Of a stretch of 64,000 nt of DNA, positions 1-64,000 are shown one piece after another; position 1 is the stretch's first letter, and the number at the start of each line of letters is the position of its first letter. The stretch is from positions 434,001 to 498,000 of the forward strand of contig NZ_RJUO01000001.1 in NCBI RefSeq assembly GCF_003752365.1, read 5' to 3'. A model generated the notes under the pieces. That model did not search any database, was not told where the DNA came from, and saw only the letters and a list, made by a program, of their open reading frames with translations. This DNA is from Frondihabitans sp. PhB188 (GTDB taxonomy: Bacteria; Actinomycetota; Actinomycetes; Actinomycetales; Microbacteriaceae). A program made the translations under genes and the position numbers.

Positions 1-7
1 CCACGGA

Positions 8-532
8 TTACCGTCTCTCGTCGGGGTCTGCGTCGCTCGTGACGAGGGTGCCCGGTGGACGTCCGCTCGATCGTTCGAGGTCGATGGCGTGCTGCACGAT
101 TATAACGGCGGCCACCTGATCGACCACGGAGCGCTGCTTCTTGGCGGATCGGCCCGACGCGCGGAGAGCGCTCTGGGCGGTCACGGTGGAGAGCCGCTCG
201 TCGACCATCCTCACTCGAAGGCCGGTCGCGGCCGCGAGCCGGGAGGCGAAGCCGCGGGCGTCGCCGGTCGACGCGGTGTCGCCGCCCGAGAGCGACAGCG
301 GCAGCCCGACGATGATCTCGACGGCGCCGAGCTCGGTCGCGTGGGCGAGGATCGTCGCCAGGTCGGCGCCGGTGTCGCCGGAACGGGCGACCGTCTCGAC
401 CGGGGTGGCGATCAGGGCGTCGGGGTCGGTGCGTGCCACGCCGATCCGGACCTTGCCGACATCGACGCCGAGCCGGACTCCCCTGCGGAAGCCGGCTCGG
501 TCGCCTTCGTCGGCGGTGTCGAACGGTGTCAA
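8..532 (-). CDS. ruvX: RuvX/YqgF family putative pre-16S rRNA nuclease (Holliday-junction resolvase fold)
   Basis: Encodes 174 aa with an RNase H-like fold expected to process the 16S rRNA 5' end. The N-terminal strand carries LGVDVGKVRIGVA (about residues 21-33, with the conserved Asp24), then GLPLS near 76-80 and the family signature DERLST near 111-116. The length is usual for the family. The start lies 5 nt after the alaS stop on the same strand, the usual actinobacterial arrangement, so it is probably co-transcribed with alaS. The first 18 residues are not conserved-looking, and a start nearer GVRLGVDVG is possible. Confidence 0.93.
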   Translation of the reverse strand: MTPFDTADEGDRAGFRRGVRLGVDVGKVRIGVARTDPDALIATPVETVARSGDTGADLATILAHATELGAVEIIVGLPLSLSGGDTASTGDARGFASRLAAATGLRVRMVDERLSTVTAQSALRASGRSAKKQRSVVDQVAAVIIVQHAIDLERSSGRPPGTLVTSDADPDERR

Positions 533-536
533 CGGA

Positions 537-3197
537 TCAGCTGCGGAGCGCGTCGACGATGGCCGTGAGCGCCGCCGGGATCGCGGCGACGTCGGAGCCG
601 CCGCCCTGCGCCAGGTCGTCTTTGCCGCCGCCGCCCCCGCCGAGGACGCCGGCGGCGGTGCGGGCGAGCTGACCCGCCTTGGCGCCGGCGTCTCGCGCGC
701 CGGCCGTGGTCGCGACGATCACCGCGGGCTTGCCCGCCACGTCGGCGGCGAGGGCCACGACCGAGGTCGAGCCCTGGCCCAGGCGGTCGCGAACCGACAT
801 CGCCAGCGACCGCAGGTCGTCGCTCGAGCCCACGGCGCCGATGCTCTCGGCGACAACGGTCAGCGAACCGACCGGGGCGGCCGCGCCGACCAGCGCGGGC
901 ACGCGGGTCTGGAGCGCCTTCGCCTCGAACTCGGCGATCCTCTTCTCAGCCGCCTTGAGACTCTGCGTCAGGTCGGCGATGCGGTCGGGAAGCTGCTCGC
1001 GCGGCGTCTTGAGCGACGACGTGAGCTGGTTCACGAGTGCGCGCTCGGTGGCGAAGTCGCGGAACGCGTCGACGCCGACCAGCGATTCGACGCGGCGGTT
1101 CGTCGAGCCGATCGACGATTCGCCGACCAGGTTGATGAGGCCGATCTGCGACGAGTGCGACACGTGCGTGCCGGCGCAGAGCTCGCGCGACCAGGGGCCG
1201 CCGATGTCGACCATGCGCACCTCGTCGCCGTACTTCTCGCCGAACAGGGCCATGGCGCCGGCCGCGCGCGCCTCGTCGAGCGGGAGGATGCGGGTGGTGA
1301 CCTCGAGGTCGTCGCGGATCTTCGAGTTGGCGATGTCTTCGATCTCGGTGCGGGTGTCGACGGACAGCGGGTTCGACCAGTTGAAGTCGAGCCGCATGTA
1401 GCCGGCCTTGTTGTACGATCCCGCCTGGTGGGCCTCCGGCCCGAGCACCTCGCGGAGGGCCGCGTGGATCAGGTGGGTCGCCGAGTGCGCCTGCGTGGCG
1501 CCGCGGCGGTAGGTCGGGTCGACGACGCTGGTCGCCGCGTCGCCCACGCCGACCTCGCCCGAGCGCACCTGCACTCGATGGCTGATGAGGCCCTTGACGG
1601 GCTTCTGCACGTCGAGCACCTCGAGGTCGAAGCCGTTGCCGACGATCGAGCCCTCGTCGGCGTCCTGGCCGCCCGACTCGGCGTACAGCGAGGTCTCGGC
1701 GAGGATCACCTCGGCGATGTCGCCGGCGACCGCCTTGGTGACCGACTCGCCGCCCACGATGATGCCCAGGATGGTCGACTCGGTGTTGAGGAAGTCGTAG
1801 CCGGTGAAGGTCGTCTCGCCGTGCGCGCGGAAGGCGGAGTAGACGCTGAGATCGGCGAGGGCGGTCTTGCGCGACTTCGCGTCGGCCTTCGCGCGCGACC
1901 GCTGATCCTGCATCAGAGAATCGAACGCCGCGCGGTCGACGGTGAGTCCCGCCTCTTCGGCGATCTCGAGGGTCAGGTCGATCGGGAAGCCGAACGTGTC
2001 GTGGAGCAGGAACGCGGTGTCGCCGCGGAGCTCGTTCTTCGACGCCGCCTTGGTCTCGTCGACCGCGCCGTCGAGGATCTGCGTGCCGGCCGCGAGCGTG
2101 CGGAGGAACGTCTCTTCTTCGGCGAGAGCCAGACGCGAGATGCGGTCGTAGTCGCGCTCGACCTCGGGGTACGAGGCCTTCATCGCGTCGCGCGAGACCG
2201 CGAACAGCTCGGCGAAGCTCGGGCCCTCGACGCCGAGAAGGCGGATCGACCGGATGCTGCGGCGGAGCAGACGACGCAGGATGTAGCCGCGGCCCTCGTT
2301 CGACGGGGTGACGCCGTCGCTCATCAGCATGAGCGCCGAGCGCACGTGATCGGCGATCACGCGCATGCGGACGTCGTCGTCGTGATCGGCGCCGTAGGTG
2401 CGACCCGAGAGCTCGGCCGCCTTGTCGAGGACAGGGCGCACCTCGTCGATCTCGTACATGTTGTCGACGCCCTGCTTGAGGAACGCGACACGCTCGAGGC
2501 CCATGCCGGTGTCGATGTTCTTGTTGGGCAGCTCGCGGACGATGTCGAAGTCGACCTTCGAGGTGACGTTCTCGATCTGGTACTGCATGAACACGAGGTT
2601 CCAGATCTCGACGTAGCGGTCGTCGTCGGTGGCGGGGCCGCCATCGATGCCGTACGCCGGGCCGCGGTCGAAGAAGATCTCGGAGCACGGGCCCGCGGGT
2701 CCGGGCTGGCCGGTGTGCCAGTAGTTCGTGTCTTTGTCGAGGCGCTGGATCCGCTCGTCGGGCAGGCCCGCGATGCGCTTCCAGAGCTCGATGGCCTCGT
2801 CGTCGTCTTTGTAGACGGTGACCCAGAGGTCGTTCGGATCGAAGCCGAGTGCGCCGTCGGCCTCGCTGCCGGTCAGGAGCTCCCACGCGTAGGTGATCGC
2901 CTGCTCTTTGAAGTAGTCGCCGAACGAGAAGTTGCCGTTCATCTGGAAGAACGTGCCGTGGCGCGGCGTCTTGCCGACCTCTTCGATGTCGTTGGTGCGG
3001 ATGACCTTCTGCACGCTGGTGGCGCGCGGGTACGGCGCCGGGATGAGCCCCGTCATGAACGGGATGAACGGCACCATGCCGGCGACGACGAAGAGGAGGC
3101 TCGGGTCGTCGCTGACGAGCGACGCGGACGGCACGACGGTGTGGCCGCGGTCGCCGAAGAACTTCAGCCAGCGGTTGCGGATTTCAGCGGTCTGCAT
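537..3197 (-). CDS. alaS: Alanyl-tRNA synthetase
   Basis: Encodes 886 aa, a full-length cytosolic enzyme that charges tRNA-Ala and edits mischarged Ser/Gly. The N-terminal class II core is visible (RNRWLKFFGDRGHTVVPSASLV; GTFFQMNGNFSFGDYFK near residue 80). The editing domain holds the metal-binding HSATHLIH (about residue 570) and CAGTHVSH (about residue 672). The C-Ala oligomerisation domain ends in a glycine-rich GGGGGGK stretch typical of AlaRS. ruvX follows directly on the same strand. A very long ORF on the opposite strand is a GC-driven shadow. Confidence 0.98.
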   Translation of the reverse strand: MQTAEIRNRWLKFFGDRGHTVVPSASLVSDDPSLLFVVAGMVPFIPFMTGLIPAPYPRATSVQKVIRTNDIEEVGKTPRHGTFFQMNGNFSFGDYFKEQAITYAWELLTGSEADGALGFDPNDLWVTVYKDDDEAIELWKRIAGLPDERIQRLDKDTNYWHTGQPGPAGPCSEIFFDRGPAYGIDGGPATDDDRYVEIWNLVFMQYQIENVTSKVDFDIVRELPNKNIDTGMGLERVAFLKQGVDNMYEIDEVRPVLDKAAELSGRTYGADHDDDVRMRVIADHVRSALMLMSDGVTPSNEGRGYILRRLLRRSIRSIRLLGVEGPSFAELFAVSRDAMKASYPEVERDYDRISRLALAEEETFLRTLAAGTQILDGAVDETKAASKNELRGDTAFLLHDTFGFPIDLTLEIAEEAGLTVDRAAFDSLMQDQRSRAKADAKSRKTALADLSVYSAFRAHGETTFTGYDFLNTESTILGIIVGGESVTKAVAGDIAEVILAETSLYAESGGQDADEGSIVGNGFDLEVLDVQKPVKGLISHRVQVRSGEVGVGDAATSVVDPTYRRGATQAHSATHLIHAALREVLGPEAHQAGSYNKAGYMRLDFNWSNPLSVDTRTEIEDIANSKIRDDLEVTTRILPLDEARAAGAMALFGEKYGDEVRMVDIGGPWSRELCAGTHVSHSSQIGLINLVGESSIGSTNRRVESLVGVDAFRDFATERALVNQLTSSLKTPREQLPDRIADLTQSLKAAEKRIAEFEAKALQTRVPALVGAAAPVGSLTVVAESIGAVGSSDDLRSLAMSVRDRLGQGSTSVVALAADVAGKPAVIVATTAGARDAGAKAGQLARTAAGVLGGGGGGKDDLAQGGGSDVAAIPAALTAIVDALRS

Positions 3198-3247
3198 GGG
3201 CGTCTTTCAGATCGGGAGGGGAAGGAGTGCGGAGCGGCGGACGAGGG

Positions 3248-3430
3248 CTACGCCTGGTCGCGCAGCTCGGCGTCGCGGGTGGTGTACCCGTCGACGACGG
3301 CCGTCGTGAAGGCCTGGAGGCGGCTGTCGAGCCCGGTGAAGAACCGGCGGCCGCTCGCCGTCTGGTTGACGAGGTGGGCGAGCACGAAGCCGAGGCCGGT
3401 GCCGACGCCGAGGGTGAACAGGAACTTCAC
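3248..3430 (-). CDS. Small predicted membrane protein between rpsD and alaS
   Basis: Encodes 60 aa. Residues 3-20 (FLFTLGVGTGLGFVLAHL) form one hydrophobic, glycine-rich helix, followed by a basic, then acidic soluble tail. The upstream AGGAGAT gives a good ribosome binding site for the ATG. Genes for short membrane proteins are commonly found between rpsD and alaS in this group of actinobacteria. I do not recognise a named family, so the function is unknown. Confidence 0.72.
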   Translation of the reverse strand: MKFLFTLGVGTGLGFVLAHLVNQTASGRRFFTGLDSRLQAFTTAVVDGYTTRDAELRDQA

Positions 3431-3478
3431 GGGGAGATCTCCTTCTGTGAACTGCCGTCAATCCTACCGAGATGCAGA

Positions 3479-3513
3479 AAGGGAGCAGGCCGCGCGTGGC
3501 GGGCTGCTCCCTC
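3479..3513 (-). terminator. Intrinsic terminator after rpsD
   Basis: An inverted repeat, GGGAGCAG (3481-3488) with CTGCTCCC (3504-3511), is followed in the rpsD direction by a short T-run (TTTCTGC). It lies about 27 nt past the rpsD stop and just before the start of the small membrane gene. Confidence 0.75.
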
Positions 3514-3539
3514 TCTGGTGGTTCTGCGTCGCTGGCTGC

Positions 3540-4169
3540 TTAGCGGGCGGCGTAGTACTCGACGACGAGCTGGACTTCGCAGGTCACGGGGACCTCGGCG
3601 CGCTTCGGGCGACGCACGAGCTTCGCCTGGAGCTTGTCGATCTCGACCTCGAGGTAGCCCGGGACCTTGGGGAGCACGTCGAGGTGTCCACCGGCGGCGG
3701 CGACCTGGAAGGGCTCCATCGACTCGGACTTCGGCTTGACGTGGATCATCTGGCCCGGCTTCACGCGGAAGGAGGGACGGTCGACGAGCTTGCCGTCCAC
3801 CAGGATGTGACGGTGCACGACCATCTGGCGGGCCTGGGCGGTGGTGCGGGCGAAGCCGGAGCGCAGGACCAGGGCGTCGAGACGCTCTTCGAGCAGCTCG
3901 ACCAGGTTCTCACCGGTCAGGCCCTTGGCCTTGCGGGCCTCTTCGAAGATGATCTTGAGCTGGGCCTCGCGGATGCCGTACTGGGCGCGCAGACGCTGCT
4001 TCTCGCGGAGACGGACGGCGTAGTCGCTGTCGGTCTTGCGCTTGGTGCGGCCGTGCTCGCCGGGAGCGTACGGACGCTTCTCGAGGTAGCGGGCGGCCTT
4101 CGGGGTGAGTGCGATGCCCAGGGCGCGCGAGAGGCGCGTCTTGGAGCGGGTGCGGGACTTGGTGGACAC
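3540..4169 (-). CDS. rpsD: 30S ribosomal protein S4
   Basis: Encodes 209 aa with the S4 N-terminal domain and the S4 RNA-binding domain (about residues 98-160, LEERLDALVLRSGFARTTAQARQMVVHRHILVDGKLVDRPSFRVKPGQ). It binds 16S rRNA early in 30S assembly. The start is a GTG with GAGGA about 6 nt upstream. The N-terminal region lacks the CxxC zinc-ribbon cysteines, so this is the zinc-independent (C-) form. It is a stand-alone gene, not part of the rpsM-rpsK-rpoA cluster, as in other actinobacteria. Confidence 0.97.
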   Translation of the reverse strand: MSTKSRTRSKTRLSRALGIALTPKAARYLEKRPYAPGEHGRTKRKTDSDYAVRLREKQRLRAQYGIREAQLKIIFEEARKAKGLTGENLVELLEERLDALVLRSGFARTTAQARQMVVHRHILVDGKLVDRPSFRVKPGQMIHVKPKSESMEPFQVAAAGGHLDVLPKVPGYLEVEIDKLQAKLVRRPKRAEVPVTCEVQLVVEYYAAR

Positions 4170-4301
4170 AGGTGTTCCTCACTGATCTTGTCGAAATGGA
4201 GCGTCGATCAGGCGCGCGAGCGCCGGTCGGCACAACAAGAGATGGATGATGCCGAAAAGGGCAACCTGTAAAGACTACACGACCGACGCGGGCGAACGTC
4301 A

Positions 4302-4413
4302 TTCACCCCGCGTCCTGTGCCTACTGATCACCCCGCGTCCTGTGCCTACTGATCACCTCTGGTCCTGTGCCTGCTGATCACCTCTGGTCCTGTGCCTACT
4401 GATCACCTCTGGT
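4302..4413. repeat. 25-bp tandem repeat covering the rarA stop codon
   Basis: Successive units start at about 4325, 4350, 4375 and 4400 with an exact 25-nt period and one partial unit before them. Each has the form TGATCACC-(cccg/tctg)-GTCCTGTGCCTRC. The rarA stop codon lies in the last full unit, so the string AGGTGATCAG and the stop are echoed several times downstream of the gene. Adjacent units differ by one to three bases. Confidence 0.9.
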
Positions 4414-5835
4414 GATACGCCGCAGTTTCTCGAGCCGCGCCGCCACATCGCGCTCATTGCCGTTGACCGTCGGGTCGTAGTACGTGGTGCCGACGAGCTC
4501 GTCGGGGAGGTACTGCTGCTCGGCCACACCGAAGTCGTAGTCGTGGGCGTACTTGTAGCCCTTGCCGTGCCCGAGCCGCTTGGCGCCCGGGTAGTGCGCA
4601 TCGCGGAGGTGCTTCGGCACGCGACCGGCCTTGCCCGCCCGGACGTCGGCGATGGCCTGGTCGATGCCGAGGTACGACCGGTTCGACTTCGGTGCGGTGG
4701 CGAGGTAGACCACTGCCTCGGCCAGAGGGATCCGCCCCTCGGGCATGCCGATCATCTGCACGGCGTCGGCTGCGGCCATGGCGATGACGAGGGCCTGCGG
4801 GTCGGCCATCCCGATGTCTTCGGCGGCCGAGACGATGATGCGTCGGGCGATGAAGCGCGGGTCTTCGCCGGCCTCGATCATCCGCGCCAGGTAGTGCAGT
4901 GCCGCGTCGACATCGCTGCCCCGCACCGACTTGATGAACGCCGAGATGACGTCGTAGTGCTCGTCGCCGTTGCGGTCGTAGCGGAGCAGGGCGCGGTCGA
5001 CCGACTGCGCGACCAGCTCGGCCGTGATGACAGCCCGCGTGGACGCCTCGGGCGCAGGAACTGCGTCGCCGTCGCCGTCGTCGACCTCGTCGAGCAGCTC
5101 GGCGTCGTCGTCGTCGCCCTCCCCCGCCGTCAGGCGCGCAATGTCGCTGAGGGCCCACGCCGACTGCGCCGACGCCTCGAGCGCCGTGAGGGCGCGGCGT
5201 GCGTCGCCCGAGGCGAGCCGCACGATCATCGCGAGGGCCTCGTCGTCGAGCTCGACAGTGTCGGCGAGGCCGCGCTGGTCGTGGACGGCCCGGGTGACGA
5301 GCTCGCCGAGGTCGTCGTCGCTGAGCTGCTCGAGCGTGAGCAGCAGAGATCGCGAGAGCAGGGGCGTGATGACGGAGAACGACGGGTTCTCGGTCGTCGC
5401 GGCGATCAGGATGATCCAGCCGTTCTCGACGCCGGGCAGAAGGGTGTCTTGCTGCGCCTTGGTGAAGCGGTGGATCTCGTCGAGGAAGAGGACCGTCGTC
5501 GTGCCGTAGAGGTCGCGGTTCGCCAGGGCCTTCTCCATCACGGCGCGGACGTCTTTCACGCCCGCGGTCACGGCCGAGAGCTCGACGAACTGGCGGCCGG
5601 AGCTGTGCGCGACCGCCTGGGCGAGCGTCGTCTTGCCGGTGCCGGGCGGGCCCCAGAGGATGACGGACACGGCGCCGGACGCCCCGCTGGTGTCGGAGGC
5701 GAGCTTGATGAGCGGAGACCCCGGCCTCAGGAGGTGCTTCTGACCGGCCACTTCGTCGAGGCTCGTCGGGCGCATCCGCACGGCGAGAGGCGTCGAGCTC
5801 GACCGGACGGCCTGGCTCGTGGGAAGCGGTGTCAT
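4396..5835 (-). CDS. rarA: Replication-associated recombination protein A (RarA/MgsA AAA+ ATPase)
   Basis: Encodes 479 aa. This AAA+ ATPase acts at stalled replication forks. It shows Walker [10 protein letters not shown] (62-70), Walker [10 protein letters not shown] (115-123), a sensor region AATTENPSF (145-153) and the family C-terminal tetramerisation domain ([32 protein letters not shown]). An acidic insertion (about 239-265: a GEGDDDDAE run, then [13 protein letters not shown]) separates the ATPase lid from the C-terminal part. It looks lineage-specific and holds one copy of the recurrent GCGCAGGAAC decamer on the non-coding strand. The 3' end runs into a tandem repeat. Confidence 0.95.
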
Positions 5836-5956
5836 AGGGCTTCATGGTAGACCGGACCTCCGACAGTCTGAGGCGGCGCACGCGTGCCGGAGGCGGCCGA
5901 TGAGCCCCTCCGTTACAGTTCAGGCTGAGAGCCGATGCCCTACTGGAGGACACCCC

Positions 5957-6757
5957 GTGACACCGAGCAAGAACGACGGCCGCGAAGCACGCGAGAGGCT
6001 CCGGCGGTACACGGCTCGGCAGAAGGTCCACCAGCACCAGGTCAAGCGGCGCTTCCGCGACAACCTCTCGGCCATCATCGCGGTCGTCGTGATCGGCGCC
6101 CTGGGCACCGGCACGCAGATCGTCTACGCCAACGGCGGCTTCGACCCGAAGCCTTCGGCGACGGCCTCGGCCAGCGCCACGCCGACGGCGTCGTCGACGG
6201 CTGCCGCCGGCGCGAACACCGGCGAGGTCCCCTCGAAGCTGGTGGCCAAGAGCCGCACCTGGACCGGCTCGATGACGCTGAACGGCGACGTCGAGCTCGG
6301 GATCGAGCTCGACGGCACGAAGGCCCCTCAGGCGGCGTCGGTGCTCATCACGCTGATCGAGAAGGACTTCTACGAGGGCACGCACTGCTGGCGGATGAGC
6401 AACGCGGCGACGGCCAAGTTCCTGCAGTGCGGCGCCTCCAAGGCGGACGGGTCGGGCGACGCCGGGTTCGCGTTCGGACCTCTGGAGAACGTGCCCGCCG
6501 ACAACACGTACGACACGGGCGTCATCGCGATGGCGCGCTCGACCGACCCGTACTCGCAGGCCACGCAGTTCTTCATCGTCTACGGCTCGACCGTGCTCGA
6601 CGGCTCGACCGGCGGCTACACCGTCGTCGGCAAGGTCACCAGCGGCCTGTCGTCGATGGAGAAGGACATCACCGACAAGGGCCTGACTGCCGTCAACAGC
6701 GAGACCGACGGCTCGCCCAAGGTGGCGACGACGATCACGGCCGCCACGATCAAGTAG
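5957..6757 (+). CDS. Membrane-anchored cyclophilin-type peptidyl-prolyl isomerase
   Basis: Encodes 266 aa from the GTG at 5957, chosen because GGAGGA sits 6 nt upstream; the longer reading from 5819 adds non-conserved residues. Residues 1-37 are basic and cytoplasmic, 38-57 form one membrane helix, 60-85 form an Ala/Thr/Ser linker and about 90-265 form a cyclophilin domain (DFYEGTHCWRM; ATQFFIVYGST; GGYTVVGKV). It is likely a folding catalyst on the outer face of the membrane. Divergent from rarA. The active-site string usually read FxMxxGG is replaced by FLQCG, so activity is not certain. Confidence 0.88.
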   Translation: MTPSKNDGREARERLRRYTARQKVHQHQVKRRFRDNLSAIIAVVVIGALGTGTQIVYANGGFDPKPSATASASATPTASSTAAAGANTGEVPSKLVAKSRTWTGSMTLNGDVELGIELDGTKAPQAASVLITLIEKDFYEGTHCWRMSNAATAKFLQCGASKADGSGDAGFAFGPLENVPADNTYDTGVIAMARSTDPYSQATQFFIVYGSTVLDGSTGGYTVVGKVTSGLSSMEKDITDKGLTAVNSETDGSPKVATTITAATIK

Positions 6758-6878
6758 CCACGCTCCAAGCGTCCGCACAGGGTTCGCCCTTGTGCAATAG
6801 GCTGAACATCCATCGCTAGGGACGACTGCGAATCGCCAGTTGCGCCCCTCGACAGATCAGATCCAGCAAGGTGGAATT

Positions 6879-8111
6879 GTGGCTACGAACGATCAGGCGC
6901 CCTGGGGCCGAGTCGATGACGACGGGACGGTCTACGTCCGCGAGGCAGAGGGCGAACGGGCCGTCGGCCAGTACCCGGACGCCACGCCCGAAGAGGCTCT
7001 CGCCTACTACCAGCGCAAGTTCACGGAGCTCGCCGGGCAGGTGACCCTGCTCGAGCAGCGCGTCAAGCGCGGTGCGAGTGCGTCCGACGTGTCGAAGGCC
7101 GTGGCGCACCTCAAAGAGGCGCTGACCGAGCCCAGTGCGGTCGGCGACATCGAGAACCTCCGCTCGAGGGTCGGCGCTCTCGACACCACCGTGGTCGAGC
7201 TCACGCAGCAGCAGAGCGCCGAGGCGCAGGAGGCGCAGAACGAGGCCATCGCGTACCGCACCGGTCTCGTCGTCGAGGCCGAGGCCCTGGCTGCGCAAGA
7301 CCCGGCTCGCGTGCAGTGGAAGCAGGTGACCGCCTCCATCGACGACATCTTCGCCCGCTGGCAGAAGCACCAGCAGGAGGGCCCGCGCATTCCCAAGGGC
7401 GAGGGCAACGACCTCTGGAAGCGCTTCCGCGGCGCCCGCTCGACCATCGACACGCACCGCAAGGCGTTCTACGCCGAGCTCGACTCCGTTCACCGCGACG
7501 CGCGCCAGCGCAAGCAGGCACTGGTCGAGCAGGCCGACGCTCTCGCCCCGAAGGGCGCCGACGGGATTCCCGTCTACCGCTCGCTGCTCGACGACTGGAA
7601 GCGCGCCGGCCGCGCCGGAAAGAAGTACGACGACGCTCTCTGGGCCCGCTTCAAGGCCGCCGGCGACGTGCTCTACGGCGCCAAGAACGAGATCGTCGCG
7701 CAGGACGAAGCCGAGTACGGCGTCAACCTGGAGGCGAAGAAGGCTCTCCTCGACGAGGGCGAGAGCATCCTCGCGCTGACCGATCGGGTCGCCGCTCGCG
7801 ACGCCCTGATCGCGTTGCAGACGAAGTTCGACGAGATCGGTCGCGTGCCACGCGACCAGGTCCGCCCGGTCGAGGACCGCCTGCGCAAGCTCGAGAGTCA
7901 CGTGCGTCAGCTCGACGACGACTTCTGGCAAAAGAACAACCCGGAGCGCAAGGCTCGCTCGGAGGGCCTCGCCGGTCAGCTGCAGAGCGCGATCGCGAAG
8001 CTCGAGAACGAGCTGGAGGCCGCTCAGGCCTCCGGTGACAAGCGCGCGATCAAGGACGCCCAGGAGGCCCTGGACGCCCGCCGCATCTGGCTCGACGCGC
8101 TCGGCTCCTGA
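6879..8111 (+). CDS. DUF349 domain protein
   Basis: Encodes 410 aa from a GTG preceded by AAGGTGG. The protein is highly charged and helical, with repeated DUF349 units (about 150-400) of the type W-K-x-(A/V)-x-R-A-G-x-x-x-x-x-x-DDxLWxRFKAAGD. The first 60 residues hold a W-G-R-V-D-DDGTVYV segment seen in actinobacterial members. It is predicted to be a long coiled rod. It is a common neighbour of relA in this group. Function unknown; cytoplasmic. Confidence 0.9.
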   Translation: MATNDQAPWGRVDDDGTVYVREAEGERAVGQYPDATPEEALAYYQRKFTELAGQVTLLEQRVKRGASASDVSKAVAHLKEALTEPSAVGDIENLRSRVGALDTTVVELTQQQSAEAQEAQNEAIAYRTGLVVEAEALAAQDPARVQWKQVTASIDDIFARWQKHQQEGPRIPKGEGNDLWKRFRGARSTIDTHRKAFYAELDSVHRDARQRKQALVEQADALAPKGADGIPVYRSLLDDWKRAGRAGKKYDDALWARFKAAGDVLYGAKNEIVAQDEAEYGVNLEAKKALLDEGESILALTDRVAARDALIALQTKFDEIGRVPRDQVRPVEDRLRKLESHVRQLDDDFWQKNNPERKARSEGLAGQLQSAIAKLENELEAAQASGDKRAIKDAQEALDARRIWLDALGS

Positions 8112-8125
8112 CGCCTCGGCGCAGA

Positions 8126-8167
8126 CGTTCCATCGCTGAAGTTCCATCGCTGAAGTTTCATCGCTGA
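8126..8167. repeat. 14-bp tandem repeat, three units, after the DUF349 stop
   Basis: Units GTTCCATCGCTGAA (8126-8139), the same again (8140-8153) and GTTTCATCGCTGAC (8154-8167) lie 15 nt past the stop codon and run straight into the terminator stem. Confidence 0.9.
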
Positions 8168-8204
8168 CGGGCGGTTCTCCACAGATTCGTGGAGGGCCGC
8201 CCGT
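8165..8204 (+). terminator. Hairpin terminator after the DUF349 gene
   Basis: Two nested inverted repeats: GACGGGCGG (8165-8173) pairs with CCGCCCGTC (8196-8204), and the inner CTCCAC (8176-8181) pairs with GTGGAG (8188-8193). The T-tract is weak. Confidence 0.65.
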
Positions 8205-8233
8205 CGTCGTCTCCGCTCAGCCACTCTGGTGGC

Positions 8234-8737
8234 ATGACGACGACGCTCCCGCATCTGCTCTCCCCCGCCGACCTGCCCGCCGCCGAGCTGCAGGCCCTCG
8301 CCCTCGACGGCGACGTCTATCGGATCGACGAGCTGTTCTGCTCGGTCGCGGAGTTCGACGTGCCCTGGCGGCGGGCGGCGGCCGTCCACGAGCGGGGCGT
8401 GCTCGAGTCGGGCGCCGTGCTGGCCCGGCTCTCAGCGGCCTGGGTGTGGGGCGCGGTCGACGGTGCACCCGCGCTCGACGAGATGGCACGCGGCAGCCGG
8501 GATCGCCTCGACGAACTCGACCGGGTCGATTTCGGCTCGGTCGCGGTCACAGCGCCGGCTCGCACGGTCGTCGATCTGCTGCGCGAAGGCGGGTCGCGGT
8601 CGGGCACGCTGCGCGCTGCTGGCCGACTCGCACGGCTGCACCGGGTCGACCGGGCGGCGTGCGAGGCGGCGCTGGCGCGCTGCGCGCATCTGCCGAACGC
8701 GCGGGTTGCGGCGTCGCGGCTGGCGGCCGTGCTGTGA
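8234..8737 (+). CDS. AbiEi-like (type IV TA antitoxin-like) hypothetical protein
   Basis: Encodes 167 aa from the ATG at 8234 (MTTTLPHLL). The pattern LSAAWVWGAVDGAP, followed about 45 residues later by VAVTAPARTVVDLLREG, resembles the C-terminal half of AbiEi-family antitoxin-like proteins common in Microbacteriaceae. The N-terminal winged helix is short or missing (VYRIDELFCSVAEFDVPW could be its remainder). No partner AbiEii toxin gene lies next to it. It is an orphan, and assignment rests on motif resemblance only. Confidence 0.5.
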   Translation: MTTTLPHLLSPADLPAAELQALALDGDVYRIDELFCSVAEFDVPWRRAAAVHERGVLESGAVLARLSAAWVWGAVDGAPALDEMARGSRDRLDELDRVDFGSVAVTAPARTVVDLLREGGSRSGTLRAAGRLARLHRVDRAACEAALARCAHLPNARVAASRLAAVL

Positions 8738-8865
8738 TGTCGTGGCGCTGTGGCGCTCACGATGCGTGTTCGTTGGCGAGGATCTCGACGGGGTGCGTCC
8801 TTGTGGGGCGTGCACGCAGGGCGCGAATTCCTTCTCGGGCGCGCAGAGAACGCCGCTGCTCCTCG

Positions 8866-8960
8866 TCAGCGCAACAGGCGTCCTTTGATGAGGACGAGGG
8901 CGACTGCGCCTTGATGCACGACGGCACGCGGGCGCGCCGCGAGCTGCGCCAGGGCCTCCG
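8866..8960 (-). pseudogene. Possible relic of a P-type ATPase C-terminus
   Basis: The minus-strand reading AEALAQLAARPRAVVHQGAV followed by ALVLIKGRLLR and a stop resembles the end of heavy-metal P-type ATPases (xHEGSTxLVxLNxLRLL), with Lys where Asn is usual. It begins within 10 nt of the relA stop and no upstream ATPase sequence exists, so it would be a fragment only. The match is short and may be chance. Confidence 0.2.
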
Positions 8961-8966
8961 CTCGGC

Positions 8967-11285
8967 CTAGCCGCCCGAGACGCGGTAGACGTCGTAGACG
9001 GCGTCGATGCGCCGGACGGCGTTGAGCACCCGGTCGAGGTGGGTGGTGTCGCCCATCTCGAACACGAAGCGACTGAGGGCCAGCCGCTCGGACGACGTGG
9101 ACACGGTCGCCGAGAGAATATTCACGTGGTGCTCCGACAGCACGCGCGTGACGTCCGACAGCAGCCCCGACCGATCGAGCGCCTCGATCTGGATCTGCAC
9201 GAGGAACACGCTCTTCGACGAGGGGGCCCACGAGACCTCGATCATGCGCTCGGGCTCGGTCATCAGGCTCTGCACGTTGTGACAGCTGGCCTGGTGCACG
9301 CTGACTCCCTGGCCGCGCGTGATGAAGCCGACGATCCCGTCGCCCGGCACCGGCGTGCAGCACTTGGCGAGCTTGACGAGGATGTCGGGCGCGCCGCGGA
9401 CCAGCACGCCGGAGTCGCTGTTGCGGAGCGGTCGCTGCTTGCCCTTCGAGGGGAACTCGAGGTCGAGGTCGGTGTCGTCGTCAGTCTGCGTCTGCACGGC
9501 CGCGAGGATCTTCTCGATGACCGACTGCGTCGAGATGTGGCCCTCGCCGACAGCTGCGTAGAGCGCGGTGATGTCGTCGTACCGCATGGCGGTGGCGACC
9601 TCGGCGATGGAGTCCTGGCTCATCAGCTTCTGCAGCGGGAGGTTCTGCTTGCGCATGGCGCGGGCGATAGCGTCCTTGCCCTGCTCGACGGCCTCGTCGC
9701 GGCGCTCCTTGGTGAACCACTGCTTGATCTTGTTGCGGGCGCGGGGACTCTTGACGAAGTTCAGCCAGTCCTGAGACGGGCCGGAGTCGGGATTCTTCGA
9801 CGTGAAGACCTCGACGACGTCGCCCGAGGTCAGGGTCGACTCGAGCGGGACGAGGCGGCCGTTGACCTTGGCGCCCATGGTGCGGTGGCCCACCTCGGTG
9901 TGCACGGCGTAGGCGAAGTCGACCGGGGTCGCGCCGTTGGGCAGGCCGATGACCTTGCCCTGCGGCGTGAAGACGTAGAGCTCCTTGGCGCCGATCTCGA
10001 AGCGGAGGCTGTCGAGGAACTCCCCTGGGTCGGCCGTCTCGGCCTGCCAGTCCGAGATGTGGGCGAGCCACGCCATGTCGGTCTCGGTCTTGGGGTCGGT
10101 CAGGTTGTCCTTGCCGCCGTTCATCCGCTGCTTGTACTTCCAGTGCGCTGCGACGCCGAACTCGGCGCGCTGGTGCATCTCGTGCGTGCGGATCTGGATC
10201 TCGACGGGGCGGCCCTTGGGGCCGATCACGGTCGTGTGTAGCGACTGGTACAGGTTGAACTTTGGCGTCGCGATGTAGTCCTTGAAGCGGCCCGGGATCG
10301 GGTTCCACCGCGCGTGGATCGAGCCCAGCACGGCATAGCAGTCGCGCAGCGAGTTGACCAGCACGCGGATGCCGACGAGGTCGTAGATCTCGTCGAACTC
10401 GCGACCGCGCACGATCATCTTCTGGTAGATCGAGTAGTACTGCTTCGGCCGGCCGACGACGTCGCCGCGGATCTTCGACGACTTGAGGTCGGACTTCACG
10501 GCGTTGATGACGTTCTGCACGAACTGCTCGCGCTGCGGCGTGCGCTGCTTCACCAGGCTGTCGATCTCGACGTAGAGCTTCGGGTGCAGCACGGCGAAGC
10601 TCAGGTCTTCGAGCTCCCACTTGATCGTCTGGATTCCGAGGCGGTGAGCCAGCGGCGCGTAGATCTCGAGCGTCTCGGTGGCCTTTCGGGTGGCCGAGGC
10701 GGACTCGACGAAGCCCCAGGTGCGCGCGTTGTGCAGGCGGTCGGCCAGCTTGATGACCAGGACGCGGATGTCTTTCGACATGGCGACGACCATCTTGCGG
10801 ACGGTCTCGGCCTGAGCGCTGTCGCCGTACTTCAGCTTGTCGAGCTTGGTGACGCCGTCGACGAGCATAGCGATCTCGTCGCCGAAGTCGCGGCGCAGGG
10901 TGTCGAGCGCGTAGTCGGTGTCTTCCACGGTGTCGTGGAGGAGCGCGGCGGCGATCGTCTTGGCCCCGATGCCCAGGTCGGCCAGGATCTGCGCGACCGC
11001 GACGGGGTGCGTGATGTAGGGCTCGCCGCTCTTGCGGAACTGCCCCGTGTGAGCGCGCTCGGCGGTGACGTAGGCCCGGTCGATGATCGACAGGTCGGCC
11101 TTGGGGTGGTGCATCCGCACCGTCTTGATCAGACGGTCGACGGCGCCGGCGGGCTGGCTGCGCGAGAACAGGCGCGGCAGAAGAGTGCGCAGCGTCGCGG
11201 TGGAGGGCTGACCGCCCGGCGCGGAGCCGGGTCGACCGGACTCGCCGGGCGCAGGTGTCTCAGCCGTGGTGATCTCGGTCGTCAT
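8967..11285 (-). CDS. relA: Bifunctional (p)ppGpp synthetase/hydrolase (Rel/Spo homologue)
   Basis: Encodes 772 aa and controls the stringent response. After a 45-aa disordered N-terminus come the HD hydrolase domain (about 60-210, LLHDTVEDTDY with His117-Asp118 and Glu121-Asp122), the synthetase domain (about 260-370, YSIYQKM; RPVEIQIRTHEMH), the TGS domain (YVFTPQGKVIGLPNGATPVDFAY) and a C-terminal zinc-finger/ACT region (KCCTPVPGDGIVGFITRGQG; ending MGDTTHLDRVLNAVRRI). Both active sites look intact, so the single Rel is expected to make and degrade (p)ppGpp. It is the last gene of the yajC-secD-secF-rhodanese-relA minus-strand run. Confidence 0.97.
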   Translation of the reverse strand: MTTEITTAETPAPGESGRPGSAPGGQPSTATLRTLLPRLFSRSQPAGAVDRLIKTVRMHHPKADLSIIDRAYVTAERAHTGQFRKSGEPYITHPVAVAQILADLGIGAKTIAAALLHDTVEDTDYALDTLRRDFGDEIAMLVDGVTKLDKLKYGDSAQAETVRKMVVAMSKDIRVLVIKLADRLHNARTWGFVESASATRKATETLEIYAPLAHRLGIQTIKWELEDLSFAVLHPKLYVEIDSLVKQRTPQREQFVQNVINAVKSDLKSSKIRGDVVGRPKQYYSIYQKMIVRGREFDEIYDLVGIRVLVNSLRDCYAVLGSIHARWNPIPGRFKDYIATPKFNLYQSLHTTVIGPKGRPVEIQIRTHEMHQRAEFGVAAHWKYKQRMNGGKDNLTDPKTETDMAWLAHISDWQAETADPGEFLDSLRFEIGAKELYVFTPQGKVIGLPNGATPVDFAYAVHTEVGHRTMGAKVNGRLVPLESTLTSGDVVEVFTSKNPDSGPSQDWLNFVKSPRARNKIKQWFTKERRDEAVEQGKDAIARAMRKQNLPLQKLMSQDSIAEVATAMRYDDITALYAAVGEGHISTQSVIEKILAAVQTQTDDDTDLDLEFPSKGKQRPLRNSDSGVLVRGAPDILVKLAKCCTPVPGDGIVGFITRGQGVSVHQASCHNVQSLMTEPERMIEVSWAPSSKSVFLVQIQIEALDRSGLLSDVTRVLSEHHVNILSATVSTSSERLALSRFVFEMGDTTHLDRVLNAVRRIDAVYDVYRVSGG

Positions 11286-11354
11286 CCGGGCCTCCGTCGT
11301 TCGAGCCGCTCGGACGCAGTGCGGCCGAGTTTCGTCCAGGATAGGCGCTCGGCG

Positions 11355-11702
11355 TCAGCCGACGGACGGTTCGGCGCCGTTCTCGCTCGCCAGTTCGCCC
11401 TGAGCGTCACGCCAGGCGAGCATTCCGCCGAGCACGTCGACGGCGTCGATGCCGCGCTGGCGCAGGGCGTGGGTGACGCGGAAGGAGCGGCCGCCGACGT
11501 GGCACACGATGAGGACCTCGCGGTCGTCGGGCACCTCGTCGAGGCGTTCGCCGAGCTCGGACATCGGCAGCAGGTGTGCGTCAGGGGCGTGCCCGGCGTC
11601 CCACTCGTGCTGCTCGCGCACGTCGATCAGGTAGGCGCCGGACTTCACGGCCTCGACGGCCTCGACAGCCGTGATCTCTTCTCGGCCCGTGGGAGTGCTC
11701 AC
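11355..11702 (-). CDS. Single-domain rhodanese-like protein
   Basis: Encodes 115 aa from a GTG that overlaps the secF TGA (GTGA), so translation is probably coupled to secF. One rhodanese domain: YLIDVREQHEWDAGHAPDAHLLPMSEL and the active-site loop CHVGGRSFRV (Cys near residue 70). It may move sulfane sulfur, but its substrate is unknown. The longer reading through the secF region is a shadow. Confidence 0.85.
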   Translation of the reverse strand: MSTPTGREEITAVEAVEAVKSGAYLIDVREQHEWDAGHAPDAHLLPMSELGERLDEVPDDREVLIVCHVGGRSFRVTHALRQRGIDAVDVLGGMLAWRDAQGELASENGAEPSVG

Positions 11703-12685
11703 TGGGAGACGACCTCGTGCGCCTTCGTCTTCTTGTCGTCGGCTTTCTTGATCAGCGTCTCGTGGCCGCGGATCTGCGCGTAGACCGGGGCCGCGATGAA
11801 GATGGTCGAGTACGTGCCGACCAGGATGCCGATGAACAGCGAGAGGGAGATGTCGCGGAGCGTGCCGGCTCCGAGCAGCAGCGAGCCGATGAAGAGGATC
11901 GCCGCGACCGGGAGCAGGGCCACGACCGAGGTGTTGATCGAGCGGACCAGCGTCTGGTTGACGGCGAGGTTGACCGACTCGCCGAACGTCCGGGCCGAGC
12001 CGTTCTTGTCTTCGGCGTTGTTCTCGCGGATCTTGTCGAAGACCACGACGGTGTCGTACAGCGAGTAGCCGAGGATCGTCAGGAAGCCGATGACGGCCGC
12101 CGGCGACACCTGGAAGCCGAGGATGCCGTAGACGCCCGCCGTGATCACGAGGTCGTGGATCAGCGAGATCATGGCGGCCGCGGCCATCTTCCAGGTGCGG
12201 AAATAGATCGTCATGAAGATCGCGGCGAGGATCAGGAAGATCACCAGACCGCGAATGGCCTGCGTGGTGATGTCGCCGCCCCAGGTCGCGCCGATGAACG
12301 ACGTGGCGACGTTCTTCTCCTGCACGTTGTACGCCTCGGCGAGCTTGATGCCGAGAGCGTCGGTCTGGCGGGTGGTCAGGTCGTTGACCTGGACGCGGAC
12401 GGTGTCGCCGCCGACCACCGAGACGAGAGGCGTGGCGTCGGCCTTGTACGCCGTCACCGTGTCGATCGCCGTGGTCTGCTTCGGATCGGCGACGCCGGAG
12501 ATCTGGTACTCCGAGCCCCCGGTGAAGTCGATGCTGAACTGGAACCCGCCGCGCGCGATCGGGATCAGGATCGACGCGAGGACCAGGAACGCGGCGATCG
12601 CGTACCAGATCTTGCGGCGCCCGACGATGTTGACGGAGCGGGCGCCGGTGTAGAGGTCGTTTCCGAACTGCGAGAAGCTGGCCAT
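11699..12685 (-). CDS. secF: Protein translocase subunit SecF
   Basis: Encodes 328 aa with about six membrane helices, first near residues 27-46 (IWYAIAAFLVLASILIPIA), a periplasmic loop with FSIDFTGGSEYQISG, and the C-terminal helix block with DLVITAGVYGILGF, YDTVVVFDKIRENN and RSINTSVVALLPV. With SecD it drives late steps of Sec export using the proton gradient. Its ATG shares one base with the secD stop (TGATG), pointing to translational coupling. Confidence 0.96.
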   Translation of the reverse strand: MASFSQFGNDLYTGARSVNIVGRRKIWYAIAAFLVLASILIPIARGGFQFSIDFTGGSEYQISGVADPKQTTAIDTVTAYKADATPLVSVVGGDTVRVQVNDLTTRQTDALGIKLAEAYNVQEKNVATSFIGATWGGDITTQAIRGLVIFLILAAIFMTIYFRTWKMAAAAMISLIHDLVITAGVYGILGFQVSPAAVIGFLTILGYSLYDTVVVFDKIRENNAEDKNGSARTFGESVNLAVNQTLVRSINTSVVALLPVAAILFIGSLLLGAGTLRDISLSLFIGILVGTYSTIFIAAPVYAQIRGHETLIKKADDKKTKAHEVVSQ

Positions 12686-14451
12686 CAGGAGTCCTTCTCC
12701 GAGTCGTTCGTGTTCGTGGTGGTGCCCTGGTCGCCCCGGGCCTTCTCGGCGGCCCGGCGCTCGGCGATCGTCTGGCGGATAGCCGCCTCCTTGCCGCCGG
12801 CGCGCTTGCGCCCCGGCTCGACGGGAGCGCGGAACTGGGCGCGGCCGCGGTAGACGGCACCGAGCGCGTTCGGGTCGAGACCCGAGAACCGGTGGCCGCC
12901 GCCGAAGTAGTTGGTCCGCGCGATGAGGCGCAGCATCGGATGCGTGAACAGCACCACGACGACGATGTCGACGAGCGTGGTCAGCAGCAGGGTGAGAGCG
13001 AAGCCCTTGACGCTGCCGACGGCGAGGACGTACAGCGTGACCGCGGCCAGGAAGTTGACGGTGTCGGACGCCAGAATCGTGCGGATGGCGCGCGACCAGC
13101 CGTGCTCCACGGCCGATTCGAGCGGCCTGCCGTCACGTAGCTCGTCTCGTATTCGCTCGAAGTAGACGATGAACGAGTCGGCCGTGATTCCGATCGCCAC
13201 GATCAGACCTGCCACGCCCGCCAGCGACAGGCGGTAGCCGTCGTGCCAGGAGAGGAAGTCGATGGTCAGATACGTGATGCCACCCGAGATCGCCAGCGAC
13301 AGGATCGTGACGAAGGCGAGGGCGCGGTACTGGATGATCGAGTAGATGATCACCAGGATCAGCCCCACCAGGCCGGCGATGAGGCCCGAGAGCAGCTGGG
13401 TGGTGCCGAGCGTGGCGGAGATCACCTCGGTGCTCTGGACGTCGAAGCTGATGGGCAGCGCGCCGAACTTGAGCTGGTCGGCGAGCGTCTTCGCGGAGTC
13501 GGAGGTGAACGAGCCGGTGATCTGGGCCGAGCCGTCGGTGATGGCGCTGTTCGTCGACGGGGCCGTGATGACCAGGCCGTCGAGGACGATCGCGAACTGG
13601 TTGCGCGGAGCGGTCAGCGAGACCAGGCGGCTCGTGACGTCTTTGAACTCGGTCGTGCCCTTGCCGTTGAAGTTGATGTTGACGGCCCACTGCCCGGTGC
13701 TGTTGCCCTGGGAGTTGGTGGCGAGGCCGCTGGTCGCGTCGCTGATCGTGGAGCCCTCGACCTCGACCGGTCCGAGGATGAACTTCGACGTCGCGCCGCT
13801 GTCGTCGGTGGAGCAGGTGACGAGGGGTTCGGAGTCGGGCGCGTTCGTGACGTCGTCGGGAGCGGCGCAGTTGTAGTTCGTGTAGAGATCGGCCAGGCGG
13901 GCGCTGATCCAGCTGATGTCGGAGGCATCGGTCGGCTTCGCGGTCGGAGTCGCCTCGAGCGTCTTGCTGGGCACGTACGGCGTCGCGGACGCGGACGCCG
14001 AGGCGCCCACGGAGGAGTCGGCGACGGTCTCGGTGTAGAGCACCGGCCGGAAGGTCAGGCGCGCGGCCGACTCGATCCGCTTCAGGGTCTCGGCGTCGGG
14101 CCTGCCGGGAATCGACACGACGATGTTGTTTCGCCCCTGCGTGTTGATCTCGGCCTCGCTCACGCCGTTGGCGTTGACGCGCTGGCGGATGATCGACACG
14201 GCCTGGTTGAGCTGATCGGACGAGACGGTCTTGCCGCTCTGCAGCTGCGCCTGGAGGGTGATCTGCGTGCCGCCCTGGAGGTCGAGCGCGAGCTCCGGGA
14301 CGAAGCTGGCGTTGCTCCACCACCCGTCGGTGGTGTTCGTCGTCTTGTGCAGGATGGTCGCTGCACCATTGAGCGCGGCGATCGCGGCCATGATGATCAG
14401 GAGCCACGTCAGTGAGCGAATGGCCTTCTTCGCGGGCGTCGATCGTGCCAC
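12685..14451 (-). CDS. secD: Protein translocase subunit SecD
   Basis: Encodes 588 aa. One N-terminal helix (about 11-30), a large extracytoplasmic region (LALDLQGGTQITLQA; NIVVSIPGRPD; FNGKGTTEFKDVT; AIVLDGLVITAP), then five membrane helices with GLTADSFIVYFERIRDE-type SecD/SecF motif (here ITADSFIVYFERIRDELRDG). A low-complexity Ser/Ala/Thr insertion around residues 140-170 and a charged C-terminal tail (ERRAAEKARGDQGTTTNTN) are typical of actinobacterial SecD. Follows yajC on the same strand. Confidence 0.96.
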   Translation of the reverse strand: MARSTPAKKAIRSLTWLLIIMAAIAALNGAATILHKTTNTTDGWWSNASFVPELALDLQGGTQITLQAQLQSGKTVSSDQLNQAVSIIRQRVNANGVSEAEINTQGRNNIVVSIPGRPDAETLKRIESAARLTFRPVLYTETVADSSVGASASASATPYVPSKTLEATPTAKPTDASDISWISARLADLYTNYNCAAPDDVTNAPDSEPLVTCSTDDSGATSKFILGPVEVEGSTISDATSGLATNSQGNSTGQWAVNINFNGKGTTEFKDVTSRLVSLTAPRNQFAIVLDGLVITAPSTNSAITDGSAQITGSFTSDSAKTLADQLKFGALPISFDVQSTEVISATLGTTQLLSGLIAGLVGLILVIIYSIIQYRALAFVTILSLAISGGITYLTIDFLSWHDGYRLSLAGVAGLIVAIGITADSFIVYFERIRDELRDGRPLESAVEHGWSRAIRTILASDTVNFLAAVTLYVLAVGSVKGFALTLLLTTLVDIVVVVLFTHPMLRLIARTNYFGGGHRFSGLDPNALGAVYRGRAQFRAPVEPGRKRAGGKEAAIRQTIAERRAAEKARGDQGTTTNTNDSEKDS

Positions 14452-14542
14452 GGAGGAACTCAGCTTTCTCAGGCAGCGCGGGCTCTCTCAGGAGCGGCCC
14501 GCGCCGGTTCGGTGCCCAGCCGGAAGGCCGAGCGCTGGACTG

Positions 14543-14950
14543 TCAGTGCTTGGTGTCGTCGTCGGTCGTGGGAGTCTGGTCGAGACGCTCGCCGTATGAG
14601 GGGTCGGTGGCAGGGATGGCCGAGTCTTTGTTGAGCGAGTAGCTCGCCGACGACGCATCGGCGACGGTGGGCTCGTCGACGGCGACGACCGGCTCGACGA
14701 CGCGGCCCAGGGTCTGGCGGTGCACGCGGATGATCGTGCCGGGGGCGACCTCGACCTCGGCGATGTTCTCGTCGTCGTTGATCGAGACGATCGTGCCGTA
14801 CAGGCCGAATGTCAGCATGACCTCGACGCCGGGCACGAGCTTGCTCTGCAGGTTCTGCTGCTCGGCGGCGCGCTTGCGGCGGTTGCGGAACATGAAGAAG
14901 ATCAGCACCACCAGAAGGGCGAGCATCACGTAGGTGGTGGCATTCGACAT
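14543..14950 (-). CDS. yajC: Preprotein translocase subunit YajC
   Basis: Encodes 135 aa: one N-terminal helix (TTYVMLALLVVLIFFMF, 4-20), a basic segment (RNRRKRAAEQQ) and the YajC fold (VEVMLTFGLYGTIVSINDDENIAEVEVAPGTIIRVHRQTLGRVV). The acidic C-terminal tail is longer than in E. coli. It sits between ruvB and secD, the standard order, and forms the SecDF-YajC accessory complex. Confidence 0.95.
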   Translation of the reverse strand: MSNATTYVMLALLVVLIFFMFRNRRKRAAEQQNLQSKLVPGVEVMLTFGLYGTIVSINDDENIAEVEVAPGTIIRVHRQTLGRVVEPVVAVDEPTVADASSASYSLNKDSAIPATDPSYGERLDQTPTTDDDTKH

Positions 14951-15036
14951 GAATCAGTCTTCTTTCGCAGGTGAGGGAAGGTGTTGCCGCGTGGAATCAG
15001 ACACGACCGCTGGAAGCCTTCGAGGATTATAGGACA

Positions 15037-16065
15037 TCAGTCGAACAGCCCTCCTGTGCGCCGCGTCAGCCCGAAGTGCGCCCAGGCCTCCGGTGTGGCG
15101 ATGCGGCCCCGGGGTGTGCGGGTGAGCAGGCCGACCCGGACGAGGAACGGCTCGACCACGGACTCGATCGTGTCGGACTCCTCGCCGACGGAGACCGCGA
15201 GGGTGTTGAGGCCGACCGGGCCGCCGTCGAAGCGGGTCAGGACGGTCTCGAGGACGGCGCGGTCGAGTCGGTCGAGGCCGAGAGCGTCGACGTCGTACAG
15301 TTCCAGCGCCGCCTTCACCGTGCGGATGTCGGCGGCCTGACCGTGCACCAGCGCGTAGTCGCGCACGCGGCGGAGCAGGCGGTTGGCGATGCGGGGCGTA
15401 CCGCGCGACCGGCCGGCGATCTCGGCGAGGGCGTCCGTGTCGATGTCGATGTCGAGCAGCTTCGCGGCTCGGCGGATCACCTCTTCGAGCTCGGCCTCGT
15501 CGTAGAACTCCAGGTGCGCGGTGAATCCGAAGCGGTCGCGCAACGGGTTCGGCAGGAGGCCGGAGCGCGTCGTGGCGCCGACCAGCGTGAAGGCCGACAG
15601 CTCGAGCGGGATGCTCGTCGCACCCGCGCCCTTGCCGACCATGATGTCGATGCGGAAGTCCTCCATCGCGAGGTAGAGCATCTCTTCGGCCGACCGCGCC
15701 ATGCGGTGGATCTCGTCGATGAAGAGGACCTCACCCGGCACGAGCGACGACAGCACGGCCGCGAGGTCGCCCGCGTGCTGGATGGCCGGGCCCGACGACA
15801 TGCGCAGCGGCCGGTTGCTCTCGTGCGCCACGATCATGGCGAGCGTCGTCTTGCCGAGGCCGGGAGGGCCCGCGAGCAGGATGTGGTCGGGGGTGCGGCC
15901 CTGCATCGCTGCGGCCTTGAGCAGCAGCTCGAGCTGGCCGCGCACCTTGGTCTGGCCGACGAACTCGGTCAGCGACTTCGGGCGCAGAGCCCCCTCGAAG
16001 GCGAGCTCGGCGTCGGACTCGGGCTCGGGGTTGGTGAGGTCGTCGTCCACCGGGGCGGCGGTCAT
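15037..16065 (-). CDS. ruvB: Holliday junction branch-migration ATPase RuvB
   Basis: Encodes 342 aa. Walker [12 protein letters not shown] (about 66-76), Walker [10 protein letters not shown], sensor [12 protein letters not shown] and the C-terminal winged-helix segment ([28 protein letters not shown]). The ATG overlaps the ruvA stop by 4 nt. It is the motor of the RuvABC resolvasome. Confidence 0.98.
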
Positions 16066-16673
16066 CGAGCGGATCCGGCGCGCTGCGGCCCGAGGCGGGT
16101 CAGCGCTGCCCGGAGGAGCGCAGGAACTGCGCCGGTCACCGACGGATCAGCGTCTTCGAGCACCGCATCGATCGCGGCCCCCGCGTCGCGCTCCGACCAC
16201 CCGAGGCCGATGAGGGCGGTGAGCACGTCGGCCGACGTGGTGGTCGTCGCGGTGACGCTCGGCGCCTGCACGCGGATGTCGAGCTTGCCGGTGAGCTGCA
16301 CGATGATCAGCTTCGCCGTCTTGGGGCCGATGCCCGACACTCGGCGGAATGCCGCGTCGTCTTCCGCGGCGACGGCCTGGGCGATCTGCGACGGCGTGAG
16401 GTGGCCGAGCACGCCGAGCGCCGACTTCGGGCCGACGCCGGTGACGCCGCGGAGGAGGTCGAACACCTCGAGCTCGTCGGCGGTCTGGAACCCGAAGAGC
16501 GAGAGGTCGTCCTCGCGGACGATGAGGGTCGTGAACAGGTGGGCGACCGTGCCGACGTGCATCGTCAGCGCGACCTGGGGCGTGACGGCGACCTTCAGCC
16601 CGACTCCCCCGACCTCCACGACGACCGTGGACCCGGCGGCGACGGCGACTGTGCCGCGGAGACTGGAGATCAT
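16062..16673 (-). CDS. ruvA: Holliday junction DNA helicase subunit RuvA
   Basis: Encodes 203 aa: OB-fold domain I ([25 protein letters not shown]), two HhH motifs ([33 protein letters not shown]) and the flexible C-terminal RuvB-contact domain ([16 protein letters not shown]). 4-nt overlaps with ruvC upstream and ruvB downstream indicate one tightly coupled operon. One GCGCAGGAAC decamer lies near the 3' end on the non-coding strand. Confidence 0.97.
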
Positions 16674-17251
16674 CCCCCAAGCCTAGGAGTGCGGACCGAC
16701 TTCTCGGCGTCGCGCCACGCACGCTGGGCGGGGGTGAGGGACCCGCCAAGCGTTCCTGCGACGGAATCGGGGGCGTTGCGGCGCCAGGCGTGGCAGATGG
16801 CGAGGGCCAGGGCGTCCGCGGCGTCGGCGGGCTTGGGCACCTCGGCGAGGCCGAGCAGACGGGCGACCATCGCGCCGACCTGCTTCTTGTCGGCGTTCCC
16901 GTAGCCGGTGACGGCGGCCTTCACCTCGGAGGGCGTGTGGAGCGCGACCGGGATGCCCCGCTCGGCGGCGGCGCGCAGGGCGAGGCCGCTGACCTGGGCC
17001 GTGCCCATGACGGTGCGGACGTTGTTCTGCGCGAAGACGCGCTCAATCGCCATGGCGTCGGGATGGAACTCGTCGACCAGCGCCTCGATGCCGCGCGCGA
17101 TGATCAGCAGGCGCTGCTCGAGCGGAGCATCCGAGGCCGACCGGATCGTGTGGACCGACACCAGCCGGGGCACCCGGTTGGCGGCGACCTCGACGATGCC
17201 CACGCCGCAGCGGGTGAGGCCCGGGTCGACCCCGAGGACGCGGAGGCTCAC
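16670..17251 (-). CDS. ruvC: Crossover junction endodeoxyribonuclease RuvC
   Basis: Encodes 193 aa. The RNase H-fold catalytic motifs are present: [17 protein letters not shown] (catalytic Asp8), the second acidic motif [10 protein letters not shown] (near 68-77) and the C-terminal [12 protein letters not shown]. It cuts Holliday junctions brought by RuvAB. The last about 25 residues ([20 protein letters not shown]) extend beyond the core fold, as in other Microbacteriaceae. Confidence 0.97.
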
Positions 17252-17281
17252 GCCCGAGCCCCCGCCCTCATGGACGTGCGA

Positions 17282-18043
17282 CTACTCGTCGTCGTCGAGC
17301 TCGGCCTGGACCTCGGCCGTGACGTCGATGTTGGAGTAGACGTTCTGCACGTCGTCGTCGTCGTCGAGCGCGTCGATGAGGCGGAACACCTTGCGCGCCG
17401 TCTCGACGTCGGCCTCGACCTTGAGGCCCGGAACGAACTCGATGTCGGCGGCGTCGTAGTCGATGCCGGCGGCCTGGAGAGCCGTGCGGGTCGGGACCAG
17501 GTCGCTCGGGTCGGTCTGCACCTCGAAGCCGGACCCCTGGTCGAAGACGTCTTCGGCACCCGCGTCGAGGACGGCGCCCATGACGTCGTCTTCGGTGAGG
17601 CCGTCGGTCTTCATGACGGTGATGACGCCCTTGCGCGCGAAGTTGTAGGCGACGCTGCCCGGGTCGGCCATCGTGCCGCCGTTGCGGCTCATGACGGTGC
17701 GGACGTTGGCGGCCGCGCGGTTCTTGTTGTCGGTGAGGCACTCGATCATGAGGGCGATGCCGTTGGCCGCGTAGCCCTCGTAGATGATCGTCTGGTAGTC
17801 GACGGCATCGCCTGTGAGGCCTGCACCGCGCTTGACGGCGCGGTCGATGTTGTCTTTGGGGACCGAGGTCTTCTTGGCCTTCTGGACGGCGTCGACCAGG
17901 GTCGGATTGCCCTCGAAGTCGGCTCCTCCCATCTTGGCCGCGACCTCGATGTTCTTGATCAGCTTCGCGAACGACTTCGCCCGCCGACCGTCGACGACGG
18001 CCTTCTGGTGCTTGGTCGTCGCCCACTTGGAATGCCCGGACAC
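17282..18043 (-). CDS. YebC/PmpR family DNA-binding regulator
   Basis: Encodes 253 aa from the GTG at 18043, which is preceded by AGGAG and starts the family's conserved [24 protein letters not shown]. Upstream readings add a non-conserved leader. Conserved segments [18 protein letters not shown] and [11 protein letters not shown] are visible. YebC-family proteins are known as transcription regulators, and some help ribosomes through polyproline tracts. The acidic DDDEE-like C-terminus is usual. It stands between pdxT and ruvC. Confidence 0.94.
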
Positions 18044-18122
18044 GGTGCTCCTGTCGTTGCTCTGTTCTCTGAGTCTGCGTTGCTCTGGTAGGAAAGTCTC
18101 GATAAGTGTACCGGCGGGGCGT

Positions 18123-18710
18123 TCAGGTCGTGCGAGCACGCACCTTGCCGAGGAAGTACTCGTGGAAGCGGTAGTCGTTCGTCATCTCGGGGTGGAACGA
18201 CGTGCCGAGCAGGTCGCCCTGCTCGACCGCGACGACCCGGCCGTCGGCCAGGGTGCCCAGCGGAGTCGCTCGCTTCCCCACGGACTCCACCACGGGTGCG
18301 CGGATGAACACCGCGTGCACCGTGTCGCCGGGCAGGGCCGGAACGCTCAGGTCTTCTTCGAACGAGTCGCGCTGCGAGCCGAACGCGTTGCGGCGGACGG
18401 CGACGTCGAGGCCGCCGAGCGTCTGCTGGCCGGCCATGCCGTCGAGGATGCGGTCGGCCAGCATGATGAGACCGGCGCAGGTGCCGTAGACGGGCAGGCC
18501 CGCGGCGATGGCGGCCTTGAGCGGCTCGGCGAGGCCGAACGTGCGCGACAGCTTGTCCATGACGCTGGACTCGCCCCCGGGGATGATCAACCCGTCGACC
18601 TCGGCCAGCTCGGCCTCGCGCCGGACGGGCACCGCCGTCTCGCCGAGAGACGAGACGACGTTCAGGTGCTCGCGGAAGTCGCCCTGGAGGGCCAGGACCC
18701 CGATGCGCAC
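18123..18710 (-). CDS. pdxT: Pyridoxal 5'-phosphate synthase glutaminase subunit PdxT
   Basis: Encodes 195 aa from a GTG at 18710, where homology starts ([12 protein letters not shown]). Class I glutaminase triad: Cys78 in [11 protein letters not shown], and His/Glu in [10 protein letters not shown] near the C-terminus; oxyanion region [10 protein letters not shown] (46-55). It delivers ammonia to PdxS. The gap to the pdxS stop is 10 nt. Confidence 0.95.
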
Positions 18711-18720
18711 TCTCGAGCCG

Positions 18721-19617
18721 TTACCAGCCACGCTCGGCGAGGCGGTGCGGCGCGGGGACGTCGGCGACGTTGATGCCCACCATGGCCTCGCCCAGCCCGC
18801 GGGAGGCCTCGGCGACGATCTTGGCGTCGTCGAAGAACGTGGTCGCCTTGACGATCGCGGCGGCACGGGCGGCCGGGTCGCCCGACTTGAAGATGCCGGA
18901 GCCGACGAAGACGCCGTCGGCGCCGAGCTGCATCATGAGCGCGGCGTCGGCGGGCGTCGCGACGCCGCCCGCCGTGAAGAGCACGACGGGGAGCTTGCCG
19001 GTGGCGGCGACCTCGCGGACGGTCTCGATCGGGGCCTGGAGCTCCTTGGCGGCGACGTAGAGCTCGTCGTCGCGGAGGTGGCGCAGGGCGGCGATCTCTT
19101 TCGTGATCGTCCGGATGTGTTTCGTGGCTTCGGAGACGTCGCCGGTGCCGGCCTCGCCCTTGGAGCGGATCATGGCCGCGCCCTCGGTGATGCGACGGAG
19201 CGCCTCGCCCAGGTTGGTGGCACCGCAGACGAAGGGCACGGTGAACTTCCACTTGTCGATGTGGTTCACGTAGTCGGCCGGGCTGAGCACCTCTGACTCG
19301 TCGATGTAGTCGACGCCGAGGGTCTCGAGGATCTGCGCCTCGACGAAGTGGCCGATGCGGGCCTTCGCCATGACGGGGATGTCGACGGCCTTGATGATCT
19401 CGTCGATCATGTCGGGGTCGGACATGCGAGCGACGCCGCCCTGCGCGCGGATGTCGGCGGGCACGCGCTCGAGGGCCATGACGGCGGTCGCGCCGGCCTC
19501 CTGCGCGATGGTCGCCTGCTCGACGTTGACGACGTCCATGATGACGCCGCCCTTGAGCATGTCGGCGAGGCCGCGCTTGACGAGGGAGGATCCGGTGGTG
19601 GGGGTGCTGTCGCTCAT
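18721..19617 (-). CDS. pdxS: Pyridoxal 5'-phosphate synthase lyase subunit PdxS
   Basis: Encodes 298 aa, the (beta/alpha)8 synthase that builds PLP from ribose 5-phosphate, glyceraldehyde 3-phosphate and ammonia. Conserved strings [60 protein letters not shown] and [11 protein letters not shown] are all present. The ATG has a purine-rich upstream region. It forms the ribose-dependent B6 pathway together with pdxT. Confidence 0.97.
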
Positions 19618-19623
19618 GGTCCC

Positions 19624-20190
19624 CTAGCTTACGGTGCGCGGCCTCCCGGTGCGCGGTGGCCACGCGGTCGCGACCGCCTCGCGGACGTCGCCGAGCAGCT
19701 GCGTGATCGCCTTCGTCTCGGCGATGATCGGGAAGAAGTTCGAGTCGCCGCCGTAGCGCGGCACGACGTGCTGGTGCAGGTGCGCGGCGATGCCAGCGCC
19801 GCCGACCGAGCCCTGGTTCATGCCGAGGTTGAATCCCTGGGCGTGCGAGACCTCGCGCAGCACGCGCATCGCGGTCTGCGACATCTCGCCGATCTCGGCG
19901 ACCTCCTCGGCCGTGGCCTCGTCGTAGTTCGCGATGTGGCGGTACGGGCAGACGAGCAGGTGGCCGGGGTTGTACGGGAAGAGGTTCAGCAGCGCGTAGG
20001 CGTGCTCGCCGCGCGCGACGATCAGGACCTCGGCGTCGGGCTTCGACGGGGCGCTGCAGAACGGGCAGTCGTCGTCGTGCGCGCCCTGCCCCTTCTCGAC
20101 GTAGACGGCGCGGTGCGGGGTCCAGAGGCGCTGGAACGCGTCGGGAGCCGCGGCGAAGTCGGCGGAGGACTCCGCCCCGGCCTCCGGCAC
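19624..20190 (-). CDS. HIT family nucleotide hydrolase/transferase
   Basis: Encodes 188 aa from a GTG 2 nt after the thrS stop; the longer reading runs through thrS and is a shadow. The histidine triad AHLHQHVVPR is intact, with the upstream NLFPYNPGHLLVCPYRH. CPFC near the N-terminus suggests a zinc site as in Fhit/APH1-like members. The actinobacterial thrS-HIT neighbours often include a phosphatidylinositol phosphate synthase gene, which is absent here. Likely an AP4A-type hydrolase; substrate unproven. Confidence 0.88.
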   Translation of the reverse strand: MPEAGAESSADFAAAPDAFQRLWTPHRAVYVEKGQGAHDDDCPFCSAPSKPDAEVLIVARGEHAYALLNLFPYNPGHLLVCPYRHIANYDEATAEEVAEIGEMSQTAMRVLREVSHAQGFNLGMNQGSVGGAGIAAHLHQHVVPRYGGDSNFFPIIAETKAITQLLGDVREAVATAWPPRTGRPRTVS

Positions 20191-20192
20191 GG

Positions 20193-22202
20193 TCAGACCT
20201 GCGCCTTGGTCTCGATGGCCTCGACGATCTTCGCGATCGCGTCGGCGACCGGGATGCCGTTCTCCTGCGAGCCGTCGCGGTACCGGAAGCTCACGCTGCC
20301 GGCCGCGCGGTCCTCCTCGCCGGCGATGAGCTGGAACGGGACCTTGGCCTTGGTGTGCGTGCGGATCTTCTTCGGCATGCGGTCGTTGCCGTGATCGATC
20401 TGCACGCGCACGCCCTCGGCGCGCAGCTGCGCGGCGATCTCGTCGAGGTAGGGGCCGTACTCGTCGGCCACCGGGATGCCGACGACCTGCACGGGCGACA
20501 GCCACACCGGGAAGGCGCCGGCGTAGTGCTCGGTCAGCACGCCGAAGAAGCGCTCGATCGAGCCGAACAGCGCTCGGTGGACCATGACGGGGCGCTGGTG
20601 CGTGCCGTCGGCCGCCGTGTAGTCGAGGTCGAAGCGCTCAGGCAGGTTGAAGTCGAGCTGGACGGTCGACATCTGCCAGGTGCGGCCGATCGCATCGCGC
20701 GCCTGGACGGAGATCTTCGGGCCGTAGAAGGCAGCGCCCGCGGGGTCGGGCACGAGCTCGAGGCCGGTCTCGCGAGCGACCTGCGCCAGCGTCTCGGTCG
20801 CCTCCTCCCAGGTGGCGTCGTCGCCGACGTACTTCTCGGGATCCTTCGTCGAGAGCTCGAGGTAGAAGTCGTTCAGGCCGTAGTCCTTGAGCAGCGACAG
20901 CACGAAGCCGAGCGTGTTCTTGAGCTCGTTCGCCATCTCCTCGCGGGTGGTGAAGATGTGAGCGTCGTCCTGGGTCATGCCGCGCACGCGGGTGAGGCCG
21001 TGGATGACGCCCGACTTCTCGTTGCGGTAGACGGTGCCGAACTCGAACAGGCGCAGCGGCAGGTCGCGGTACGAGCGGCCCTGCGAGCGGTACACGAGGA
21101 TGTGCATCGGGCAGTTCATCGGCTTGAGGTAGTAGTCGGCGCCCTGGCGGACGATCTCGCCCTCCTCGTTGCGGGCCTCGTCGAGGTGCATGGCCGGGAA
21201 CATGCCGTCTTTGTACCAGTCGAGGTGGCCCGAGGTCTCGTAGAGGTTCGCCTTGGTGATGTGGGGCGTGTAGACGAACTCGTAGCCCTCCTGCTCGTGG
21301 CGCTGGCGCGAGTAGTCCTCCATGGCGCGGCGGATGATGCCGCCCTTGGGGTGGAAGACGGCGAGGCCGGAGCCCAGCTCGTCGGGGAACGAGAACAGGT
21401 CGAGCTCGGCGCCCAGCTTGCGGTGGTCTCTCTTGGCGGCCTCCTCGAGGCGGGCGAGGTGCTCGCGCAGGTCGTCTTTCGTGGCCCAGGCGGTGCCGTA
21501 GATGCGCTGGAGCTGCTTGTTCTTCTCCGAGCCGCGCCAGTAGGCCGCGGCGTTGCGCATGAGCTTCCAGCCGTTCTGGATCAGGCGTGTCGACGGCAGG
21601 TGAGGGCCGCGGCAGAGGTCGCGCCAGACGACGTCGCCGGTCTTGGGGTCGACGTTGTCGTAGACGGTCAGCTCCGCGCCGCCGATCTCGACGCCGGCCT
21701 CGCCGGCGTCCTGGTCGAGGTCGGTGCCGCCCTTGAGGCCGATCAGCTCGAGCTTGTACGGCTCGTTCGCCATCAGGTCGCGGGCTTCGTCTTCGGAGAC
21801 CACGCGGCGCACGAAGCGCTGGTTCGCCTTGACGATGCGCTCCATGACCTTCTCGATCGCCTTGAGGTCTTCCGGGGTGAAGGGCTCGGCGACGTCGAAG
21901 TCGAAGTAGAAGCCGTCGACGACGGGCGGGCCGATGCCGAGCTTGGCCTCGGGGTTGATCGACTGCACGGCCTGCGCCATGACGTGCGCCGTCGAGTGGC
22001 GCAGGATCTCGAGGCCCTGCGGCGAGTCGATCAGCACGGGCTCGGCCACAGTCCCGGGCAGGAACTCGCCGGCCATGTCGAAGAGCACGCCGTCGACGCG
22101 GACAGCCACCACCTCGCGCTGCGGGAACAGCTCGAAGCCCGTCGTCGTCTCCGTGACCTCGATCGGATCGATGGCGGTCGTGGGTTCTCCGGCGTCTGAC
22201 AC
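20193..22202 (-). CDS. thrS: Threonyl-tRNA synthetase
   Basis: Encodes 669 aa from a GTG with AAAGGAAC upstream. Domains in order: TGS-like N-terminus, the second additional domain ([14 protein letters not shown]; the RGPHLPST zinc-type motif), the class II catalytic core ([55 protein letters not shown]) and the anticodon-binding domain ([10 protein letters not shown] to the end). It is the first gene of a minus-strand run with HIT, pdxS and pdxT. I saw no T-box or attenuator in the 34 nt upstream. Confidence 0.97.
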
Positions 22203-22236
22203 GTCTGTTCCTTTGCTTCAGGGGGTGGCGTCCAGC

Positions 22237-23472
22237 CTAGCGACCCTTCTGACCCGCGATCAGCGAGGCGGCGACCCTCACCAGTACGCCGAGGCGATCC
22301 GACCCGACTCCTGCTCCTTGGCCGACGCGAAGCCACGAGCCGTCGGTCTCGACGTCGATCAGGCAGCCCTCGGCCGGCGATGTGTCGCAGGTGGAGAACG
22401 CGGAGTCCGCGCCCTCGACCGTGATCGGCGTCCCGGCGTCGCCCTTCCGAGCCAGGCCCTCGAGCTGGCTTGCGCCTCCGACGGAGAGATCGGCGTTCAT
22501 GGACTCATTCTCATCGACACCCGGCGTGCTCGCCTGCCAAGAGCAGAGCAGGCTCACATGCGAGTTCGAGATGACGTCCCCGCCGTCGGTCCCGGTGGCG
22601 AAGGGCTCAGTCACCGAAGCCGTGCCCAGAATCTCGTCGATCGGCGTGGCAGTGGCCATCGCGTCGCAGGTCGTCACGTCGGTCCAGATCGAGGTCGGCG
22701 GAGTCCACGGCTCCACGGCTGTGAGCGGGGCGAGCGCGCTCGCCATGTCGCGGATCACCGACGTCAGGGCGGCGGGAACGACGGTCGGGTGGTCGGCGGC
22801 CGTGTAGCTGGCAACGACCCAGAAGTCGCCCGCGACGAAGTTGACCGAGCAGTCCTCGTATGGACCCCCGCAGTACTGAGCCGAGACGCTGCCGACATTG
22901 GCCGCCGTCTCGCTGCCGCCCGCGATCCAGCCCGCGATCTGCTTGCGGCCCTCGGCCGCGTCGGCGAATGCCGAGATCTGCAGCGACGTCCCCATCCCGG
23001 ATGCATCGTCGGAGTAGGAGCAGGTCAGCACGCCCTCGCTCTTGATCGTCGCCGTCACTGGCGACGCGGACGTCGGCGCGATCCAGGCGAGCGCCGGAGC
23101 GAGCCGCTGGAGGTCGCCGGCCTCGCCGAGTGCGCTGCAGGTGATCGGCACCGTGCTGCGCGGGCCCGCGACCGGCGTGGCCGTCTTGCTGGGCTGGGGA
23201 GGCGGAGCTGTGGTGGCCGTCGGCGACGGGGCCGGCGGAGCCGAAGTGACGGGGGCGACGGGGGCCGAGGCCGTGAACGGCGAGGGGACCAGACCGAGGG
23301 CGACCCCGCCGGAGGCCGCGCCGAGGCCCAGGAACGCGATGACGCCGAGGGCGATGCCCCAGTTCCGGCGCCGGCGCTTCACCGGGTGCGCGACGGCGCC
23401 CTCGAGGACGTTCTGCTTCATGGAGACGAGCATGCGGTTCAGGTCGTCTCCGGTGGGTGGCTCAGTGTTCAC
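22237..23472 (-). CDS. Single-pass membrane protein co-encoded with an ECF sigma factor (possible anti-sigma partner)
   Basis: Encodes 411 aa. Residues 1-35 are cytoplasmic and end in KRRRR, one membrane helix spans about 38-62, a Pro/Ala/Thr linker follows (about 63-105), and the rest is extracytoplasmic. The outer part holds two similar-looking halves with Cys pairs (ITCSALGEAG; LTCSYSDD; VTTCDAMATATPID; LLCSWQAS), suggesting a duplicated disulfide-bearing sensor domain. It overlaps the sigma gene by 11 nt. The cytoplasmic part is too short for a zinc anti-sigma domain and has no HxxxCxxC, so an anti-sigma role is inferred from context only. Confidence 0.7.
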   Translation of the reverse strand: MNTEPPTGDDLNRMLVSMKQNVLEGAVAHPVKRRRRNWGIALGVIAFLGLGAASGGVALGLVPSPFTASAPVAPVTSAPPAPSPTATTAPPPQPSKTATPVAGPRSTVPITCSALGEAGDLQRLAPALAWIAPTSASPVTATIKSEGVLTCSYSDDASGMGTSLQISAFADAAEGRKQIAGWIAGGSETAANVGSVSAQYCGGPYEDCSVNFVAGDFWVVASYTAADHPTVVPAALTSVIRDMASALAPLTAVEPWTPPTSIWTDVTTCDAMATATPIDEILGTASVTEPFATGTDGGDVISNSHVSLLCSWQASTPGVDENESMNADLSVGGASQLEGLARKGDAGTPITVEGADSAFSTCDTSPAEGCLIDVETDGSWLRVGQGAGVGSDRLGVLVRVAASLIAGQKGR

Positions 23473-24013
23473 GGTCGGTCACCGCCTTCTTCAGTCGTGC
23501 TCGGGAGCGGAAGACCCGCTGGGTGACGGCGGTCACGGTGATCCCGAGGGATTCCGCGACCTCGGCGTAGGGCCTGCCCTCGATGAGGCAGAGCTCGCAC
23601 ACGCGCTGGTCGAGCGGCGAGAGGGCGGCGATCTCGTCGCGCACCCAGCGCAGCCGCTCTCGGGCGTCGGCCTCGTCGGCCGGCGCCGCGACCTCGTCGG
23701 TCAGCTCGTCGCTCTCGTGGCGTGCCCTCTTGCGTGCCAGGTTGAGCGCGTGGTTGCGGCACACGACCAGGAGCCAGGGCAGCAGCGACGACTCCCCCGC
23801 CGTCGTCGCGCCCGATACGGACCCCGCCTTCTGCCAGAACGTCAGGAACGTGTCCTGCACGATCTCCTCGACGTCCATCCGGCTCGATGCCAGTGCCCAC
23901 GCGTAGCGGGTCACCGTCGGCGCGAACCGGTCGAAGACCAGCGCGAGCGCGTCCCGGTCGCCGGCGATCGTGCGTCGGACCAGGTCTGCGTCTGCCTCAT
24001 GTGTGAGTTCCAC
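23462..24013 (-). CDS. ECF-subfamily RNA polymerase sigma factor
   Basis: Encodes 183 aa if the GTG at 24013 is used (AGGGGGT about 5 nt upstream); a GTG at 24028 would add MKGVE. Sigma2 region near 20-85 (DALALVFDRFAPTVTRYAWALASSRMDVEEIVQDTFLTFWQKA) and sigma4 near 125-180 (SPLDQRVCELCLIEGRPYAEVAESLGITVTAVTQRVFRSRARLKK). It overlaps the membrane protein gene downstream, so it likely answers an envelope signal. No cognate ECF promoter could be identified upstream with confidence. Confidence 0.9.
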   Translation of the reverse strand: MELTHEADADLVRRTIAGDRDALALVFDRFAPTVTRYAWALASSRMDVEEIVQDTFLTFWQKAGSVSGATTAGESSLLPWLLVVCRNHALNLARKRARHESDELTDEVAAPADEADARERLRWVRDEIAALSPLDQRVCELCLIEGRPYAEVAESLGITVTAVTQRVFRSRARLKKAVTDREH

Positions 24014-24261
24014 TTCCACCCCCTTCACTAGAGGAGTGTCGCGGGCGCGGCGAACCTTTCACAATTCGTGGAACCTCCTCCGAGGTCGGCCACGCGGGAT
24101 GGCCTTGCGCGTCGGGTCGCAGGCCACGCGGCGACGCGGGGAGCCATCTCGCCTAAGCGTCCCGGCGCCATCACGCTGAACGCCGAGAAGGACGTCCCCT
24201 ACTCGGAGCTCTGCGGCTGACACGGCGGACGGGCGGGGCGAGGGGTACCATCGTCGACCAG

Positions 24262-24546
24262 ATGTTCACCCTCACCCTGCCCCCGCTCGTCGCCGACGCG
24301 GCGACCGGGCGCGCCCTCGCGGACGGCGTGCCGAGCGACGCCGCCGCGCACGTCGAGATCGATGCCAGCCTGGTGGAGCTCGGTGACCACGGCTTCGTCG
24401 GCGAGCTGCTCGACGGGCTTCTCGCCCGCGGCCTCGAGGTGCTGGTCGTGGGCGGCGCCTCGCATGATCTCCGCTCGTCGTTCGCCCGCGGCGCCGAGCA
24501 TCGCGCCTTCGACGAGATCTGGTTCCAGACCGATACCGCGGCCTGA
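24262..24546 (+). CDS. Small protein, possibly STAS-like
   Basis: Encodes 94 aa. The pattern VEIDASLVELGDHGFVGELLDGLLARGLEVLVVGGAS followed by LRSSFARGAEHRAF resembles STAS-like (DUF4325-type) proteins in order of strands and helices, but I cannot confirm membership. It is a monocistronic gene between the divergent sigma operon and the BTAD regulator. Its stop codon begins an 18-bp tandem repeat. Confidence 0.55.
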   Translation: MFTLTLPPLVADAATGRALADGVPSDAAAHVEIDASLVELGDHGFVGELLDGLLARGLEVLVVGGASHDLRSSFARGAEHRAFDEIWFQTDTAA

Positions 24547-24597
24547 CGACGAACGGCGGCCAGACGACGAACCGCGGCCAGACGACGAAGCGATGCG
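24544..24597. repeat. 18-bp tandem repeat starting at a stop codon
   Basis: Units begin at 24544, 24562 and 24580 with the core GACGACGAAC-xGCGGCC. The first unit carries the TGA stop of the small gene; the next two have AGA at that position. The third unit is degenerate at its end. Confidence 0.88.
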
Positions 24598-24645
24598 CCC
24601 CATAGCGATAGGTCGCTGACGTATCGTTGGCGTTGACCAGCGCGC

Positions 24646-24657
24646 TAGACTCGCCGG
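24646..24657 (+). promoter_or_regulatory. -10 element of a probable leaderless promoter
   Basis: TAGACT at 24646-24651 is followed by 6 nt and then the GTG start at 24658, which fits a leaderless transcript. No ribosome binding site is visible. A convincing -35 box at 16-18 nt spacing was not found. Confidence 0.55.
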
Positions 24658-27600
24658 GTGCCTCCAGCCCGTGTCCTCGTCGCTGTGCTGGGTCCCGTCC
24701 GCGTCGCCGGCCGCGAGCCGGGCACGCTCGTCGAGCCGGCGGGCCCGCGCGCGAAGGCGTTCATCGTCGCTCTGTCGGTCGCAGGAGCTTCCGGCGTCAC
24801 CTCCCCCCGCCTCATCGACGACCTCTGGGGCGACACGCCCCCGCGGCAGGCCAAGGCGGCCCTCCAGACCCTGGTCTCCCGGGTCCGTCACGCCGCTGCC
24901 GACGACCTCGTCGTGTCCACTCCGACCGGCTACCGCCTGGGCGACCCGAAGGCGACCGACCTCCACGCGGTGCGCACCCTGCTGGCGCAGGCGGCCGGCG
25001 CGGAGCCTGCAGAAGCCGACCACCTCGCGACCACGGCGCTCGCGACCTGGCGCGGCTCCCCCGCGGCCGACCTCGACGGCTTCGAGCTCGTCGACGACCT
25101 CGTCGCCGAGGCGGCCGGCCTCCGGGCCGACGCCCTGCGCACCGCCGCGACAGCGCGCTGCTCCGTCGGCGACGGCCAGGGCGCCCTCGCCGCTCTCGAC
25201 GAGCTCGACTCGCTCCTCGCCGAGCGCGGTCGCCGCACCGACGACGGCGACGTGGCCCTGAGGATGCGGGCGCTGGCCGCGGACGGCCGGCGCACCGCGG
25301 CTCTCCGCGTGTTCGCGGCTCACCGCGAGGCTCTCGCCGACGAGCTGGGCTCGTCGCCGTCGGCCCTCCTGATCGCCGCCAACACGGCCCTACTGACCGA
25401 GGCCGACGACGGGGCTGAAGCGGCCGGGGCAGCTGCCGAGGCCGTTCCTCCGAGCTCCGCGACACCGACACCTCGCCGCACCCGCATCGCCGTCGGCCTC
25501 CGCACGGCGCCCAACGAGCTTCTCGGCCGTGCCGCCGACATCGCCGCCGTCGAGCACGGCCTGACGACGTCGCGCCTCGTGACCATCCTCGGGCCGGGCG
25601 GTCTCGGCAAGACGCGTCTCGCCCAGGAGGTGGCCCGCCGCGCCGGCGACAGCACGGCGCGGGTGGTCGTCGTCGAGCTCGCCGCCGTCCGCAGCGACGA
25701 CGACGTGGTGCTCGCCGTGGCGAGTGCGCTCGGCGTGCGGGAGGTCGGCGCGCCGCGACTGCGCCTGGCCGACCCCGGCGTGCGCCGAGGCGTTCGCGAG
25801 CGTCTGGCGGACGCCCTGCTCGAGATGCCCACCCTGCTGGTCCTCGACAACTGCGAGCACGTGATCGGCTCGGCAGCCGAGCTGACCGCCGAGATGCTGG
25901 CCGAGACCGCTGACGTGCGCGTACTCGCGACGAGCCGATCGCCGCTGTCGATCGGCGCCGAGGTCGTGCACCCGCTCGAGACCCTGCCGAGCGCGGGCGC
26001 CGCCGTGGAGCTGTTCGAGCAGCGCGCCCGATCGGCGCGCCCCGGCGTGGCGCTTCCCCGCGAGGCCGTCCAGCGCCTGTGCGCACGTCTCGACGGCCTG
26101 CCGCTCGCCATCGAGCTCGCCGCCGCACGCGTGCGCTCGATGGCCGTCGACGAGATCGAGCGCCGCCTCGGCAACCGGTTCGCGCTGCTCACCTCCGGCG
26201 ACCGCTCCGCGCCCGAGCGCCACCGCACGCTGACGGCCGTCATCGACTGGTCGTGGAACCTCCTCGCCGACGACGAGCGGGTCCTGCTCGCCCGCCTGTC
26301 GCGCTTCCCCGACGGCTTCTCGGCCGACGCCGCCCAGATCGTGGGCAGCCATAGCTCGGCCGACCAGCACGACGTCGCCGACGCCTTGGACGGCCTCGTC
26401 CGCCAGTCGCTGGTGGGAGTCTCCGAAGAGCACCGCACCGGCCGCGTCCGCTACCGGATGCTCGAGACGGTCCGCGAGTTCGGCGACGCTCAGCTGATCG
26501 CGTCGGGCGAGTCCGACGACGTGCGCGAGGCCATGTTCCGGTGGGCGGAGTGGTTCTCGTCCGACATCCGCTCGCACCTCGACGGCCCGGACCAGGTCCG
26601 CCGATTCGCCGTCATGGCGGCCGAGCAGGACGACCTCGTGCACGTGCTGCGCCTCGCCGTCGACGTCGAGCGCCGTGGCACCGTCGCCGACGCGTTCGCA
26701 GTGCTCGGCTACTTCTGGTCGCTGAACGGCAGCCACGCCGACGTCACGGCATTCGCGCCCGATGTCGTGCGCGTGCTCCGCACCGGGTGGCCGGCACCCG
26801 AGCACCGCGACGCCGAGCTGCTGGCGTGCGCCGTCGCAGGCAGCCAGCACCTGTTCGGCGGCGGGCGAGCGGGCACGTTGGCGCTGGGTCGCCTCCGCCG
26901 CCTCCGCCGCGACGGCCCGGCCGCCGACGCCCGCCTCGAGGCCCTGACCGGCCTCTTCCTGGCGACCCTCGTCGGCGTCGAGGCGTTCCAGGGCCACCTG
27001 GCGCGGATGGCCGCCTCGAGCGACTCGGTGATCGTCGAGCTCGGCTCCGTGATCACTGCCCAGATCGCCGAGAACGACGGCCGCATCGACGACGCGTTCG
27101 TCCACGCGCGGCGGGCCTACGACAGCACGGTTCAGAACGGCCACGCCTGGGCGACGGCGACGAGCGCGGGCTTCCTGTCTCAGCTCCACGCCCAGGAGGC
27201 CCAGCCCCGCGAGGCTCTCGAGTGGGCCGAGAAGGCCCGCACCGGCCTGGTCTCGCTCGGCGCCGTCGGCGACCTGGCCGAGGTGGAATGGCGCCAGGCG
27301 AGCGCCCGCATCGCTCTGGGCGACGTCGACGGCGCCCGGGCGGGCTTCGCCGCGCTCCTCGACGACGCCGGCCCCACGCCCGAGGGCGATCAGGACGTCC
27401 GGGTGTTCGCCCGCTGCGGCCTCGCGGAGATCGCCTTCCTGGAGGGTCGGCACGCCGACGCGCTCCGCATGTACGACGAGGCCGTCCTGGGCATCCGGGA
27501 CGACCGCAGCCGGTTCCGCTCGCCGATCATCGCGCTCTCGGAGGCCGCCGCCCTGTCGGCCCACCTGCGAGCTCGCACGGGCGGCGCCGAGCACGACAGG

Positions 27601-27927
27601 CACGTCGGCCGCATGGCCACCCGCCTCCGCACCCGCCTCATCGCGCAGAGCCGCGTGCCTCAGGCGTTCCAGGACGTCCCGATCGCCGGAGCGGCCGTCT
27701 TCGCCCTCGCCTCGTGGATCCTCGCCTGCCTCCCGGCCGAGTTCGAGGCGAGAGGCATCCGGCTCGCGCAGCTCGGCATCGCGATGCACGGCCGGCAGGA
27801 TATCTCGTCGCTCGAGCACGCCCGGCTGCTCGACACCGGCCGCATCCCCGACGTCACGGCCATGACGTCGGCGGACGCCCGCCGCGAGGCCATCGCGCTG
27901 CTGAGCGACCGCCGGCTGCGGCGCTGA
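24658..27927 (+). CDS. AfsR/SARP-type regulator: winged helix, BTAD and NB-ARC ATPase
   Basis: Encodes 1089 aa. N-terminal DNA-binding winged helix (about 8-95, VLGPVRVAGREPG; LIDDLWGDTPPRQAKAALQTLVSRVR), a BTAD domain (about 100-250), then an NB-ARC/STAND ATPase with Walker A GPGGLGKTRLAQE (near 310) and Walker B LLVLDNCEHV (near 394), and a long TPR-like helical C-terminus. STAND regulators of this type integrate a ligand signal through ATP-dependent assembly and often control secondary metabolism or transport. It converges on the DrrAB-like exporter, whose control by it is only a guess. Confidence 0.88.
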   Translation: MPPARVLVAVLGPVRVAGREPGTLVEPAGPRAKAFIVALSVAGASGVTSPRLIDDLWGDTPPRQAKAALQTLVSRVRHAAADDLVVSTPTGYRLGDPKATDLHAVRTLLAQAAGAEPAEADHLATTALATWRGSPAADLDGFELVDDLVAEAAGLRADALRTAATARCSVGDGQGALAALDELDSLLAERGRRTDDGDVALRMRALAADGRRTAALRVFAAHREALADELGSSPSALLIAANTALLTEADDGAEAAGAAAEAVPPSSATPTPRRTRIAVGLRTAPNELLGRAADIAAVEHGLTTSRLVTILGPGGLGKTRLAQEVARRAGDSTARVVVVELAAVRSDDDVVLAVASALGVREVGAPRLRLADPGVRRGVRERLADALLEMPTLLVLDNCEHVIGSAAELTAEMLAETADVRVLATSRSPLSIGAEVVHPLETLPSAGAAVELFEQRARSARPGVALPREAVQRLCARLDGLPLAIELAAARVRSMAVDEIERRLGNRFALLTSGDRSAPERHRTLTAVIDWSWNLLADDERVLLARLSRFPDGFSADAAQIVGSHSSADQHDVADALDGLVRQSLVGVSEEHRTGRVRYRMLETVREFGDAQLIASGESDDVREAMFRWAEWFSSDIRSHLDGPDQVRRFAVMAAEQDDLVHVLRLAVDVERRGTVADAFAVLGYFWSLNGSHADVTAFAPDVVRVLRTGWPAPEHRDAELLACAVAGSQHLFGGGRAGTLALGRLRRLRRDGPAADARLEALTGLFLATLVGVEAFQGHLARMAASSDSVIVELGSVITAQIAENDGRIDDAFVHARRAYDSTVQNGHAWATATSAGFLSQLHAQEAQPREALEWAEKARTGLVSLGAVGDLAEVEWRQASARIALGDVDGARAGFAALLDDAGPTPEGDQDVRVFARCGLAEIAFLEGRHADALRMYDEAVLGIRDDRSRFRSPIIALSEAAALSAHLRARTGGAEHDRHVGRMATRLRTRLIAQSRVPQAFQDVPIAGAAVFALASWILACLPAEFEARGIRLAQLGIAMHGRQDISSLEHARLLDTGRIPDVTAMTSADARREAIALLSDRRLRR

Positions 27928-27953
27928 GTCCGAGCCCCGGCAGGCAGGGCGAA

Positions 27954-28003
27954 GGGGCGCAGGAACGGGCAGCCCGGAGTCGAGCCGCCCGTTCCTGCGC
28001 CCC
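27954..28003. terminator. Bidirectional terminator built from two inverted GCGCAGGAAC copies
   Basis: GGGGCGCAGGAACGGGC (27954-27970) and its perfect reverse complement (27987-28003) form a 17-bp stem with a 16-nt loop. The hairpin lies between convergent genes, 27 nt after one stop and 8 nt from the other. Each arm contains the recurrent decamer, and the same 17-mer occurs again inside the first GH42 gene. Confidence 0.8.
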
Positions 28004-28010
28004 TCGGCCG

Positions 28011-28826
28011 TCAGGCCTTGCGCATGTACGACCGCACCGTGAGGGGCGCGAACACCGCGACGATCACGGCCGCCCCGAGGAGCGCGAGCCACAGGTCTCC
28101 GGTCACGGTGCCGGTGTTGGCGAGGTCGCGGACCGCGGTGACCAGGTGCGAGACCGGGTTCGCGTTCACGAACGCCTTGAGCCAGTTCGGCAGGGTGTCG
28201 GCCGGGACGAACGCGTTCGAGAGGAACGTGAGCGGGAAGAGCACCAGGAACGAGATGCCCTGGACGCTCGACGCGCTGCGGGCGACGACGCCGAAGAAGG
28301 CGAAGATCCAGCTGATCGCCCAGGCGCAGACGATCACGAGAACGGCTGCGAGCACGACGTGGCCCAGGCCGCCGCCCGGGCGCCAGCCGAGGATGACGCC
28401 CATCACCAGGGTGAGCGTCGTGGCGATCGCGTAGCGGACGGTGTCGGCGAGCAGCGCGCCGGCGAGCGGGGCGATGCGCGCGATCGGCAGCGACTTGAAG
28501 CGGTCGAACACGCCCTTGTCCATGTCTTCGCGGAGCTGCGTGCCGGTGACGACGGAGCCGGTGATGACCGTCTGGACGAGGATGCCGGGGATGATCATCG
28601 GCAGGTAGTCGGCGATCGAGCCCGCGATCGCGCCGCCGAAGATGTACGTGAACATCAGGGTGAAGATGATCGGCTGGACGGTGACGTCGATGAGCTGCTC
28701 GGGGGTGCGGCGGATCTTGAGGATGCCGCGGTAGGCCATGGTGAACGAGTTGCGCACCGACTGGCCGAGGCTGACGTGGTTCTTGAGCGGGCGCCCTTCG
28801 AGGGTCGCCGTGGTGATCGCGGTCAT
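28011..28826 (-). CDS. ABC-2 type (DrrB-like) transporter permease
   Basis: Encodes 271 aa with about six membrane helices (first block VQPIIFTLMFTYIFGGAIAGSIADYLPMIIPGILVQTVI). The family motif around RTPEQLIDVTVQPIIFTLMF, the amphipathic RFKSLPIARIAPLAGALLADTVRY segment and the C-terminal HLVTAVRDLANTG match DrrB/daunorubicin-type exporters. The ATG overlaps the ATPase stop by 4 nt. The pair probably exports a lipophilic drug or lipid; the substrate is unknown. Confidence 0.92.
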   Translation of the reverse strand: MTAITTATLEGRPLKNHVSLGQSVRNSFTMAYRGILKIRRTPEQLIDVTVQPIIFTLMFTYIFGGAIAGSIADYLPMIIPGILVQTVITGSVVTGTQLREDMDKGVFDRFKSLPIARIAPLAGALLADTVRYAIATTLTLVMGVILGWRPGGGLGHVVLAAVLVIVCAWAISWIFAFFGVVARSASSVQGISFLVLFPLTFLSNAFVPADTLPNWLKAFVNANPVSHLVTAVRDLANTGTVTGDLWLALLGAAVIVAVFAPLTVRSYMRKA

Positions 28827-29821
28827 GCGTGCACCTCTTCTTTCTGGATCGTCTCGGCTGCCACGGAGTCGGAGTCGACCCCGTGGCCGGTGAGGGTGAG
28901 GAAGACCTCGTCGAGCGTGGGCTTCTGCACGCTCATCTCGCTGAGGCGGATGCCCGTCTCGCGGAATCGGATGAACAGGTCGGTCACGCGATCGGGGTCG
29001 GCCATGGGGGCCGTGATGCGACCGGCCTCGGGCGAGATGACGGCGTCGACGCCCAGGGTCTCGCGGATGACGCGGCGTGCTTCGTCCACGTCGCCGCCGT
29101 CGGCCAGTCGGAGCTGGAGCGACGACTCGCCGACGGAGGCCTTCAGCTCTTCAGCGGTGCCCTCGGCGACGACGCGGCCGGTGTCGATGACGGCGATGCG
29201 GTCGGCGAGCTGGTCGGCCTCCTCGAGGTACTGGGTCGTGAGGAGGACGGTGGAGCCCTCGTTCACGAGGCGGCGGATGGTGTCCCACATCTGCGAGCGG
29301 GTTCGCGGGTCGAGGCCCGTGGTCGGCTCGTCGAGGAAGATGAGCGGCGGCTGCGCGATGAGGCTGGCCGCGAGGTCGAGCCGGCGGCGCATGCCGCCCG
29401 AGAACTTCGCGAGCGGGCGGGTCGCAGCCTCGGTCAGGCCGAACTCGTCGAGCAGGGCGGCGCTCTTGCGACGGGCCTGGCTGCGCGAGAGGCCGAGCAG
29501 GCGCGAGAAGATGATGAGGTTCTCGGTGGCCGAGAGCTTCTCGTCGACCGACGCGAACTGCGCGGTGACGCCGATGAGCTGGCGGACGATCTGCGCCTCG
29601 CGCTGCACGTCGTGGCCGAAGATCGTGGCCGAGCCGGCGTCGGGGCGGAGCAGGGTGGCGAGCATGCTGATCGTAGTCGACTTCCCGGCGCCGTTCGGGC
29701 CGAGCACTCCGTAGACGGTTCCGGCGCGGACGCTGAGGTCGACGCCGTCGACCGCGCGGTTCTCGCCGAAGACCTTGACCAGGCCGTGGGCTTCGACGGC
29801 CCAGTCGCTGTTGGTGGCCAT
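28823..29821 (-). CDS. ABC transporter ATP-binding protein, DrrA-like
   Basis: Encodes 332 aa from the ATG at 29821 with GAGAGGA upstream; the longer reading is not supported. Walker A GPNGAGKSTT (about 40-49), signature FSGGMRRRLDLA, Walker B LIFLDEPTTGLDPRTR and the switch His region replaced by LLTTQYLEEADQLADRIAVID as in the DrrA subfamily. The C-terminal part (MSVQKPTLDEVFLTLTGHG) is the DrrA regulatory tail. It works with the overlapping permease gene. Confidence 0.94.
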   Translation of the reverse strand: MATNSDWAVEAHGLVKVFGENRAVDGVDLSVRAGTVYGVLGPNGAGKSTTISMLATLLRPDAGSATIFGHDVQREAQIVRQLIGVTAQFASVDEKLSATENLIIFSRLLGLSRSQARRKSAALLDEFGLTEAATRPLAKFSGGMRRRLDLAASLIAQPPLIFLDEPTTGLDPRTRSQMWDTIRRLVNEGSTVLLTTQYLEEADQLADRIAVIDTGRVVAEGTAEELKASVGESSLQLRLADGGDVDEARRVIRETLGVDAVISPEAGRITAPMADPDRVTDLFIRFRETGIRLSEMSVQKPTLDEVFLTLTGHGVDSDSVAAETIQKEEVHA

Positions 29822-30010
29822 GGGGCTGTCCTCTCGTTCGTGGTTCGGTGGCGGCCCTGTGCGGGCCGGATGAGAAGAGCGTGCGCCGGGGCGCTTACAC
29901 GGCGCTTGCACGCGCTTGCACTCGCTCGCGCCGACCGCTGACCCTAGGGCGGTCGGACTGTCGGGGATCCTGCTGCTGAAGGGCAGCAAGCGGTAGTCGT
30001 CCCGACCCGT

Positions 30011-30056
30011 GATCGCGACATCGCACCAGGCGAATTCCTGGTGCCATGTCGGGATC
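30011..30056. repeat. Palindromic element, family GATC-SSGAC-WWSGCACCA (locus A)
   Basis: GATCGCGACATCGCACCAGG (30011-30030) faces an inverted copy (30037-30056) across a 6-nt loop, CGAATT; 18 of 20 positions pair. The arm resembles the arms of the palindrome at 40455-40508 (GATCGGGACTAGGCACCATG). The element ends 40 nt before the serine hydrolase start and is in the region between divergent genes, so it could be an operator, a REP-like element or both. Confidence 0.75.
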
Positions 30057-30083
30057 CCGGGCCGTGATGCCGCCATCCGCGAC

Positions 30084-30096
30084 TAGCGTGGGCCTC
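30084..30096 (+). promoter_or_regulatory. -10 element of a probable leaderless promoter (serine hydrolase)
   Basis: TAGCGT at 30084-30089 lies 7 nt before the GTG at 30097, with no ribosome binding site. This is the same layout as at 24646 and 55993. Confidence 0.5.
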
Positions 30097-31479
30097 GTGA
30101 CCAACGACGCCCTCACCCGCAGCTCCCCGTCCGCCCACGACATCGACGCCGGAGGGATCGAGGCGCTCATCGACGCCCTCGAGAGCACCGCCGAGGTCGA
30201 GCCGCACAGCCTCATGGTGCTGCGCGGCGGCGAGGTCGTCGCCGAGGGCTGGTGGGCCCCGTACGCGCCCGACCGGCAGCACCTGCTCTACTCGCTGAGC
30301 AAGAGCTTCACCTCGACGGCCGTGGGCATCGCGACCGCGGAGGGCCTCCTCTCGCTCGACGACACGATCATCAGCCACTTCCCCGAGCTCGACGCCGAGA
30401 TCACCGACGAGCGCACCCGCCGCATCACGGTCCGCCACCTTCTGGCCATGGCGAGCGGTCACCGCGAGGAGACGGTGGAGCGCGCGAGCACCCTCGACCC
30501 CGCCGACCTCGTCCGCGGCTTCCTGCTGATGCCTCCCGACGAAGAGCCCGGCACCCTGTTCTGCTACAACCAGCCCTGCACCTACACGCTCGGCGCGATC
30601 ATCCAGCGCGCGACCGGCGGCACCCTCGTCGACTACCTGAGGCCCCGTCTCTTCGACCCGCTGGGCATCGGCGAGGTGGGCTGGCTGACGCACCCGAGCG
30701 GCGAGCAGCTCGGGTTCAGCGGCTTCCACGCGCCGACCTCGGCCGTGGCCAAGCTCGCCCAGCTCTACCTGAACGGCGGCGTCTGGAACGGCGTGCAGCT
30801 CGTCCCGACGGCCTACGTCGACGAGGCGACGCGCCTCCAGGTCGACAATGCGGCCGTCGGCGGCTCCCCCGACTGGTCGCAGGGCTACGGCTTCCAGTTC
30901 TGGATGGCCACGCACGGCTTCCGCGGCGACGGCGCCTACGGCCAGTTCGCGGTCGTGCTCCCCGAGCTCGACCTCGTCGTCGCGATGACGGGCCAGAGCA
31001 TCGACATGCAGGCCGTCCTCGACGCCGTCTGGGCGCACCTCCTCCCTGCCGTGGGCGCAGGAACCGCGTCGCCCTCGTCCGACACGGCCCTCGCGGCGCG
31101 TCTGGCCTCGCTGGCCCTCCCCGTGCCGCCGGGCACCGGGGCGACGCTCGAACCGGCCTCCTTCGAGCCCGGCCCCGGCAACCGCCTGCCCACCCTCACG
31201 AGCGTCGTGCTCGGCGCCGGCCGTACGGCGACCCTCGTCGACAAGGGCCTCCCCCTCCGCCTCCCCCTCGGCGACGGCGAGTGGCTCGTGTCGGATGCCA
31301 TCGCGGCGTCGGCGTCGCCCGGGGAGGCCGGCGGGGTCCGCCTCGACGTCGCCTTCATCGAGACGCCCCACCGCCTCGTTGTCGAGCTCGACCAGTCTGC
31401 GGGGACGTTCGCCGCCGCCTGGGTCACCGAGCCGCTGCACGGCCTGCCGCTCGCCCGGGTGCGGATGCCGCGGCCCTAG
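30097..31479 (+). CDS. Serine hydrolase, beta-lactamase/class C family
   Basis: Encodes 460 aa. The start is taken at the GTG at 30097 because a -10-like TAGCGT sits 7 nt upstream; a reading from 30046 is also open. The catalytic S-x-x-K is LLYSLSKSF (Ser66, Lys69), and CYNQPCTYTLG supplies the Tyr-x-Asn motif. There is no signal peptide, so it may be cytoplasmic. The C-terminal about 120 residues form a separate beta-rich region found in some esterase-like members. Esterase or peptidase activity is more likely than beta-lactam hydrolysis. Divergent from the DrrAB-like genes. Confidence 0.85.
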   Translation: MTNDALTRSSPSAHDIDAGGIEALIDALESTAEVEPHSLMVLRGGEVVAEGWWAPYAPDRQHLLYSLSKSFTSTAVGIATAEGLLSLDDTIISHFPELDAEITDERTRRITVRHLLAMASGHREETVERASTLDPADLVRGFLLMPPDEEPGTLFCYNQPCTYTLGAIIQRATGGTLVDYLRPRLFDPLGIGEVGWLTHPSGEQLGFSGFHAPTSAVAKLAQLYLNGGVWNGVQLVPTAYVDEATRLQVDNAAVGGSPDWSQGYGFQFWMATHGFRGDGAYGQFAVVLPELDLVVAMTGQSIDMQAVLDAVWAHLLPAVGAGTASPSSDTALAARLASLALPVPPGTGATLEPASFEPGPGNRLPTLTSVVLGAGRTATLVDKGLPLRLPLGDGEWLVSDAIAASASPGEAGGVRLDVAFIETPHRLVVELDQSAGTFAAAWVTEPLHGLPLARVRMPRP

Positions 31480-31587
31480 CGGCTCCGGTCGGGCCAGGTC
31501 TAAGAAACCGCCCAGGATGGGGGCCGCAGGCTGGTCGGCGGGGATCGCGCGGGTCGATACTCTGAGAACGACAGACGGGAGCGCGCC

Positions 31588-32679
31588 ATGGACGACGGCA
31601 CGGCGCCCGCGCGGGTGGAATCGGTGGCGGTTCCCGGCGGGGTCCGACCGGTCCGGGTGCCCGGCGCCCTCCGTCGCGCCCCTACCATCTACGACGTCGC
31701 GAAGCTCGCCCAGGTCTCGCACCAGACGGTCAGCCGGCTGCTCAAGGGCTACGAGGGGATCCGGCCCGAGACGCGCGAGCGCGTCGAGCGGGCGCTCGAG
31801 GAGCTCGACTACCGGCCGAACCTCACGGCCCGTTCCCTGGCCACCAGCCGCTCGCACCGGATCGGCGCGCTGACGCACGAGATCGAGCAGGTCGGCCCGG
31901 CCAAGATCCTGCAGGGCGCGAGCCGCGGCGCCCGCGACGCCGGCTACCTCCTCGACATCGTCAGCTTCGACCCCGGCAACGACGCCGACATCCAGCGGGC
32001 CCTGCGCATCGCCGACTCGCGCGACCTCGCCGGGATCATCGCGTTCGGCTCGACCGACAGGGTCCTCGACGCGTTCTCGACGGCGGGCTTCAGCGTGCCC
32101 TGGTTCATCGCCGGCGAGGACGACGACAGCGTCGGCGAGCACGAGCTCACCCGCAACGGCCAGGGCGTCGCGATGCTCATCGACCACCTCGCCGACCTCG
32201 GCCACACGCGCCTGCTGCAGATCGCCGGACCCGGCGCGTGGATCTCGGCCCGCAACCGCCTCTTCGCGTTCGAGTCGGCCACCCGGGCGCGGGGGCTCAC
32301 CGAGGTCGGCCGCTCGCACGGCGACTGGTCGCCGGCGTCGGGCTACCGGGCGGCGCTCGAGCTCCCCCTCGACCGCGGCGCCACCGCCGTCGTCGTGGCG
32401 AACGACCAGATGGCTCTGGGGGCGATGCGCGCCCTCGCCGAGCGCGGGCTGTCCGTTCCGGCCGACATGAGCGTCGTCGGATTCGACGACATCCCCGAGG
32501 CGCCGTACTTCCCGGCGCCGCTCACGACCGTCAGCCTCGACTTCGATCTGCAGGGCCGGATCGCCTTCGGCCAGATCCTCACGCTGATCGACGGCTCGAC
32601 GGCGGGCGGCCAGCGGGTCGACCCGCGGTTCGCGGCGGAGCTCGTGGTGCGGTCGTCGACGGCGGCGCCCCGCCTCTAG
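31588..32679 (+). CDS. LacI family transcriptional regulator of the galactoside locus
   Basis: Encodes 363 aa. A 30-residue N-terminal extension precedes the LacI helix-turn-helix (APTIYDVAKLAQVSHQTVSRLLKGYEGIRPETRERVERALEELDYRPN, about 31-77) and a periplasmic-binding-protein-like sugar sensor (GIIAFGSTDRV; AVVVANDQMALGAMRALAERGLSVPADMSVVGFDDIPEA). It lies directly upstream of the GH42 and importer genes, and the two palindromes in the gap to the first GH42 gene are its likely targets. A galactoside is the expected inducer. Confidence 0.93.
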   Translation: MDDGTAPARVESVAVPGGVRPVRVPGALRRAPTIYDVAKLAQVSHQTVSRLLKGYEGIRPETRERVERALEELDYRPNLTARSLATSRSHRIGALTHEIEQVGPAKILQGASRGARDAGYLLDIVSFDPGNDADIQRALRIADSRDLAGIIAFGSTDRVLDAFSTAGFSVPWFIAGEDDDSVGEHELTRNGQGVAMLIDHLADLGHTRLLQIAGPGAWISARNRLFAFESATRARGLTEVGRSHGDWSPASGYRAALELPLDRGATAVVVANDQMALGAMRALAERGLSVPADMSVVGFDDIPEAPYFPAPLTTVSLDFDLQGRIAFGQILTLIDGSTAGGQRVDPRFAAELVVRSSTAAPRL

Positions 32680-32751
32680 TCGCCTGCGGTACCCCGCCTC
32701 CAGTCGGCTGCGGTGCTGGGCAGCCGAATCGGTAACAGTTTCGACACGGGG

Positions 32752-32769
32752 CTTGTGACCGGTAACAAG
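32752..32769. promoter_or_regulatory. LacI-type operator O1
   Basis: CTTGTGACCGGTAACAAG is a 16/18 palindrome centred on CCGG, typical of LacI-family sites. A further half-site GGTAACAG lies at 32731. The operator covers the proposed -35 box (TTGTGA). Confidence 0.78.
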
Positions 32770-32782
32770 AACGGGATATGGT
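32753..32782 (+). promoter_or_regulatory. Predicted promoter of the galactoside operon
   Basis: TTGTGA (32753-32758), an 18-nt spacer and TATGGT (32777-32782). Operator O1 overlaps the -35 box and O2 would lie just downstream of the start point, a standard repression layout. Confidence 0.5.
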
Positions 32783-32797
32783 CCTTCTCGACAACGA

Positions 32798-32811
32798 TGT
32801 TACCGCTAACA
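32798..32811. promoter_or_regulatory. LacI-type operator O2
   Basis: TGTTACCGCTAACA, a 12/14 palindrome sharing the GGTAACA half-site with O1, 46 nt downstream of it (centre to centre about 44 nt, near four helical turns). Confidence 0.7.
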
Positions 32812-32839
32812 CCGGCTTGGACGATGGAGTTCCCGCACG

Positions 32840-34975
32840 ATGACGATGCACCCTGCGACCGCGCACACCCCGCAGCCCCTCACTGCCGCTGCCACCCCCG
32901 ACCGCATCCTCTTCGGGGCCGCCTACTACGCCGAGTACCAGCTCGGCGACCGCCTCGACACCGACCTCGACCTCATGGTCGAGGCGGGCTTCACCGTGAT
33001 CCGCGTCGGCGAGTCGGTCTGGTCGACCTGGGAGCCGCGCGACGGCGAGTTCGACCTCGACTGGCTCCTGCCCGTGCTCGACGGCGCCCACGCCCGCGGC
33101 ATCTCGGTGATCCTCGGCACCCCGACCTACGCCGTGCCGCCGTGGCTGCAGCAGAGCCACCCCGAGATCGCCGCGCAGACGAAGACCGGCGAGCCGATGC
33201 CCTGGGGCTCCCGCCAAGAGGTCGACTACAGCCACCCCGCGTTCCTCTTCCACGCCGAGCGCGTCATCCGCGCCATCGTCGAGCGCTACGCCGACCACCC
33301 CGCCGTGATCGGCTTCCAGGTCGACAACGAGCCCGGCATGCTGCTCTTCCACAACCCGTCCACCTTCCGCCGCTTCGTGCGGCAGCTGAAGGCGAAGTAC
33401 GGCACGGTCGACGAGCTCAACAAGGCCTGGGGCCTCGTCTACTGGTCGCACCGGATCGCCGACTGGTCGGAGCTCTGGACGCCCGACGGCAACGCGCAGC
33501 CCCAGTACGACCTCGCCTGGCGGCAGTTCCAGGCGCAGGTGACCACGGAGTTCATCTCCTGGCAGGCCGACATCGTCCGCGAGTACTCCCGCCCGGAGCA
33601 GTTCGTCACCACCTGCATCGCCTACCCGCGCCCGGCGATCGACGACGAGAAGCTCGTCGCGGCCCTCGACATCACCGCCGGCAACCCGTACTACGGCGTG
33701 CAGGACCACCTCTCGCTCGACCACGTCAAGCCGGTGCCGACGTCGTGGACCTCAACGGGCGTCGCCGGCCTGTACCGTCAGGCCGATCGCCTCTTCTCAT
33801 CGAACCAGCGGCGCTTCCTCGTCACCGAGACGAACGCCTGGTCGATCGGCGGCGCCTCGCAGAACTACCCGCCCTACCCCGGGCAGCTCAAGCAGTCGGC
33901 CTTCGCACTGATCGCCCGCGGCGCCACCCAGATCGAGTACTGGCACTGGCACACCCTCCACTTCGGCACCGAGACGTACTGGGGCGGCGTCCTGCCGCAC
34001 AGCCAGAGGCCCGGCCGCGTGTACCGCGAGGTCGCCGAGATCGGGGCCGCGCTGAAGCAGATCGGCACCCGCCTCGACGGGTACGAGCCCGACGCCGACG
34101 TGGCGATCCTGTGGTCCACGGCGACGCGATTCGCCTTCGACTTCACGCCGCCCCTCAACGTCGACGGCACGACCGGGCGTCGCGACAGCTACCAGCACAT
34201 CGTCGACGCCTTCCACGCCGGCGTCATCGGGGCGGGTGCTCAGGCGCGCATCCTGCACGTCGCCCAGGCGGTCGCGATCGGCGCCGCCGAGCTGGTGAGG
34301 CGCTTCCCCGTGCTCGTCGCACCGGCCGTGTACATCGCCGACGACGACGAGCTGCAGCTGCTGGCCGACTACGCCCAGGCCGGCGGCCACCTCATCGTCG
34401 GGCCGCGCACCGGCTACGCCGACGAGGAGGCCCGTGCCCGCCTGGCGGTCGCCCCCGACAAGCTGCACGACGCGGCCGGCGTCTGGTACGAGGAGTTCAC
34501 GAACCTCGACGACGAGCTCGCCGTCACCGGCAGCGAGGCCCTCCCGCTCAGCCCCGAGGCTCGAGCGACCGACTGGGCCGACGGACTCGTCGTCGAGGGC
34601 GCCGACGTGCTCGCCACCTACGAGCACTCCTCGTTCGGCCGCTTCCCGGCCGTGACGACGAGGGGCGCAGGAACGGGCCGCATCACCTACGTCGGCACCG
34701 TCCCGAACGGCGCGCTCTCCGCCGACGTGGTGCGGTACGCCGTTCCGCAGCCCATCGCGGCGGGGTGGACGCGCGGCGACACGGTCACCGTCGCCTCCGG
34801 CACCCTCCCCGACGGCGCGCGCGTCTGGTTCGTCCACAACTGGTCGGCCTCAGGCGCGACCGTGACGGTCCCCCACGACGTCTCCGACCTCACCGAAGCA
34901 GACCCTGCCCGGCACCTCGCCGGCACCGAGATCTCCCTGGAACCGTGGTCTTCCCTGGCCCTGGTCGACGGGTGA
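32840..34975 (+). CDS. GH42 beta-galactosidase, form without the cysteine cluster
   Basis: Encodes 711 aa, no signal peptide, hence cytoplasmic. Catalytic acid/base Glu164 in VDNEPG and nucleophile Glu330 in LVTETNAWS; the (beta/alpha)8 barrel runs to about residue 400, followed by trimerisation and C-terminal beta domains. The segment after NEPG (MLLFHNPST) lacks the Cys residues that bind zinc in many GH42 enzymes. It may act on beta-galactosides released from oligosaccharides brought in by the neighbouring ABC importer. First gene of the operon. It holds one 17-mer GGGGCGCAGGAACGGGC at 34672-34688. Confidence 0.92.
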   Translation: MTMHPATAHTPQPLTAAATPDRILFGAAYYAEYQLGDRLDTDLDLMVEAGFTVIRVGESVWSTWEPRDGEFDLDWLLPVLDGAHARGISVILGTPTYAVPPWLQQSHPEIAAQTKTGEPMPWGSRQEVDYSHPAFLFHAERVIRAIVERYADHPAVIGFQVDNEPGMLLFHNPSTFRRFVRQLKAKYGTVDELNKAWGLVYWSHRIADWSELWTPDGNAQPQYDLAWRQFQAQVTTEFISWQADIVREYSRPEQFVTTCIAYPRPAIDDEKLVAALDITAGNPYYGVQDHLSLDHVKPVPTSWTSTGVAGLYRQADRLFSSNQRRFLVTETNAWSIGGASQNYPPYPGQLKQSAFALIARGATQIEYWHWHTLHFGTETYWGGVLPHSQRPGRVYREVAEIGAALKQIGTRLDGYEPDADVAILWSTATRFAFDFTPPLNVDGTTGRRDSYQHIVDAFHAGVIGAGAQARILHVAQAVAIGAAELVRRFPVLVAPAVYIADDDELQLLADYAQAGGHLIVGPRTGYADEEARARLAVAPDKLHDAAGVWYEEFTNLDDELAVTGSEALPLSPEARATDWADGLVVEGADVLATYEHSSFGRFPAVTTRGAGTGRITYVGTVPNGALSADVVRYAVPQPIAAGWTRGDTVTVASGTLPDGARVWFVHNWSASGATVTVPHDVSDLTEADPARHLAGTEISLEPWSSLALVDG

Positions 34976-35024
34976 GTTCGTCCATCGCAGCCGATCGACG
35001 AACCCGAGAATGAAGGAAGAACCA

Positions 35025-36386
35025 ATGAGGAAGAACGCACCGAGAACAGCAGTGGCGCTGGGCACCGGCCTCCTTGCTGTGACCCTTGTCCTGTCGGGCT
35101 GCACCGCTTCCAGCGGCGGCGGCGGAGGCAGCGCGACCAAGACGGTCTCGCAGGCCGACATCGACAAGGCGATGAGCACGCCGACCACCCTGAACTTCTG
35201 GACCTGGGTTCCCGACATCAAGAACGAGGTCGCCCTCTTCGAGAAGAAGTACCCGGACATCAAGGTCAACGTCGAGAACGTCGGCCAGGGTGCTCCGCAC
35301 TACCAGAAGATCCGCACGGCGGTGAAGGCCGGCAAGGGGGCTCCTGACGTCGTCCAGATGGAGTACCAGTACATCTCGTCCTTCAACGTGACCGGCAACC
35401 TGCTCGACCTCGCACCGTACGGCGCCTCCAAGCTGTCCGACGAGTACACGCCGTGGGTGTGGAACCAGGTCAAGCGCGGCGACGCCGTCTACGGCATCCC
35501 GCAGGACGCCGGCCCCATGGGCAACCTCTACCGCAAGGACATCCTCGCCAAGGCGGGCGTCACCAAGGCGCCCGAGACCTGGGACGAGTACGCCGCCGAC
35601 GCCAAGCTCGTGAAGGAGAAGACGGGCTCGTACATGTCCGACCTCGCCTCGAGCCAGGCGGGCCAGATGCTGGGTCTGCTCTGGCAGGCCGGCGTCAAGC
35701 CGTTCGGCTACGACGGCGACAAGGGCGTCACGGTCGACGTGAACGGCGCGAAGGCCAAGGAGGTCGCCGCGTACTGGCAGAAGCTGATCCAGGCGGGCTA
35801 CGTCTCGACCGACCCCGACTTCACCGACAGCTGGTACCAGGGCCTGGCGAGCGGCAAGTACGCCGGCTGGCTGACCGCCGCGTGGGGTCCCGTCTTCCTG
35901 CAGGGCACCGCGGCCAAGACGTCGGGCAAGTGGGAGGCGGCTCCGCTCCCTCAGTACGAGGCGGGTCAGAGCGTCTCGGGCAACTGGGGCGGGTCGTCCG
36001 ACGCCGTGCTCAAGACGTCGAAGAACCCCATCGCCGCCTACGAGCTCGCGAAGTTCATCAACAACGACGCCGAGTCGACGCTCGATTTCGCGAACAAGCA
36101 GTTCCTGTTCCCGACCTCGACGAAGACCCTCGAGAGCACCGAGTTCACCGACCAGAAGGCGCCGTTCTACGGCGGTCAGCAGGTGAACAAGCTGTTCGCC
36201 GGGATCTCCGGAACCGTCGACACGAAGTTCGAGTGGCTGCCCTACATGGACTACGCCTACTCGAGCTACAACGAGACGATGGGCAAGGCGCTGGCGGCCA
36301 AGGGCGACCTCTCGGCCGGGCTCGACGCCTGGCAGAAGTCCCTCGTCGACTACGGCACCCAGCAGGGCTTCAGCGTCAACAAATAG
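35025..36386 (+). CDS. Sugar ABC transporter substrate-binding lipoprotein
   Basis: Encodes 453 aa from the ATG at 35025 (GAAGGAAG upstream). Signal peptide with lipobox LSGC (lipidated Cys26), a Ser/Gly linker, then the family 1 solute-binding fold (TLNFWTWVPDIKNEVALFEKKYPDIKV; GAPDVVQMEYQYI; GMGNLY-like GPMGNLYRKDILAKAGV; ISGNWGG-like VSGNWGGSSDAVLK). It presents a galactoside to the two permeases. A strong hairpin follows the gene. No gene for the cognate ATPase is present, so a shared MsiK-type ATPase elsewhere is likely. Confidence 0.94.
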   Translation: MRKNAPRTAVALGTGLLAVTLVLSGCTASSGGGGGSATKTVSQADIDKAMSTPTTLNFWTWVPDIKNEVALFEKKYPDIKVNVENVGQGAPHYQKIRTAVKAGKGAPDVVQMEYQYISSFNVTGNLLDLAPYGASKLSDEYTPWVWNQVKRGDAVYGIPQDAGPMGNLYRKDILAKAGVTKAPETWDEYAADAKLVKEKTGSYMSDLASSQAGQMLGLLWQAGVKPFGYDGDKGVTVDVNGAKAKEVAAYWQKLIQAGYVSTDPDFTDSWYQGLASGKYAGWLTAAWGPVFLQGTAAKTSGKWEAAPLPQYEAGQSVSGNWGGSSDAVLKTSKNPIAAYELAKFINNDAESTLDFANKQFLFPTSTKTLESTEFTDQKAPFYGGQQVNKLFAGISGTVDTKFEWLPYMDYAYSSYNETMGKALAAKGDLSAGLDAWQKSLVDYGTQQGFSVNK

Positions 36387-36393
36387 CAGTGCC

Positions 36394-36421
36394 GGCGGGG
36401 CGGCCTCCGGGCCGCCCCGCC
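36394..36421 (+). terminator. Intercistronic hairpin after the solute-binding protein gene
   Basis: GGCGGGGCGGCC (36394-36405), loop TCCG, and the perfect complement GGCCGCCCCGCC (36410-36421). With a 12-bp stem but no T-run and the permeases only 35 nt further, it is better read as an mRNA stabiliser or partial terminator that raises the binding protein above the permeases. Confidence 0.7.
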
Positions 36422-36455
36422 TCTCCCCCTCTGGACGTGAACGAAGGAGTTCCAC

Positions 36456-37397
36456 ATGACCCAGTCCGTCGTCGCCCCTCGCGGGGCGCGCCCGGGCACG
36501 AGGAAGCGAGCCAACGCGAACCAGCGTCGCCAGCACCGGGCGGCGTACCTGTTCGTCGCGCCGTTCCTGCTCGTGTTCGTGCTCATGCTGCTCGTGCCGC
36601 TGTTCTACTCGGGCTACCTCAGCCTGTTCGCGACCCGCCTCGTCGGCGGCTCGCAGTTCGCCTGGTTCGCCAACTACATCCGCGCGTTCACCGACGCGGA
36701 CTTCCTGGCCGGCGTCGGGCGCATGGGGCTCTTCCTGATAATCCAGGTGCCGATCATGCTCGTGCTCGCGCTGTTCCTGGCGTTGGCCATCGACTCCGGC
36801 CGGGCCCGCGGCGCCGGGGCGATCCGCCTGCTGGTCTTCCTGCCGTACGCGGTCCCGGGCGTCGTCGCGACGCTGATGTGGGGCTATCTCTACGGCCAGG
36901 ACTTCGGCCCGATCGCGCAGGTCTTCCGGGCCCTCGGCTTCGGCGCCCCCAACCTGCTGAGCGCCTCGTCGATCCTCGGCTCGATCATGAACATCGTGAC
37001 GTGGGAGTTCGTCGGCTACAACATGATCATCATGTACGCGGCCCTGCGGTCGATCCCGTCGGAGCTGTTCGAAGCCGCCGAGATCGACGGCGCCGGGCAG
37101 TTCCGGATCGCCTGGAGCATCAAGATCCCCGCGATCCGCCCGGCCATCATGCTCACGGTGATCTTCTCGATCATCGGCACGTTCCAGCTCTTCAACGAGC
37201 CGAGCCTGCTGAAGGGCCTCGCGCCCAACGTGATCGATAACGCCTTCACCCCCAACTACTACGCGTACAACCTCGCGTTCATCAACCAGGACGTCAACTA
37301 CGCCGCCGCCATCGCGTTCCTCCTCGGAATCGTCATCGCGATCGTGTCGTACGTCGTCCAGCTGTCGACGCAGCGAAGGGAAGCGAAAGCCTCATGA
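36456..37397 (+). CDS. Sugar ABC transporter permease, MalF-like
   Basis: Encodes 313 aa with six membrane helices (first YLFVAPFLLVFVLMLLVPLFYSGYL) and the EAA loop EAAEIDGAGQFRIAWSIKIP (about 200-220) that contacts the ATPase. RBS GAAGGAG. It overlaps the next permease by 4 nt (ATGA). Confidence 0.94.
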   Translation: MTQSVVAPRGARPGTRKRANANQRRQHRAAYLFVAPFLLVFVLMLLVPLFYSGYLSLFATRLVGGSQFAWFANYIRAFTDADFLAGVGRMGLFLIIQVPIMLVLALFLALAIDSGRARGAGAIRLLVFLPYAVPGVVATLMWGYLYGQDFGPIAQVFRALGFGAPNLLSASSILGSIMNIVTWEFVGYNMIIMYAALRSIPSELFEAAEIDGAGQFRIAWSIKIPAIRPAIMLTVIFSIIGTFQLFNEPSLLKGLAPNVIDNAFTPNYYAYNLAFINQDVNYAAAIAFLLGIVIAIVSYVVQLSTQRREAKAS

Positions 37398-38338
37398 CGA
37401 CCGCAGCCACCGGAAAGCCCGTCGCCGGGGCGGAGCCCGCCCCGGTCCGAGCCCGCGACCTCGCGCCGCGACGCACCACCAGGGCCTACAGCAGCGAGAA
37501 GCGGCGCTCGACGCTCCTCACCGTGCTGCTCTGGCTCTGCGCGCTGTACTTCGTGCTGCCGATCGCGTGGCTCGTGATCGCCTCCACGAAAGACAACTCC
37601 GACCTGTTCTCGACGTTCGGCTACGCGTTCGGCCACTTCAACCTGTTCCAGAACATCCACGACGTGTTCACGGTCTCGGGCGGCATCTACCTGCAGTGGG
37701 CGCTGAACACGGTCATCTACGCCGCGGTCTCGGCGCTCGGCGCCTCGTTCCTGGCGACGATGGCGGGCTACGCCTTCGCGAAGTACCGCTTCCCCGGAGC
37801 CAACCTGATGTTCAGCGTCGTGCTCGGCGCCATCATGATCCCTTTGACCGCGCTAGCGTTGCCGACGTACCTGATCTTCAGCCAGTTCGGCATCACGAAC
37901 ACCCCCTGGTCGGTCATCGTGCCGTCGCTCGTCAGCCCGTTCGGCGTCTTCCTGATGCGGGTGTACGCGGCCGACGCGATCCCCGACTCGATGATCGAGG
38001 CCGCCCGCGTCGACGGCGCCGGCGAGTGGCGGATCTTCTGGCAGGTGGGCCTGCGCCTGCTCGGCCCCGGCATCGTCACGGTGTTCCTGTTCGCGCTGGT
38101 CGCGACCTGGAACAACTACTTCCTGCCCCTGATCATGCTGAACTCGTCGAACCTGTACCCGCTCACCGTGGGCCTCGCCCAGCAGCAGGCGACGAGCGCG
38201 GGCGGCGGCGGCTCGCAGGCGATGTTCTCGACGGTCATCACCGGCTCGATGGTCTCGATCATCCCGCTGATCATCGCCTTCCTCTTCCTGCAGCGGTACT
38301 GGCAGACCGGTCTCGCCTCGGGCAGCGTGAAGGAGTGA
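37394..38338 (+). CDS. Sugar ABC transporter permease, MalG-like
   Basis: Encodes 314 aa, six membrane helices, and the EAA loop EAARVDGAGEWRIFWQVGLRLL (about 195-216). It pairs with the upstream permease. The downstream GH42 gene starts inside its stop codon (GTGA). Confidence 0.94.
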   Translation: MTTAATGKPVAGAEPAPVRARDLAPRRTTRAYSSEKRRSTLLTVLLWLCALYFVLPIAWLVIASTKDNSDLFSTFGYAFGHFNLFQNIHDVFTVSGGIYLQWALNTVIYAAVSALGASFLATMAGYAFAKYRFPGANLMFSVVLGAIMIPLTALALPTYLIFSQFGITNTPWSVIVPSLVSPFGVFLMRVYAADAIPDSMIEAARVDGAGEWRIFWQVGLRLLGPGIVTVFLFALVATWNNYFLPLIMLNSSNLYPLTVGLAQQQATSAGGGGSQAMFSTVITGSMVSIIPLIIAFLFLQRYWQTGLASGSVKE

Positions 38339-40362
38339 GCGGCGTCCTGGGGGCCGCGTTCGCCTACGGCGGCGACTACAACCCCGAGCAGTGGCCCGAA
38401 GACGTCTGGCGCGACGACGTCACTCTCATGAACCGGGCCGGCGTCAACCTCGCCAGCGTCGGCATCTTCTCGTGGGCCCGCCTCGAGCCCCGCGACGGCG
38501 AGTTCGACTTCGCCTGGCTCGACGAGGTGCTCGGTCTGCTCCATGCGGGCGGCGTCCGCGTCGACCTGGCCACCGCGACCGCCTCGCCGCCGCCCTGGCT
38601 GGCGCTGAAGCACCCCGAGATGCTCCCCGTGACCGAAGAGGGCGTCACCCTCTCGTCGGGCAGCCGCCAGGCGTACTGCCCGTCGTCGCCGGTCTACCGC
38701 CGCTACGCGGCCCGCCTGGTGACCGCGATCGTCGAGCGCTACGCCGACCACCCGGCGCTCGAGCTGTGGCATGTGGGCAACGAGTACGGCTGCCACGTCA
38801 GCCACTGCTACTGCGATGCGTCGGCCGTGGCGTTCCGCGCCTGGCTCGCCACCCGCTACGGCACGGTCGAGGCGCTCAACGACGCCTGGGGTACGGCGTT
38901 CTGGTCGCAGCGATACGACTCGTTCGACGAGATCCTGCCGCCCCGCGCAGCTCCGTCGTTCAAGAACCCGACGCAGCTGCTCGACTTCGACCGCTTCTCG
39001 GCCGACGAGCTGCTCGAGTGCTACCGCGTCGAGGTCGCGGTCATCCGCGCGAGCTCCTCGGTGCCGATCACGACCAACTTCATGGGCTTCTTCAAGGGCG
39101 CCGACTATTGGGCCTGGGCCCGCGAGGTCGACGTGGTGTCAGACGACTCCTACCCCGACCCCGGAGACCCGCTGTCACCGGTCTACGGCGCGATGCAGCG
39201 CGACCTGATCCGCTCGCTGGGCGGCGGCAAGCCGTGGCTCCTGATGGAGCAGTCCCCTTCCGCCGTCAACTGGCGCGAGCGCAACGCCGCCAAGCGTCCC
39301 GGCCAGATGCGCGCCTGGTCGTACCAGTGCATCGGTCGCGGCGCCGACGGGATCCTCTTCTTCCAGTGGCGCCAGGCCAAGGCCGGGGCCGAGAAGTTCC
39401 ACGCCGGCATGGTCCCCCACGCCGGCACCGACACCCGTGTGTTCCGAGAGGTGCAGGAACTCGGCGCCGAGCTCGCCGACCTCTCCGCCACGGGCCTGCT
39501 CGGCTCGCGCGTCGAGGCCCGCGTCGCCGTCGTCTTCGACTGGACTTCCTGGTGGGCGATCGAGCAGGAGGCCTCCCCCACGCGGCTCTCGTACGTCGAG
39601 GGCGTCTTCGCCTGGTACCGGGCGCTCACGGCCGTCGGCGTCACGATCGACTTCGTGTCGCCCGACAGCGACCTGGCGCCCTACGCCGTGGTCGTGGCTC
39701 CGTCGCTCTTCGTCGCGACCGATGCGCAGCTCGCCGCCCTCGACGCCTACACCGCGAACGGCGTCACCCTCGTGGCGTCGTTCCAGACCGGCATCGTGGA
39801 CGAGAACCTGCACATCCGGCTGGGCGGGTACCTCGGGGCGCTGCGGCAGACCCTCGGGGTGTGGGTCGAGGAGTTCGCGCCGCCGACGGCGCCGGATCTC
39901 GCGGCTACGGGGGGCGGAGTTCCTGCGCCGCTGGCCTTGCGAGGGGATGCCGTCGGAGGAGCCGGCGCCGCGAAGCTGTGGGGCGAGTCCGTGCGCGTCG
40001 AGGGGGCCACGGTGTCGGCCTCGTTCGACGGCGGGGTGCTCGACGGGCAGCCGGCGATCACGCGGAACGGGCGCGGTGCCGGGACCGGCTGGTACGTCGC
40101 CACGCTGCCCGACGACGCCACACTCGCCCGCTTCGCAGCCGGTGTGATCGCCGAGGCCGGTGTCGCGACGCTCCCGCGGGTCGCCGGCGTCGAGTTCGTG
40201 CAGCGCGGGTCGGCGACGATCGCGATCAACCACGGCTCGGCCGACGCCGCGCTCGACCTGCTCGGCACGGACGCGCTCACCGGCGCACCCGGCGCCGGCC
40301 TGGTGCTGGCGCCGCAGGGCGTGGCCGTGCTGGTGCGGGAGGTTGCCGCCGTCGCGCCCTGA
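38335..40362 (+). CDS. GH42 beta-galactosidase, zinc-type with cysteine cluster
   Basis: Encodes 675 aa from a GTG overlapping the permease TGA; no separate ribosome binding site at normal spacing, so translation is probably coupled. Acid/base Glu150 in HVGNEYG, nucleophile Glu305 in LLMEQSPS, and the zinc-binding cysteines Cys115 (QAYCPSS), Cys153, Cys158 and Cys160 (YGCHVSHCYCD). These are the features of classical GH42 enzymes and differ clearly from the first GH42 protein of the locus, so the two likely prefer different linkages. Cytoplasmic. One decamer on the reverse strand at 39919-39928. Confidence 0.94.
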   Translation: MSGVLGAAFAYGGDYNPEQWPEDVWRDDVTLMNRAGVNLASVGIFSWARLEPRDGEFDFAWLDEVLGLLHAGGVRVDLATATASPPPWLALKHPEMLPVTEEGVTLSSGSRQAYCPSSPVYRRYAARLVTAIVERYADHPALELWHVGNEYGCHVSHCYCDASAVAFRAWLATRYGTVEALNDAWGTAFWSQRYDSFDEILPPRAAPSFKNPTQLLDFDRFSADELLECYRVEVAVIRASSSVPITTNFMGFFKGADYWAWAREVDVVSDDSYPDPGDPLSPVYGAMQRDLIRSLGGGKPWLLMEQSPSAVNWRERNAAKRPGQMRAWSYQCIGRGADGILFFQWRQAKAGAEKFHAGMVPHAGTDTRVFREVQELGAELADLSATGLLGSRVEARVAVVFDWTSWWAIEQEASPTRLSYVEGVFAWYRALTAVGVTIDFVSPDSDLAPYAVVVAPSLFVATDAQLAALDAYTANGVTLVASFQTGIVDENLHIRLGGYLGALRQTLGVWVEEFAPPTAPDLAATGGGVPAPLALRGDAVGGAGAAKLWGESVRVEGATVSASFDGGVLDGQPAITRNGRGAGTGWYVATLPDDATLARFAAGVIAEAGVATLPRVAGVEFVQRGSATIAINHGSADAALDLLGTDALTGAPGAGLVLAPQGVAVLVREVAAVAP

Positions 40363-40374
40363 CGGGTGTCGGCG

Positions 40375-40508
40375 CCACGATCGGCACTCGGCACCGTCGG
40401 GCCCGGCGTCCCGCCCACGATCGGGACTCCGCACCGTCGGGCCCCGTTTCTGGCCCACGATCGGGACTAGGCACCATGCGATCGCATGGTGCGCAGTCCC
40501 GATCGTGG
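40375..40508. repeat. Three 40-bp direct repeats plus one inverted copy
   Basis: CCACGATCGGSACT-NN-GCACC recurs at 40375, 40415 and 40455 with an exact 40-nt period; the first two units also share GTCGGGCCC after it. A fourth copy is inverted at 40508-40482. The array starts 12 nt after the GH42 stop and ends 39 nt before the next start codon. Confidence 0.9.
40455..40508. repeat. 54-bp palindrome, family GATC-SSGAC-WWSGCACCA (locus B)
   Basis: The arm from CCACGATC at 40455 to ATGCGA at 40481 meets its inverted copy (40482-40508) with no loop; 25 of 27 positions pair. The centre is ATGCGA|TCGCAT. It could extrude as a cruciform or bind a dimeric protein. Confidence 0.88.
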
Positions 40509-40547
40509 TGCGTCGGGGGGCGCACCGTCGGTCCGCCACAATGAGGC

Positions 40548-40982
40548 ATGGCGATACTGAGCGGTGTGCGCATGTGGCCGAGCACGGGCTGGCCCGACCG
40601 GCCGTGGTCGGAGTCGCCCGAGCTCGACGCCTTCCTGCGCGGCGGCCGACGGATCTTCGAGCTCTTCGGCGACGCCCTCGCCGTCGAGCGTCGCACCTAC
40701 CCCGAGTCGTTCTTCGTGCTCCGGGATCGCGACCCGTCGGAGTCGGCTGACGTCGAGTTCGAGCTCGAGGCAGTGCTGCAGGGCGCCCACGTCGCGGGAG
40801 TGCACCTGCCGCCCGGCTTCCATCGCCTGGCGCAGGAACTCCGCGACCTGCTCACCGTCGAACTCGTGTCGGCCGCTCTCGGCGCCGTCGCGCGCACGGG
40901 CGCCTTCGACGAGGCGGCTGTCGAGCGCGCCACGGCGTCAGTCCGTGCCGGCGACGGGCGCTACGTGCGGCACGGACGCTAG
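40548..40982 (+). pseudogene. N-terminal part of a broken gene of unknown family
   Basis: Reads as 144 aa (MAILSGVRMWPSTGWPDRPWSES...) ending at a TAG. The same frame continues after the TAG with gene-like sequence (WSSPDRRRRMRLGGELHSDG; FLRHWFEFENKPG) for about 40 codons, so the TAG looks like a nonsense change inside a longer gene rather than a true end. No family recognised; no membrane segment. It may still be a functional short protein. Confidence 0.5.
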
Positions 40983-41547
40983 TGGTCAAGCCCCGACCGG
41001 CGACGCCGGATGCGACTTGGGGGCGAGCTCCACAGCGACGGGTTCTTGCGGCACTGGTTCGAGTTCGAGAACAAGCCGGGAGTCGAGGGTCCGGCGCGGT
41101 CGGGCGAATTCGTCGGCGGGCGCCGACGGGCCGACGCCTGCCGTCGGCGTGCGCGAGATCGTCGTGCTCTCCCTGCGGCCGCGTGTCGGTTACGGCGGCG
41201 GAGGACCGACCAATGCCGTGCCTCAGGAGTACCTCGACGAGACGCACCGTCTCTCCGGCATCGTCGCCGGCCCCGAATGGGCCGAGTGGTGGGCCGGTCT
41301 CGGCCTCGACGTGATCACGAGCATCCATCGTTACAACGCGCAGAAGTGCGCGGTGCGGGTGCGGGTGACGGGACGGACGGCGACGATCGGCCTCGATCGG
41401 CCTGCCTCGACGATCCCGGCGGGTGCCGCAGCGGCGGCCATGGCGCGCGACGACCTCGAGGCGGTGCTGGCGAAGGTGCAGAGCCGATTCGAGGCGGGGG
41501 GGCATCCGGTGGTGGCTGATCCAGCGCCCGAAGGCCGGGAAAGCTAG
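40983..41547 (+). pseudogene. C-terminal part of the same broken gene, after a frameshift
   Basis: Frame of the upstream part stays gene-like to about FVGG (near 41115), after which the plausible reading moves to another frame: VREIVVLSLRPRVGYGGGGP, then LSGIVAGPEWAEWWAGLGLDV and HRYNAQKCAVRVRV, ending at 41547. A nonsense codon plus a shift in one 1-kb stretch indicates decay. Joined, the protein would be about 330 aa. Family unknown. Confidence 0.5.
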
Positions 41548-41624
41548 TTCGTAAGGCTCAGGATCGCCAGCCAGGCCGCGACAAGAGCGACCCGGGTAAT
41601 AGAAGGGTGAACCATGGACAGTTC

Positions 41625-41700
41625 TGGTGGGCGATACCGGACTCGAACCGATGACCTCTTCCGTGTGAAGGAAGCGCGCTACCAACTGCGCCAATCGCCC
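41625..41700 (-). tRNA. tRNA-Val (CAC)
   Basis: Cloverleaf: acceptor GGGCGAT/ATCGCCC, D-arm GCGC..GCGC, anticodon stem CTTCC/GGAAG with loop TTCACAC, T-loop TTCGAGT, and an encoded 3' CCA (41625-41627). A TAGTAT at 41719-41714 may be its -10 box. Confidence 0.96.
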
Positions 41701-41779
41701 GTGGGACTCGTCGATACTACTGGAAATGGAGACTGAACTCCTACTCGGCACACCCGTATAGACACGAACAAGTCTCAGT

Positions 41780-41809
41780 TTGTAATTCGTGCGAACCATC
41801 GGATAGAGT
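41780..41809 (+). promoter_or_regulatory. Predicted promoter of the tRNA Gly-Cys-Val operon
   Basis: TTGTAA (41780-41785), 18-nt spacer, TAGAGT (41804-41809), about 55 nt before the first tRNA; the surrounding sequence is unusually AT-rich for the window. Confidence 0.6.
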
Positions 41810-41864
41810 TCCTGAGGTCGCAGAGATGCGGCGAAAACAACCAGGGGAAGTCAACCTCCCCAAT

Positions 41865-41936
41865 GCGGATGTGGCGCAGTGGTAGCGCATCACCTTGCCA
41901 AGGTGAGGGTCGCGAGTTCGAATCTCGTCATCCGCT
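41865..41936 (+). tRNA. tRNA-Gly (GCC)
   Basis: Acceptor GCGGATG/CATCCGC, anticodon stem TCACC/GGTGA with loop TTGCCAA, T-arm GCGAG-TTCGAAT-CTCGT. CCA is not encoded. Confidence 0.96.
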
Positions 41937-42020
41937 CGAGTGAAAGCTCACCAGATGGGTGATCCACCTGTGTGGTGGGTTTCCCCTCTTGGAGCTCAAC
42001 TCACGTCGTTCGAGACGAAT

Positions 42021-42094
42021 GGTGGGGTGGCCGAGAGGCGAGGCACCGGCCTGCAAAGCCGGGCACGCGGGTTCAAATCCCGTCCCCACCTCCA
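42021..42094 (+). tRNA. tRNA-Cys (GCA)
   Basis: Acceptor GGTGGGG/CCCCACC, anticodon stem CCGGC/GCCGG with loop CTGCAAA, T-arm GCGGG-TTCAAAT-CCCGT, encoded CCA (42092-42094). Second tRNA of the cluster. Confidence 0.96.
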
Positions 42095-42134
42095 CACTCT
42101 GCTCGATGAGACACCCTACAAGTAAAGAACCCAT

Positions 42135-42206
42135 GAGCGATTGGCGCAGCGGTAGCGCGCTTCCCTGACACGGAAGAGGTCACTGGTTCGATCCCAGTAT
42201 CGCTCA
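42135..42206 (+). tRNA. tRNA-Val (GAC)
   Basis: Acceptor GAGCGAT/ATCGCTC, D-arm GCGC..GCGC, anticodon stem CTTCC/GGAAG with loop CTGACAC, T-arm ACTGG-TTCGATC-CCAGT. CCA not encoded. It is clearly a paralogue of the minus-strand tRNA-Val 430 bp away, so the two form an inverted pair. Confidence 0.96.
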
Positions 42207-42211
42207 CTTAG

Positions 42212-42250
42212 AGAGGCCCGGCCTGACTCCACGAGTCACGTCGGGCCTCT
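42212..42250 (+). terminator. Terminator of the tRNA cluster
   Basis: AGAGGCCCG (42212-42220) pairs with CGGGCCTCT (42242-42250), followed by TCCCGTT; it begins 6 nt after the last tRNA. Confidence 0.8.
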
Positions 42251-42460
42251 TCCCGTTGCGGCCGCCGCGGTCCGCGTCCTTTGGGCGAGCCTCGGCGCCG
42301 GCGGGACGATCGCTGGTGGTGTCGTGGCAGCCCCTGACGCCTCTTCCTGGGAATACCGTGCAAGTCGTTGAATGTGCCACCCTCGCCGAGAAGCCAGGGC
42401 GTCTAATCGAAGTCCGATCGGGTATCGGATCAGGCGGACGATTCGGGTCGTTCGTTCCCG

Positions 42461-42493
42461 GGTGAGGGAGCCACGGGACTTGGCTCCCTCACC
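42461..42493 (+). terminator. Strong hairpin, 13-bp perfect stem
   Basis: GGTGAGGGAGCCA (42461-42473), 7-nt loop, TGGCTCCCTCACC (42481-42493). No T-run. No gene lies directly upstream apart from the already terminated tRNA operon. Confidence 0.6.
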
Positions 42494-42606
42494 TCTCCCG
42501 GGGCGTCTGGCGAAGTCGAGCCGGATCGCGATTCACTGGACGGTCGGTACTAGCGGGTGTTGCCTTGCGCCTGTCATTCTTCGTCTACCTTCGCCTGGCG
42601 GAGTCA

Positions 42607-42640
42607 GCCCCCGCCCACCTGATCCGGGTCGGGGGCGTTT
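42607..42640 (+). terminator. Terminator-like hairpin GCCCCCG/CGGGGGC with T-run
   Basis: GCCCCCG (42607-42613) and CGGGGGC (42630-42636) followed by GTTT. A TACCTT about 25 nt upstream could be a -10 box, which would give a very short RNA. Confidence 0.6.
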
Positions 42641-42845
42641 CCGTGCGCGCAGGAAATCGCTTATGTCCAGCCCCCGAATGGGGTGGGGCCCGGCAGGGTC
42701 GCTCGATGTAGCTTTCTTCTCACCGGCATCCCCTGCCGGTCTCCCTCACCAGGAGAGACGGCTCCACTCGCTGTGATGAATCAGGGTTCTCGGCGACGCT
42801 CCACCCCTTATGCGCCACCGAACGCCTCCAGCGCCGGAGTCGTGG

Positions 42846-42878
42846 GAGGGCCACCGGATTCGGGTTCCGGTGGCCCTC
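42846..42878 (+). terminator. Terminator-like hairpin, 13-bp stem
   Basis: GAGGGCCACCGGA (42846-42858), 7-nt loop TTCGGGT, TCCGGTGGCCCTC (42866-42878), then TCCTC. Confidence 0.6.
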
Positions 42879-42978
42879 TCCTCAGGTCGGCCTCACTTGC
42901 TCCCGGCCTGGTGTTCTGCCCAGATCCCATCAGGCCGGGCTTCACTCGCTGGAGCCCGCCGCTCTCCCACGGACGATT

Positions 42979-43007
42979 TTGCCGAGGTGTCAGTGCGGCA
43001 ATAAGCT
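42979..43007 (+). promoter_or_regulatory. Promoter of a leaderless gene
   Basis: TTGCCG (42979-42984), exact 17-nt spacer, TAAGCT (43002-43007), then 6 nt to the ATG at 43014. This is the most complete leaderless promoter in the window. Confidence 0.68.
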
Positions 43008-43013
43008 CCGCGC

Positions 43014-43364
43014 ATGAAGCCGCACTCCGTCCTCAAGTGGGATGTCAGGGGTACCTCGTTCGAACTCGTCGAGACCCAGTCGCATCTCATCGTCGGCTGC
43101 GTCATCGGCGACGAGCAGAAGGAGCTCGCCCGACTCGAGCGCGGCGAGATCCGGGCGGTCATCGAGCTGCACGCGGCTCGCGGGTGCGAGTTGCGGGTCA
43201 TCACGGGCGACGAGGACGAACCCCTCTCGATCTACTGCCCTCACTCGGTCTGCACCGTTCTTCTCGTCAAGCTGCGGAAGTTCCAGGGCGGCAACCTCGA
43301 GGTCATCGCGACGGACTCGTCATTCGATCCCGCCGTCGCGGAGGCGCCGCCGAGCCGGGTGTGA
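43014..43364 (+). CDS. Small hypothetical protein (116 aa)
   Basis: MKPHSVLKWDVRGTSFELVE followed by alternating strands and one charged helix (GDEQKELARLERGEIRAVIELHAARG), ending in a Pro/Ser tail. No membrane segment, no recognised family. Supported by the promoter 6 nt upstream and by GC-rich third positions. A GCGCAGGAAC decamer follows the stop by 9 nt. Confidence 0.65.
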   Translation: MKPHSVLKWDVRGTSFELVETQSHLIVGCVIGDEQKELARLERGEIRAVIELHAARGCELRVITGDEDEPLSIYCPHSVCTVLLVKLRKFQGGNLEVIATDSSFDPAVAEAPPSRV

Positions 43365-43735
43365 CGGCATCCGCGCAGGAACGCGGGAGGCGACTCGCGC
43401 CCCCCGCGTCTCCCCGACCCTGATCCCATCGAGGAGATCTCATCATCCCACGGCCGAACGTATCTGTTCGGGGATGGACAGAGCCGCGTTCGCGTGGAAG
43501 GTTGTGGACACGGCCTGAGCGGCCCCTGACGATCTCGTGTCAACCCACGGCACGAAGCCGTGAACGCGCCTACCGTCTCTCAAGGCGATTCCCTAGTCGC
43601 TGTGACGTCTCTTCACGCAGGTCTCCTGCAGGAGGGGCGGCGGGCGCTGCCGTGGCCGGATTCCGCGGCAGCGCCCCACGCTGGGAGTCTCATGTCAGTC
43701 GGTCGTCTCCACGGGCTGTGGAAGAGACTGTGGTC
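43365..43735. other. Intergenic stretch with one strong hairpin
   Basis: 371 nt without a credible gene. It contains GGGCGCTGCCG (43642-43652) paired with CGGCAGCGCCC (43666-43676), an 11-bp stem, just after the perfect palindrome CTCCTGCAGGAG (43623-43634). These may end a transcript from the 116-aa gene or fold in the leader of the next gene. Confidence 0.5.
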
Positions 43736-43936
43736 ATGAGTGAAGACGACGCGAAAAGCACAGACGAGATGAGCTTCGAAGAGAAGCGGCACGATCAGCT
43801 GACCCGGGCGGCCAAGTCGGACGAGTCGGACGCCGCCCCGCGGATCGTCACCAGCGAGTCTCCCGACGGCACGACGCGCATCGACGTGGCCGACACGGCG
43901 AAGGTCACCCCGGGCAAGGTCACGCGCGACGACTGA
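43736..43936 (+). CDS. Small acidic hypothetical protein (66 aa)
   Basis: MSEDDAKSTDEMSFEEKRHD and then RIVTSESPDGTTRIDVADTAKV: hydrophilic, probably disordered, with an RIDVADTAKV-type motif seen in short uncharacterised proteins of Microbacteriaceae. Purine-rich GAAGAGAC lies at ribosome-binding distance. Function unknown. Confidence 0.55.
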   Translation: MSEDDAKSTDEMSFEEKRHDQLTRAAKSDESDAAPRIVTSESPDGTTRIDVADTAKVTPGKVTRDD

Positions 43937-44369
43937 CCGCAGCAAACCCGAATCGCCTCGGCCCCGAATGGGATCGGGTGCCCAGATCGCCCCGAGTGCC
44001 GCCGGACCCTGATCCGGCGGCACTTGTTCGCTCGGCAGGGAGGCCTGCTGAAGCGACTGCTTGTCGGCTCGACCGATCTGATTGCTCATTCTGTTCAACG
44101 TGAGTATTGTTCAGCGCACCGGCCCGGCCCTGTCGGTGTAGCTCCGCCCTAGGCGGAGGCGTCTCGCAGTGGGTTGCAGGATCAGGACGGCGAGGCGGGC
44201 GCGGAGGCGTTCCCCCAACGCCTCCGCGCGGCTGCACCGCCGGGGCCGTGCCGTTGCCTGCGGCCCAGCGCAGGCCGCCCTCTCTCCTGCCTGACGGCAT
44301 CTTCCCCGTCACAAAGCGTCACAACCGGTCACATGACGACGCGCTCCCCCGCGCCCGCGCGATGTTCCC
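43937..44369. other. Long leader/intergenic region upstream of metN with strong hairpins
   Basis: About 430 nt without a credible gene. An AT-rich patch with ATTCTGTTCAACG and ATTGTTCAGCG (44088-44115) is followed by CTCCGCC/GGCGGAG (44142-44158) and a perfect 12-bp hairpin CGCGGAGGCGTT, CCCCC loop, AACGCCTCCGCG (44200-44228). GGCGGAGGCGT occurs twice as a direct repeat. It does not match a SAM riboswitch I know. Confidence 0.5.
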
Positions 44370-44381
44370 TACTGTCGCCGC
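44370..44381 (+). promoter_or_regulatory. -10 element directly before metN
   Basis: TACTGT (44370-44375) lies 6 nt before the ATG, consistent with a leaderless start; if used, the upstream hairpins would be outside this transcript. Confidence 0.45.
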
Positions 44382-45407
44382 ATGATCCGAATCGACCAGC
44401 TCACCAAGGCGTACGAGCACGCCGGCTCCCGCACGGTGGTCCTCGACTCGCTCGACTTCGAGGTGGGCCGCGGTGAGATCGCGGCCGTCGTGGGGCGCTC
44501 CGGCGCCGGCAAATCGACGCTCGCCCAGTGCGTCACGCTCCTCGAGCTCCCGACGAGCGGCTCCGTCATCGTCGACGGCGTCGACCTGACCGCGTCGAGC
44601 GAGCGCGACCTCCGCACCGCGCGCAGAGCGATCGGAACGATCTTCCAGTCGGACGGCCTGTTCTCGCGCCGCACCGCCGCCGAGAACGTGGCGCTCCCCC
44701 TCGAGTTCCTGGGCGTCACCCCGGCCGAGTCGCGGGCGCGCGTCGCCGAGCTTCTCGAGCGCGTGGGGCTGGGCGACAAGGCCCGCCACTACCCGCACCA
44801 GCTCTCGGGCGGCCAGCGCCAGCGCGTCGGCGTCGCGCGCGCCCTGGCTCTGCGGCCGCGGGTGCTTCTCTCGGACGAGGCGACCTCGGGCCTCGACCCC
44901 GAGTCGACCCAATCCATCCTGGGCCTGCTGCGCGAGCTGCGCGACGACCTCGACCTCTCGATCCTCCTGATCACGCACGAGATGGAGGCCGTCCGCGAGA
45001 TCGCCGACACCGTGGCGCGCCTCGAGGCCGGTCGCTTCACCGAGCGCGGCCGAGTCGTCGACCTGCTGCAAGACCAGTCGTCGCAGCTGGGCGCCGACCT
45101 GCAGCCCCAGCGGGCATCCGCGGCGGCGGCAGACGGCCAGGTGGCACTCCTCGCGACCTACGGCTCCCCCGACGTCCCGGCCGACTGGCTGGCGCGCGTC
45201 TCGGCCGAGCTGGGCGAGCCCGTCGGCCTCCTGGGCGCGGCGGTCGAGGTCGTCGACGGAACGACCGTCGGCACCGTCACCGTCGGGGTCCCGGCCTCGC
45301 ACGCGGACGCCGCTCGCGACGCGCTCGCTCGCCTGGGCATCCAGACGCGACGCGACGCCGACCCGCTCCCCCTCCTGAACGACGACGAGATCGAGACCGC
45401 CGCATGA
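44382..45407 (+). CDS. metN: MetN-type ABC transporter ATP-binding protein
   Basis: Encodes 341 aa. Walker A GRSGAGKSTLAQ (about 38-49), Q-loop TIFQSDGLFSRRT, signature LSGGQRQRVGVARAL, Walker B VLLSDEATSGLD, and H-loop LITHEMEAVREI. A C-terminal NIL domain (about 265-335, ALLATYGSP...VTVGVPASHADAARDALARLGIQ) is the methionine-sensing inhibitory domain of MetN. Overlaps metI by 4 nt. Methionine or a related sulfur compound is the likely substrate. Confidence 0.9.
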   Translation: MIRIDQLTKAYEHAGSRTVVLDSLDFEVGRGEIAAVVGRSGAGKSTLAQCVTLLELPTSGSVIVDGVDLTASSERDLRTARRAIGTIFQSDGLFSRRTAAENVALPLEFLGVTPAESRARVAELLERVGLGDKARHYPHQLSGGQRQRVGVARALALRPRVLLSDEATSGLDPESTQSILGLLRELRDDLDLSILLITHEMEAVREIADTVARLEAGRFTERGRVVDLLQDQSSQLGADLQPQRASAAAADGQVALLATYGSPDVPADWLARVSAELGEPVGLLGAAVEVVDGTTVGTVTVGVPASHADAARDALARLGIQTRRDADPLPLLNDDEIETAA

Positions 45408-46177
45408 GCGCCGCAGCCGTCAACCCCAACATCGTCCCGCTCGACCAGATCCCCGGCCTCCTGCTGCCCGCCCTCGGCGACACGGCGCTCATGGTCGGCA
45501 TCACGATGGTGATCGTCGTGCTCTTCGGCGTCCCGATCGGCGCCCTGGTGCACAACACCGGCCGAGGCGGCCTGTACGAGAACCGCGCGCTGCACTTGGC
45601 GAGCGGCTGGATCGTGAGCCTCGGCCGCAGCCTCCCCTTTCTGATCCTGATGGCTGCGATCATCCCGTTCACCCGCCTGATCACCGGCACGAACATCGGC
45701 ATCCCCGCCGCGGTCGTCCCGATGTCGATCGCGGGCATCGCCTTCTTCTCGCGCATCGTCGAGAACGCCCTCCGCTCGGTCCCGGCCGAGTACACGACCA
45801 TCGCGCGGGCAGCGGGGGCGTCGCGTCTCCAGGTGATCCGCACCGCCCAGCTCGCCGAGGCGATCCCCTCGCTCGTCGGCGGCCTGACCATCAACACCAT
45901 CGCCATGATCGAGTACTCCGCCATCGCGGGCACGATCGGCGCCGGCGGAATCGGCTACGTCGCGGTCACCTACGGCTACCAGCGCTTCGACACGCGGGTC
46001 ATGCTCGCGACCATCGTGCTGCTCGTCGTGCTCGTGGCCCTGGTGCAGCTGACCGGCGACAGGATCGCCCGCCGCCTGACCCCGCGACTTCGTTTTCTCC
46101 AGGGCGCAGGAACTCGGAGCACCAGCCCCGCACAGACCCCGTCGCCGGTCTCGCTGCCGGCCGCCCCGAGTTCCTGA
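45404..46177 (+). CDS. metI: MetI-type ABC transporter permease
   Basis: Encodes 257 aa with about five membrane helices (TALMVGITMVIVVLFGVPIGALVHNTG; SLPFLILMAAIIPFTRLITG) and the coupling loop AGASRLQVIRTAQLAEAIPSLVGG. The ending (TRSTSPAQTPSPVSLPAAPSS) is a low-complexity cytoplasmic tail longer than usual. Overlaps metN. The decamer GCGCAGGAAC is at 46104-46113. Confidence 0.92.
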   Translation: MSAAAVNPNIVPLDQIPGLLLPALGDTALMVGITMVIVVLFGVPIGALVHNTGRGGLYENRALHLASGWIVSLGRSLPFLILMAAIIPFTRLITGTNIGIPAAVVPMSIAGIAFFSRIVENALRSVPAEYTTIARAAGASRLQVIRTAQLAEAIPSLVGGLTINTIAMIEYSAIAGTIGAGGIGYVAVTYGYQRFDTRVMLATIVLLVVLVALVQLTGDRIARRLTPRLRFLQGAGTRSTSPAQTPSPVSLPAAPSS

Positions 46178-46219
46178 GCCTTCCCTTTTCGACCCACCAC
46201 ACCTGAAAGCAGCACAGCC

Positions 46220-47125
46220 ATGTCTACCGAGCCCACCAGCACCCCCGACTCGCACGGCTTCACCCTGAGGAAGCGCCGCCGCTGGCCCTTCGTCGTCGGA
46301 GGCGCTGTCGCCGTCGTGGCGATCGCCGCCGGGGTCACCGTGCCCCGCCTGATCCCGCAGGCCAGCGCCAACGACACCAAGGGCGCCACGCTGTACGTCG
46401 TGACGGCCGAGGGCAACGCCGCCGAGGAGGCGCTGGTCGACTACGTCGCGAAGGACGTCGCGCCCGACTACGGCATCACCGTCAAGTTCAAGGGCCTGTC
46501 GGACTCGACGACGCTGAACCGCGCTGTCAGCGACGGCGAGGTCGCCGGCACCGTGTACCAGCACAAGCGCTGGCTCAAGCAGGTGCTCGCAGCCAACCCG
46601 GACTTCAAGGAGACCGCGGCGACGCCCGTCTTCCGCTGGAGCTTCGGGCTGTGGAGCGCCAAGTACAAGACCGCGTCGGCGATCCCCGACGGGGCGACCA
46701 TCTCGCTGTACTCCGACCCGGCCAACGAGGCTCAGGGTCTGTGGATCCTGGAGCGGGCCGGTCTCATCACGCTCAAGGCCGGGATCGACAAGAGCACCGC
46801 GACGCAGGACGACATCGCGAGCAACCCGAAGCACCTCAAGTTCACGCTGCTCGACTTCGCCGCGCAGTCGCGGTCGCTGAACGACCTCGATGCCGCCGTC
46901 GGCTACACCGAGTACTACCTCGCCGCGGGCATCCCCATCTCGGAGCAGATCTACGCGCCGGCCGCGCCCGACGCGTTCGCCGGGCAGCTGACCGTCGGCA
47001 CGGACTACCTGAAGAGCGACAACGTCAAGAAGCTCATCAAGGCGTTCCAGGACCCGCGCGTGCAGAGCTTCCTCGAGTCGAACGCCGACGTGAAGAACAT
47101 CCTGCTGCCGGTCGACGCGAAGTAG
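46220..47125 (+). CDS. metQ: MetQ/NlpA-type substrate-binding protein with uncleaved membrane anchor
   Basis: Encodes 301 aa. The basic N-terminus and helix 22-43 (WPFVVGGAVAVVAIAAGVTV) have no lipobox and the protein has no cysteine, so it is anchored by the helix or released by signal peptidase I, not lipidated as family members usually are. NlpA-type features: LYVVTAEGNAAEEALVDYVAKDVAPDYGITVKF; VYQHKRWLKQV; DPANEAQGLWILERAGLITL; DLDAAVGYTEYYLAAGI. Completes the importer. Confidence 0.86.
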   Translation: MSTEPTSTPDSHGFTLRKRRRWPFVVGGAVAVVAIAAGVTVPRLIPQASANDTKGATLYVVTAEGNAAEEALVDYVAKDVAPDYGITVKFKGLSDSTTLNRAVSDGEVAGTVYQHKRWLKQVLAANPDFKETAATPVFRWSFGLWSAKYKTASAIPDGATISLYSDPANEAQGLWILERAGLITLKAGIDKSTATQDDIASNPKHLKFTLLDFAAQSRSLNDLDAAVGYTEYYLAAGIPISEQIYAPAAPDAFAGQLTVGTDYLKSDNVKKLIKAFQDPRVQSFLESNADVKNILLPVDAK

Positions 47126-47207
47126 ACGGCACCGGCCGGATGACCCAGCGTGACGCCCCGTTACGACCCCGAGAGCGTTTCTCGACCCCACGCCGGAGGA
47201 TGAACCC

Positions 47208-48632
47208 ATGACCCGACAGATCCGCTTCAACGCGTTCGACATGAACTGCGTCGCCCACCAGTCGTCCGGACTGTGGCGGCACCCGAAGGACCGCTCGCGG
47301 CACTACAACGACCTCGAGTACTGGACCGACCTCGCGAAGCTGCTCGAATCGGGCACGTTCGACGGCCTGTTCATCGCCGACGTGCTCGGCACCTACGACG
47401 TCTACGGCGGCAACAACGTCGCCGCGATCCGCAACGGCGCTCAGGTGCCCGTCAACGACCCGCTGCTGCTCGTGTCGGCGATGGCGGCCGTCACGAAGAA
47501 CCTCGGCTTCGGCGTGACCGCCGGCACGGCCTACGAGCACCCGTACCCGTTCGCGCGCCGCATGTCGTCGCTCGACCACCTGACCAAGGGGCGTGTCGGC
47601 TGGAACGTCGTCACGGGCTACCTGCCGAGCGCCGCCCGCAACATGGGTCACGACGACCAGCTCGAGCACGACGCCCGCTACGACGTCGCCGCCGAGTACC
47701 TCGACGTGCTCTACAAGCTGTGGGAGGGGTCGTGGGAGGACGACGCCGTCGTCGAGGACCGAGAGGGCGGCGTCTTCACGGATCCTGCGAAGATCCACGA
47801 GATCGGCCACCGCGGCGAGAACTACACCGTGCCGGGCATCCACCTGTCGGAGCCGTCGATCCAGCGCTCCCCTGTGATCTACCAGGCCGGCGCGTCGCCC
47901 CGCGGCGTCGCGTTCGCCGCCGACAACGCCGAGGCGATCTTCGTGTCGGCGCCGACGGCAGCCGTGCTCAAGGCGACCGTGTCGCGTATTCGCGACGCCC
48001 TCGAGGCGGCCGGCCGCGACCGGTACTCGGCGAAGATCTACACCCTGCTGACGATCATCACCGACGAGACGACCGCCGGCGCCCAGGCCAAGCACGACGA
48101 GTACCTCCGCTACGCCAGCGAGGAGGGCGCACTCGTCTTCATGTCGGGATGGACCGGCATCGACCTGTCGCAGTACGACCTCGACCAGCCGATCGGCGAC
48201 GTGCAGGGCAACGCCATCCAGTCGGTCATCGAGAACTTCAAGGAGTCGGCGAAGCTCGACGGCCGCGAGTGGACCGTGCGCGACATCGCCCGCTTCGGGG
48301 CGATCGGCGGGCTCGGGCCGATCTTCGTCGGCTCGGGTTCCGACGTGGCGGATCATCTGCAGGAACTGGTCGCCGAGACCGACGTCGACGGATTCAACCT
48401 CGCCTACGCGGTCTCCCCCGGCACCTGGGAGGACGTCATCGAGCACGTGATCCCGGAGCTCCGCAAGCGCGGCGCCTACCCCGACGCCTACGTCGAGGGC
48501 TCGCTGCGCGAGAAGCTGTTCGGCCGCGGCGACCGGCTGCCCGAGGAGCACCGCGGCGCGTCGTTCCGCCTCGGCGGCGCGCGCTCGACGTCGACCGGCT
48601 CGGTCGCCGACAAGGCCGCTGTCACGGCCTAG
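47208..48632 (+). CDS. FMN-dependent luciferase-like monooxygenase (NtaA/SnaA/DmoA type)
   Basis: Encodes 474 aa, the length of the NtaA/SnaA/DszA group. Signature segments FDGLFIADVLGTYDVY, TAYEHPYPFARRMSSLDHLTKGRVGWNVVTGYLPSAARNMG, PVIYQAGASPRGVAFAADNAEAIFV and the C-terminal FNLAYAVSPGTWEDVIEHVIPELRKRG. It needs reduced FMN from a separate reductase, not encoded here. Its position 83 nt after metQ suggests oxidation of an imported sulfur compound (sulfone, sulfide or alkyl-sulfur) to release usable sulfur; substrate unproven. Confidence 0.88.
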   Translation: MTRQIRFNAFDMNCVAHQSSGLWRHPKDRSRHYNDLEYWTDLAKLLESGTFDGLFIADVLGTYDVYGGNNVAAIRNGAQVPVNDPLLLVSAMAAVTKNLGFGVTAGTAYEHPYPFARRMSSLDHLTKGRVGWNVVTGYLPSAARNMGHDDQLEHDARYDVAAEYLDVLYKLWEGSWEDDAVVEDREGGVFTDPAKIHEIGHRGENYTVPGIHLSEPSIQRSPVIYQAGASPRGVAFAADNAEAIFVSAPTAAVLKATVSRIRDALEAAGRDRYSAKIYTLLTIITDETTAGAQAKHDEYLRYASEEGALVFMSGWTGIDLSQYDLDQPIGDVQGNAIQSVIENFKESAKLDGREWTVRDIARFGAIGGLGPIFVGSGSDVADHLQELVAETDVDGFNLAYAVSPGTWEDVIEHVIPELRKRGAYPDAYVEGSLREKLFGRGDRLPEEHRGASFRLGGARSTSTGSVADKAAVTA

Positions 48633-48648
48633 TCGCCACGCACCACGC

Positions 48649-48682
48649 GAAGGGCCCCGCGGCAATCGCCGCGGGGCCCTTC
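48649..48682. terminator. Terminator copy 1 (bidirectional)
   Basis: GAAGGGCCCCGCGGC (48649-48663), loop AATC, GCCGCGGGGCCCTTC (48668-48682): a perfect 15-bp stem 16 nt past the monooxygenase stop, followed by TGCTG. It is identical to the hairpin at 49821-49854, including the trailing TGCTG. Confidence 0.92.
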
Positions 48683-48688
48683 TGCTGC

Positions 48689-49228
48689 CTACAAGGTCAC
48701 GCTGGCCGCCTCGTGGCGAGGAATGGTGCAAGTGAGGTATTTGCCCACGAGCTTGACTGATCCCGAGATGGAGGCTTTCAGTTTTCCCTTCCCGTTCACC
48801 AGGCGCGACTTCGAGTACGCCAGCCCGGCCATGGGACTCACGTCGGCGAAGGAGCCGCCGGCAGCCGGGCCCCAGTTGATTGCGATGTTGCGGAAGACCA
48901 TCGTCGAACCTCCCCCGGCGAAGATGCTCCAGCTCACGCGGCCGCGGCCGCTCCCCAGCCTGTCGACGTAGATGGTCGACGTTCCGCAGTTGCCGCTGAC
49001 AACCCCTCTCGAGCTGCCGCCGACACCGCAGATCTGGATGTCGTTGGCACGAAAATATGCGCGCCCGCGGTCCGTCAGGGTGCTGCAGTCGGCCACGAGT
49101 GGCACCGTGACTTCTGCGTGCGTCGCCTCGCTTGCACGGGCAGAGACGGGCCCGGCGACAATCATCGACGTGGCCGCGGCGCCAGTCAGCAGCGACCCCG
49201 TGAGTCTTCGCCTGATTCGAGTCGTCAT
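48689..49228 (-). CDS. Secreted hypothetical protein of the terminator-bracketed cassette
   Basis: Encodes 179 aa from the ATG at 49228 (GGAAGGAC upstream). A Sec signal peptide (TRIRRRLTGSLLTGAAATSMIVAGPVSARA) is followed by a mature beta-rich domain with four Cys (VADCSTLT; IQICGVGG; SGNCGTST; YLTCTIP), which could form two disulfides. No recognised family. AT content is higher than in neighbours, hinting at foreign origin. Confidence 0.7.
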   Translation of the reverse strand: MTTRIRRRLTGSLLTGAAATSMIVAGPVSARASEATHAEVTVPLVADCSTLTDRGRAYFRANDIQICGVGGSSRGVVSGNCGTSTIYVDRLGSGRGRVSWSIFAGGGSTMVFRNIAINWGPAAGGSFADVSPMAGLAYSKSRLVNGKGKLKASISGSVKLVGKYLTCTIPRHEAASVTL

Positions 49229-49272
49229 TGACAGTCCTTCCATTCGATGGGTTGACGTGTCAAATCTACATT

Positions 49273-49788
49273 TCAGATTCTATTGACCGCAAGTCGCACG
49301 CGATCGACCCAAGCGGTGACGATTCGAGCGGGGTGGGGTGTCTCGACGATGACGCTGGTTGTAGAGATGACGCCCCCCCGATCGACGACGACGACCGCCG
49401 CTCCGTCGGTAGTCCGGCACCAGGCACGGATGCCGGGAGGTGCCTGCAGCGTCTCCATGCGCTGGGGAACACTCCCCCGGAGAACGGGCCCATCTCGCTC
49501 GAGATGCACCGATCGCGTCAGATCGAAGACCGACAAGAGGGTTTCCAGGTCATCGCTCGCTGTCGACGCGACGATCATGGCGGGCTCAGGAGACCCGCTG
49601 CTGACTGGGTCCGGATACGCCACGTCGACGTACGTCGTTCCGTCGCCGGACAGCCGTGTATCGACGAGACCCCCGCCCTCATCGTCGCGGACGGCGAAGG
49701 CTCGAAGGCGAGGTCGGCGGATGAGCTCGGCCGCCGATTGTTCGATCTCGTAGAACCACTGGTCGTGGCTAATATTTTCACTGAACAT
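49273..49788 (-). CDS. Hypothetical protein of the terminator-bracketed cassette
   Basis: Encodes 171 aa from the ATG at 49788 (MFSENISHDQWFYEIEQSAAELI); a TTG further upstream at 49809 is also open. TAGCGT lies 7 nt before the ATG, suggesting a leaderless promoter. No signal peptide or membrane helix. Mixed alpha/beta composition, no recognised family. It precedes the secreted protein gene by 44 nt, so the two probably form an operon. Confidence 0.65.
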   Translation of the reverse strand: MFSENISHDQWFYEIEQSAAELIRRPRLRAFAVRDDEGGGLVDTRLSGDGTTYVDVAYPDPVSSGSPEPAMIVASTASDDLETLLSVFDLTRSVHLERDGPVLRGSVPQRMETLQAPPGIRAWCRTTDGAAVVVVDRGGVISTTSVIVETPHPARIVTAWVDRVRLAVNRI

Positions 49789-49820
49789 AGTGAATACGCT
49801 AGCGCGCAAAGGCAGAAACG

Positions 49821-49854
49821 GAAGGGCCCCGCGGCAATCGCCGCGGGGCCCTTC
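49821..49854. terminator. Terminator copy 2 (bidirectional)
   Basis: The same 34-nt hairpin as at 48649-48682, here 23 nt beyond the amt stop. In the amt direction it is followed by CGTTTCTGCC. Confidence 0.92.
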
Positions 49855-49877
49855 TGCTGATCCGGAGCGGGTGCGGG

Positions 49878-51155
49878 TCAGACCTTCTCGTCGATGAGGA
49901 CGTAGCCCTCTTCGCCGTGGACGGCGGTGTCGATGCCGGCCACCTCGTCTTCGTTGGTGACGCGGAAGCCCATCGTCTTCTCGATGATGAGGCCGATCAC
50001 GTAGGCGAGGACGAACGAGTAGACCATGACGACGACGGCCGCGAGAGCCTGCACGCCGAGCTGGTGGAAGCCGCCGCCGAAGAAGAGGCCCACGTTGTCC
50101 TTGGCGAAGAAGCCGATGTACAGGGTTCCGACGAGACCGCCGACGAGGTGGACGCCCACGACGTCGAGCGAGTCGTCGAAGCCGAGCTTGAACTTGAGGT
50201 CGATGGCGATGGCGCAGACGGCGCCGGTGATGATGCCGAGCACGATCGCCCAGAACGGGGTCAGGGCGGCGCAGGCCGGCGTGATCGCGACGAGGCCGGC
50301 GACGGCACCCGAGGCGGCTCCGACCGAGGTGGCCTTGCCGTCCTTGATCTTCTCGATGATGAGCCAGCCGAGCACTGCCGCTGCAGGAGCCGCGAGCGTG
50401 TTGACGAAGGCGAGCGACGCGGTGCCGTCAGCGGCGAGCTCCGAGCCGGCGTTGAAGCCGAACCAGCCGAACCAGAGGAGGCCGGCGCCCAGCATCACGA
50501 AGGGAGGGTTGTGCGGCTTGTAGGCGCCCTTGGCGAAGCCGACGCGGCGGCCGAGGACGAGGGCCAGCGCGAGACCGGCCGAGCCGGCGTTGATGTGGAC
50601 CGCGGTGCCACCGGCGAAGTCGATGAGGCCGAGGCTGGCGAGCCAGCCGCCGTCCACGACCGAGCCGTCTTTGCCGAGAGCGAAGTTGAAGACCCACGAG
50701 GCGACCGGGAAGTAGACCACCGTGGCCCAGACGCCGGCGAAGACCATCCACGCACCGAACTTGGCGCGGTCGGCGATCGCGCCCGAGATGAGGGCGACCG
50801 TGATGATCGCGAAGGTGGCCTGGAAGGCGGCGAAGGCGAGCTGCGGGTACGCGCCCTCCTGCCCGATCAGCGAGTTGAGGCCGAACATCGCCGGGTCGAA
50901 GCCGAGGAAGCCGTCGATTCCGATGAACGTGTCGGTTCCGGCGGAGCCGGTCGGGCCGTTCGAGAAGGCGATGGAGTAGCCGTACAGGACCCAGAGGACG
51001 GCGATGAGGCCGATCGCACCGAAGCTGAGCATCATCATGCTGATGACGCTCTTGGCCTTGACGAGTCCACCGTAGAAGAAGGCCAGGCCGGGGGTCATGA
51101 GCAGGACCATGGCGGCCGTGACTAGGATGAAGGCGGTATTGCCTTGGTCGAGCAT
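49878..51155 (-). CDS. amt: Ammonium transporter (Amt family)
   Basis: Encodes 425 aa with eleven predicted membrane helices and no signal peptide beyond the first helix. The twin-His pore is intact: AVHINAGSAG (near 186) and GVHLVGGLVG (near 336); also FYGGLVKAKSVISMMM and LLWFGWFGFNAGSEL. It imports ammonium under nitrogen limitation. No glnB/glnK gene follows, unlike many actinobacteria, because the terminator and an inserted cassette come next. A GlnR-like box is upstream. RBS GAGAGGTG. Confidence 0.96.
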   Translation of the reverse strand: MLDQGNTAFILVTAAMVLLMTPGLAFFYGGLVKAKSVISMMMLSFGAIGLIAVLWVLYGYSIAFSNGPTGSAGTDTFIGIDGFLGFDPAMFGLNSLIGQEGAYPQLAFAAFQATFAIITVALISGAIADRAKFGAWMVFAGVWATVVYFPVASWVFNFALGKDGSVVDGGWLASLGLIDFAGGTAVHINAGSAGLALALVLGRRVGFAKGAYKPHNPPFVMLGAGLLWFGWFGFNAGSELAADGTASLAFVNTLAAPAAAVLGWLIIEKIKDGKATSVGAASGAVAGLVAITPACAALTPFWAIVLGIITGAVCAIAIDLKFKLGFDDSLDVVGVHLVGGLVGTLYIGFFAKDNVGLFFGGGFHQLGVQALAAVVVMVYSFVLAYVIGLIIEKTMGFRVTNEDEVAGIDTAVHGEEGYVLIDEKV

Positions 51156-51265
51156 GTGGTGTCACCTCTCAGTTATGCAGTGCAGGGTTCCCGGACTGCG
51201 CGACGCTGGGAGTGCAGGGGCGACGCCAGTGCTGACTCGGGATGCAGTCATCCTGGCGGCCACAC

Positions 51266-51303
51266 GTTTCGGTTCGTGCGCGTGCATGTTTCGCCGATGT
51301 AAC
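51266..51303 (-). promoter_or_regulatory. GlnR-like binding site upstream of amt
   Basis: Read on the minus strand: GTTAC, 6 nt, GAAAC, 6 nt, GCGCA, 6 nt, GAAAC. Spacing matches the known actinobacterial GlnR pattern (GTNAC-n6-GAAAC repeated with n6), with only the third element degenerate. It lies 111-148 nt before the amt start. Confidence 0.7.
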
Positions 51304-51371
51304 ACGATTCGGCCTTTTGTAAACAACACGTTTCGGCAGTCTGGTGATGAGGCCGGAGCGACCCGTGATTT

Positions 51372-52379
51372 CTACAGCAGAGTGAGCGCCACGAGCCGCG
51401 ACATCGCCCGGAGGTACTTCTTGCGGTAGCCGCCGGCGAGCATGTCGGCACCGAAGACCTCGTCGAGCGGGATGCCCGAGGCCCGCACGGCGACCTGCGC
51501 GTCGTACAGGCGGTCGACGAACGCGACGAACCGCAGGGCCTGCGTCTGGTCGTGCAGCGGCCCCACGTTCCGCAGCACGACGGTGTCGAGGCCGTCGATG
51601 AGCTTCACGTACTTGGAGGGGTGCACGGTCGCGAGGTGCTCGATGACGGCGTCGAACTCGTCGGCGGAGACCGGCCCGGTCGCGGCTGCGACAGCTGCAG
51701 ACAGGTCGTCGGCGACGACCGCATGGGCCTCGACCTCGCGCCTCCGGTAGTCGGTGCCGTCGATGCGCAGGGTGCGGAACCGGCCCGAGAGCGCCTGGAT
51801 CTCGCGCAGGAAGTCGGACGCCGCGAAGCGGCCCTCCCCCAGTGCGTTCGGCGGGGTGTTCGATGTCGCGGCCATGCGCGAGCCGCCGTCGGCGAGCTCG
51901 CCGAGCAGCCGGGTCATGATCATGGTGTCGCCCGGGTCGTCGAGCTCGAACTCGTCGATGCAGATGAGCGCGGCGCCCGACAGCTGCGTGATGGCGCCCT
52001 GGTAGCCGACGGCGCCGACGAGGGCGGTGTACTCGATGAAGGTGCCGAAGTACTTCGTTCCGTCGGTGCGGTGCCACAGCGCCGCGAGGAGGTGGGTCTT
52101 GCCGACGCCGAAGCCGCCGTCGAGGTAGAGGCCCGGCAGAGGTCGGGCTGCGTTCCTGCGCGTGAACAGTCGACGGGTGGGCGCCGGGGCCGCAGCGAAC
52201 GACCGGACGGCCTCGACGGCCTCGGCCTGCGAGGGGTAGGCGGGGTCGGGCCGGTAGTTCTCGAGCGACGCCCCGTCGAACTGGCGCGGCGGCACCAGGT
52301 GGGCGACGATCTCGGCGGACGTGATGGTCGGGGTGCGCGTGACGAGCGACTCGGTGGTCTGCGTGCTCTCGTCGGCCAT
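51372..52379 (-). CDS. zapE: ZapE/AFG1-like ATPase
   Basis: Encodes 335 aa. Walker [17 protein letters not shown] (about 88-103), Walker [16 protein letters not shown], and TSNTPP as sensor. This matches ZapE, a cell-division-linked ATPase, and the actinobacterial AFG1-like group. Divergent from the sulfurtransferase gene, with 184 nt between. Carries the decamer at 52152-52161 in the coding direction. Confidence 0.9.
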
Positions 52380-52563
52380 GCAGGGGTGCCTCTCGGTGAG
52401 TCAGGCGCCGGAGTGCGGGGCGTCCTGTGTGTGTCGCGGTCTTCGGTATGTCAGAGTCGTACGGGCCCGATGCGGCATATCGGCAGCGCGCCTAGCGTTG
52501 AGATCCTACGCCGCCAGGCACAGAGAGCACGTGTCGCCGAGAGGCGACGACAGGAGGAGTTTC

Positions 52564-53481
52564 ATGTCAGTCGAAGTCGATCCCGCACCGAAGTTCAGCG
52601 AGTACGCGCATCCCGAGCGCCTCGTGTCGACCGAGTGGCTCGCGGAGCACCTCGGCGAACCGGGCCTCGTCGTCGTGGAGTCGGACGAAGACGTCCTGCT
52701 CTACGAGACCGGCCACATCCCCGGCAGCGTCAAGCTCGACTGGCACACCGACCTCAACGACCCCGTGCAGCGCGACTACGTCTCGGCCGAGCGCTTCGCC
52801 GAGCTGCTCAGCGAGCGGGGCATCGCTCCCGACACGACCATCGTGATCTACGGCGACAAGAACAACTGGTGGGCCGCCTACGCCCTCTGGGTCTTCACCC
52901 TGTTCGGCCACGCCGACGTGCGCCTTCTGGACGGCGGCCGCGCGAAGTGGGAGGCCGAGGGCCGCGACTACACGCTCGACCAGCCGGAGGTCGCGGCGGC
53001 CGAGTACCCGGTGCCGGTCCGCGACGACTCGGTCGTCCGCGCGTTCAAAGACGATGTGCTCGCCCACTTCGGCAGCCCCCTCATCGACGTCCGCTCGCCC
53101 GAGGAGTACGATGGCTCGCGCACGACCGCGCCGGCCTACCCGGAGGAGGGGGCCCTGCGCGCCGGTCACATCCCGAGCGCCCAGAACGTGCCGTGGGGCA
53201 AGGCCGCGGCCGACGACGGCACCTTCCGCTCGGTCGCCGAGCTCGACGCCATCTACCGCGACGGCGCCGGCCTGCAGACCGGCGACGACGTCATCGCCTA
53301 CTGCCGCATCGGCGAGCGGTCGAGTCACACCTGGTTCGTGCTGCACCACCTGCTCGGCTTCGAGAACGTCCGCAACTACGACGGGTCGTGGACCGAGTGG
53401 GGCTCCGCCGTGCGCGTGCCGATCGTCACGGGCGCCGAGCCCGGCGAGGCGCCGGCGGCGGTCGGCGTCTCGGCCCGATGA
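52564..53481 (+). CDS. Thiosulfate/3-mercaptopyruvate sulfurtransferase
   Basis: Encodes 305 aa with two rhodanese domains: an inactive N-terminal one ([31 protein letters not shown]) and a C-terminal one with active Cys247 in [12 protein letters not shown]. The RIGERS loop fits the actinobacterial SseA/CysA group that often uses thiosulfate. RBS AGGAGG at about 6 nt. Overlaps sufE by 4 nt, so sulfur is likely passed between the products. Confidence 0.93.
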
Positions 53482-53948
53482 GCGAGGCTGACGCGGTGAG
53501 CGACGCGGAACCCGGGGCGGCTCTGCCCGAGGCGCTGGCCGAGATCCAGCGCGACTTCCTCGACCTGGGTGTGAAAGACCGCCTGCAGCTGCTGCTCGAG
53601 TTCTCGAACGAGCTGCCCGAGCTCCCGCAGCGCTACGCCGACCATCCCGACCTTCTCGAGCAGGTCGTCGAGTGCCAGTCGCCGGTGTTCATCTTCACCG
53701 AGGTGGAGGGGGGCCGCGTGCGCCTGCACGCGACGGCTCCGCGCGAGTCGCCGACCACCCGCGGATTCGCTTCGATCATCGCCCAGGGCCTCGATGGGCT
53801 CACGGTCGAGGAGGCCCTCGCGGTGCCCGACGACTATCCGCAGACGATCGGCCTCGTCGAGGCGGTGAGCCCTCTGCGCATCCGCGGCATGACCGCGCTG
53901 CTCGGCCGGGCCAAGCGGCAGATCCGCGAGCGGGCCGCGGCCCAGTGA
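53478..53948 (+). CDS. sufE: SufE family sulfur-acceptor protein
   Basis: Encodes 156 aa. The conserved cysteine is Cys66 in VECQSPVF, within the normal SufE core ([70 protein letters not shown]). The ATG overlaps the sulfurtransferase TGA, a common actinobacterial pair. Confidence 0.93.
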
Positions 53949-54721
53949 TCCTCCGGCTCCTGCACCGGTCGCGCGAGGCCGGCCCCGACGTGCCCACGAG
54001 CCTCGAGGTCGGCTGCGACGAGACGCAGGAGATCTTGAAGGAGTGGTACCGCCCGCCGGCCGACACGTGGCTGCGGATCAACCTGATCGCGGCGGTCTCG
54101 GGTGACGCGGCCGGCGTCGACGGCACGAGCGACTCGCTCTCCAACCCGGCCGACCGCTCGATCCTGCGGGCGATCCGCGACGTCGCCGACGCGGTCGTCG
54201 TCGGCGCGGCCAGCGTCCGCGCCGAGGGCTACCGGGTGCCCCTCACCGCCAAGCTCGTCGTGGTCACGAGCTCAGGAGACCTCAGCGGCCACCGCATCGC
54301 CCCCGAGCGCGCCGATCGCGTCGTCGTGATCTGCCCCGCTGCGGCTCTCGATCGCGTGCACGAATCGCTCGGGCGTCCGCTGCGAGAGCTGGCGACCGTG
54401 CTGGTGTGCCCGGATGTCGCCGGCCGTCTTGCGCCGGCCGACATCGTCGAGGCGCTCCGGGGCGTCGGGCTCAGGTCGCTCGTCTGCGAGGGCGGCCCGT
54501 CGCTGGCCGGGCAGTTCCTGCACGATTCGCTCGTCGACGAGCTCTGCCTCTCGACCTCGCCCATCGTCATCGGCAGCGGCCTGCCGGTGTTCGGGACGGA
54601 GCGCTTCGACGCGTCGGCGCTCAGCCTCGATCAGCTGCTGATCGACGACCTCTCGTCGCTGTACGCCCGCTGGAAGGTGCTGCCGAACTCCGCGCCGGGA
54701 GAGCCCGCAGCCAGCCTCTGA
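53945..54721 (+). CDS. RibD C-terminal domain (dihydrofolate reductase-like) protein
   Basis: Encodes 258 aa from a GTG overlapping the sufE stop (GTGA). The RibD-C fold is shown by RINLIAAVSGDAAGVDGTSDSLSNPADRSILRAIRDVADAVVVGAASVRAEGYR and by LRSLVCEGGPSLAGQFLHDSLVDELCLSTSPIVIGSG. It is probably an NADPH-dependent pyrimidine/pteridine-type reductase; the substrate is unknown because riboflavin genes are absent nearby. The last 101 nt overlap the convergent hydrolase gene. Confidence 0.85.
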   Translation: MILRLLHRSREAGPDVPTSLEVGCDETQEILKEWYRPPADTWLRINLIAAVSGDAAGVDGTSDSLSNPADRSILRAIRDVADAVVVGAASVRAEGYRVPLTAKLVVVTSSGDLSGHRIAPERADRVVVICPAAALDRVHESLGRPLRELATVLVCPDVAGRLAPADIVEALRGVGLRSLVCEGGPSLAGQFLHDSLVDELCLSTSPIVIGSGLPVFGTERFDASALSLDQLLIDDLSSLYARWKVLPNSAPGEPAASL

Positions 54722-55919
54722 TCCGCTGGTCGAAGCGCTCGGGGTCGACGTTCCACAGCTTGGTGTGCCGGGCGACGGAGTAGCTCTCGATGTCGACGAG
54801 GTCGGGTCGGGCTTCGGCCAGCGCCCGGCTCGCGGTCGACGGGACGAAGCCGTCGTCGTCGCTGTGCAGCAGCAGGATCGGCGCGGTCAGCTTCGTCGCG
54901 CCGAGCACGAGGTCGAGGGCGTCGAAGTCGATGGGCGTCGACTGGCCGGTGATCGTCGACAGGCGCGCCCCGCCGAGAATCCTGAAGACGGCCCGCTGCA
55001 CCGACCGCGGCAGGTGCAGGTGGTCGCCCTGGTAGGTGAGCACCGTGCGCCAGTCGACGACCGGCGACTCCAGCACCAGGCCGTCGATCAGGCCGCGGTG
55101 CTTCGAGCGGAGCGCGGTCTGCAGCACCAGAGCGCCGCCCATCGACCAGCCCATCAGCACGACGCTCGTCGCCCCGTGCTCGACGGCGTAGTCGACCGCG
55201 GCCTCGACATCGGCCCACTCGGTGAGTCCGAGGCCGTACCGGTGGTCGTCGGAATGCGGTGCCTCGCCGTCGTTGCGGTACGAGACGACGAGCGTGGCGT
55301 AGCCCTCTTCTCGGAACGCAGGAACTCCGCGCAGCGTCTCCGCCCTCACCACGCCGCGCCCGTGCACGACGACCGCCCACCGGTCGGACATCTCGTCGTG
55401 CGTCGGGACGGCGTCGACGGGCGGCACCAGCCAGGCCGGGGCGGGCCCGATCGGCGTGGCGATCTCGACGTCGGTGAAGGGCAGGCCGAGGTCGGCCGGC
55501 CGACGGTAGTACCAGCCGAGGAATCCGCCGCGGCGCGCCTTCGACAGGTCTCCCTCGTCGACGGCCTCGATGTGGCGCACCACGATGCGGCCGTCGTCGC
55601 TGATGACGTCGCCGAGGCGGGCGTAGCCGCGGCCGTCGTCGAAGTGGAAGCCGTAGCGGCCCGGAAGCCGGGTGTCGGGTGTCGACTCAAGCGAGACCGT
55701 CGCCGACCCGCGGTCGACGGCGACGACGCGGAGCCGCTCGTGGTGCGACTTCGCCGGGGTGACGACGAAGCGGGCGACCGCGTAGGCGAGGCCCGCGAAG
55801 CCCGCGACGGCGGCGACGGCGGCGCCCCCGGCCGAGATGGCGGCGATGGTGCCGACCAGGCGGGCGACGGGCTTCGGGGCGCGGCGGACGGCTTCGGAGT
55901 GGTGGACGTCAGGCGTCAT
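54621..55919 (-). CDS. Membrane-anchored alpha/beta hydrolase
   Basis: Encodes 432 aa from the ATG at 55919 (MTPDVHHSEAV). Hydrophobic segment about 19-50 anchors it. The nucleophile elbow is GWSMGG (Ser near 259), the acid is in LLLHSDDDGFVPS and the base in VARHTKLWNVD. The final about 30 residues (PARSSAAPSSGRTATRGRRS) are low complexity and lie opposite the 3' end of the reductase gene, suggesting stop-codon loss and C-terminal extension. Substrate unknown. Confidence 0.85.
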   Translation of the reverse strand: MTPDVHHSEAVRRAPKPVARLVGTIAAISAGGAAVAAVAGFAGLAYAVARFVVTPAKSHHERLRVVAVDRGSATVSLESTPDTRLPGRYGFHFDDGRGYARLGDVISDDGRIVVRHIEAVDEGDLSKARRGGFLGWYYRRPADLGLPFTDVEIATPIGPAPAWLVPPVDAVPTHDEMSDRWAVVVHGRGVVRAETLRGVPAFREEGYATLVVSYRNDGEAPHSDDHRYGLGLTEWADVEAAVDYAVEHGATSVVLMGWSMGGALVLQTALRSKHRGLIDGLVLESPVVDWRTVLTYQGDHLHLPRSVQRAVFRILGGARLSTITGQSTPIDFDALDLVLGATKLTAPILLLHSDDDGFVPSTASRALAEARPDLVDIESYSVARHTKLWNVDPERFDQRIRGWLRALPARSSAAPSSGRTATRGRRSAADRG

Positions 55920-55992
55920 GAGGGTCCCTTGGTCGGTCACGCCATCGGGCACCGCATCGGCGTGCCTCTGGCCGCGGGTTCGCTTGCGAGCC

Positions 55993-56004
55993 TAGTCTTC
56001 CTAC
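55993..56004 (+). promoter_or_regulatory. -10 element of a probable leaderless promoter (DUF3000 gene)
   Basis: TAGTCT (55993-55998) then 6 nt to the GTG at 56005, with no ribosome binding site. Confidence 0.5.
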
Positions 56005-56613
56005 GTGTCCGATACTCCCTCAGGTGCTCCGATTCTCAGCGGACCCGTGCCTTTCCGCACGGCCGTCGAGGCCATCCGAGCGCTCGAGTCGCGCGACGAC
56101 CTGGTCGTCACCGAGATCCCCGCGCCGCAGGGCCTCGCGCCCCACGCGTTCGCGCTGGCCGCCGACGTCGTCGGCGTCCGCGGCGTCGCCGACCCGGAGC
56201 TCGGCACCGGCCGGTTCATCGTGCTGTACGACGACGAAGAGCCGGAGCCCTGGGGCGGAACGTGGCGGGTCGTCTCGTTCGCGCAGGCCCCGCTCGAGAC
56301 CGAGATCGGGCTCGACCCGTTCGTGGCCGACGTCGCATGGAGCTGGCTGATCGACTCGCTCGACGCCAGTGGCGCCGCCTACTCGTCGGCCTCGGGTACC
56401 GCCACGAAGATCCTCTCGAGCGGCTACGGCGAGCTCGCCCCTCAGGGCGACGGCGCGCTGCTCGAGCTCCGAGCCTCCTGGTCGCCCGGCGACGACGGCC
56501 TCGCGCCGCATGTCGCCGCCTGGGCCGATCTCATCTGCACCCTCGCCGGCCTCCCGCCGACGTCCGAAGGAGTCACCCTGCTCGCCTCACGAAGGGTCGG
56601 GCGTGACCAGTAG
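56005..56613 (+). CDS. DUF3000 family protein
   Basis: Encodes 202 aa. Family-typical segments: FRTAVEAIRALESRDDLVVTEIPAPQGLAPHAFALAADV, GTGRFIVLYDDEEPEPWGGTWRVVSFAQAPLETEIGLDPF and AWSWLIDSL. DUF3000 is an actinobacterial family of unknown function, regularly found just before the RNase D gene, as here (11-nt overlap). Confidence 0.9.
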   Translation: MSDTPSGAPILSGPVPFRTAVEAIRALESRDDLVVTEIPAPQGLAPHAFALAADVVGVRGVADPELGTGRFIVLYDDEEPEPWGGTWRVVSFAQAPLETEIGLDPFVADVAWSWLIDSLDASGAAYSSASGTATKILSSGYGELAPQGDGALLELRASWSPGDDGLAPHVAAWADLICTLAGLPPTSEGVTLLASRRVGRDQ

Positions 56614-57928
56614 CAGCGCCGCCGACTCGACCGCACCCACCACTCCCGAGGCCGCCGAGGTCGTGGCCGGGGCGTCGTCGTCGGCCGCCGAGACCCTGGC
56701 CGCCGCCGTCCGCTCCGCCGACGACGACCACGCCTTCGTCGACGTCATCGACACCCGCGAGGCCTACCTCGCGGCCGTCGACGCCATCGCCGCCGGCACC
56801 GGTCCGATCTCGGTCGACGCCGAGCGGGCTTCGGGCTACCGCTACTCGCAGCGCGCGTACCTGATCCAGGTGTTCCGCCGCGGCTCGGGTGTCTTCCTCT
56901 TCGACCCGCCGGCTCTCGGCACGATGAGCGAGCTGGGCGAGGCGATCCGCGACGAGGAGTGGATCTTCCACGCCGCGAGCCAGGATCTGGCGTGCCTCCG
57001 CGAGGTCGGGATGGACCCGACCCGCATCTTCGACACCGAGCTCGGCGCGCGTCTGGCGGGTTTCGCGCGCGTCGGCCTGGGTGCTGTCGTCGAGGAGCTT
57101 CTCGGAATCCACCTCGCCAAGGAGCACTCGGCGGCCGACTGGTCGACCCGGCCGCTGCCGCAGAGCTGGCTCGTCTACGCCGCGCTCGATGTCGAGCTGC
57201 TCGTCGATCTCCGCGACGCCATGTACGCCGTGCTCGAAGAGCAGGAGAAGGTCGAGATCGCCGAGGAGGAGTTCCAGGCGACGCTCGAGCGCGAGGCGAA
57301 GCCGCCGCGGCAAGAGCCGTGGCGCCGTACGACGGGTCTCTCGACCCTCCGCGGCCAGCGCGCCCTCGGCCTCGTGCGCGATCTCTGGGAGGCCCGCGAC
57401 GAGTACGCCCGCGAGGTCGACACCGCGCCGGGCCGCCTGCTTCCCGACTCGTCGATCATCGCCGCCGTCCGGGAGAACCCCGCGACTAAGCGCGAGCTCG
57501 GTGCCCTGAAGTCGTTCGTCGGGCGTGCCAGCCGCTCCGAGCTCGCCCGCTGGTGGGACGCGCTCGAGCGCGGCCGCGCCAGCTCCGACCTGCCGTCGCT
57601 GCGCGGACCGAGCACCGACACGCTGCCCCCGCCCCGCTCCTGGGCCGATCGCGCGCCCGAGGCCGACGCCCGCTACAAGGCGGCGCGCCCGCGGATGCAG
57701 CACATGTCGGACGCCATGTCGATTCCGGTCGAGAACCTGCTGACTCCCGACCACCTGCGCCGTGTCGCGTGGGACGCCCCGGCTGTCGTTGATGTCGCCC
57801 ACATCTCGGAGGCCCTCCGCCAGGCGGGGGCGCGCGAGTGGCAGATCTCGGCCACCGCCCCGACCATCACTCAGGCGTTTGTCGAGGCTCACCAATCGCT
57901 CGCGGACGGCGGCCCAGCGGCTTCGTAG
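56603..57928 (+). CDS. rnd: Ribonuclease D family 3'-5' exoribonuclease
   Basis: Encodes 441 aa from a GTG. DEDDy exonuclease motifs: ISVDAERA (Asp-x-Glu), HAASQDLACL, and YAALDVELL with the Tyr. An HRDC domain follows (about 230-310, LWEARDEYAREVDTAPGRLLPDSSI) and a second HRDC-like region near the end. It trims RNA 3' ends. The first 45 residues are Ala/Ser-rich and probably disordered. Confidence 0.92.
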   Translation: MTSSSAADSTAPTTPEAAEVVAGASSSAAETLAAAVRSADDDHAFVDVIDTREAYLAAVDAIAAGTGPISVDAERASGYRYSQRAYLIQVFRRGSGVFLFDPPALGTMSELGEAIRDEEWIFHAASQDLACLREVGMDPTRIFDTELGARLAGFARVGLGAVVEELLGIHLAKEHSAADWSTRPLPQSWLVYAALDVELLVDLRDAMYAVLEEQEKVEIAEEEFQATLEREAKPPRQEPWRRTTGLSTLRGQRALGLVRDLWEARDEYAREVDTAPGRLLPDSSIIAAVRENPATKRELGALKSFVGRASRSELARWWDALERGRASSDLPSLRGPSTDTLPPPRSWADRAPEADARYKAARPRMQHMSDAMSIPVENLLTPDHLRRVAWDAPAVVDVAHISEALRQAGAREWQISATAPTITQAFVEAHQSLADGGPAAS

Positions 57929-57999
57929 CAACCCGCAAAGGATGCCCAGCCCACAGGTGTCGCTCCTAAGATCCAGAGAGATCGAACTCAGGAGGCAAT

Positions 58000-59205
58000 G
58001 TGGCCGAGAGAACAGAAGTCGTCTTCGTCGACGGGGTCCGCACCCCGTTCGGGCGCGCAGGCGACAAGGGCATGTACTGGCAGACGCGAGCGGACGACCT
58101 CGTCGTCAAGGCGATGAAGGGGCTGCTGGGTCGCAATCCCGGGCTCGATCCCGCCGACATCGACGACGTGGCCATCGCCGCGACGACGCAGACCGGCGAC
58201 CAGGGTCTCACCCTGGGCCGGACGACTGCTCTGCTGGCCGGACTCCCCCGCAGCGTGCCCGGCTACGCCATCGACCGCATGTGCGCCGGCGCCATGACCA
58301 GCGTCACCTCCGTCGCCGGTGCGATCGCGTTCGGCGCCTATGACTTCGCCCTCGCCGGCGGCGTCGAGCACATGGGCCGGCACCCGATGGGGTTCGACGC
58401 CGACCCGAATCCGCGGTTCGTGGCCGAGCGCCTCGTCAGCGGCGAGGCCCTCAACATGGGCAACACGGCCGAGCGCATCCACGACCGGTTCCCGAACCTC
58501 ACCAAGGAGCGCTCCGACCACTACGCACTCCGGTCGCAGCAGAAGCTCGCGGCCGCCTACGTCGATGAGCACATCCAGCCCGACCTGGTCTCGGTCGCGA
58601 TCCGCACCGCCGAGGGCTGGGGGCTCGCCGACCGCGATGAAGCGCCGCGCCCCGAGACGACGATGGAGGGTCTCGCCGCGCTCCGTACGCCGTTCCGCCC
58701 GCACGGCCGCGTCACAGCGGGCAACTCCTCCGGCCTGAACGATGGAGCCACGGTCTCGCTGATCGCGTCCGAAGACGCCGCAGTGCGCGCCGGGCTTGCA
58801 CCCAAGATGCGCCTGGTCAGCTTCGCCTTCGCGGGCGTCGAGCCCGAGATCATGGGCATCGGCCCCGTCCCGTCCACCGAGAAGGCCCTCCGCAAGGCCG
58901 GCCTCTCCATCGACGACATCGGCCTCTTCGAGCTCAACGAGGCGTTCGCCGTGCAGGTGCTGTCGCTCCTCGACCACTTCGGCATCGACGACGACGACCC
59001 GCGGGTGAACCCGTGGGGCGGCGCGATCGCCGTCGGGCACCCGCTGGCCTCGTCGGGCGTGCGCCTGATGATCCAGCTCGCCCGTCAGTTCGAGCTGCAC
59101 CCCGAGGTCCGCTACGGTCTGACCGCCATGTGCGTCGGCCTCGGCCAGGGCGGCAGCGTCATCTGGGAGAACCCGCACTTTGACGGCCGGAAGGGAACGA
59201 AATGA
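58000..59205 (+). CDS. fadA: Acetyl-CoA acyltransferase (thiolase)
   Basis: Encodes 401 aa from a GTG with AGGAGG. Nucleophile Cys95 in IDRMCAGAMTS, FELNEAFAVQ, His in GAIAVGHPLASSG, and the second Cys in AMCVGLGQGGS. It is the last step of fatty-acid beta-oxidation, with the multifunctional gene directly downstream (4-nt overlap). Confidence 0.94.
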   Translation: MAERTEVVFVDGVRTPFGRAGDKGMYWQTRADDLVVKAMKGLLGRNPGLDPADIDDVAIAATTQTGDQGLTLGRTTALLAGLPRSVPGYAIDRMCAGAMTSVTSVAGAIAFGAYDFALAGGVEHMGRHPMGFDADPNPRFVAERLVSGEALNMGNTAERIHDRFPNLTKERSDHYALRSQQKLAAAYVDEHIQPDLVSVAIRTAEGWGLADRDEAPRPETTMEGLAALRTPFRPHGRVTAGNSSGLNDGATVSLIASEDAAVRAGLAPKMRLVSFAFAGVEPEIMGIGPVPSTEKALRKAGLSIDDIGLFELNEAFAVQVLSLLDHFGIDDDDPRVNPWGGAIAVGHPLASSGVRLMIQLARQFELHPEVRYGLTAMCVGLGQGGSVIWENPHFDGRKGTK

Positions 59206-61325
59206 GCGTCGACACCGCACAGCTGCTCGAGATGTCGCAGGACGAGGTGGTGACTCACTCGTACGTGAACGACGTGCGCCTTCCCTCGGGCGGGACCCTC
59301 GCCCTGGTGACCCTCGACAACGACCGCGACCACCGTCGCCCGCCGACGCTCGGCCCGGTCACGCTCGTCGAGCTCTCGGTCACGCTCGACCGCCTCCGCG
59401 AGCGGGCGGCGGCCGGCGAGATCCAGGCCATCGCGGTCACGGGCAAGCCGTACTTCCTCGCGGCCGGCGCCGACCTGTCGAAGGTCGGCCAGATCCCGTC
59501 GCGCGAGGCCGGCCGCCAGATGGCGCAGCTCGGCCACGAGGCGCTGGGCAAGCTGCACGACGCGGGCGTGCCCACGTTCGTCTTCATCAACGGCCTCGCC
59601 CTCGGCGGCGGCCTGGAGATCGCCCTCAACGCCGACTACCGCACCGTCGACTCGACCGCTCCGGCCCTCGCGTTCCCCGAGGTGTTCCTGGGGATCATCC
59701 CGGGCTGGGGCGGGGCCTGGCTGCTGCCGAACCTCATCGGCATCGAGAACGCGCTGAACGTGATCGTCTCGAACCCGCTGAAGAACAATCGCACGTTGAA
59801 GGCCGCGGAGGCCTACGAGCTCGGGATCGCCGACGCGATGTTCGGATCGGCGTCCTTCCTCGAGGACAGCATCGCCTGGGCCGACGGCGTCGTGAGCGGT
59901 CGCATCGCGGTGAAGCGCCCGCACGCTCCCGGCAAGGTGGAGCGCGCACTCAAGTGGGACGCCGCGATCAGCATCGCCCGCAAGACGCTCGAGAAGCGCA
60001 TCGGCACAGTCGCCAAGTCGCCGTACGCCGCTCTCGAGCTGCTCGCCGGGGCCAAGAAGGCGACGCGCGAAGAGGGGTTCCGGGCGGAGGACGAAGCTCT
60101 CGCCGACCTCGTGTCGGGCGACCAGTTCCGGGCGTCCATCTACGCCTTCGACCTGGTCCAGAAGCGGGCCAAGCGCCCGGCCGGCGCGCCGTCGCCCGAC
60201 CTCGCCCGGAAGATCACCAAGGTCGGCATCGTCGGCGCGGGCCTCATGGCCTCGCAGTTCGCCCTGCTGTTCGTCCGCAAGCTGAAAGTGCCGGTGGTCA
60301 TCACCGACATCGACCAGGAGCGCGTCACCCGCGGCGTCGACGGCATCCGCGCCTCGATCGACGAGATGCAGGCGAAGGGCCGCGTCTCGCCCGACGAGTC
60401 GAACCGGCTGAAGGCGCTCATCTCGGGCACCACCGACCTGGCCGACTTCGCCGACTGCGACTGGGTGATCGAGGCCGTCTTCGAAGAGCTCGGCGTCAAG
60501 CAGGATGTCTTCTCGCGCGTCGAGAAGGTCGTCGGCGAGGAGTGCGTGCTGGCCACCAACACCTCGTCGCTCTCGGTGACGGCCATCGGCTCGGTTCTCT
60601 CGAACCCGTCGCGCCTCGTGGGGTTCCACTTCTTCAACCCGGTGGCCGTGATGCCGCTGGTCGAGGTGGTGAACACCGAAGCGACCGACGACGAGACCCT
60701 CGCGACCGCCATGGTCGTGGCGAAGACGCTGGGCAAGAGCGCCGTCATCACGGCCGACGCCCCCGGGTTCGTCGTCAACCGCGTGCTCGCGAAGCTGCTC
60801 GGCGAGGCGATGCACGCGGTCGAGACAGGCACCCCGTTCGAGGTCGTCGACCGGGCCACGGCGCCGTTCGGCCTTCCCATGACGCCGTTCGAGCTGCTCG
60901 AGCTCGTCGGACTCACCGTCGGCGCCCACGTGCTCGACACGCACCACGCCGCGTTCCCCGATCGGTTCTTCGAGAGCGAGGCGCTGCACCGGCTCGCCGA
61001 CTACGGTCACATCTTCTCGCGAGACGCCAAGGGCAACCGGACCGGGTTCGACAGGCGCGCGGTCGAGATCGTGGGCGGCTCCGGCACGGCGATGACGCAG
61101 GCCGAGCTGCAGCAGCGCATCGAGGACGGCCTCGCCGACGAGATCGGCCGCATGCTCGACGACGGTGTCGTCGCGGCGGCGGAGGACGTCGACCTCTGCC
61201 TGATCCTCGGCGCGGGCTGGCCGTTCCAGATGGGCGGTGTGACGCCGTACCTCGACCGGGTCGGGGCATCCGATCGCGTACGCGGCCGCAGGTTCCACGA
61301 GCCGGCGATCGTCGGCGTCGCCTAG
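59202..61325 (+). CDS. fadB: Fatty-acid oxidation multifunctional protein: enoyl-CoA hydratase and 3-hydroxyacyl-CoA dehydrogenase
   Basis: Encodes 707 aa. Crotonase half (about 1-300; INGLALGGGLEIALNADYR and FPEVFLGIIPGWGGAWLLPN) and dehydrogenase half (about 335-700; NAD site VGIVGAGLMASQFALLF, catalytic region FHFFNPVAVMPLVEVV, and a second C-terminal domain with TGFDRRAVEIVGG). It works with the thiolase to remove acetyl-CoA units. Overlap of 4 nt implies coupling. Confidence 0.93.
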   Translation: MSVDTAQLLEMSQDEVVTHSYVNDVRLPSGGTLALVTLDNDRDHRRPPTLGPVTLVELSVTLDRLRERAAAGEIQAIAVTGKPYFLAAGADLSKVGQIPSREAGRQMAQLGHEALGKLHDAGVPTFVFINGLALGGGLEIALNADYRTVDSTAPALAFPEVFLGIIPGWGGAWLLPNLIGIENALNVIVSNPLKNNRTLKAAEAYELGIADAMFGSASFLEDSIAWADGVVSGRIAVKRPHAPGKVERALKWDAAISIARKTLEKRIGTVAKSPYAALELLAGAKKATREEGFRAEDEALADLVSGDQFRASIYAFDLVQKRAKRPAGAPSPDLARKITKVGIVGAGLMASQFALLFVRKLKVPVVITDIDQERVTRGVDGIRASIDEMQAKGRVSPDESNRLKALISGTTDLADFADCDWVIEAVFEELGVKQDVFSRVEKVVGEECVLATNTSSLSVTAIGSVLSNPSRLVGFHFFNPVAVMPLVEVVNTEATDDETLATAMVVAKTLGKSAVITADAPGFVVNRVLAKLLGEAMHAVETGTPFEVVDRATAPFGLPMTPFELLELVGLTVGAHVLDTHHAAFPDRFFESEALHRLADYGHIFSRDAKGNRTGFDRRAVEIVGGSGTAMTQAELQQRIEDGLADEIGRMLDDGVVAAAEDVDLCLILGAGWPFQMGGVTPYLDRVGASDRVRGRRFHEPAIVGVA

Positions 61326-61337
61326 CCGCCCGCCGGA

Positions 61338-61395
61338 CCCTCCCGCTCGGCCTCTCCGTCAGTCCGCAGACTGTCGGAGAGGCCGACCGGGAGGG
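61338..61395. terminator. Bidirectional terminator between fadB and dxs
   Basis: A 21-bp stem with one mismatch: the arm starting CCCTCCCGCTCGG (61338-61358) pairs with the arm ending CCGGGAGGG (61375-61395) across a 16-nt loop. It lies between convergent genes. Confidence 0.85.
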
Positions 61396-61442
61396 TTCTG
61401 CCCTGTCAGGAGTCAGGCGCGCCAGACGAGCAGGCCTACCGC

Positions 61443-63371
61443 CTACTCGCGCGTGCGGCTCGCCGGCTCGCCCTCGCGCCGGGCCACGGGCAGCTTCGAG
61501 CCGAGGACCATAGCGGTCACGTCGCGCGCGACGGCCTGAGCCGTGAGCCCGGCGGCCGCGAAGATCTCGGAGCGCGAGGCATGGTCGATGAACTCGTCGG
61601 GGAGGCCGAGCTCGGTCACGGCGGTGTCGACGTCGGCAGCCCGCAGGTCTTGCCGCACCCTCGTGCCGATGCCGCCGACGCGCACGCCGTCTTCGATCGT
61701 CACGACCAGACGGTGCTCGGCGGCGAGCTCGATGATCGACGCAGGAACGGGCACCACCCACCGCGGGTCGACGACGGTCGCCCCGATGCCCTGATCGGCC
61801 AACCGCTCGGCGACGTCGAGGCCGAGTCGCGCCATCGGACCCACCGCCATGATGAGCACGTCGGGCCGGTCGCCGCGGGCCAGCACCTCGACGCCGTCGT
61901 GGAGCCGTTCGAGCGCCGGGATGTCCGTGCCCACCTCGCCCTTCGGGAACCGCACCACCGTGGGTCCGTCGTCGACCGTCACGGCCTCCCGCAGCTCCTC
62001 CCGGAGGCGGGTGGCGTCGCGGGGTGCGGCGATGCGGATGCCGGGGACGACCTGGAGGATCGCCAGGTCCCAGATGCCGTGGTGGCTCGGTCCGTCGGGG
62101 CCGGTGACTCCGGAGCGGTCGAGCACGAACGTGACGCCGGCCTTGTGCAGACCGACGTCCATCAGCACCTGGTCGAAGGCGCGGTTGATGAAGGTGGCGT
62201 AGAGCGCCACGACGGGGTGCAGGCCTCCGTAGGCGAGGCCGGCCGCCGAGGCGACCGCGTGCTGCTCGGCGATGCCCACGTCGAGCACGCGCTGGGGGTA
62301 CTTCTCCGCCATGCGGTGCAGGCCGACGGGGCGGAGCATGGCGGCGGTGATGCCCACGATCCTGCGATCGTGATCTGCGATCGAGACGATCTCGTCGGCG
62401 AAGGTGCTGGTCCAGCCGGGCGCGCTCGACGGGTCGAGCGCCTCGCCGGTCTCGGGGTCGATGTGGCCCACGGCGTGGAACTGGTCGGCGGCGTCTTGAA
62501 GGGCCGGCTCGAAGCCGCGGCCCTTCTGCGTGATCGCGTGCACGATGACCGGAGCGCCGTAGTTCTTGGCCTGCTCGAGCGCCTCCTCCATCGCGGCCTG
62601 GTCGTGCCCGTCGACCGGCCCGATGTACTTGATGTCGAGGTTCGAGTAGAGCGCCTCGTTGTTCGTGAAGCGGCTCAGGAAGCCGTGGAGGCCTCCCCGG
62701 ACGCCGCGGTAGAACGCGCGGGCCGGCGAGCCCAGGTGGTCGAAGGCGGCACGCGACGTGACGTGCATCTCGCGGTAGGCCTGAGCCGTGCGCACCGAGT
62801 TCAGGAACCGCGCCATGCCGCCGATGGTCGGCGCGTACGAGCGCCCGTTGTCGTTGACGACGATGATCAGGCGACGCGTGTTGTCGTCGCTGATGTTGTT
62901 CAGGGCCTCCCACGTCATGCCGCCGGTCAGGGCGCCGTCGCCGACGACCGCGACGACGTGGCGGTCGCCGTGGCCGGTGAGGGTGAAACCGCGCGAGAGT
63001 CCGTCGGCCCAGGAGAGCGACGACGACGCATGCGACGACTCGACGATGTCGTGCACGGACTCGCTGCGCTGCGGATAGCCGGCGAGGCCGCCCTTGAGGC
63101 GCAGGTTCGAGAAGTCCTGTCGCCCGGTGACGAGCTTGTGGACGTACGACTGGTGGCCGGTGTCGAAGACGATCGCGTCTTTCGGGGAGTCGAAGACGCG
63201 GTGGAGGGCGAGGGTCAGCTCGACCACTCCGAGGTTCGGGCCGAGGTGGCCGCCCGTCTTCGAGACCTCGGTCACGAGGAACTTCCTGATCTCGGCAGCC
63301 AGGGTGAGCATCTGCTCGTGGCTGAGTCCGTCGAGATCGCGGGGACCGTGGATGGTCTCGAGAAGGCTCAT
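61443..63371 (-). CDS. dxs: 1-deoxy-D-xylulose-5-phosphate synthase
   Basis: Encodes 642 aa from the ATG at 63371 (MSLLETIHGPRDLDGLSHEQ). Thiamin diphosphate motif GDGALTGGMTWEALNN, early HLGPNLGVVELTLALHRVF, and transketolase central domain DVGIAEQHAVASAAGLAYGG, with QVVPGIRIAAPRDATRLREEL. First enzyme of the MEP isoprenoid pathway. Faces fadB; promoter region lies between it and the aconitase end. Confidence 0.96.
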   Translation of the reverse strand: MSLLETIHGPRDLDGLSHEQMLTLAAEIRKFLVTEVSKTGGHLGPNLGVVELTLALHRVFDSPKDAIVFDTGHQSYVHKLVTGRQDFSNLRLKGGLAGYPQRSESVHDIVESSHASSSLSWADGLSRGFTLTGHGDRHVVAVVGDGALTGGMTWEALNNISDDNTRRLIIVVNDNGRSYAPTIGGMARFLNSVRTAQAYREMHVTSRAAFDHLGSPARAFYRGVRGGLHGFLSRFTNNEALYSNLDIKYIGPVDGHDQAAMEEALEQAKNYGAPVIVHAITQKGRGFEPALQDAADQFHAVGHIDPETGEALDPSSAPGWTSTFADEIVSIADHDRRIVGITAAMLRPVGLHRMAEKYPQRVLDVGIAEQHAVASAAGLAYGGLHPVVALYATFINRAFDQVLMDVGLHKAGVTFVLDRSGVTGPDGPSHHGIWDLAILQVVPGIRIAAPRDATRLREELREAVTVDDGPTVVRFPKGEVGTDIPALERLHDGVEVLARGDRPDVLIMAVGPMARLGLDVAERLADQGIGATVVDPRWVVPVPASIIELAAEHRLVVTIEDGVRVGGIGTRVRQDLRAADVDTAVTELGLPDEFIDHASRSEIFAAAGLTAQAVARDVTAMVLGSKLPVARREGEPASRTRE

Positions 63372-63446
63372 GGTGCTCGCTTTCCGTGACCCGGGTACGT
63401 CGGCCACGTCTGAAGTTTAGGCGTCGAGGCCTGTTAAAGGACGAAC

Positions 63447-63477
63447 GCCCCGCACCCCGATACGAGGGGTGCAGGGC
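63447..63477 (-). terminator. Terminator of the aconitase gene
   Basis: GCCCCGCACCCC (63447-63458) against GGGGTGCAGGGC (63466-63477), 7-nt loop; in the aconitase direction it is followed by GTTCGTCCTTT. Confidence 0.78.
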
Positions 63478-63492
63478 GATCGCTCGAGAGGA

Positions 63493-64000
<508 letters not shown>

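Follow-up and report, generated by a model that had tools for sequence, protein, structure and literature searches.

The window, the whole stretch of 64,000 nucleotides that was analysed, contains a rarA/mgsA gene, ruvA, genes for a PF00144 serine hydrolase and a GH42 protein, and an AFG1/ZapE-like gene, in each of which lies a copy of the word GCGCAGGAAC (Table 1); that the copies sit in unrelated genes, as stated in the original prediction, holds for these. There are 11 exact copies, 8 on the plus and 3 on the minus strand, compared with a mean of 0.33 in shuffles (0 of 100 shuffles reached 11), and the 9-base partial word CGCAGGAAC occurs 14 times, 10 times on plus and 4 times on minus. Both counts reproduce those given in the prediction, in which one copy had been placed wrongly, at 34675 instead of 34665.

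Table 1. Copies of the word, partial copies and the hairpin, in positions of the window
Feature	Position	Strand	Context
GCGCAGGAAC copy	5052..5061	+	within rarA/mgsA gene (4396-5835, -)
GCGCAGGAAC copy	16118..16127	+	within ruvA (16062-16673, -)
9-base partial copy CGCAGGAAC	16752..16760	-	
GCGCAGGAAC copy, left arm of inverted pair	27957..27966	+	spacer between two convergent genes, with ends at 27927 (+) and 28011 (-)
GCGCAGGAAC copy, right arm of inverted pair	27991..28000	-	partner of 27957..27966
Hairpin from inverted pair	27953..28004	none	fold of 27945-28012
GCGCAGGAAC copy	31055..31064	+	within PF00144 serine hydrolase gene (30088-31479, +)
GCGCAGGAAC copy	34665..34674	+	within GH42 gene (32840-34975, +)
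GCGCAGGAAC copy	39919..39928	-	gene call at site (38026-40362, +) doubtful
GCGCAGGAAC copy	40830..40839	+	gene call at site (40548-40982, +) doubtful
GCGCAGGAAC copy	43373..43382	+	not within any gene call made here
GCGCAGGAAC copy	46104..46113	+	not within any gene call made here
GCGCAGGAAC copy	52152..52161	-	within AFG1/ZapE-like gene (51372-52379, -)
9-base partial copy CGCAGGAAC	55317..55325	+	
9-base partial copy CGCAGGAAC	61740..61748	+	

Frequency of the word in the genome and in coding DNA

In the 3.79-Mb genome GCGCAGGAAC was found 734 times (391 forward, 343 reverse), which corresponds to about one copy per 5 kb, and the reversed word, the control, 7 times (6 + 1). The comparison of the genome count with a Markov background, suggested as a check, was made with an order-4 model in a 1.344-Mb sample of contigs C1-C5 and gave 264 observed versus 19.5 expected copies; the strong over-representation claimed for the window was confirmed and extends to the genome. 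In the same sample and with the same model the three strongest 12-base extensions of GCGCAGGAAC were at 76-104 times their expectation. GCGCAGGAAC is the core of a motif of about 14 bases, GGGCGCAGGAACTC (core CAGGAAC), in which the inner core CAGGA is fixed and the outer positions are tolerant. Conservation around the copies drops off beyond about 14 bases, which speaks against a dispersed element. A weight matrix that was iterated at a lax threshold slid to the GATC variant and was left out of the counts. An apparent enrichment of C-runs in a word scan of the genome sample came from only 4 long runs.

Synonymous codon shuffles yielded a mean of 14.7 coding copies (maximum 23 in 50 shuffles) versus the 140 present, an approximately 9-fold excess that is seen in all frame and orientation classes. 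This null, used here in place of the prediction's argument from avoided codons, rules out a codon artefact, and a word so far above codon expectation argues for an effect at the level of the DNA. The original prediction had favoured selection on DNA rather than on protein, and had named a genome-wide count near the codon-aware expectation as the result that would speak against it; the count found is far from that expectation. The density of the motif was higher outside the gene calls than inside, an excess that is inflated because the home-made gene finder under-calls coding DNA (only 76-78% of the sample was called coding) and misses comEC.

Orientation and distribution along the contigs

Copies inside genes run along the gene in 60 cases and against it in 80. 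The forward/reverse counts in the sampled contigs C1-C5 were 47/37, 26/31, 34/29, 20/16 and 13/11, respectively (binomial p 0.33-0.84), and neither these counts nor the cumulative skew showed a block structure of the strand along the contigs. The test was made per contig, in place of the comparison with oriC/dif that had been suggested as a check; in simulations it detected a 65% bias that switches once, within C1, with a power of 0.94 and a 60% bias with a power of 0.61. Other dialect words (see below) are balanced in their forward/reverse totals (863/886, 595/599 and 647/610), and in the stretches of a relative, G030, the orientations are mixed (43 forward, 53 reverse). The strand bias noted earlier is therefore real in the window (10 of 14 on plus) but is absent from the genome sample, where the orientations are about equal in each contig. 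Since it fails genome-wide, the polarity of a replichore-oriented signal of Chi or KOPS type is unsupported.

The motif occurs in both orientations over the whole chromosome. The 129 kb sampled of the plasmid-like contigs C6-C9 contain no copy, with 25.4 expected (P about 1e-11); C6 encodes a TrwC relaxase. When C1-C5 were divided into five-kb bins, 1 copy was found in 16 bins with less than 65% GC versus 260 in 241 bins with at least 67%, and relaxase, integrase or TniQ genes are present in some of the low-GC stretches. Mobility is evident for some motif-free stretches only: C7 has metabolic genes of the ordinary kind and the motif-free start of C2 encodes transporters, which means that DNA lacking the motif is not always plainly mobile.

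Dialects in the genus and the family

Among 119 related genomes, GCGCAGGAAC is in excess only in the genome analysed here; its congeners have 14-39 copies. All 6 congeners carry dialect words of their own, of the CAGGAT- or AGGATCC-type, above the codon null, and in this genome the genus word CGCAGGATC, presumably the older one, is in excess as well (344 copies). The dialects of the congeners and of other genera have GGA in common. Of 65 genomes from the family's other genera, 35 have more than 75 copies of ACGGATGCC (up to 1257), versus at most 75 copies in 47 genomes of other families. Among 13 further genomes of the family, 12 have 59-708 copies of GACGGATGCCG and the 13th has 9, versus at most 43 in 282 genomes from outside the family. 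Small samples alone are insufficient for claiming a dialect because in control genera, too, unrelated words reach z 8-10 in 40-kb samples and pools.

The comparison family in question (f1) is probably the Microbacteriaceae, as judged from the matches of one ABC-transporter protein and from the distribution of ACGGATGCC. The best matches of this protein are mostly from Microbacteriaceae (Galbitalea 75%, Agreia 77%) and some from Arthrobacter (up to 77%). ACGGATGCC, frequent in f1 alone among the comparison families, is also frequent in named Microbacteriaceae loci, with 40 copies in 33 loci (331 kb) versus 3 copies in the 43 loci (448 kb) that come from other families; 76 of 80 loci were used for this count (L113, L133, L142 and L161 were excluded). 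Conservation of the positions in relatives, likewise suggested as a check, was low: orthologous positions are mostly not shared in the short aligned stretches compared, which included repeated rows from overlapping hits and are used as a negative only.

A candidate DNA uptake sequence and the other readings

The DNA uptake sequences of Neisseriaceae (DUS) and Pasteurellaceae (USS) occur in both orientations throughout the chromosome and are under-represented in mobile DNA and in DNA acquired recently; the USS has AT-rich flanking tracts. To our knowledge, uptake sequences have so far been described only in these two Gram-negative families. Neisseriaceae genomes contain 2245-3603 DUS copies, and related species use dialects that keep the same inner core (PMC3630211). 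The USS has the inner core GCGG and exists in two types (PMC12616744), an intragenic orientation preference of uptake sequences was noted (PMC2346458), and paired copies of both DUS and USS serve as hairpins at gene ends or terminators (PMC1852404).

Because excess, balanced orientation, depletion in mobile DNA and dialects are hallmarks of DUS and USS, the motif is a candidate uptake sequence. As in DUS and USS, a word of 9-12 bases is in large genome-wide excess above codon usage, the dialects of related species are built around a fixed inner core, and the host has genes for DNA import and for a type IV filament. We propose, with a probability of roughly 0.7, that GGGCGCAGGAACTC is this species' dialect of a Microbacteriaceae DNA uptake sequence; an uptake sequence accounts for the pattern better than Chi or KOPS. 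With a little less confidence we consider it probable that the family evolved its uptake-sequence system independently, that the dialects of species and genera act as mating-type-like transformation barriers, and that here GATC changed to GAAC with the older word retained.

On this reading, uptake would be biased towards word-bearing DNA. A receptor on the uptake machinery, possibly a pilin of a type IV/Tad pilus or ComEA, would bind such DNA; DNA of the same species would enter via ComEC and be recombined more often, and alleles with the word would therefore spread, presumably by transformation, at the expense of word-less alleles. This spread could have filled the chromosome in both orientations and all frames, leaving hardly any copies in plasmid-like contigs and low-GC islands. 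Drift of the receptor specificity would then change the word and give rise to the dialects in congeners and other genera.

The motif resembles the DUS in being a short fixed word with hundreds to thousands of copies and dialects around an inner core; unlike the DUS, this candidate is an unrelated word in a high-GC Gram-positive host and has fewer copies per genome. From the USS it differs in the unrelated word, the high-GC Gram-positive host, the smaller number of copies per genome and the lack of a counterpart of the AT-rich flanking tracts. It shares with the USS an independent word and the same genomic behaviour; the use of hairpins, described for both DUS and USS (PMC1852404), is a possible further similarity. 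The actinobacterial uptake system that has been studied is that of Micrococcus luteus, naturally transformed by means of ComEA/ComEC and Flp (Tad) pili; two papers on it (PMC4322843 and PMC8467076) do not use the term 'uptake sequence'. ComEC, ComEA-type proteins and a TadA-like ATPase, the third such ATPase and probably TadA, are also encoded here; unlike M. luteus, this genome additionally has a type IV pilus operon, PilB-PilT-like-PilC-pilin, with a second ATPase in the PilT position. A search of the freely accessible literature found neither data on DNA uptake or transformation in any member of the Microbacteriaceae nor a description of an uptake sequence from this family or from other Actinobacteria.

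A Chi-like signal, which would stop or redirect an AddAB-, AdnAB- or RecBCD-type nuclease at breaks or promote recombination after entry, and would spread because recombination nearby is favoured, is in our opinion unlikely. The density resembles that of the likewise recombination-linked Chi of E. coli RecBCD, and rarity in mobile DNA is expected here as well. However, the orientation bias of Chi is absent in the sampled contigs, and Chi would not be expected to form inverted pairs. A Chi-like role is made unlikely because PF04257 (RecC) matched in none of the 7 genus genomes (the E. coli control was found) and because species within one genus differ in the word. A signal without polarity that acts after entry keeps a low probability. 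Slightly less probable still is that the copies bind a nucleoid, regulatory or segregation protein of the family and are selected site by site. Such sites would account for a DNA-level excess across frame and orientation classes and for the higher density outside gene calls, but the copies are spread on all large contigs without blocks, few positions are common to different species, and a change of specificity would have to rewrite hundreds of sites, yet dialects differ within one genus.

We regard as highly improbable the polar signal of KOPS or AIMS type, acting on FtsK or in chromosome architecture, that had been proposed in the original prediction: KOPS and SRS, the signals of FtsK/SpoIIIE, are short and frequent words too, and the bias of the window would agree with them, but neither skew nor blocks were seen along the sampled contigs at the power given above, and G030 is mixed as well. 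An origin of the word in codon or dipeptide usage, or as a dispersed mobile repeat, has just as little chance. The codon pairs TTC CTG and ATC CTG can be read within the words and some unrelated 8-base words are about twofold above the codon null, but the ninefold excess of the motif, the low counts in the congeners and the absence of any larger conserved element speak against such an origin.

In profile searches of 119 genomes, ComEC was found in 114 and HHH_3 (ComEA-type) in 116; these profiles do not discriminate since they are equally common in motif-free families. The ComEC match of G002 consists of two adjoining pieces in different frames; the dialect of G002 is nonetheless abundant. A genome was counted as having PilB when its best PF00437 E-value was below 1e-100, with the 15 best candidates per genome scored. 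The presence of PilB is associated with the motif in all 72 family genomes (p = 0.0006), of which one genus supplies 7 and 11 are smaller than 2 Mb; with one genome per genus of at least 2 Mb, p is 0.17. In the PilB profile comparison with one genome per genus, 18 of 34 versus 10 of 32 genera reach 50 copies/Mb (p = 0.09). There are 10 PilB-negative genera with at least 50 copies/Mb (G062 with 1194 copies) and 6 PilB-positive genera with less than 25/Mb. Across the family, the distribution of the pilus genes does not clearly follow that of the motif.

If the motif is an uptake sequence, the Microbacteriaceae would be the third family with such sequences and the first Gram-positive one, the trait would have evolved again, and recognition would take place at the cell wall or at a pilus. 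With its many dialects the family could be used to find the receptor by co-variation; many of its members would be predicted to be naturally transformable, and suitable donor DNA would be predicted too.

Close inverted pairs are few: the sample of this genome has 8 close pairs of GCGCAGGAAC, all 8 inverted (3.9 expected of any orientation), and there are fewer in the relatives examined, with 1 close pair among 96 motif copies in G030 and none among 59 GCAGGATC copies in G001. Around the inverted pair of the window the DNA folds at -55.8 kcal/mol (z -7.97), and the hairpin, sitting in a terminator-like place, is a putative terminator.

Abundance, orientation and shape of the decamer

The decamer GCGCAGGAAC occurs 11 times in the window, as the original prediction had it, versus 0.33 copies expected from dinucleotide shuffles; one coordinate, 34675, is in fact 34665, and the 14 copies reported for the 9-base part of the decamer were recovered. 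The genome (3.79 Mb, 10 contigs, the window being C1:434001-498000) carries 391 copies on the forward strand and 343 on the reverse, the reversed word used as control having 7, and a 1.344-Mb sample consisting of spaced pieces of contigs C1-C5, window included, contains 264. Codon usage was ruled out as the cause of the excess by synonymous shuffles: coding DNA harbors 140 copies versus a mean of 14.7 in 50 shuffles (142 versus 15.7 in 30 shuffles with a previous gene set). The 140 copies are spread over six frame/orientation classes, one with 2 copies only. The density is 0.375 per kb outside gene calls versus 0.137 per kb inside, a ratio that is an upper bound because the gene finder used here overlooks genes.

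The strand bias also predicted for the decamer was not borne out. Forward and reverse copies are near-equal on each contig of the C1-C5 sample (47/37, 26/31, 34/29, 20/16 and 13/11) and the summed range of the cumulative skew (33) is below random (45.7), which together speak against a polar signal; in simulations the strand test had a power of 0.94 to detect a bias of 65%, and of 0.61 when the bias was 60%.

In the C1-C5 sample the flanks lengthen the decamer to GGGCGCAGGAACTC, with preferences for G (0.64) and G (0.68) 5′ of the core and for T (0.73) and C (0.59) 3′ of it. The exact 14-base word has 68 copies versus 0 for its reversal, and 173 versus 4 with up to one mismatch; at three mismatches (748 versus 394) the excess is drowned in background. 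In coding DNA every single change of CAGGA inside GCGCAGGAACT is found in 0-3 copies, several outer changes are over-represented (up to 27 versus 2.7), and the T variant, which yields the genus word, still is so (17 versus 4.6).

Foreign-looking DNA and inverted pairs

The decamer is rare in foreign-looking DNA. Contigs C6-C9 have no copy in 129 kb (25.4 expected); C6 encodes a TrwC relaxase, and C7 carries metabolic genes too, e.g., PEPCK. Five-kb bins of C1-C5 contain 1 copy in 16 bins below 65% GC, 3 in 11 bins of 65-67% and 260 in 241 bins of at least 67%. One low-GC stretch (L069) has a relaxase and an integrase and another (L055) TniQ; a third (L007) has transporters and no mobile-element match among the proteins scanned.

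Eight of 202 neighboring pairs lie within 100 bases (3.9 expected), all eight inverted, four of them with a 34-base spacing. The window's inverted pair is located between two convergent genes (fold −55.8 kcal/mol, z −7.97). Paired uptake signals as hairpins in terminators of Neisseria and Pasteurellaceae are described in PMC1852404. Close inverted pairs are scarce in samples of relatives.

Dialect words in the genus and the family

GCGCAGGAAC has 14-39 copies in the six congeners (G001-G006) and at most 126 in 112 other relatives. In small samples the top words over the codon null included GCAGGATC/CGCAGGATC in G001, G005 and G006, CAGGATGCGA and GCAGGATC in G002, GCAGGATGC in G003 and AGGATCCG in G004. 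CGCAGGATC, the genus word, is present in 344 copies in the genome of the window (G000) and in 1156, 782, 392, 467, 1109 and 1749 in G001-G006, respectively, with at most 174 in 64 of 65 other genomes of the family (presumably Microbacteriaceae) and at most 231 in 47 genomes from other families. The exception, G052 from another genus of the family, has 407, which may reflect either convergence or transfer of specificity. At L087-L090 of G004, CCAAGCCCAAG occurs nine times in 80 kb (about 0 expected), perhaps as a local repeat.

A GGATG-type word was within the six top words in 8 of ten other genera (40-kb samples), G016 being a weak case among the 8, and absent from the top words of G021 and G050. 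Of the pools of named loci, those for Agromyces, Glaciihabitans and Microbacterium and one mixed pool displayed it, and it was found neither in the Cryobacterium and Naasia pools nor in the control pools (Arthrobacter, Streptomyces, Cellulosimicrobium, Kribbella). Since unrelated words reach z 8-10 in some control pools, the dialect claim is carried by whole-genome counts. ACGGATGCC has at most 75 copies in 47 genomes of other families, exceeds that maximum in 35 of the 65 family genomes that belong to other genera (top 1257) and has only 24-66 within the window's own genus; in G030 it lengthens to about GCGACGGATGCCGC and has 79 coding copies versus 7.5 (20 shuffles, maximum 13). GACGGATGCCG was counted in 296 genomes drawn from across the class: 12 of the 13 additional family genomes have 59-708 copies and the thirteenth has 9, G000 has 11, and the 282 genomes outside the family have at most 43, a maximum that comes from an 11-Mb genome. 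Among the 76 of 80 named loci covered, 33 Microbacteriaceae loci (331 kb) contain 40 copies of ACGGATGCC versus 3 in 43 others (448 kb). GGA is common to all dialects seen.

Eleven family genomes below 2 Mb (G010, G015, G017, G018, G020, G032, G035, G043, G064, G066, G070) have both dialect words at low density (5-27 per Mb). Nine have a ComEC match, that of G066 is weak, and except for G032 they show no PilB at the cut-off used; these streamlined members may have lost uptake specificity as their genomes shrank.

A probable uptake-like signal and candidate machinery

The excess beyond codon usage, the lack of polarity, the near-absence from foreign-looking DNA and the dialects, which have a fixed core and are confined to the family, together point to the behavior of an uptake sequence, whereby the word would have spread by biased uptake and recombination. 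The inverted pairs, seen in this genome and scarce in samples of relatives, may belong with these features. The main rival is a recombination signal that would act after DNA entry. As an uptake-like signal the motif would, on genomic evidence, work like the DNA uptake sequence (DUS) of Neisseriaceae, of which eight dialects are described in PMC3630211, and the uptake signal sequence (USS) of Pasteurellaceae. Membership proper is not claimed because word and host of the Microbacteriaceae motif are unrelated to theirs and uptake is what we infer. These two are given as the only families known for uptake sequences in PMC12616744, and in the literature searched, mostly at the level of listings, no uptake sequence was found reported for Actinobacteria.

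ComEC and HHH_3 matches are present in 114 and 116 of 119 genomes, respectively, and thus in motif-free families as well. In each of the seven genomes of the genus a second T2SSE ATPase comes after the PilB-type one, and a third ATPase, resembling TadA, lies elsewhere, the names PilT and TadA being assigned tentatively from place and score; RecC had no match in any of the seven.

Gene order at locus L223 and position of the ComEC match of G002
Genome	Place	Feature	Remark
G000	L223, 1	PilB	MshEN, T2SSE
G000	L223, 2	PilT-like ATPase	542 residues
G000	L223, 3	PilC	T2SSF
G000	L223, 4	Pilin	starts with GFTLIELLVVVIIIGILAAIAIP
G000	L223, 5-6	Two more N-methyl proteins	
G000	L223, 7	603-residue protein	no Pfam match
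G002	G002:C1:2981383-2982173	ComEC match	two adjoining pieces, different frames

PilB-type hits below 1e-100 were obtained in 40 of 72 family genomes. Motif density is greater with PilB over all family genomes, an association that is not significant with each genus taken once and small genomes removed. Ten genera are motif-rich yet PilB-negative. Several candidates are thus left: the uptake filament may be type IV, may be Tad or may have been lost since.

The split ComEC match of G002, in which GCAGGAT-type words are still plentiful, may mean that this congener lost import recently, or may come from an error in the assembly.

A second word, ACTCCCCCG/CGGGGGAGT, has 66 copies in the 1.344-Mb C1-C5 sample versus 11.5 expected (order-4 Markov), 16 of them outside gene calls.
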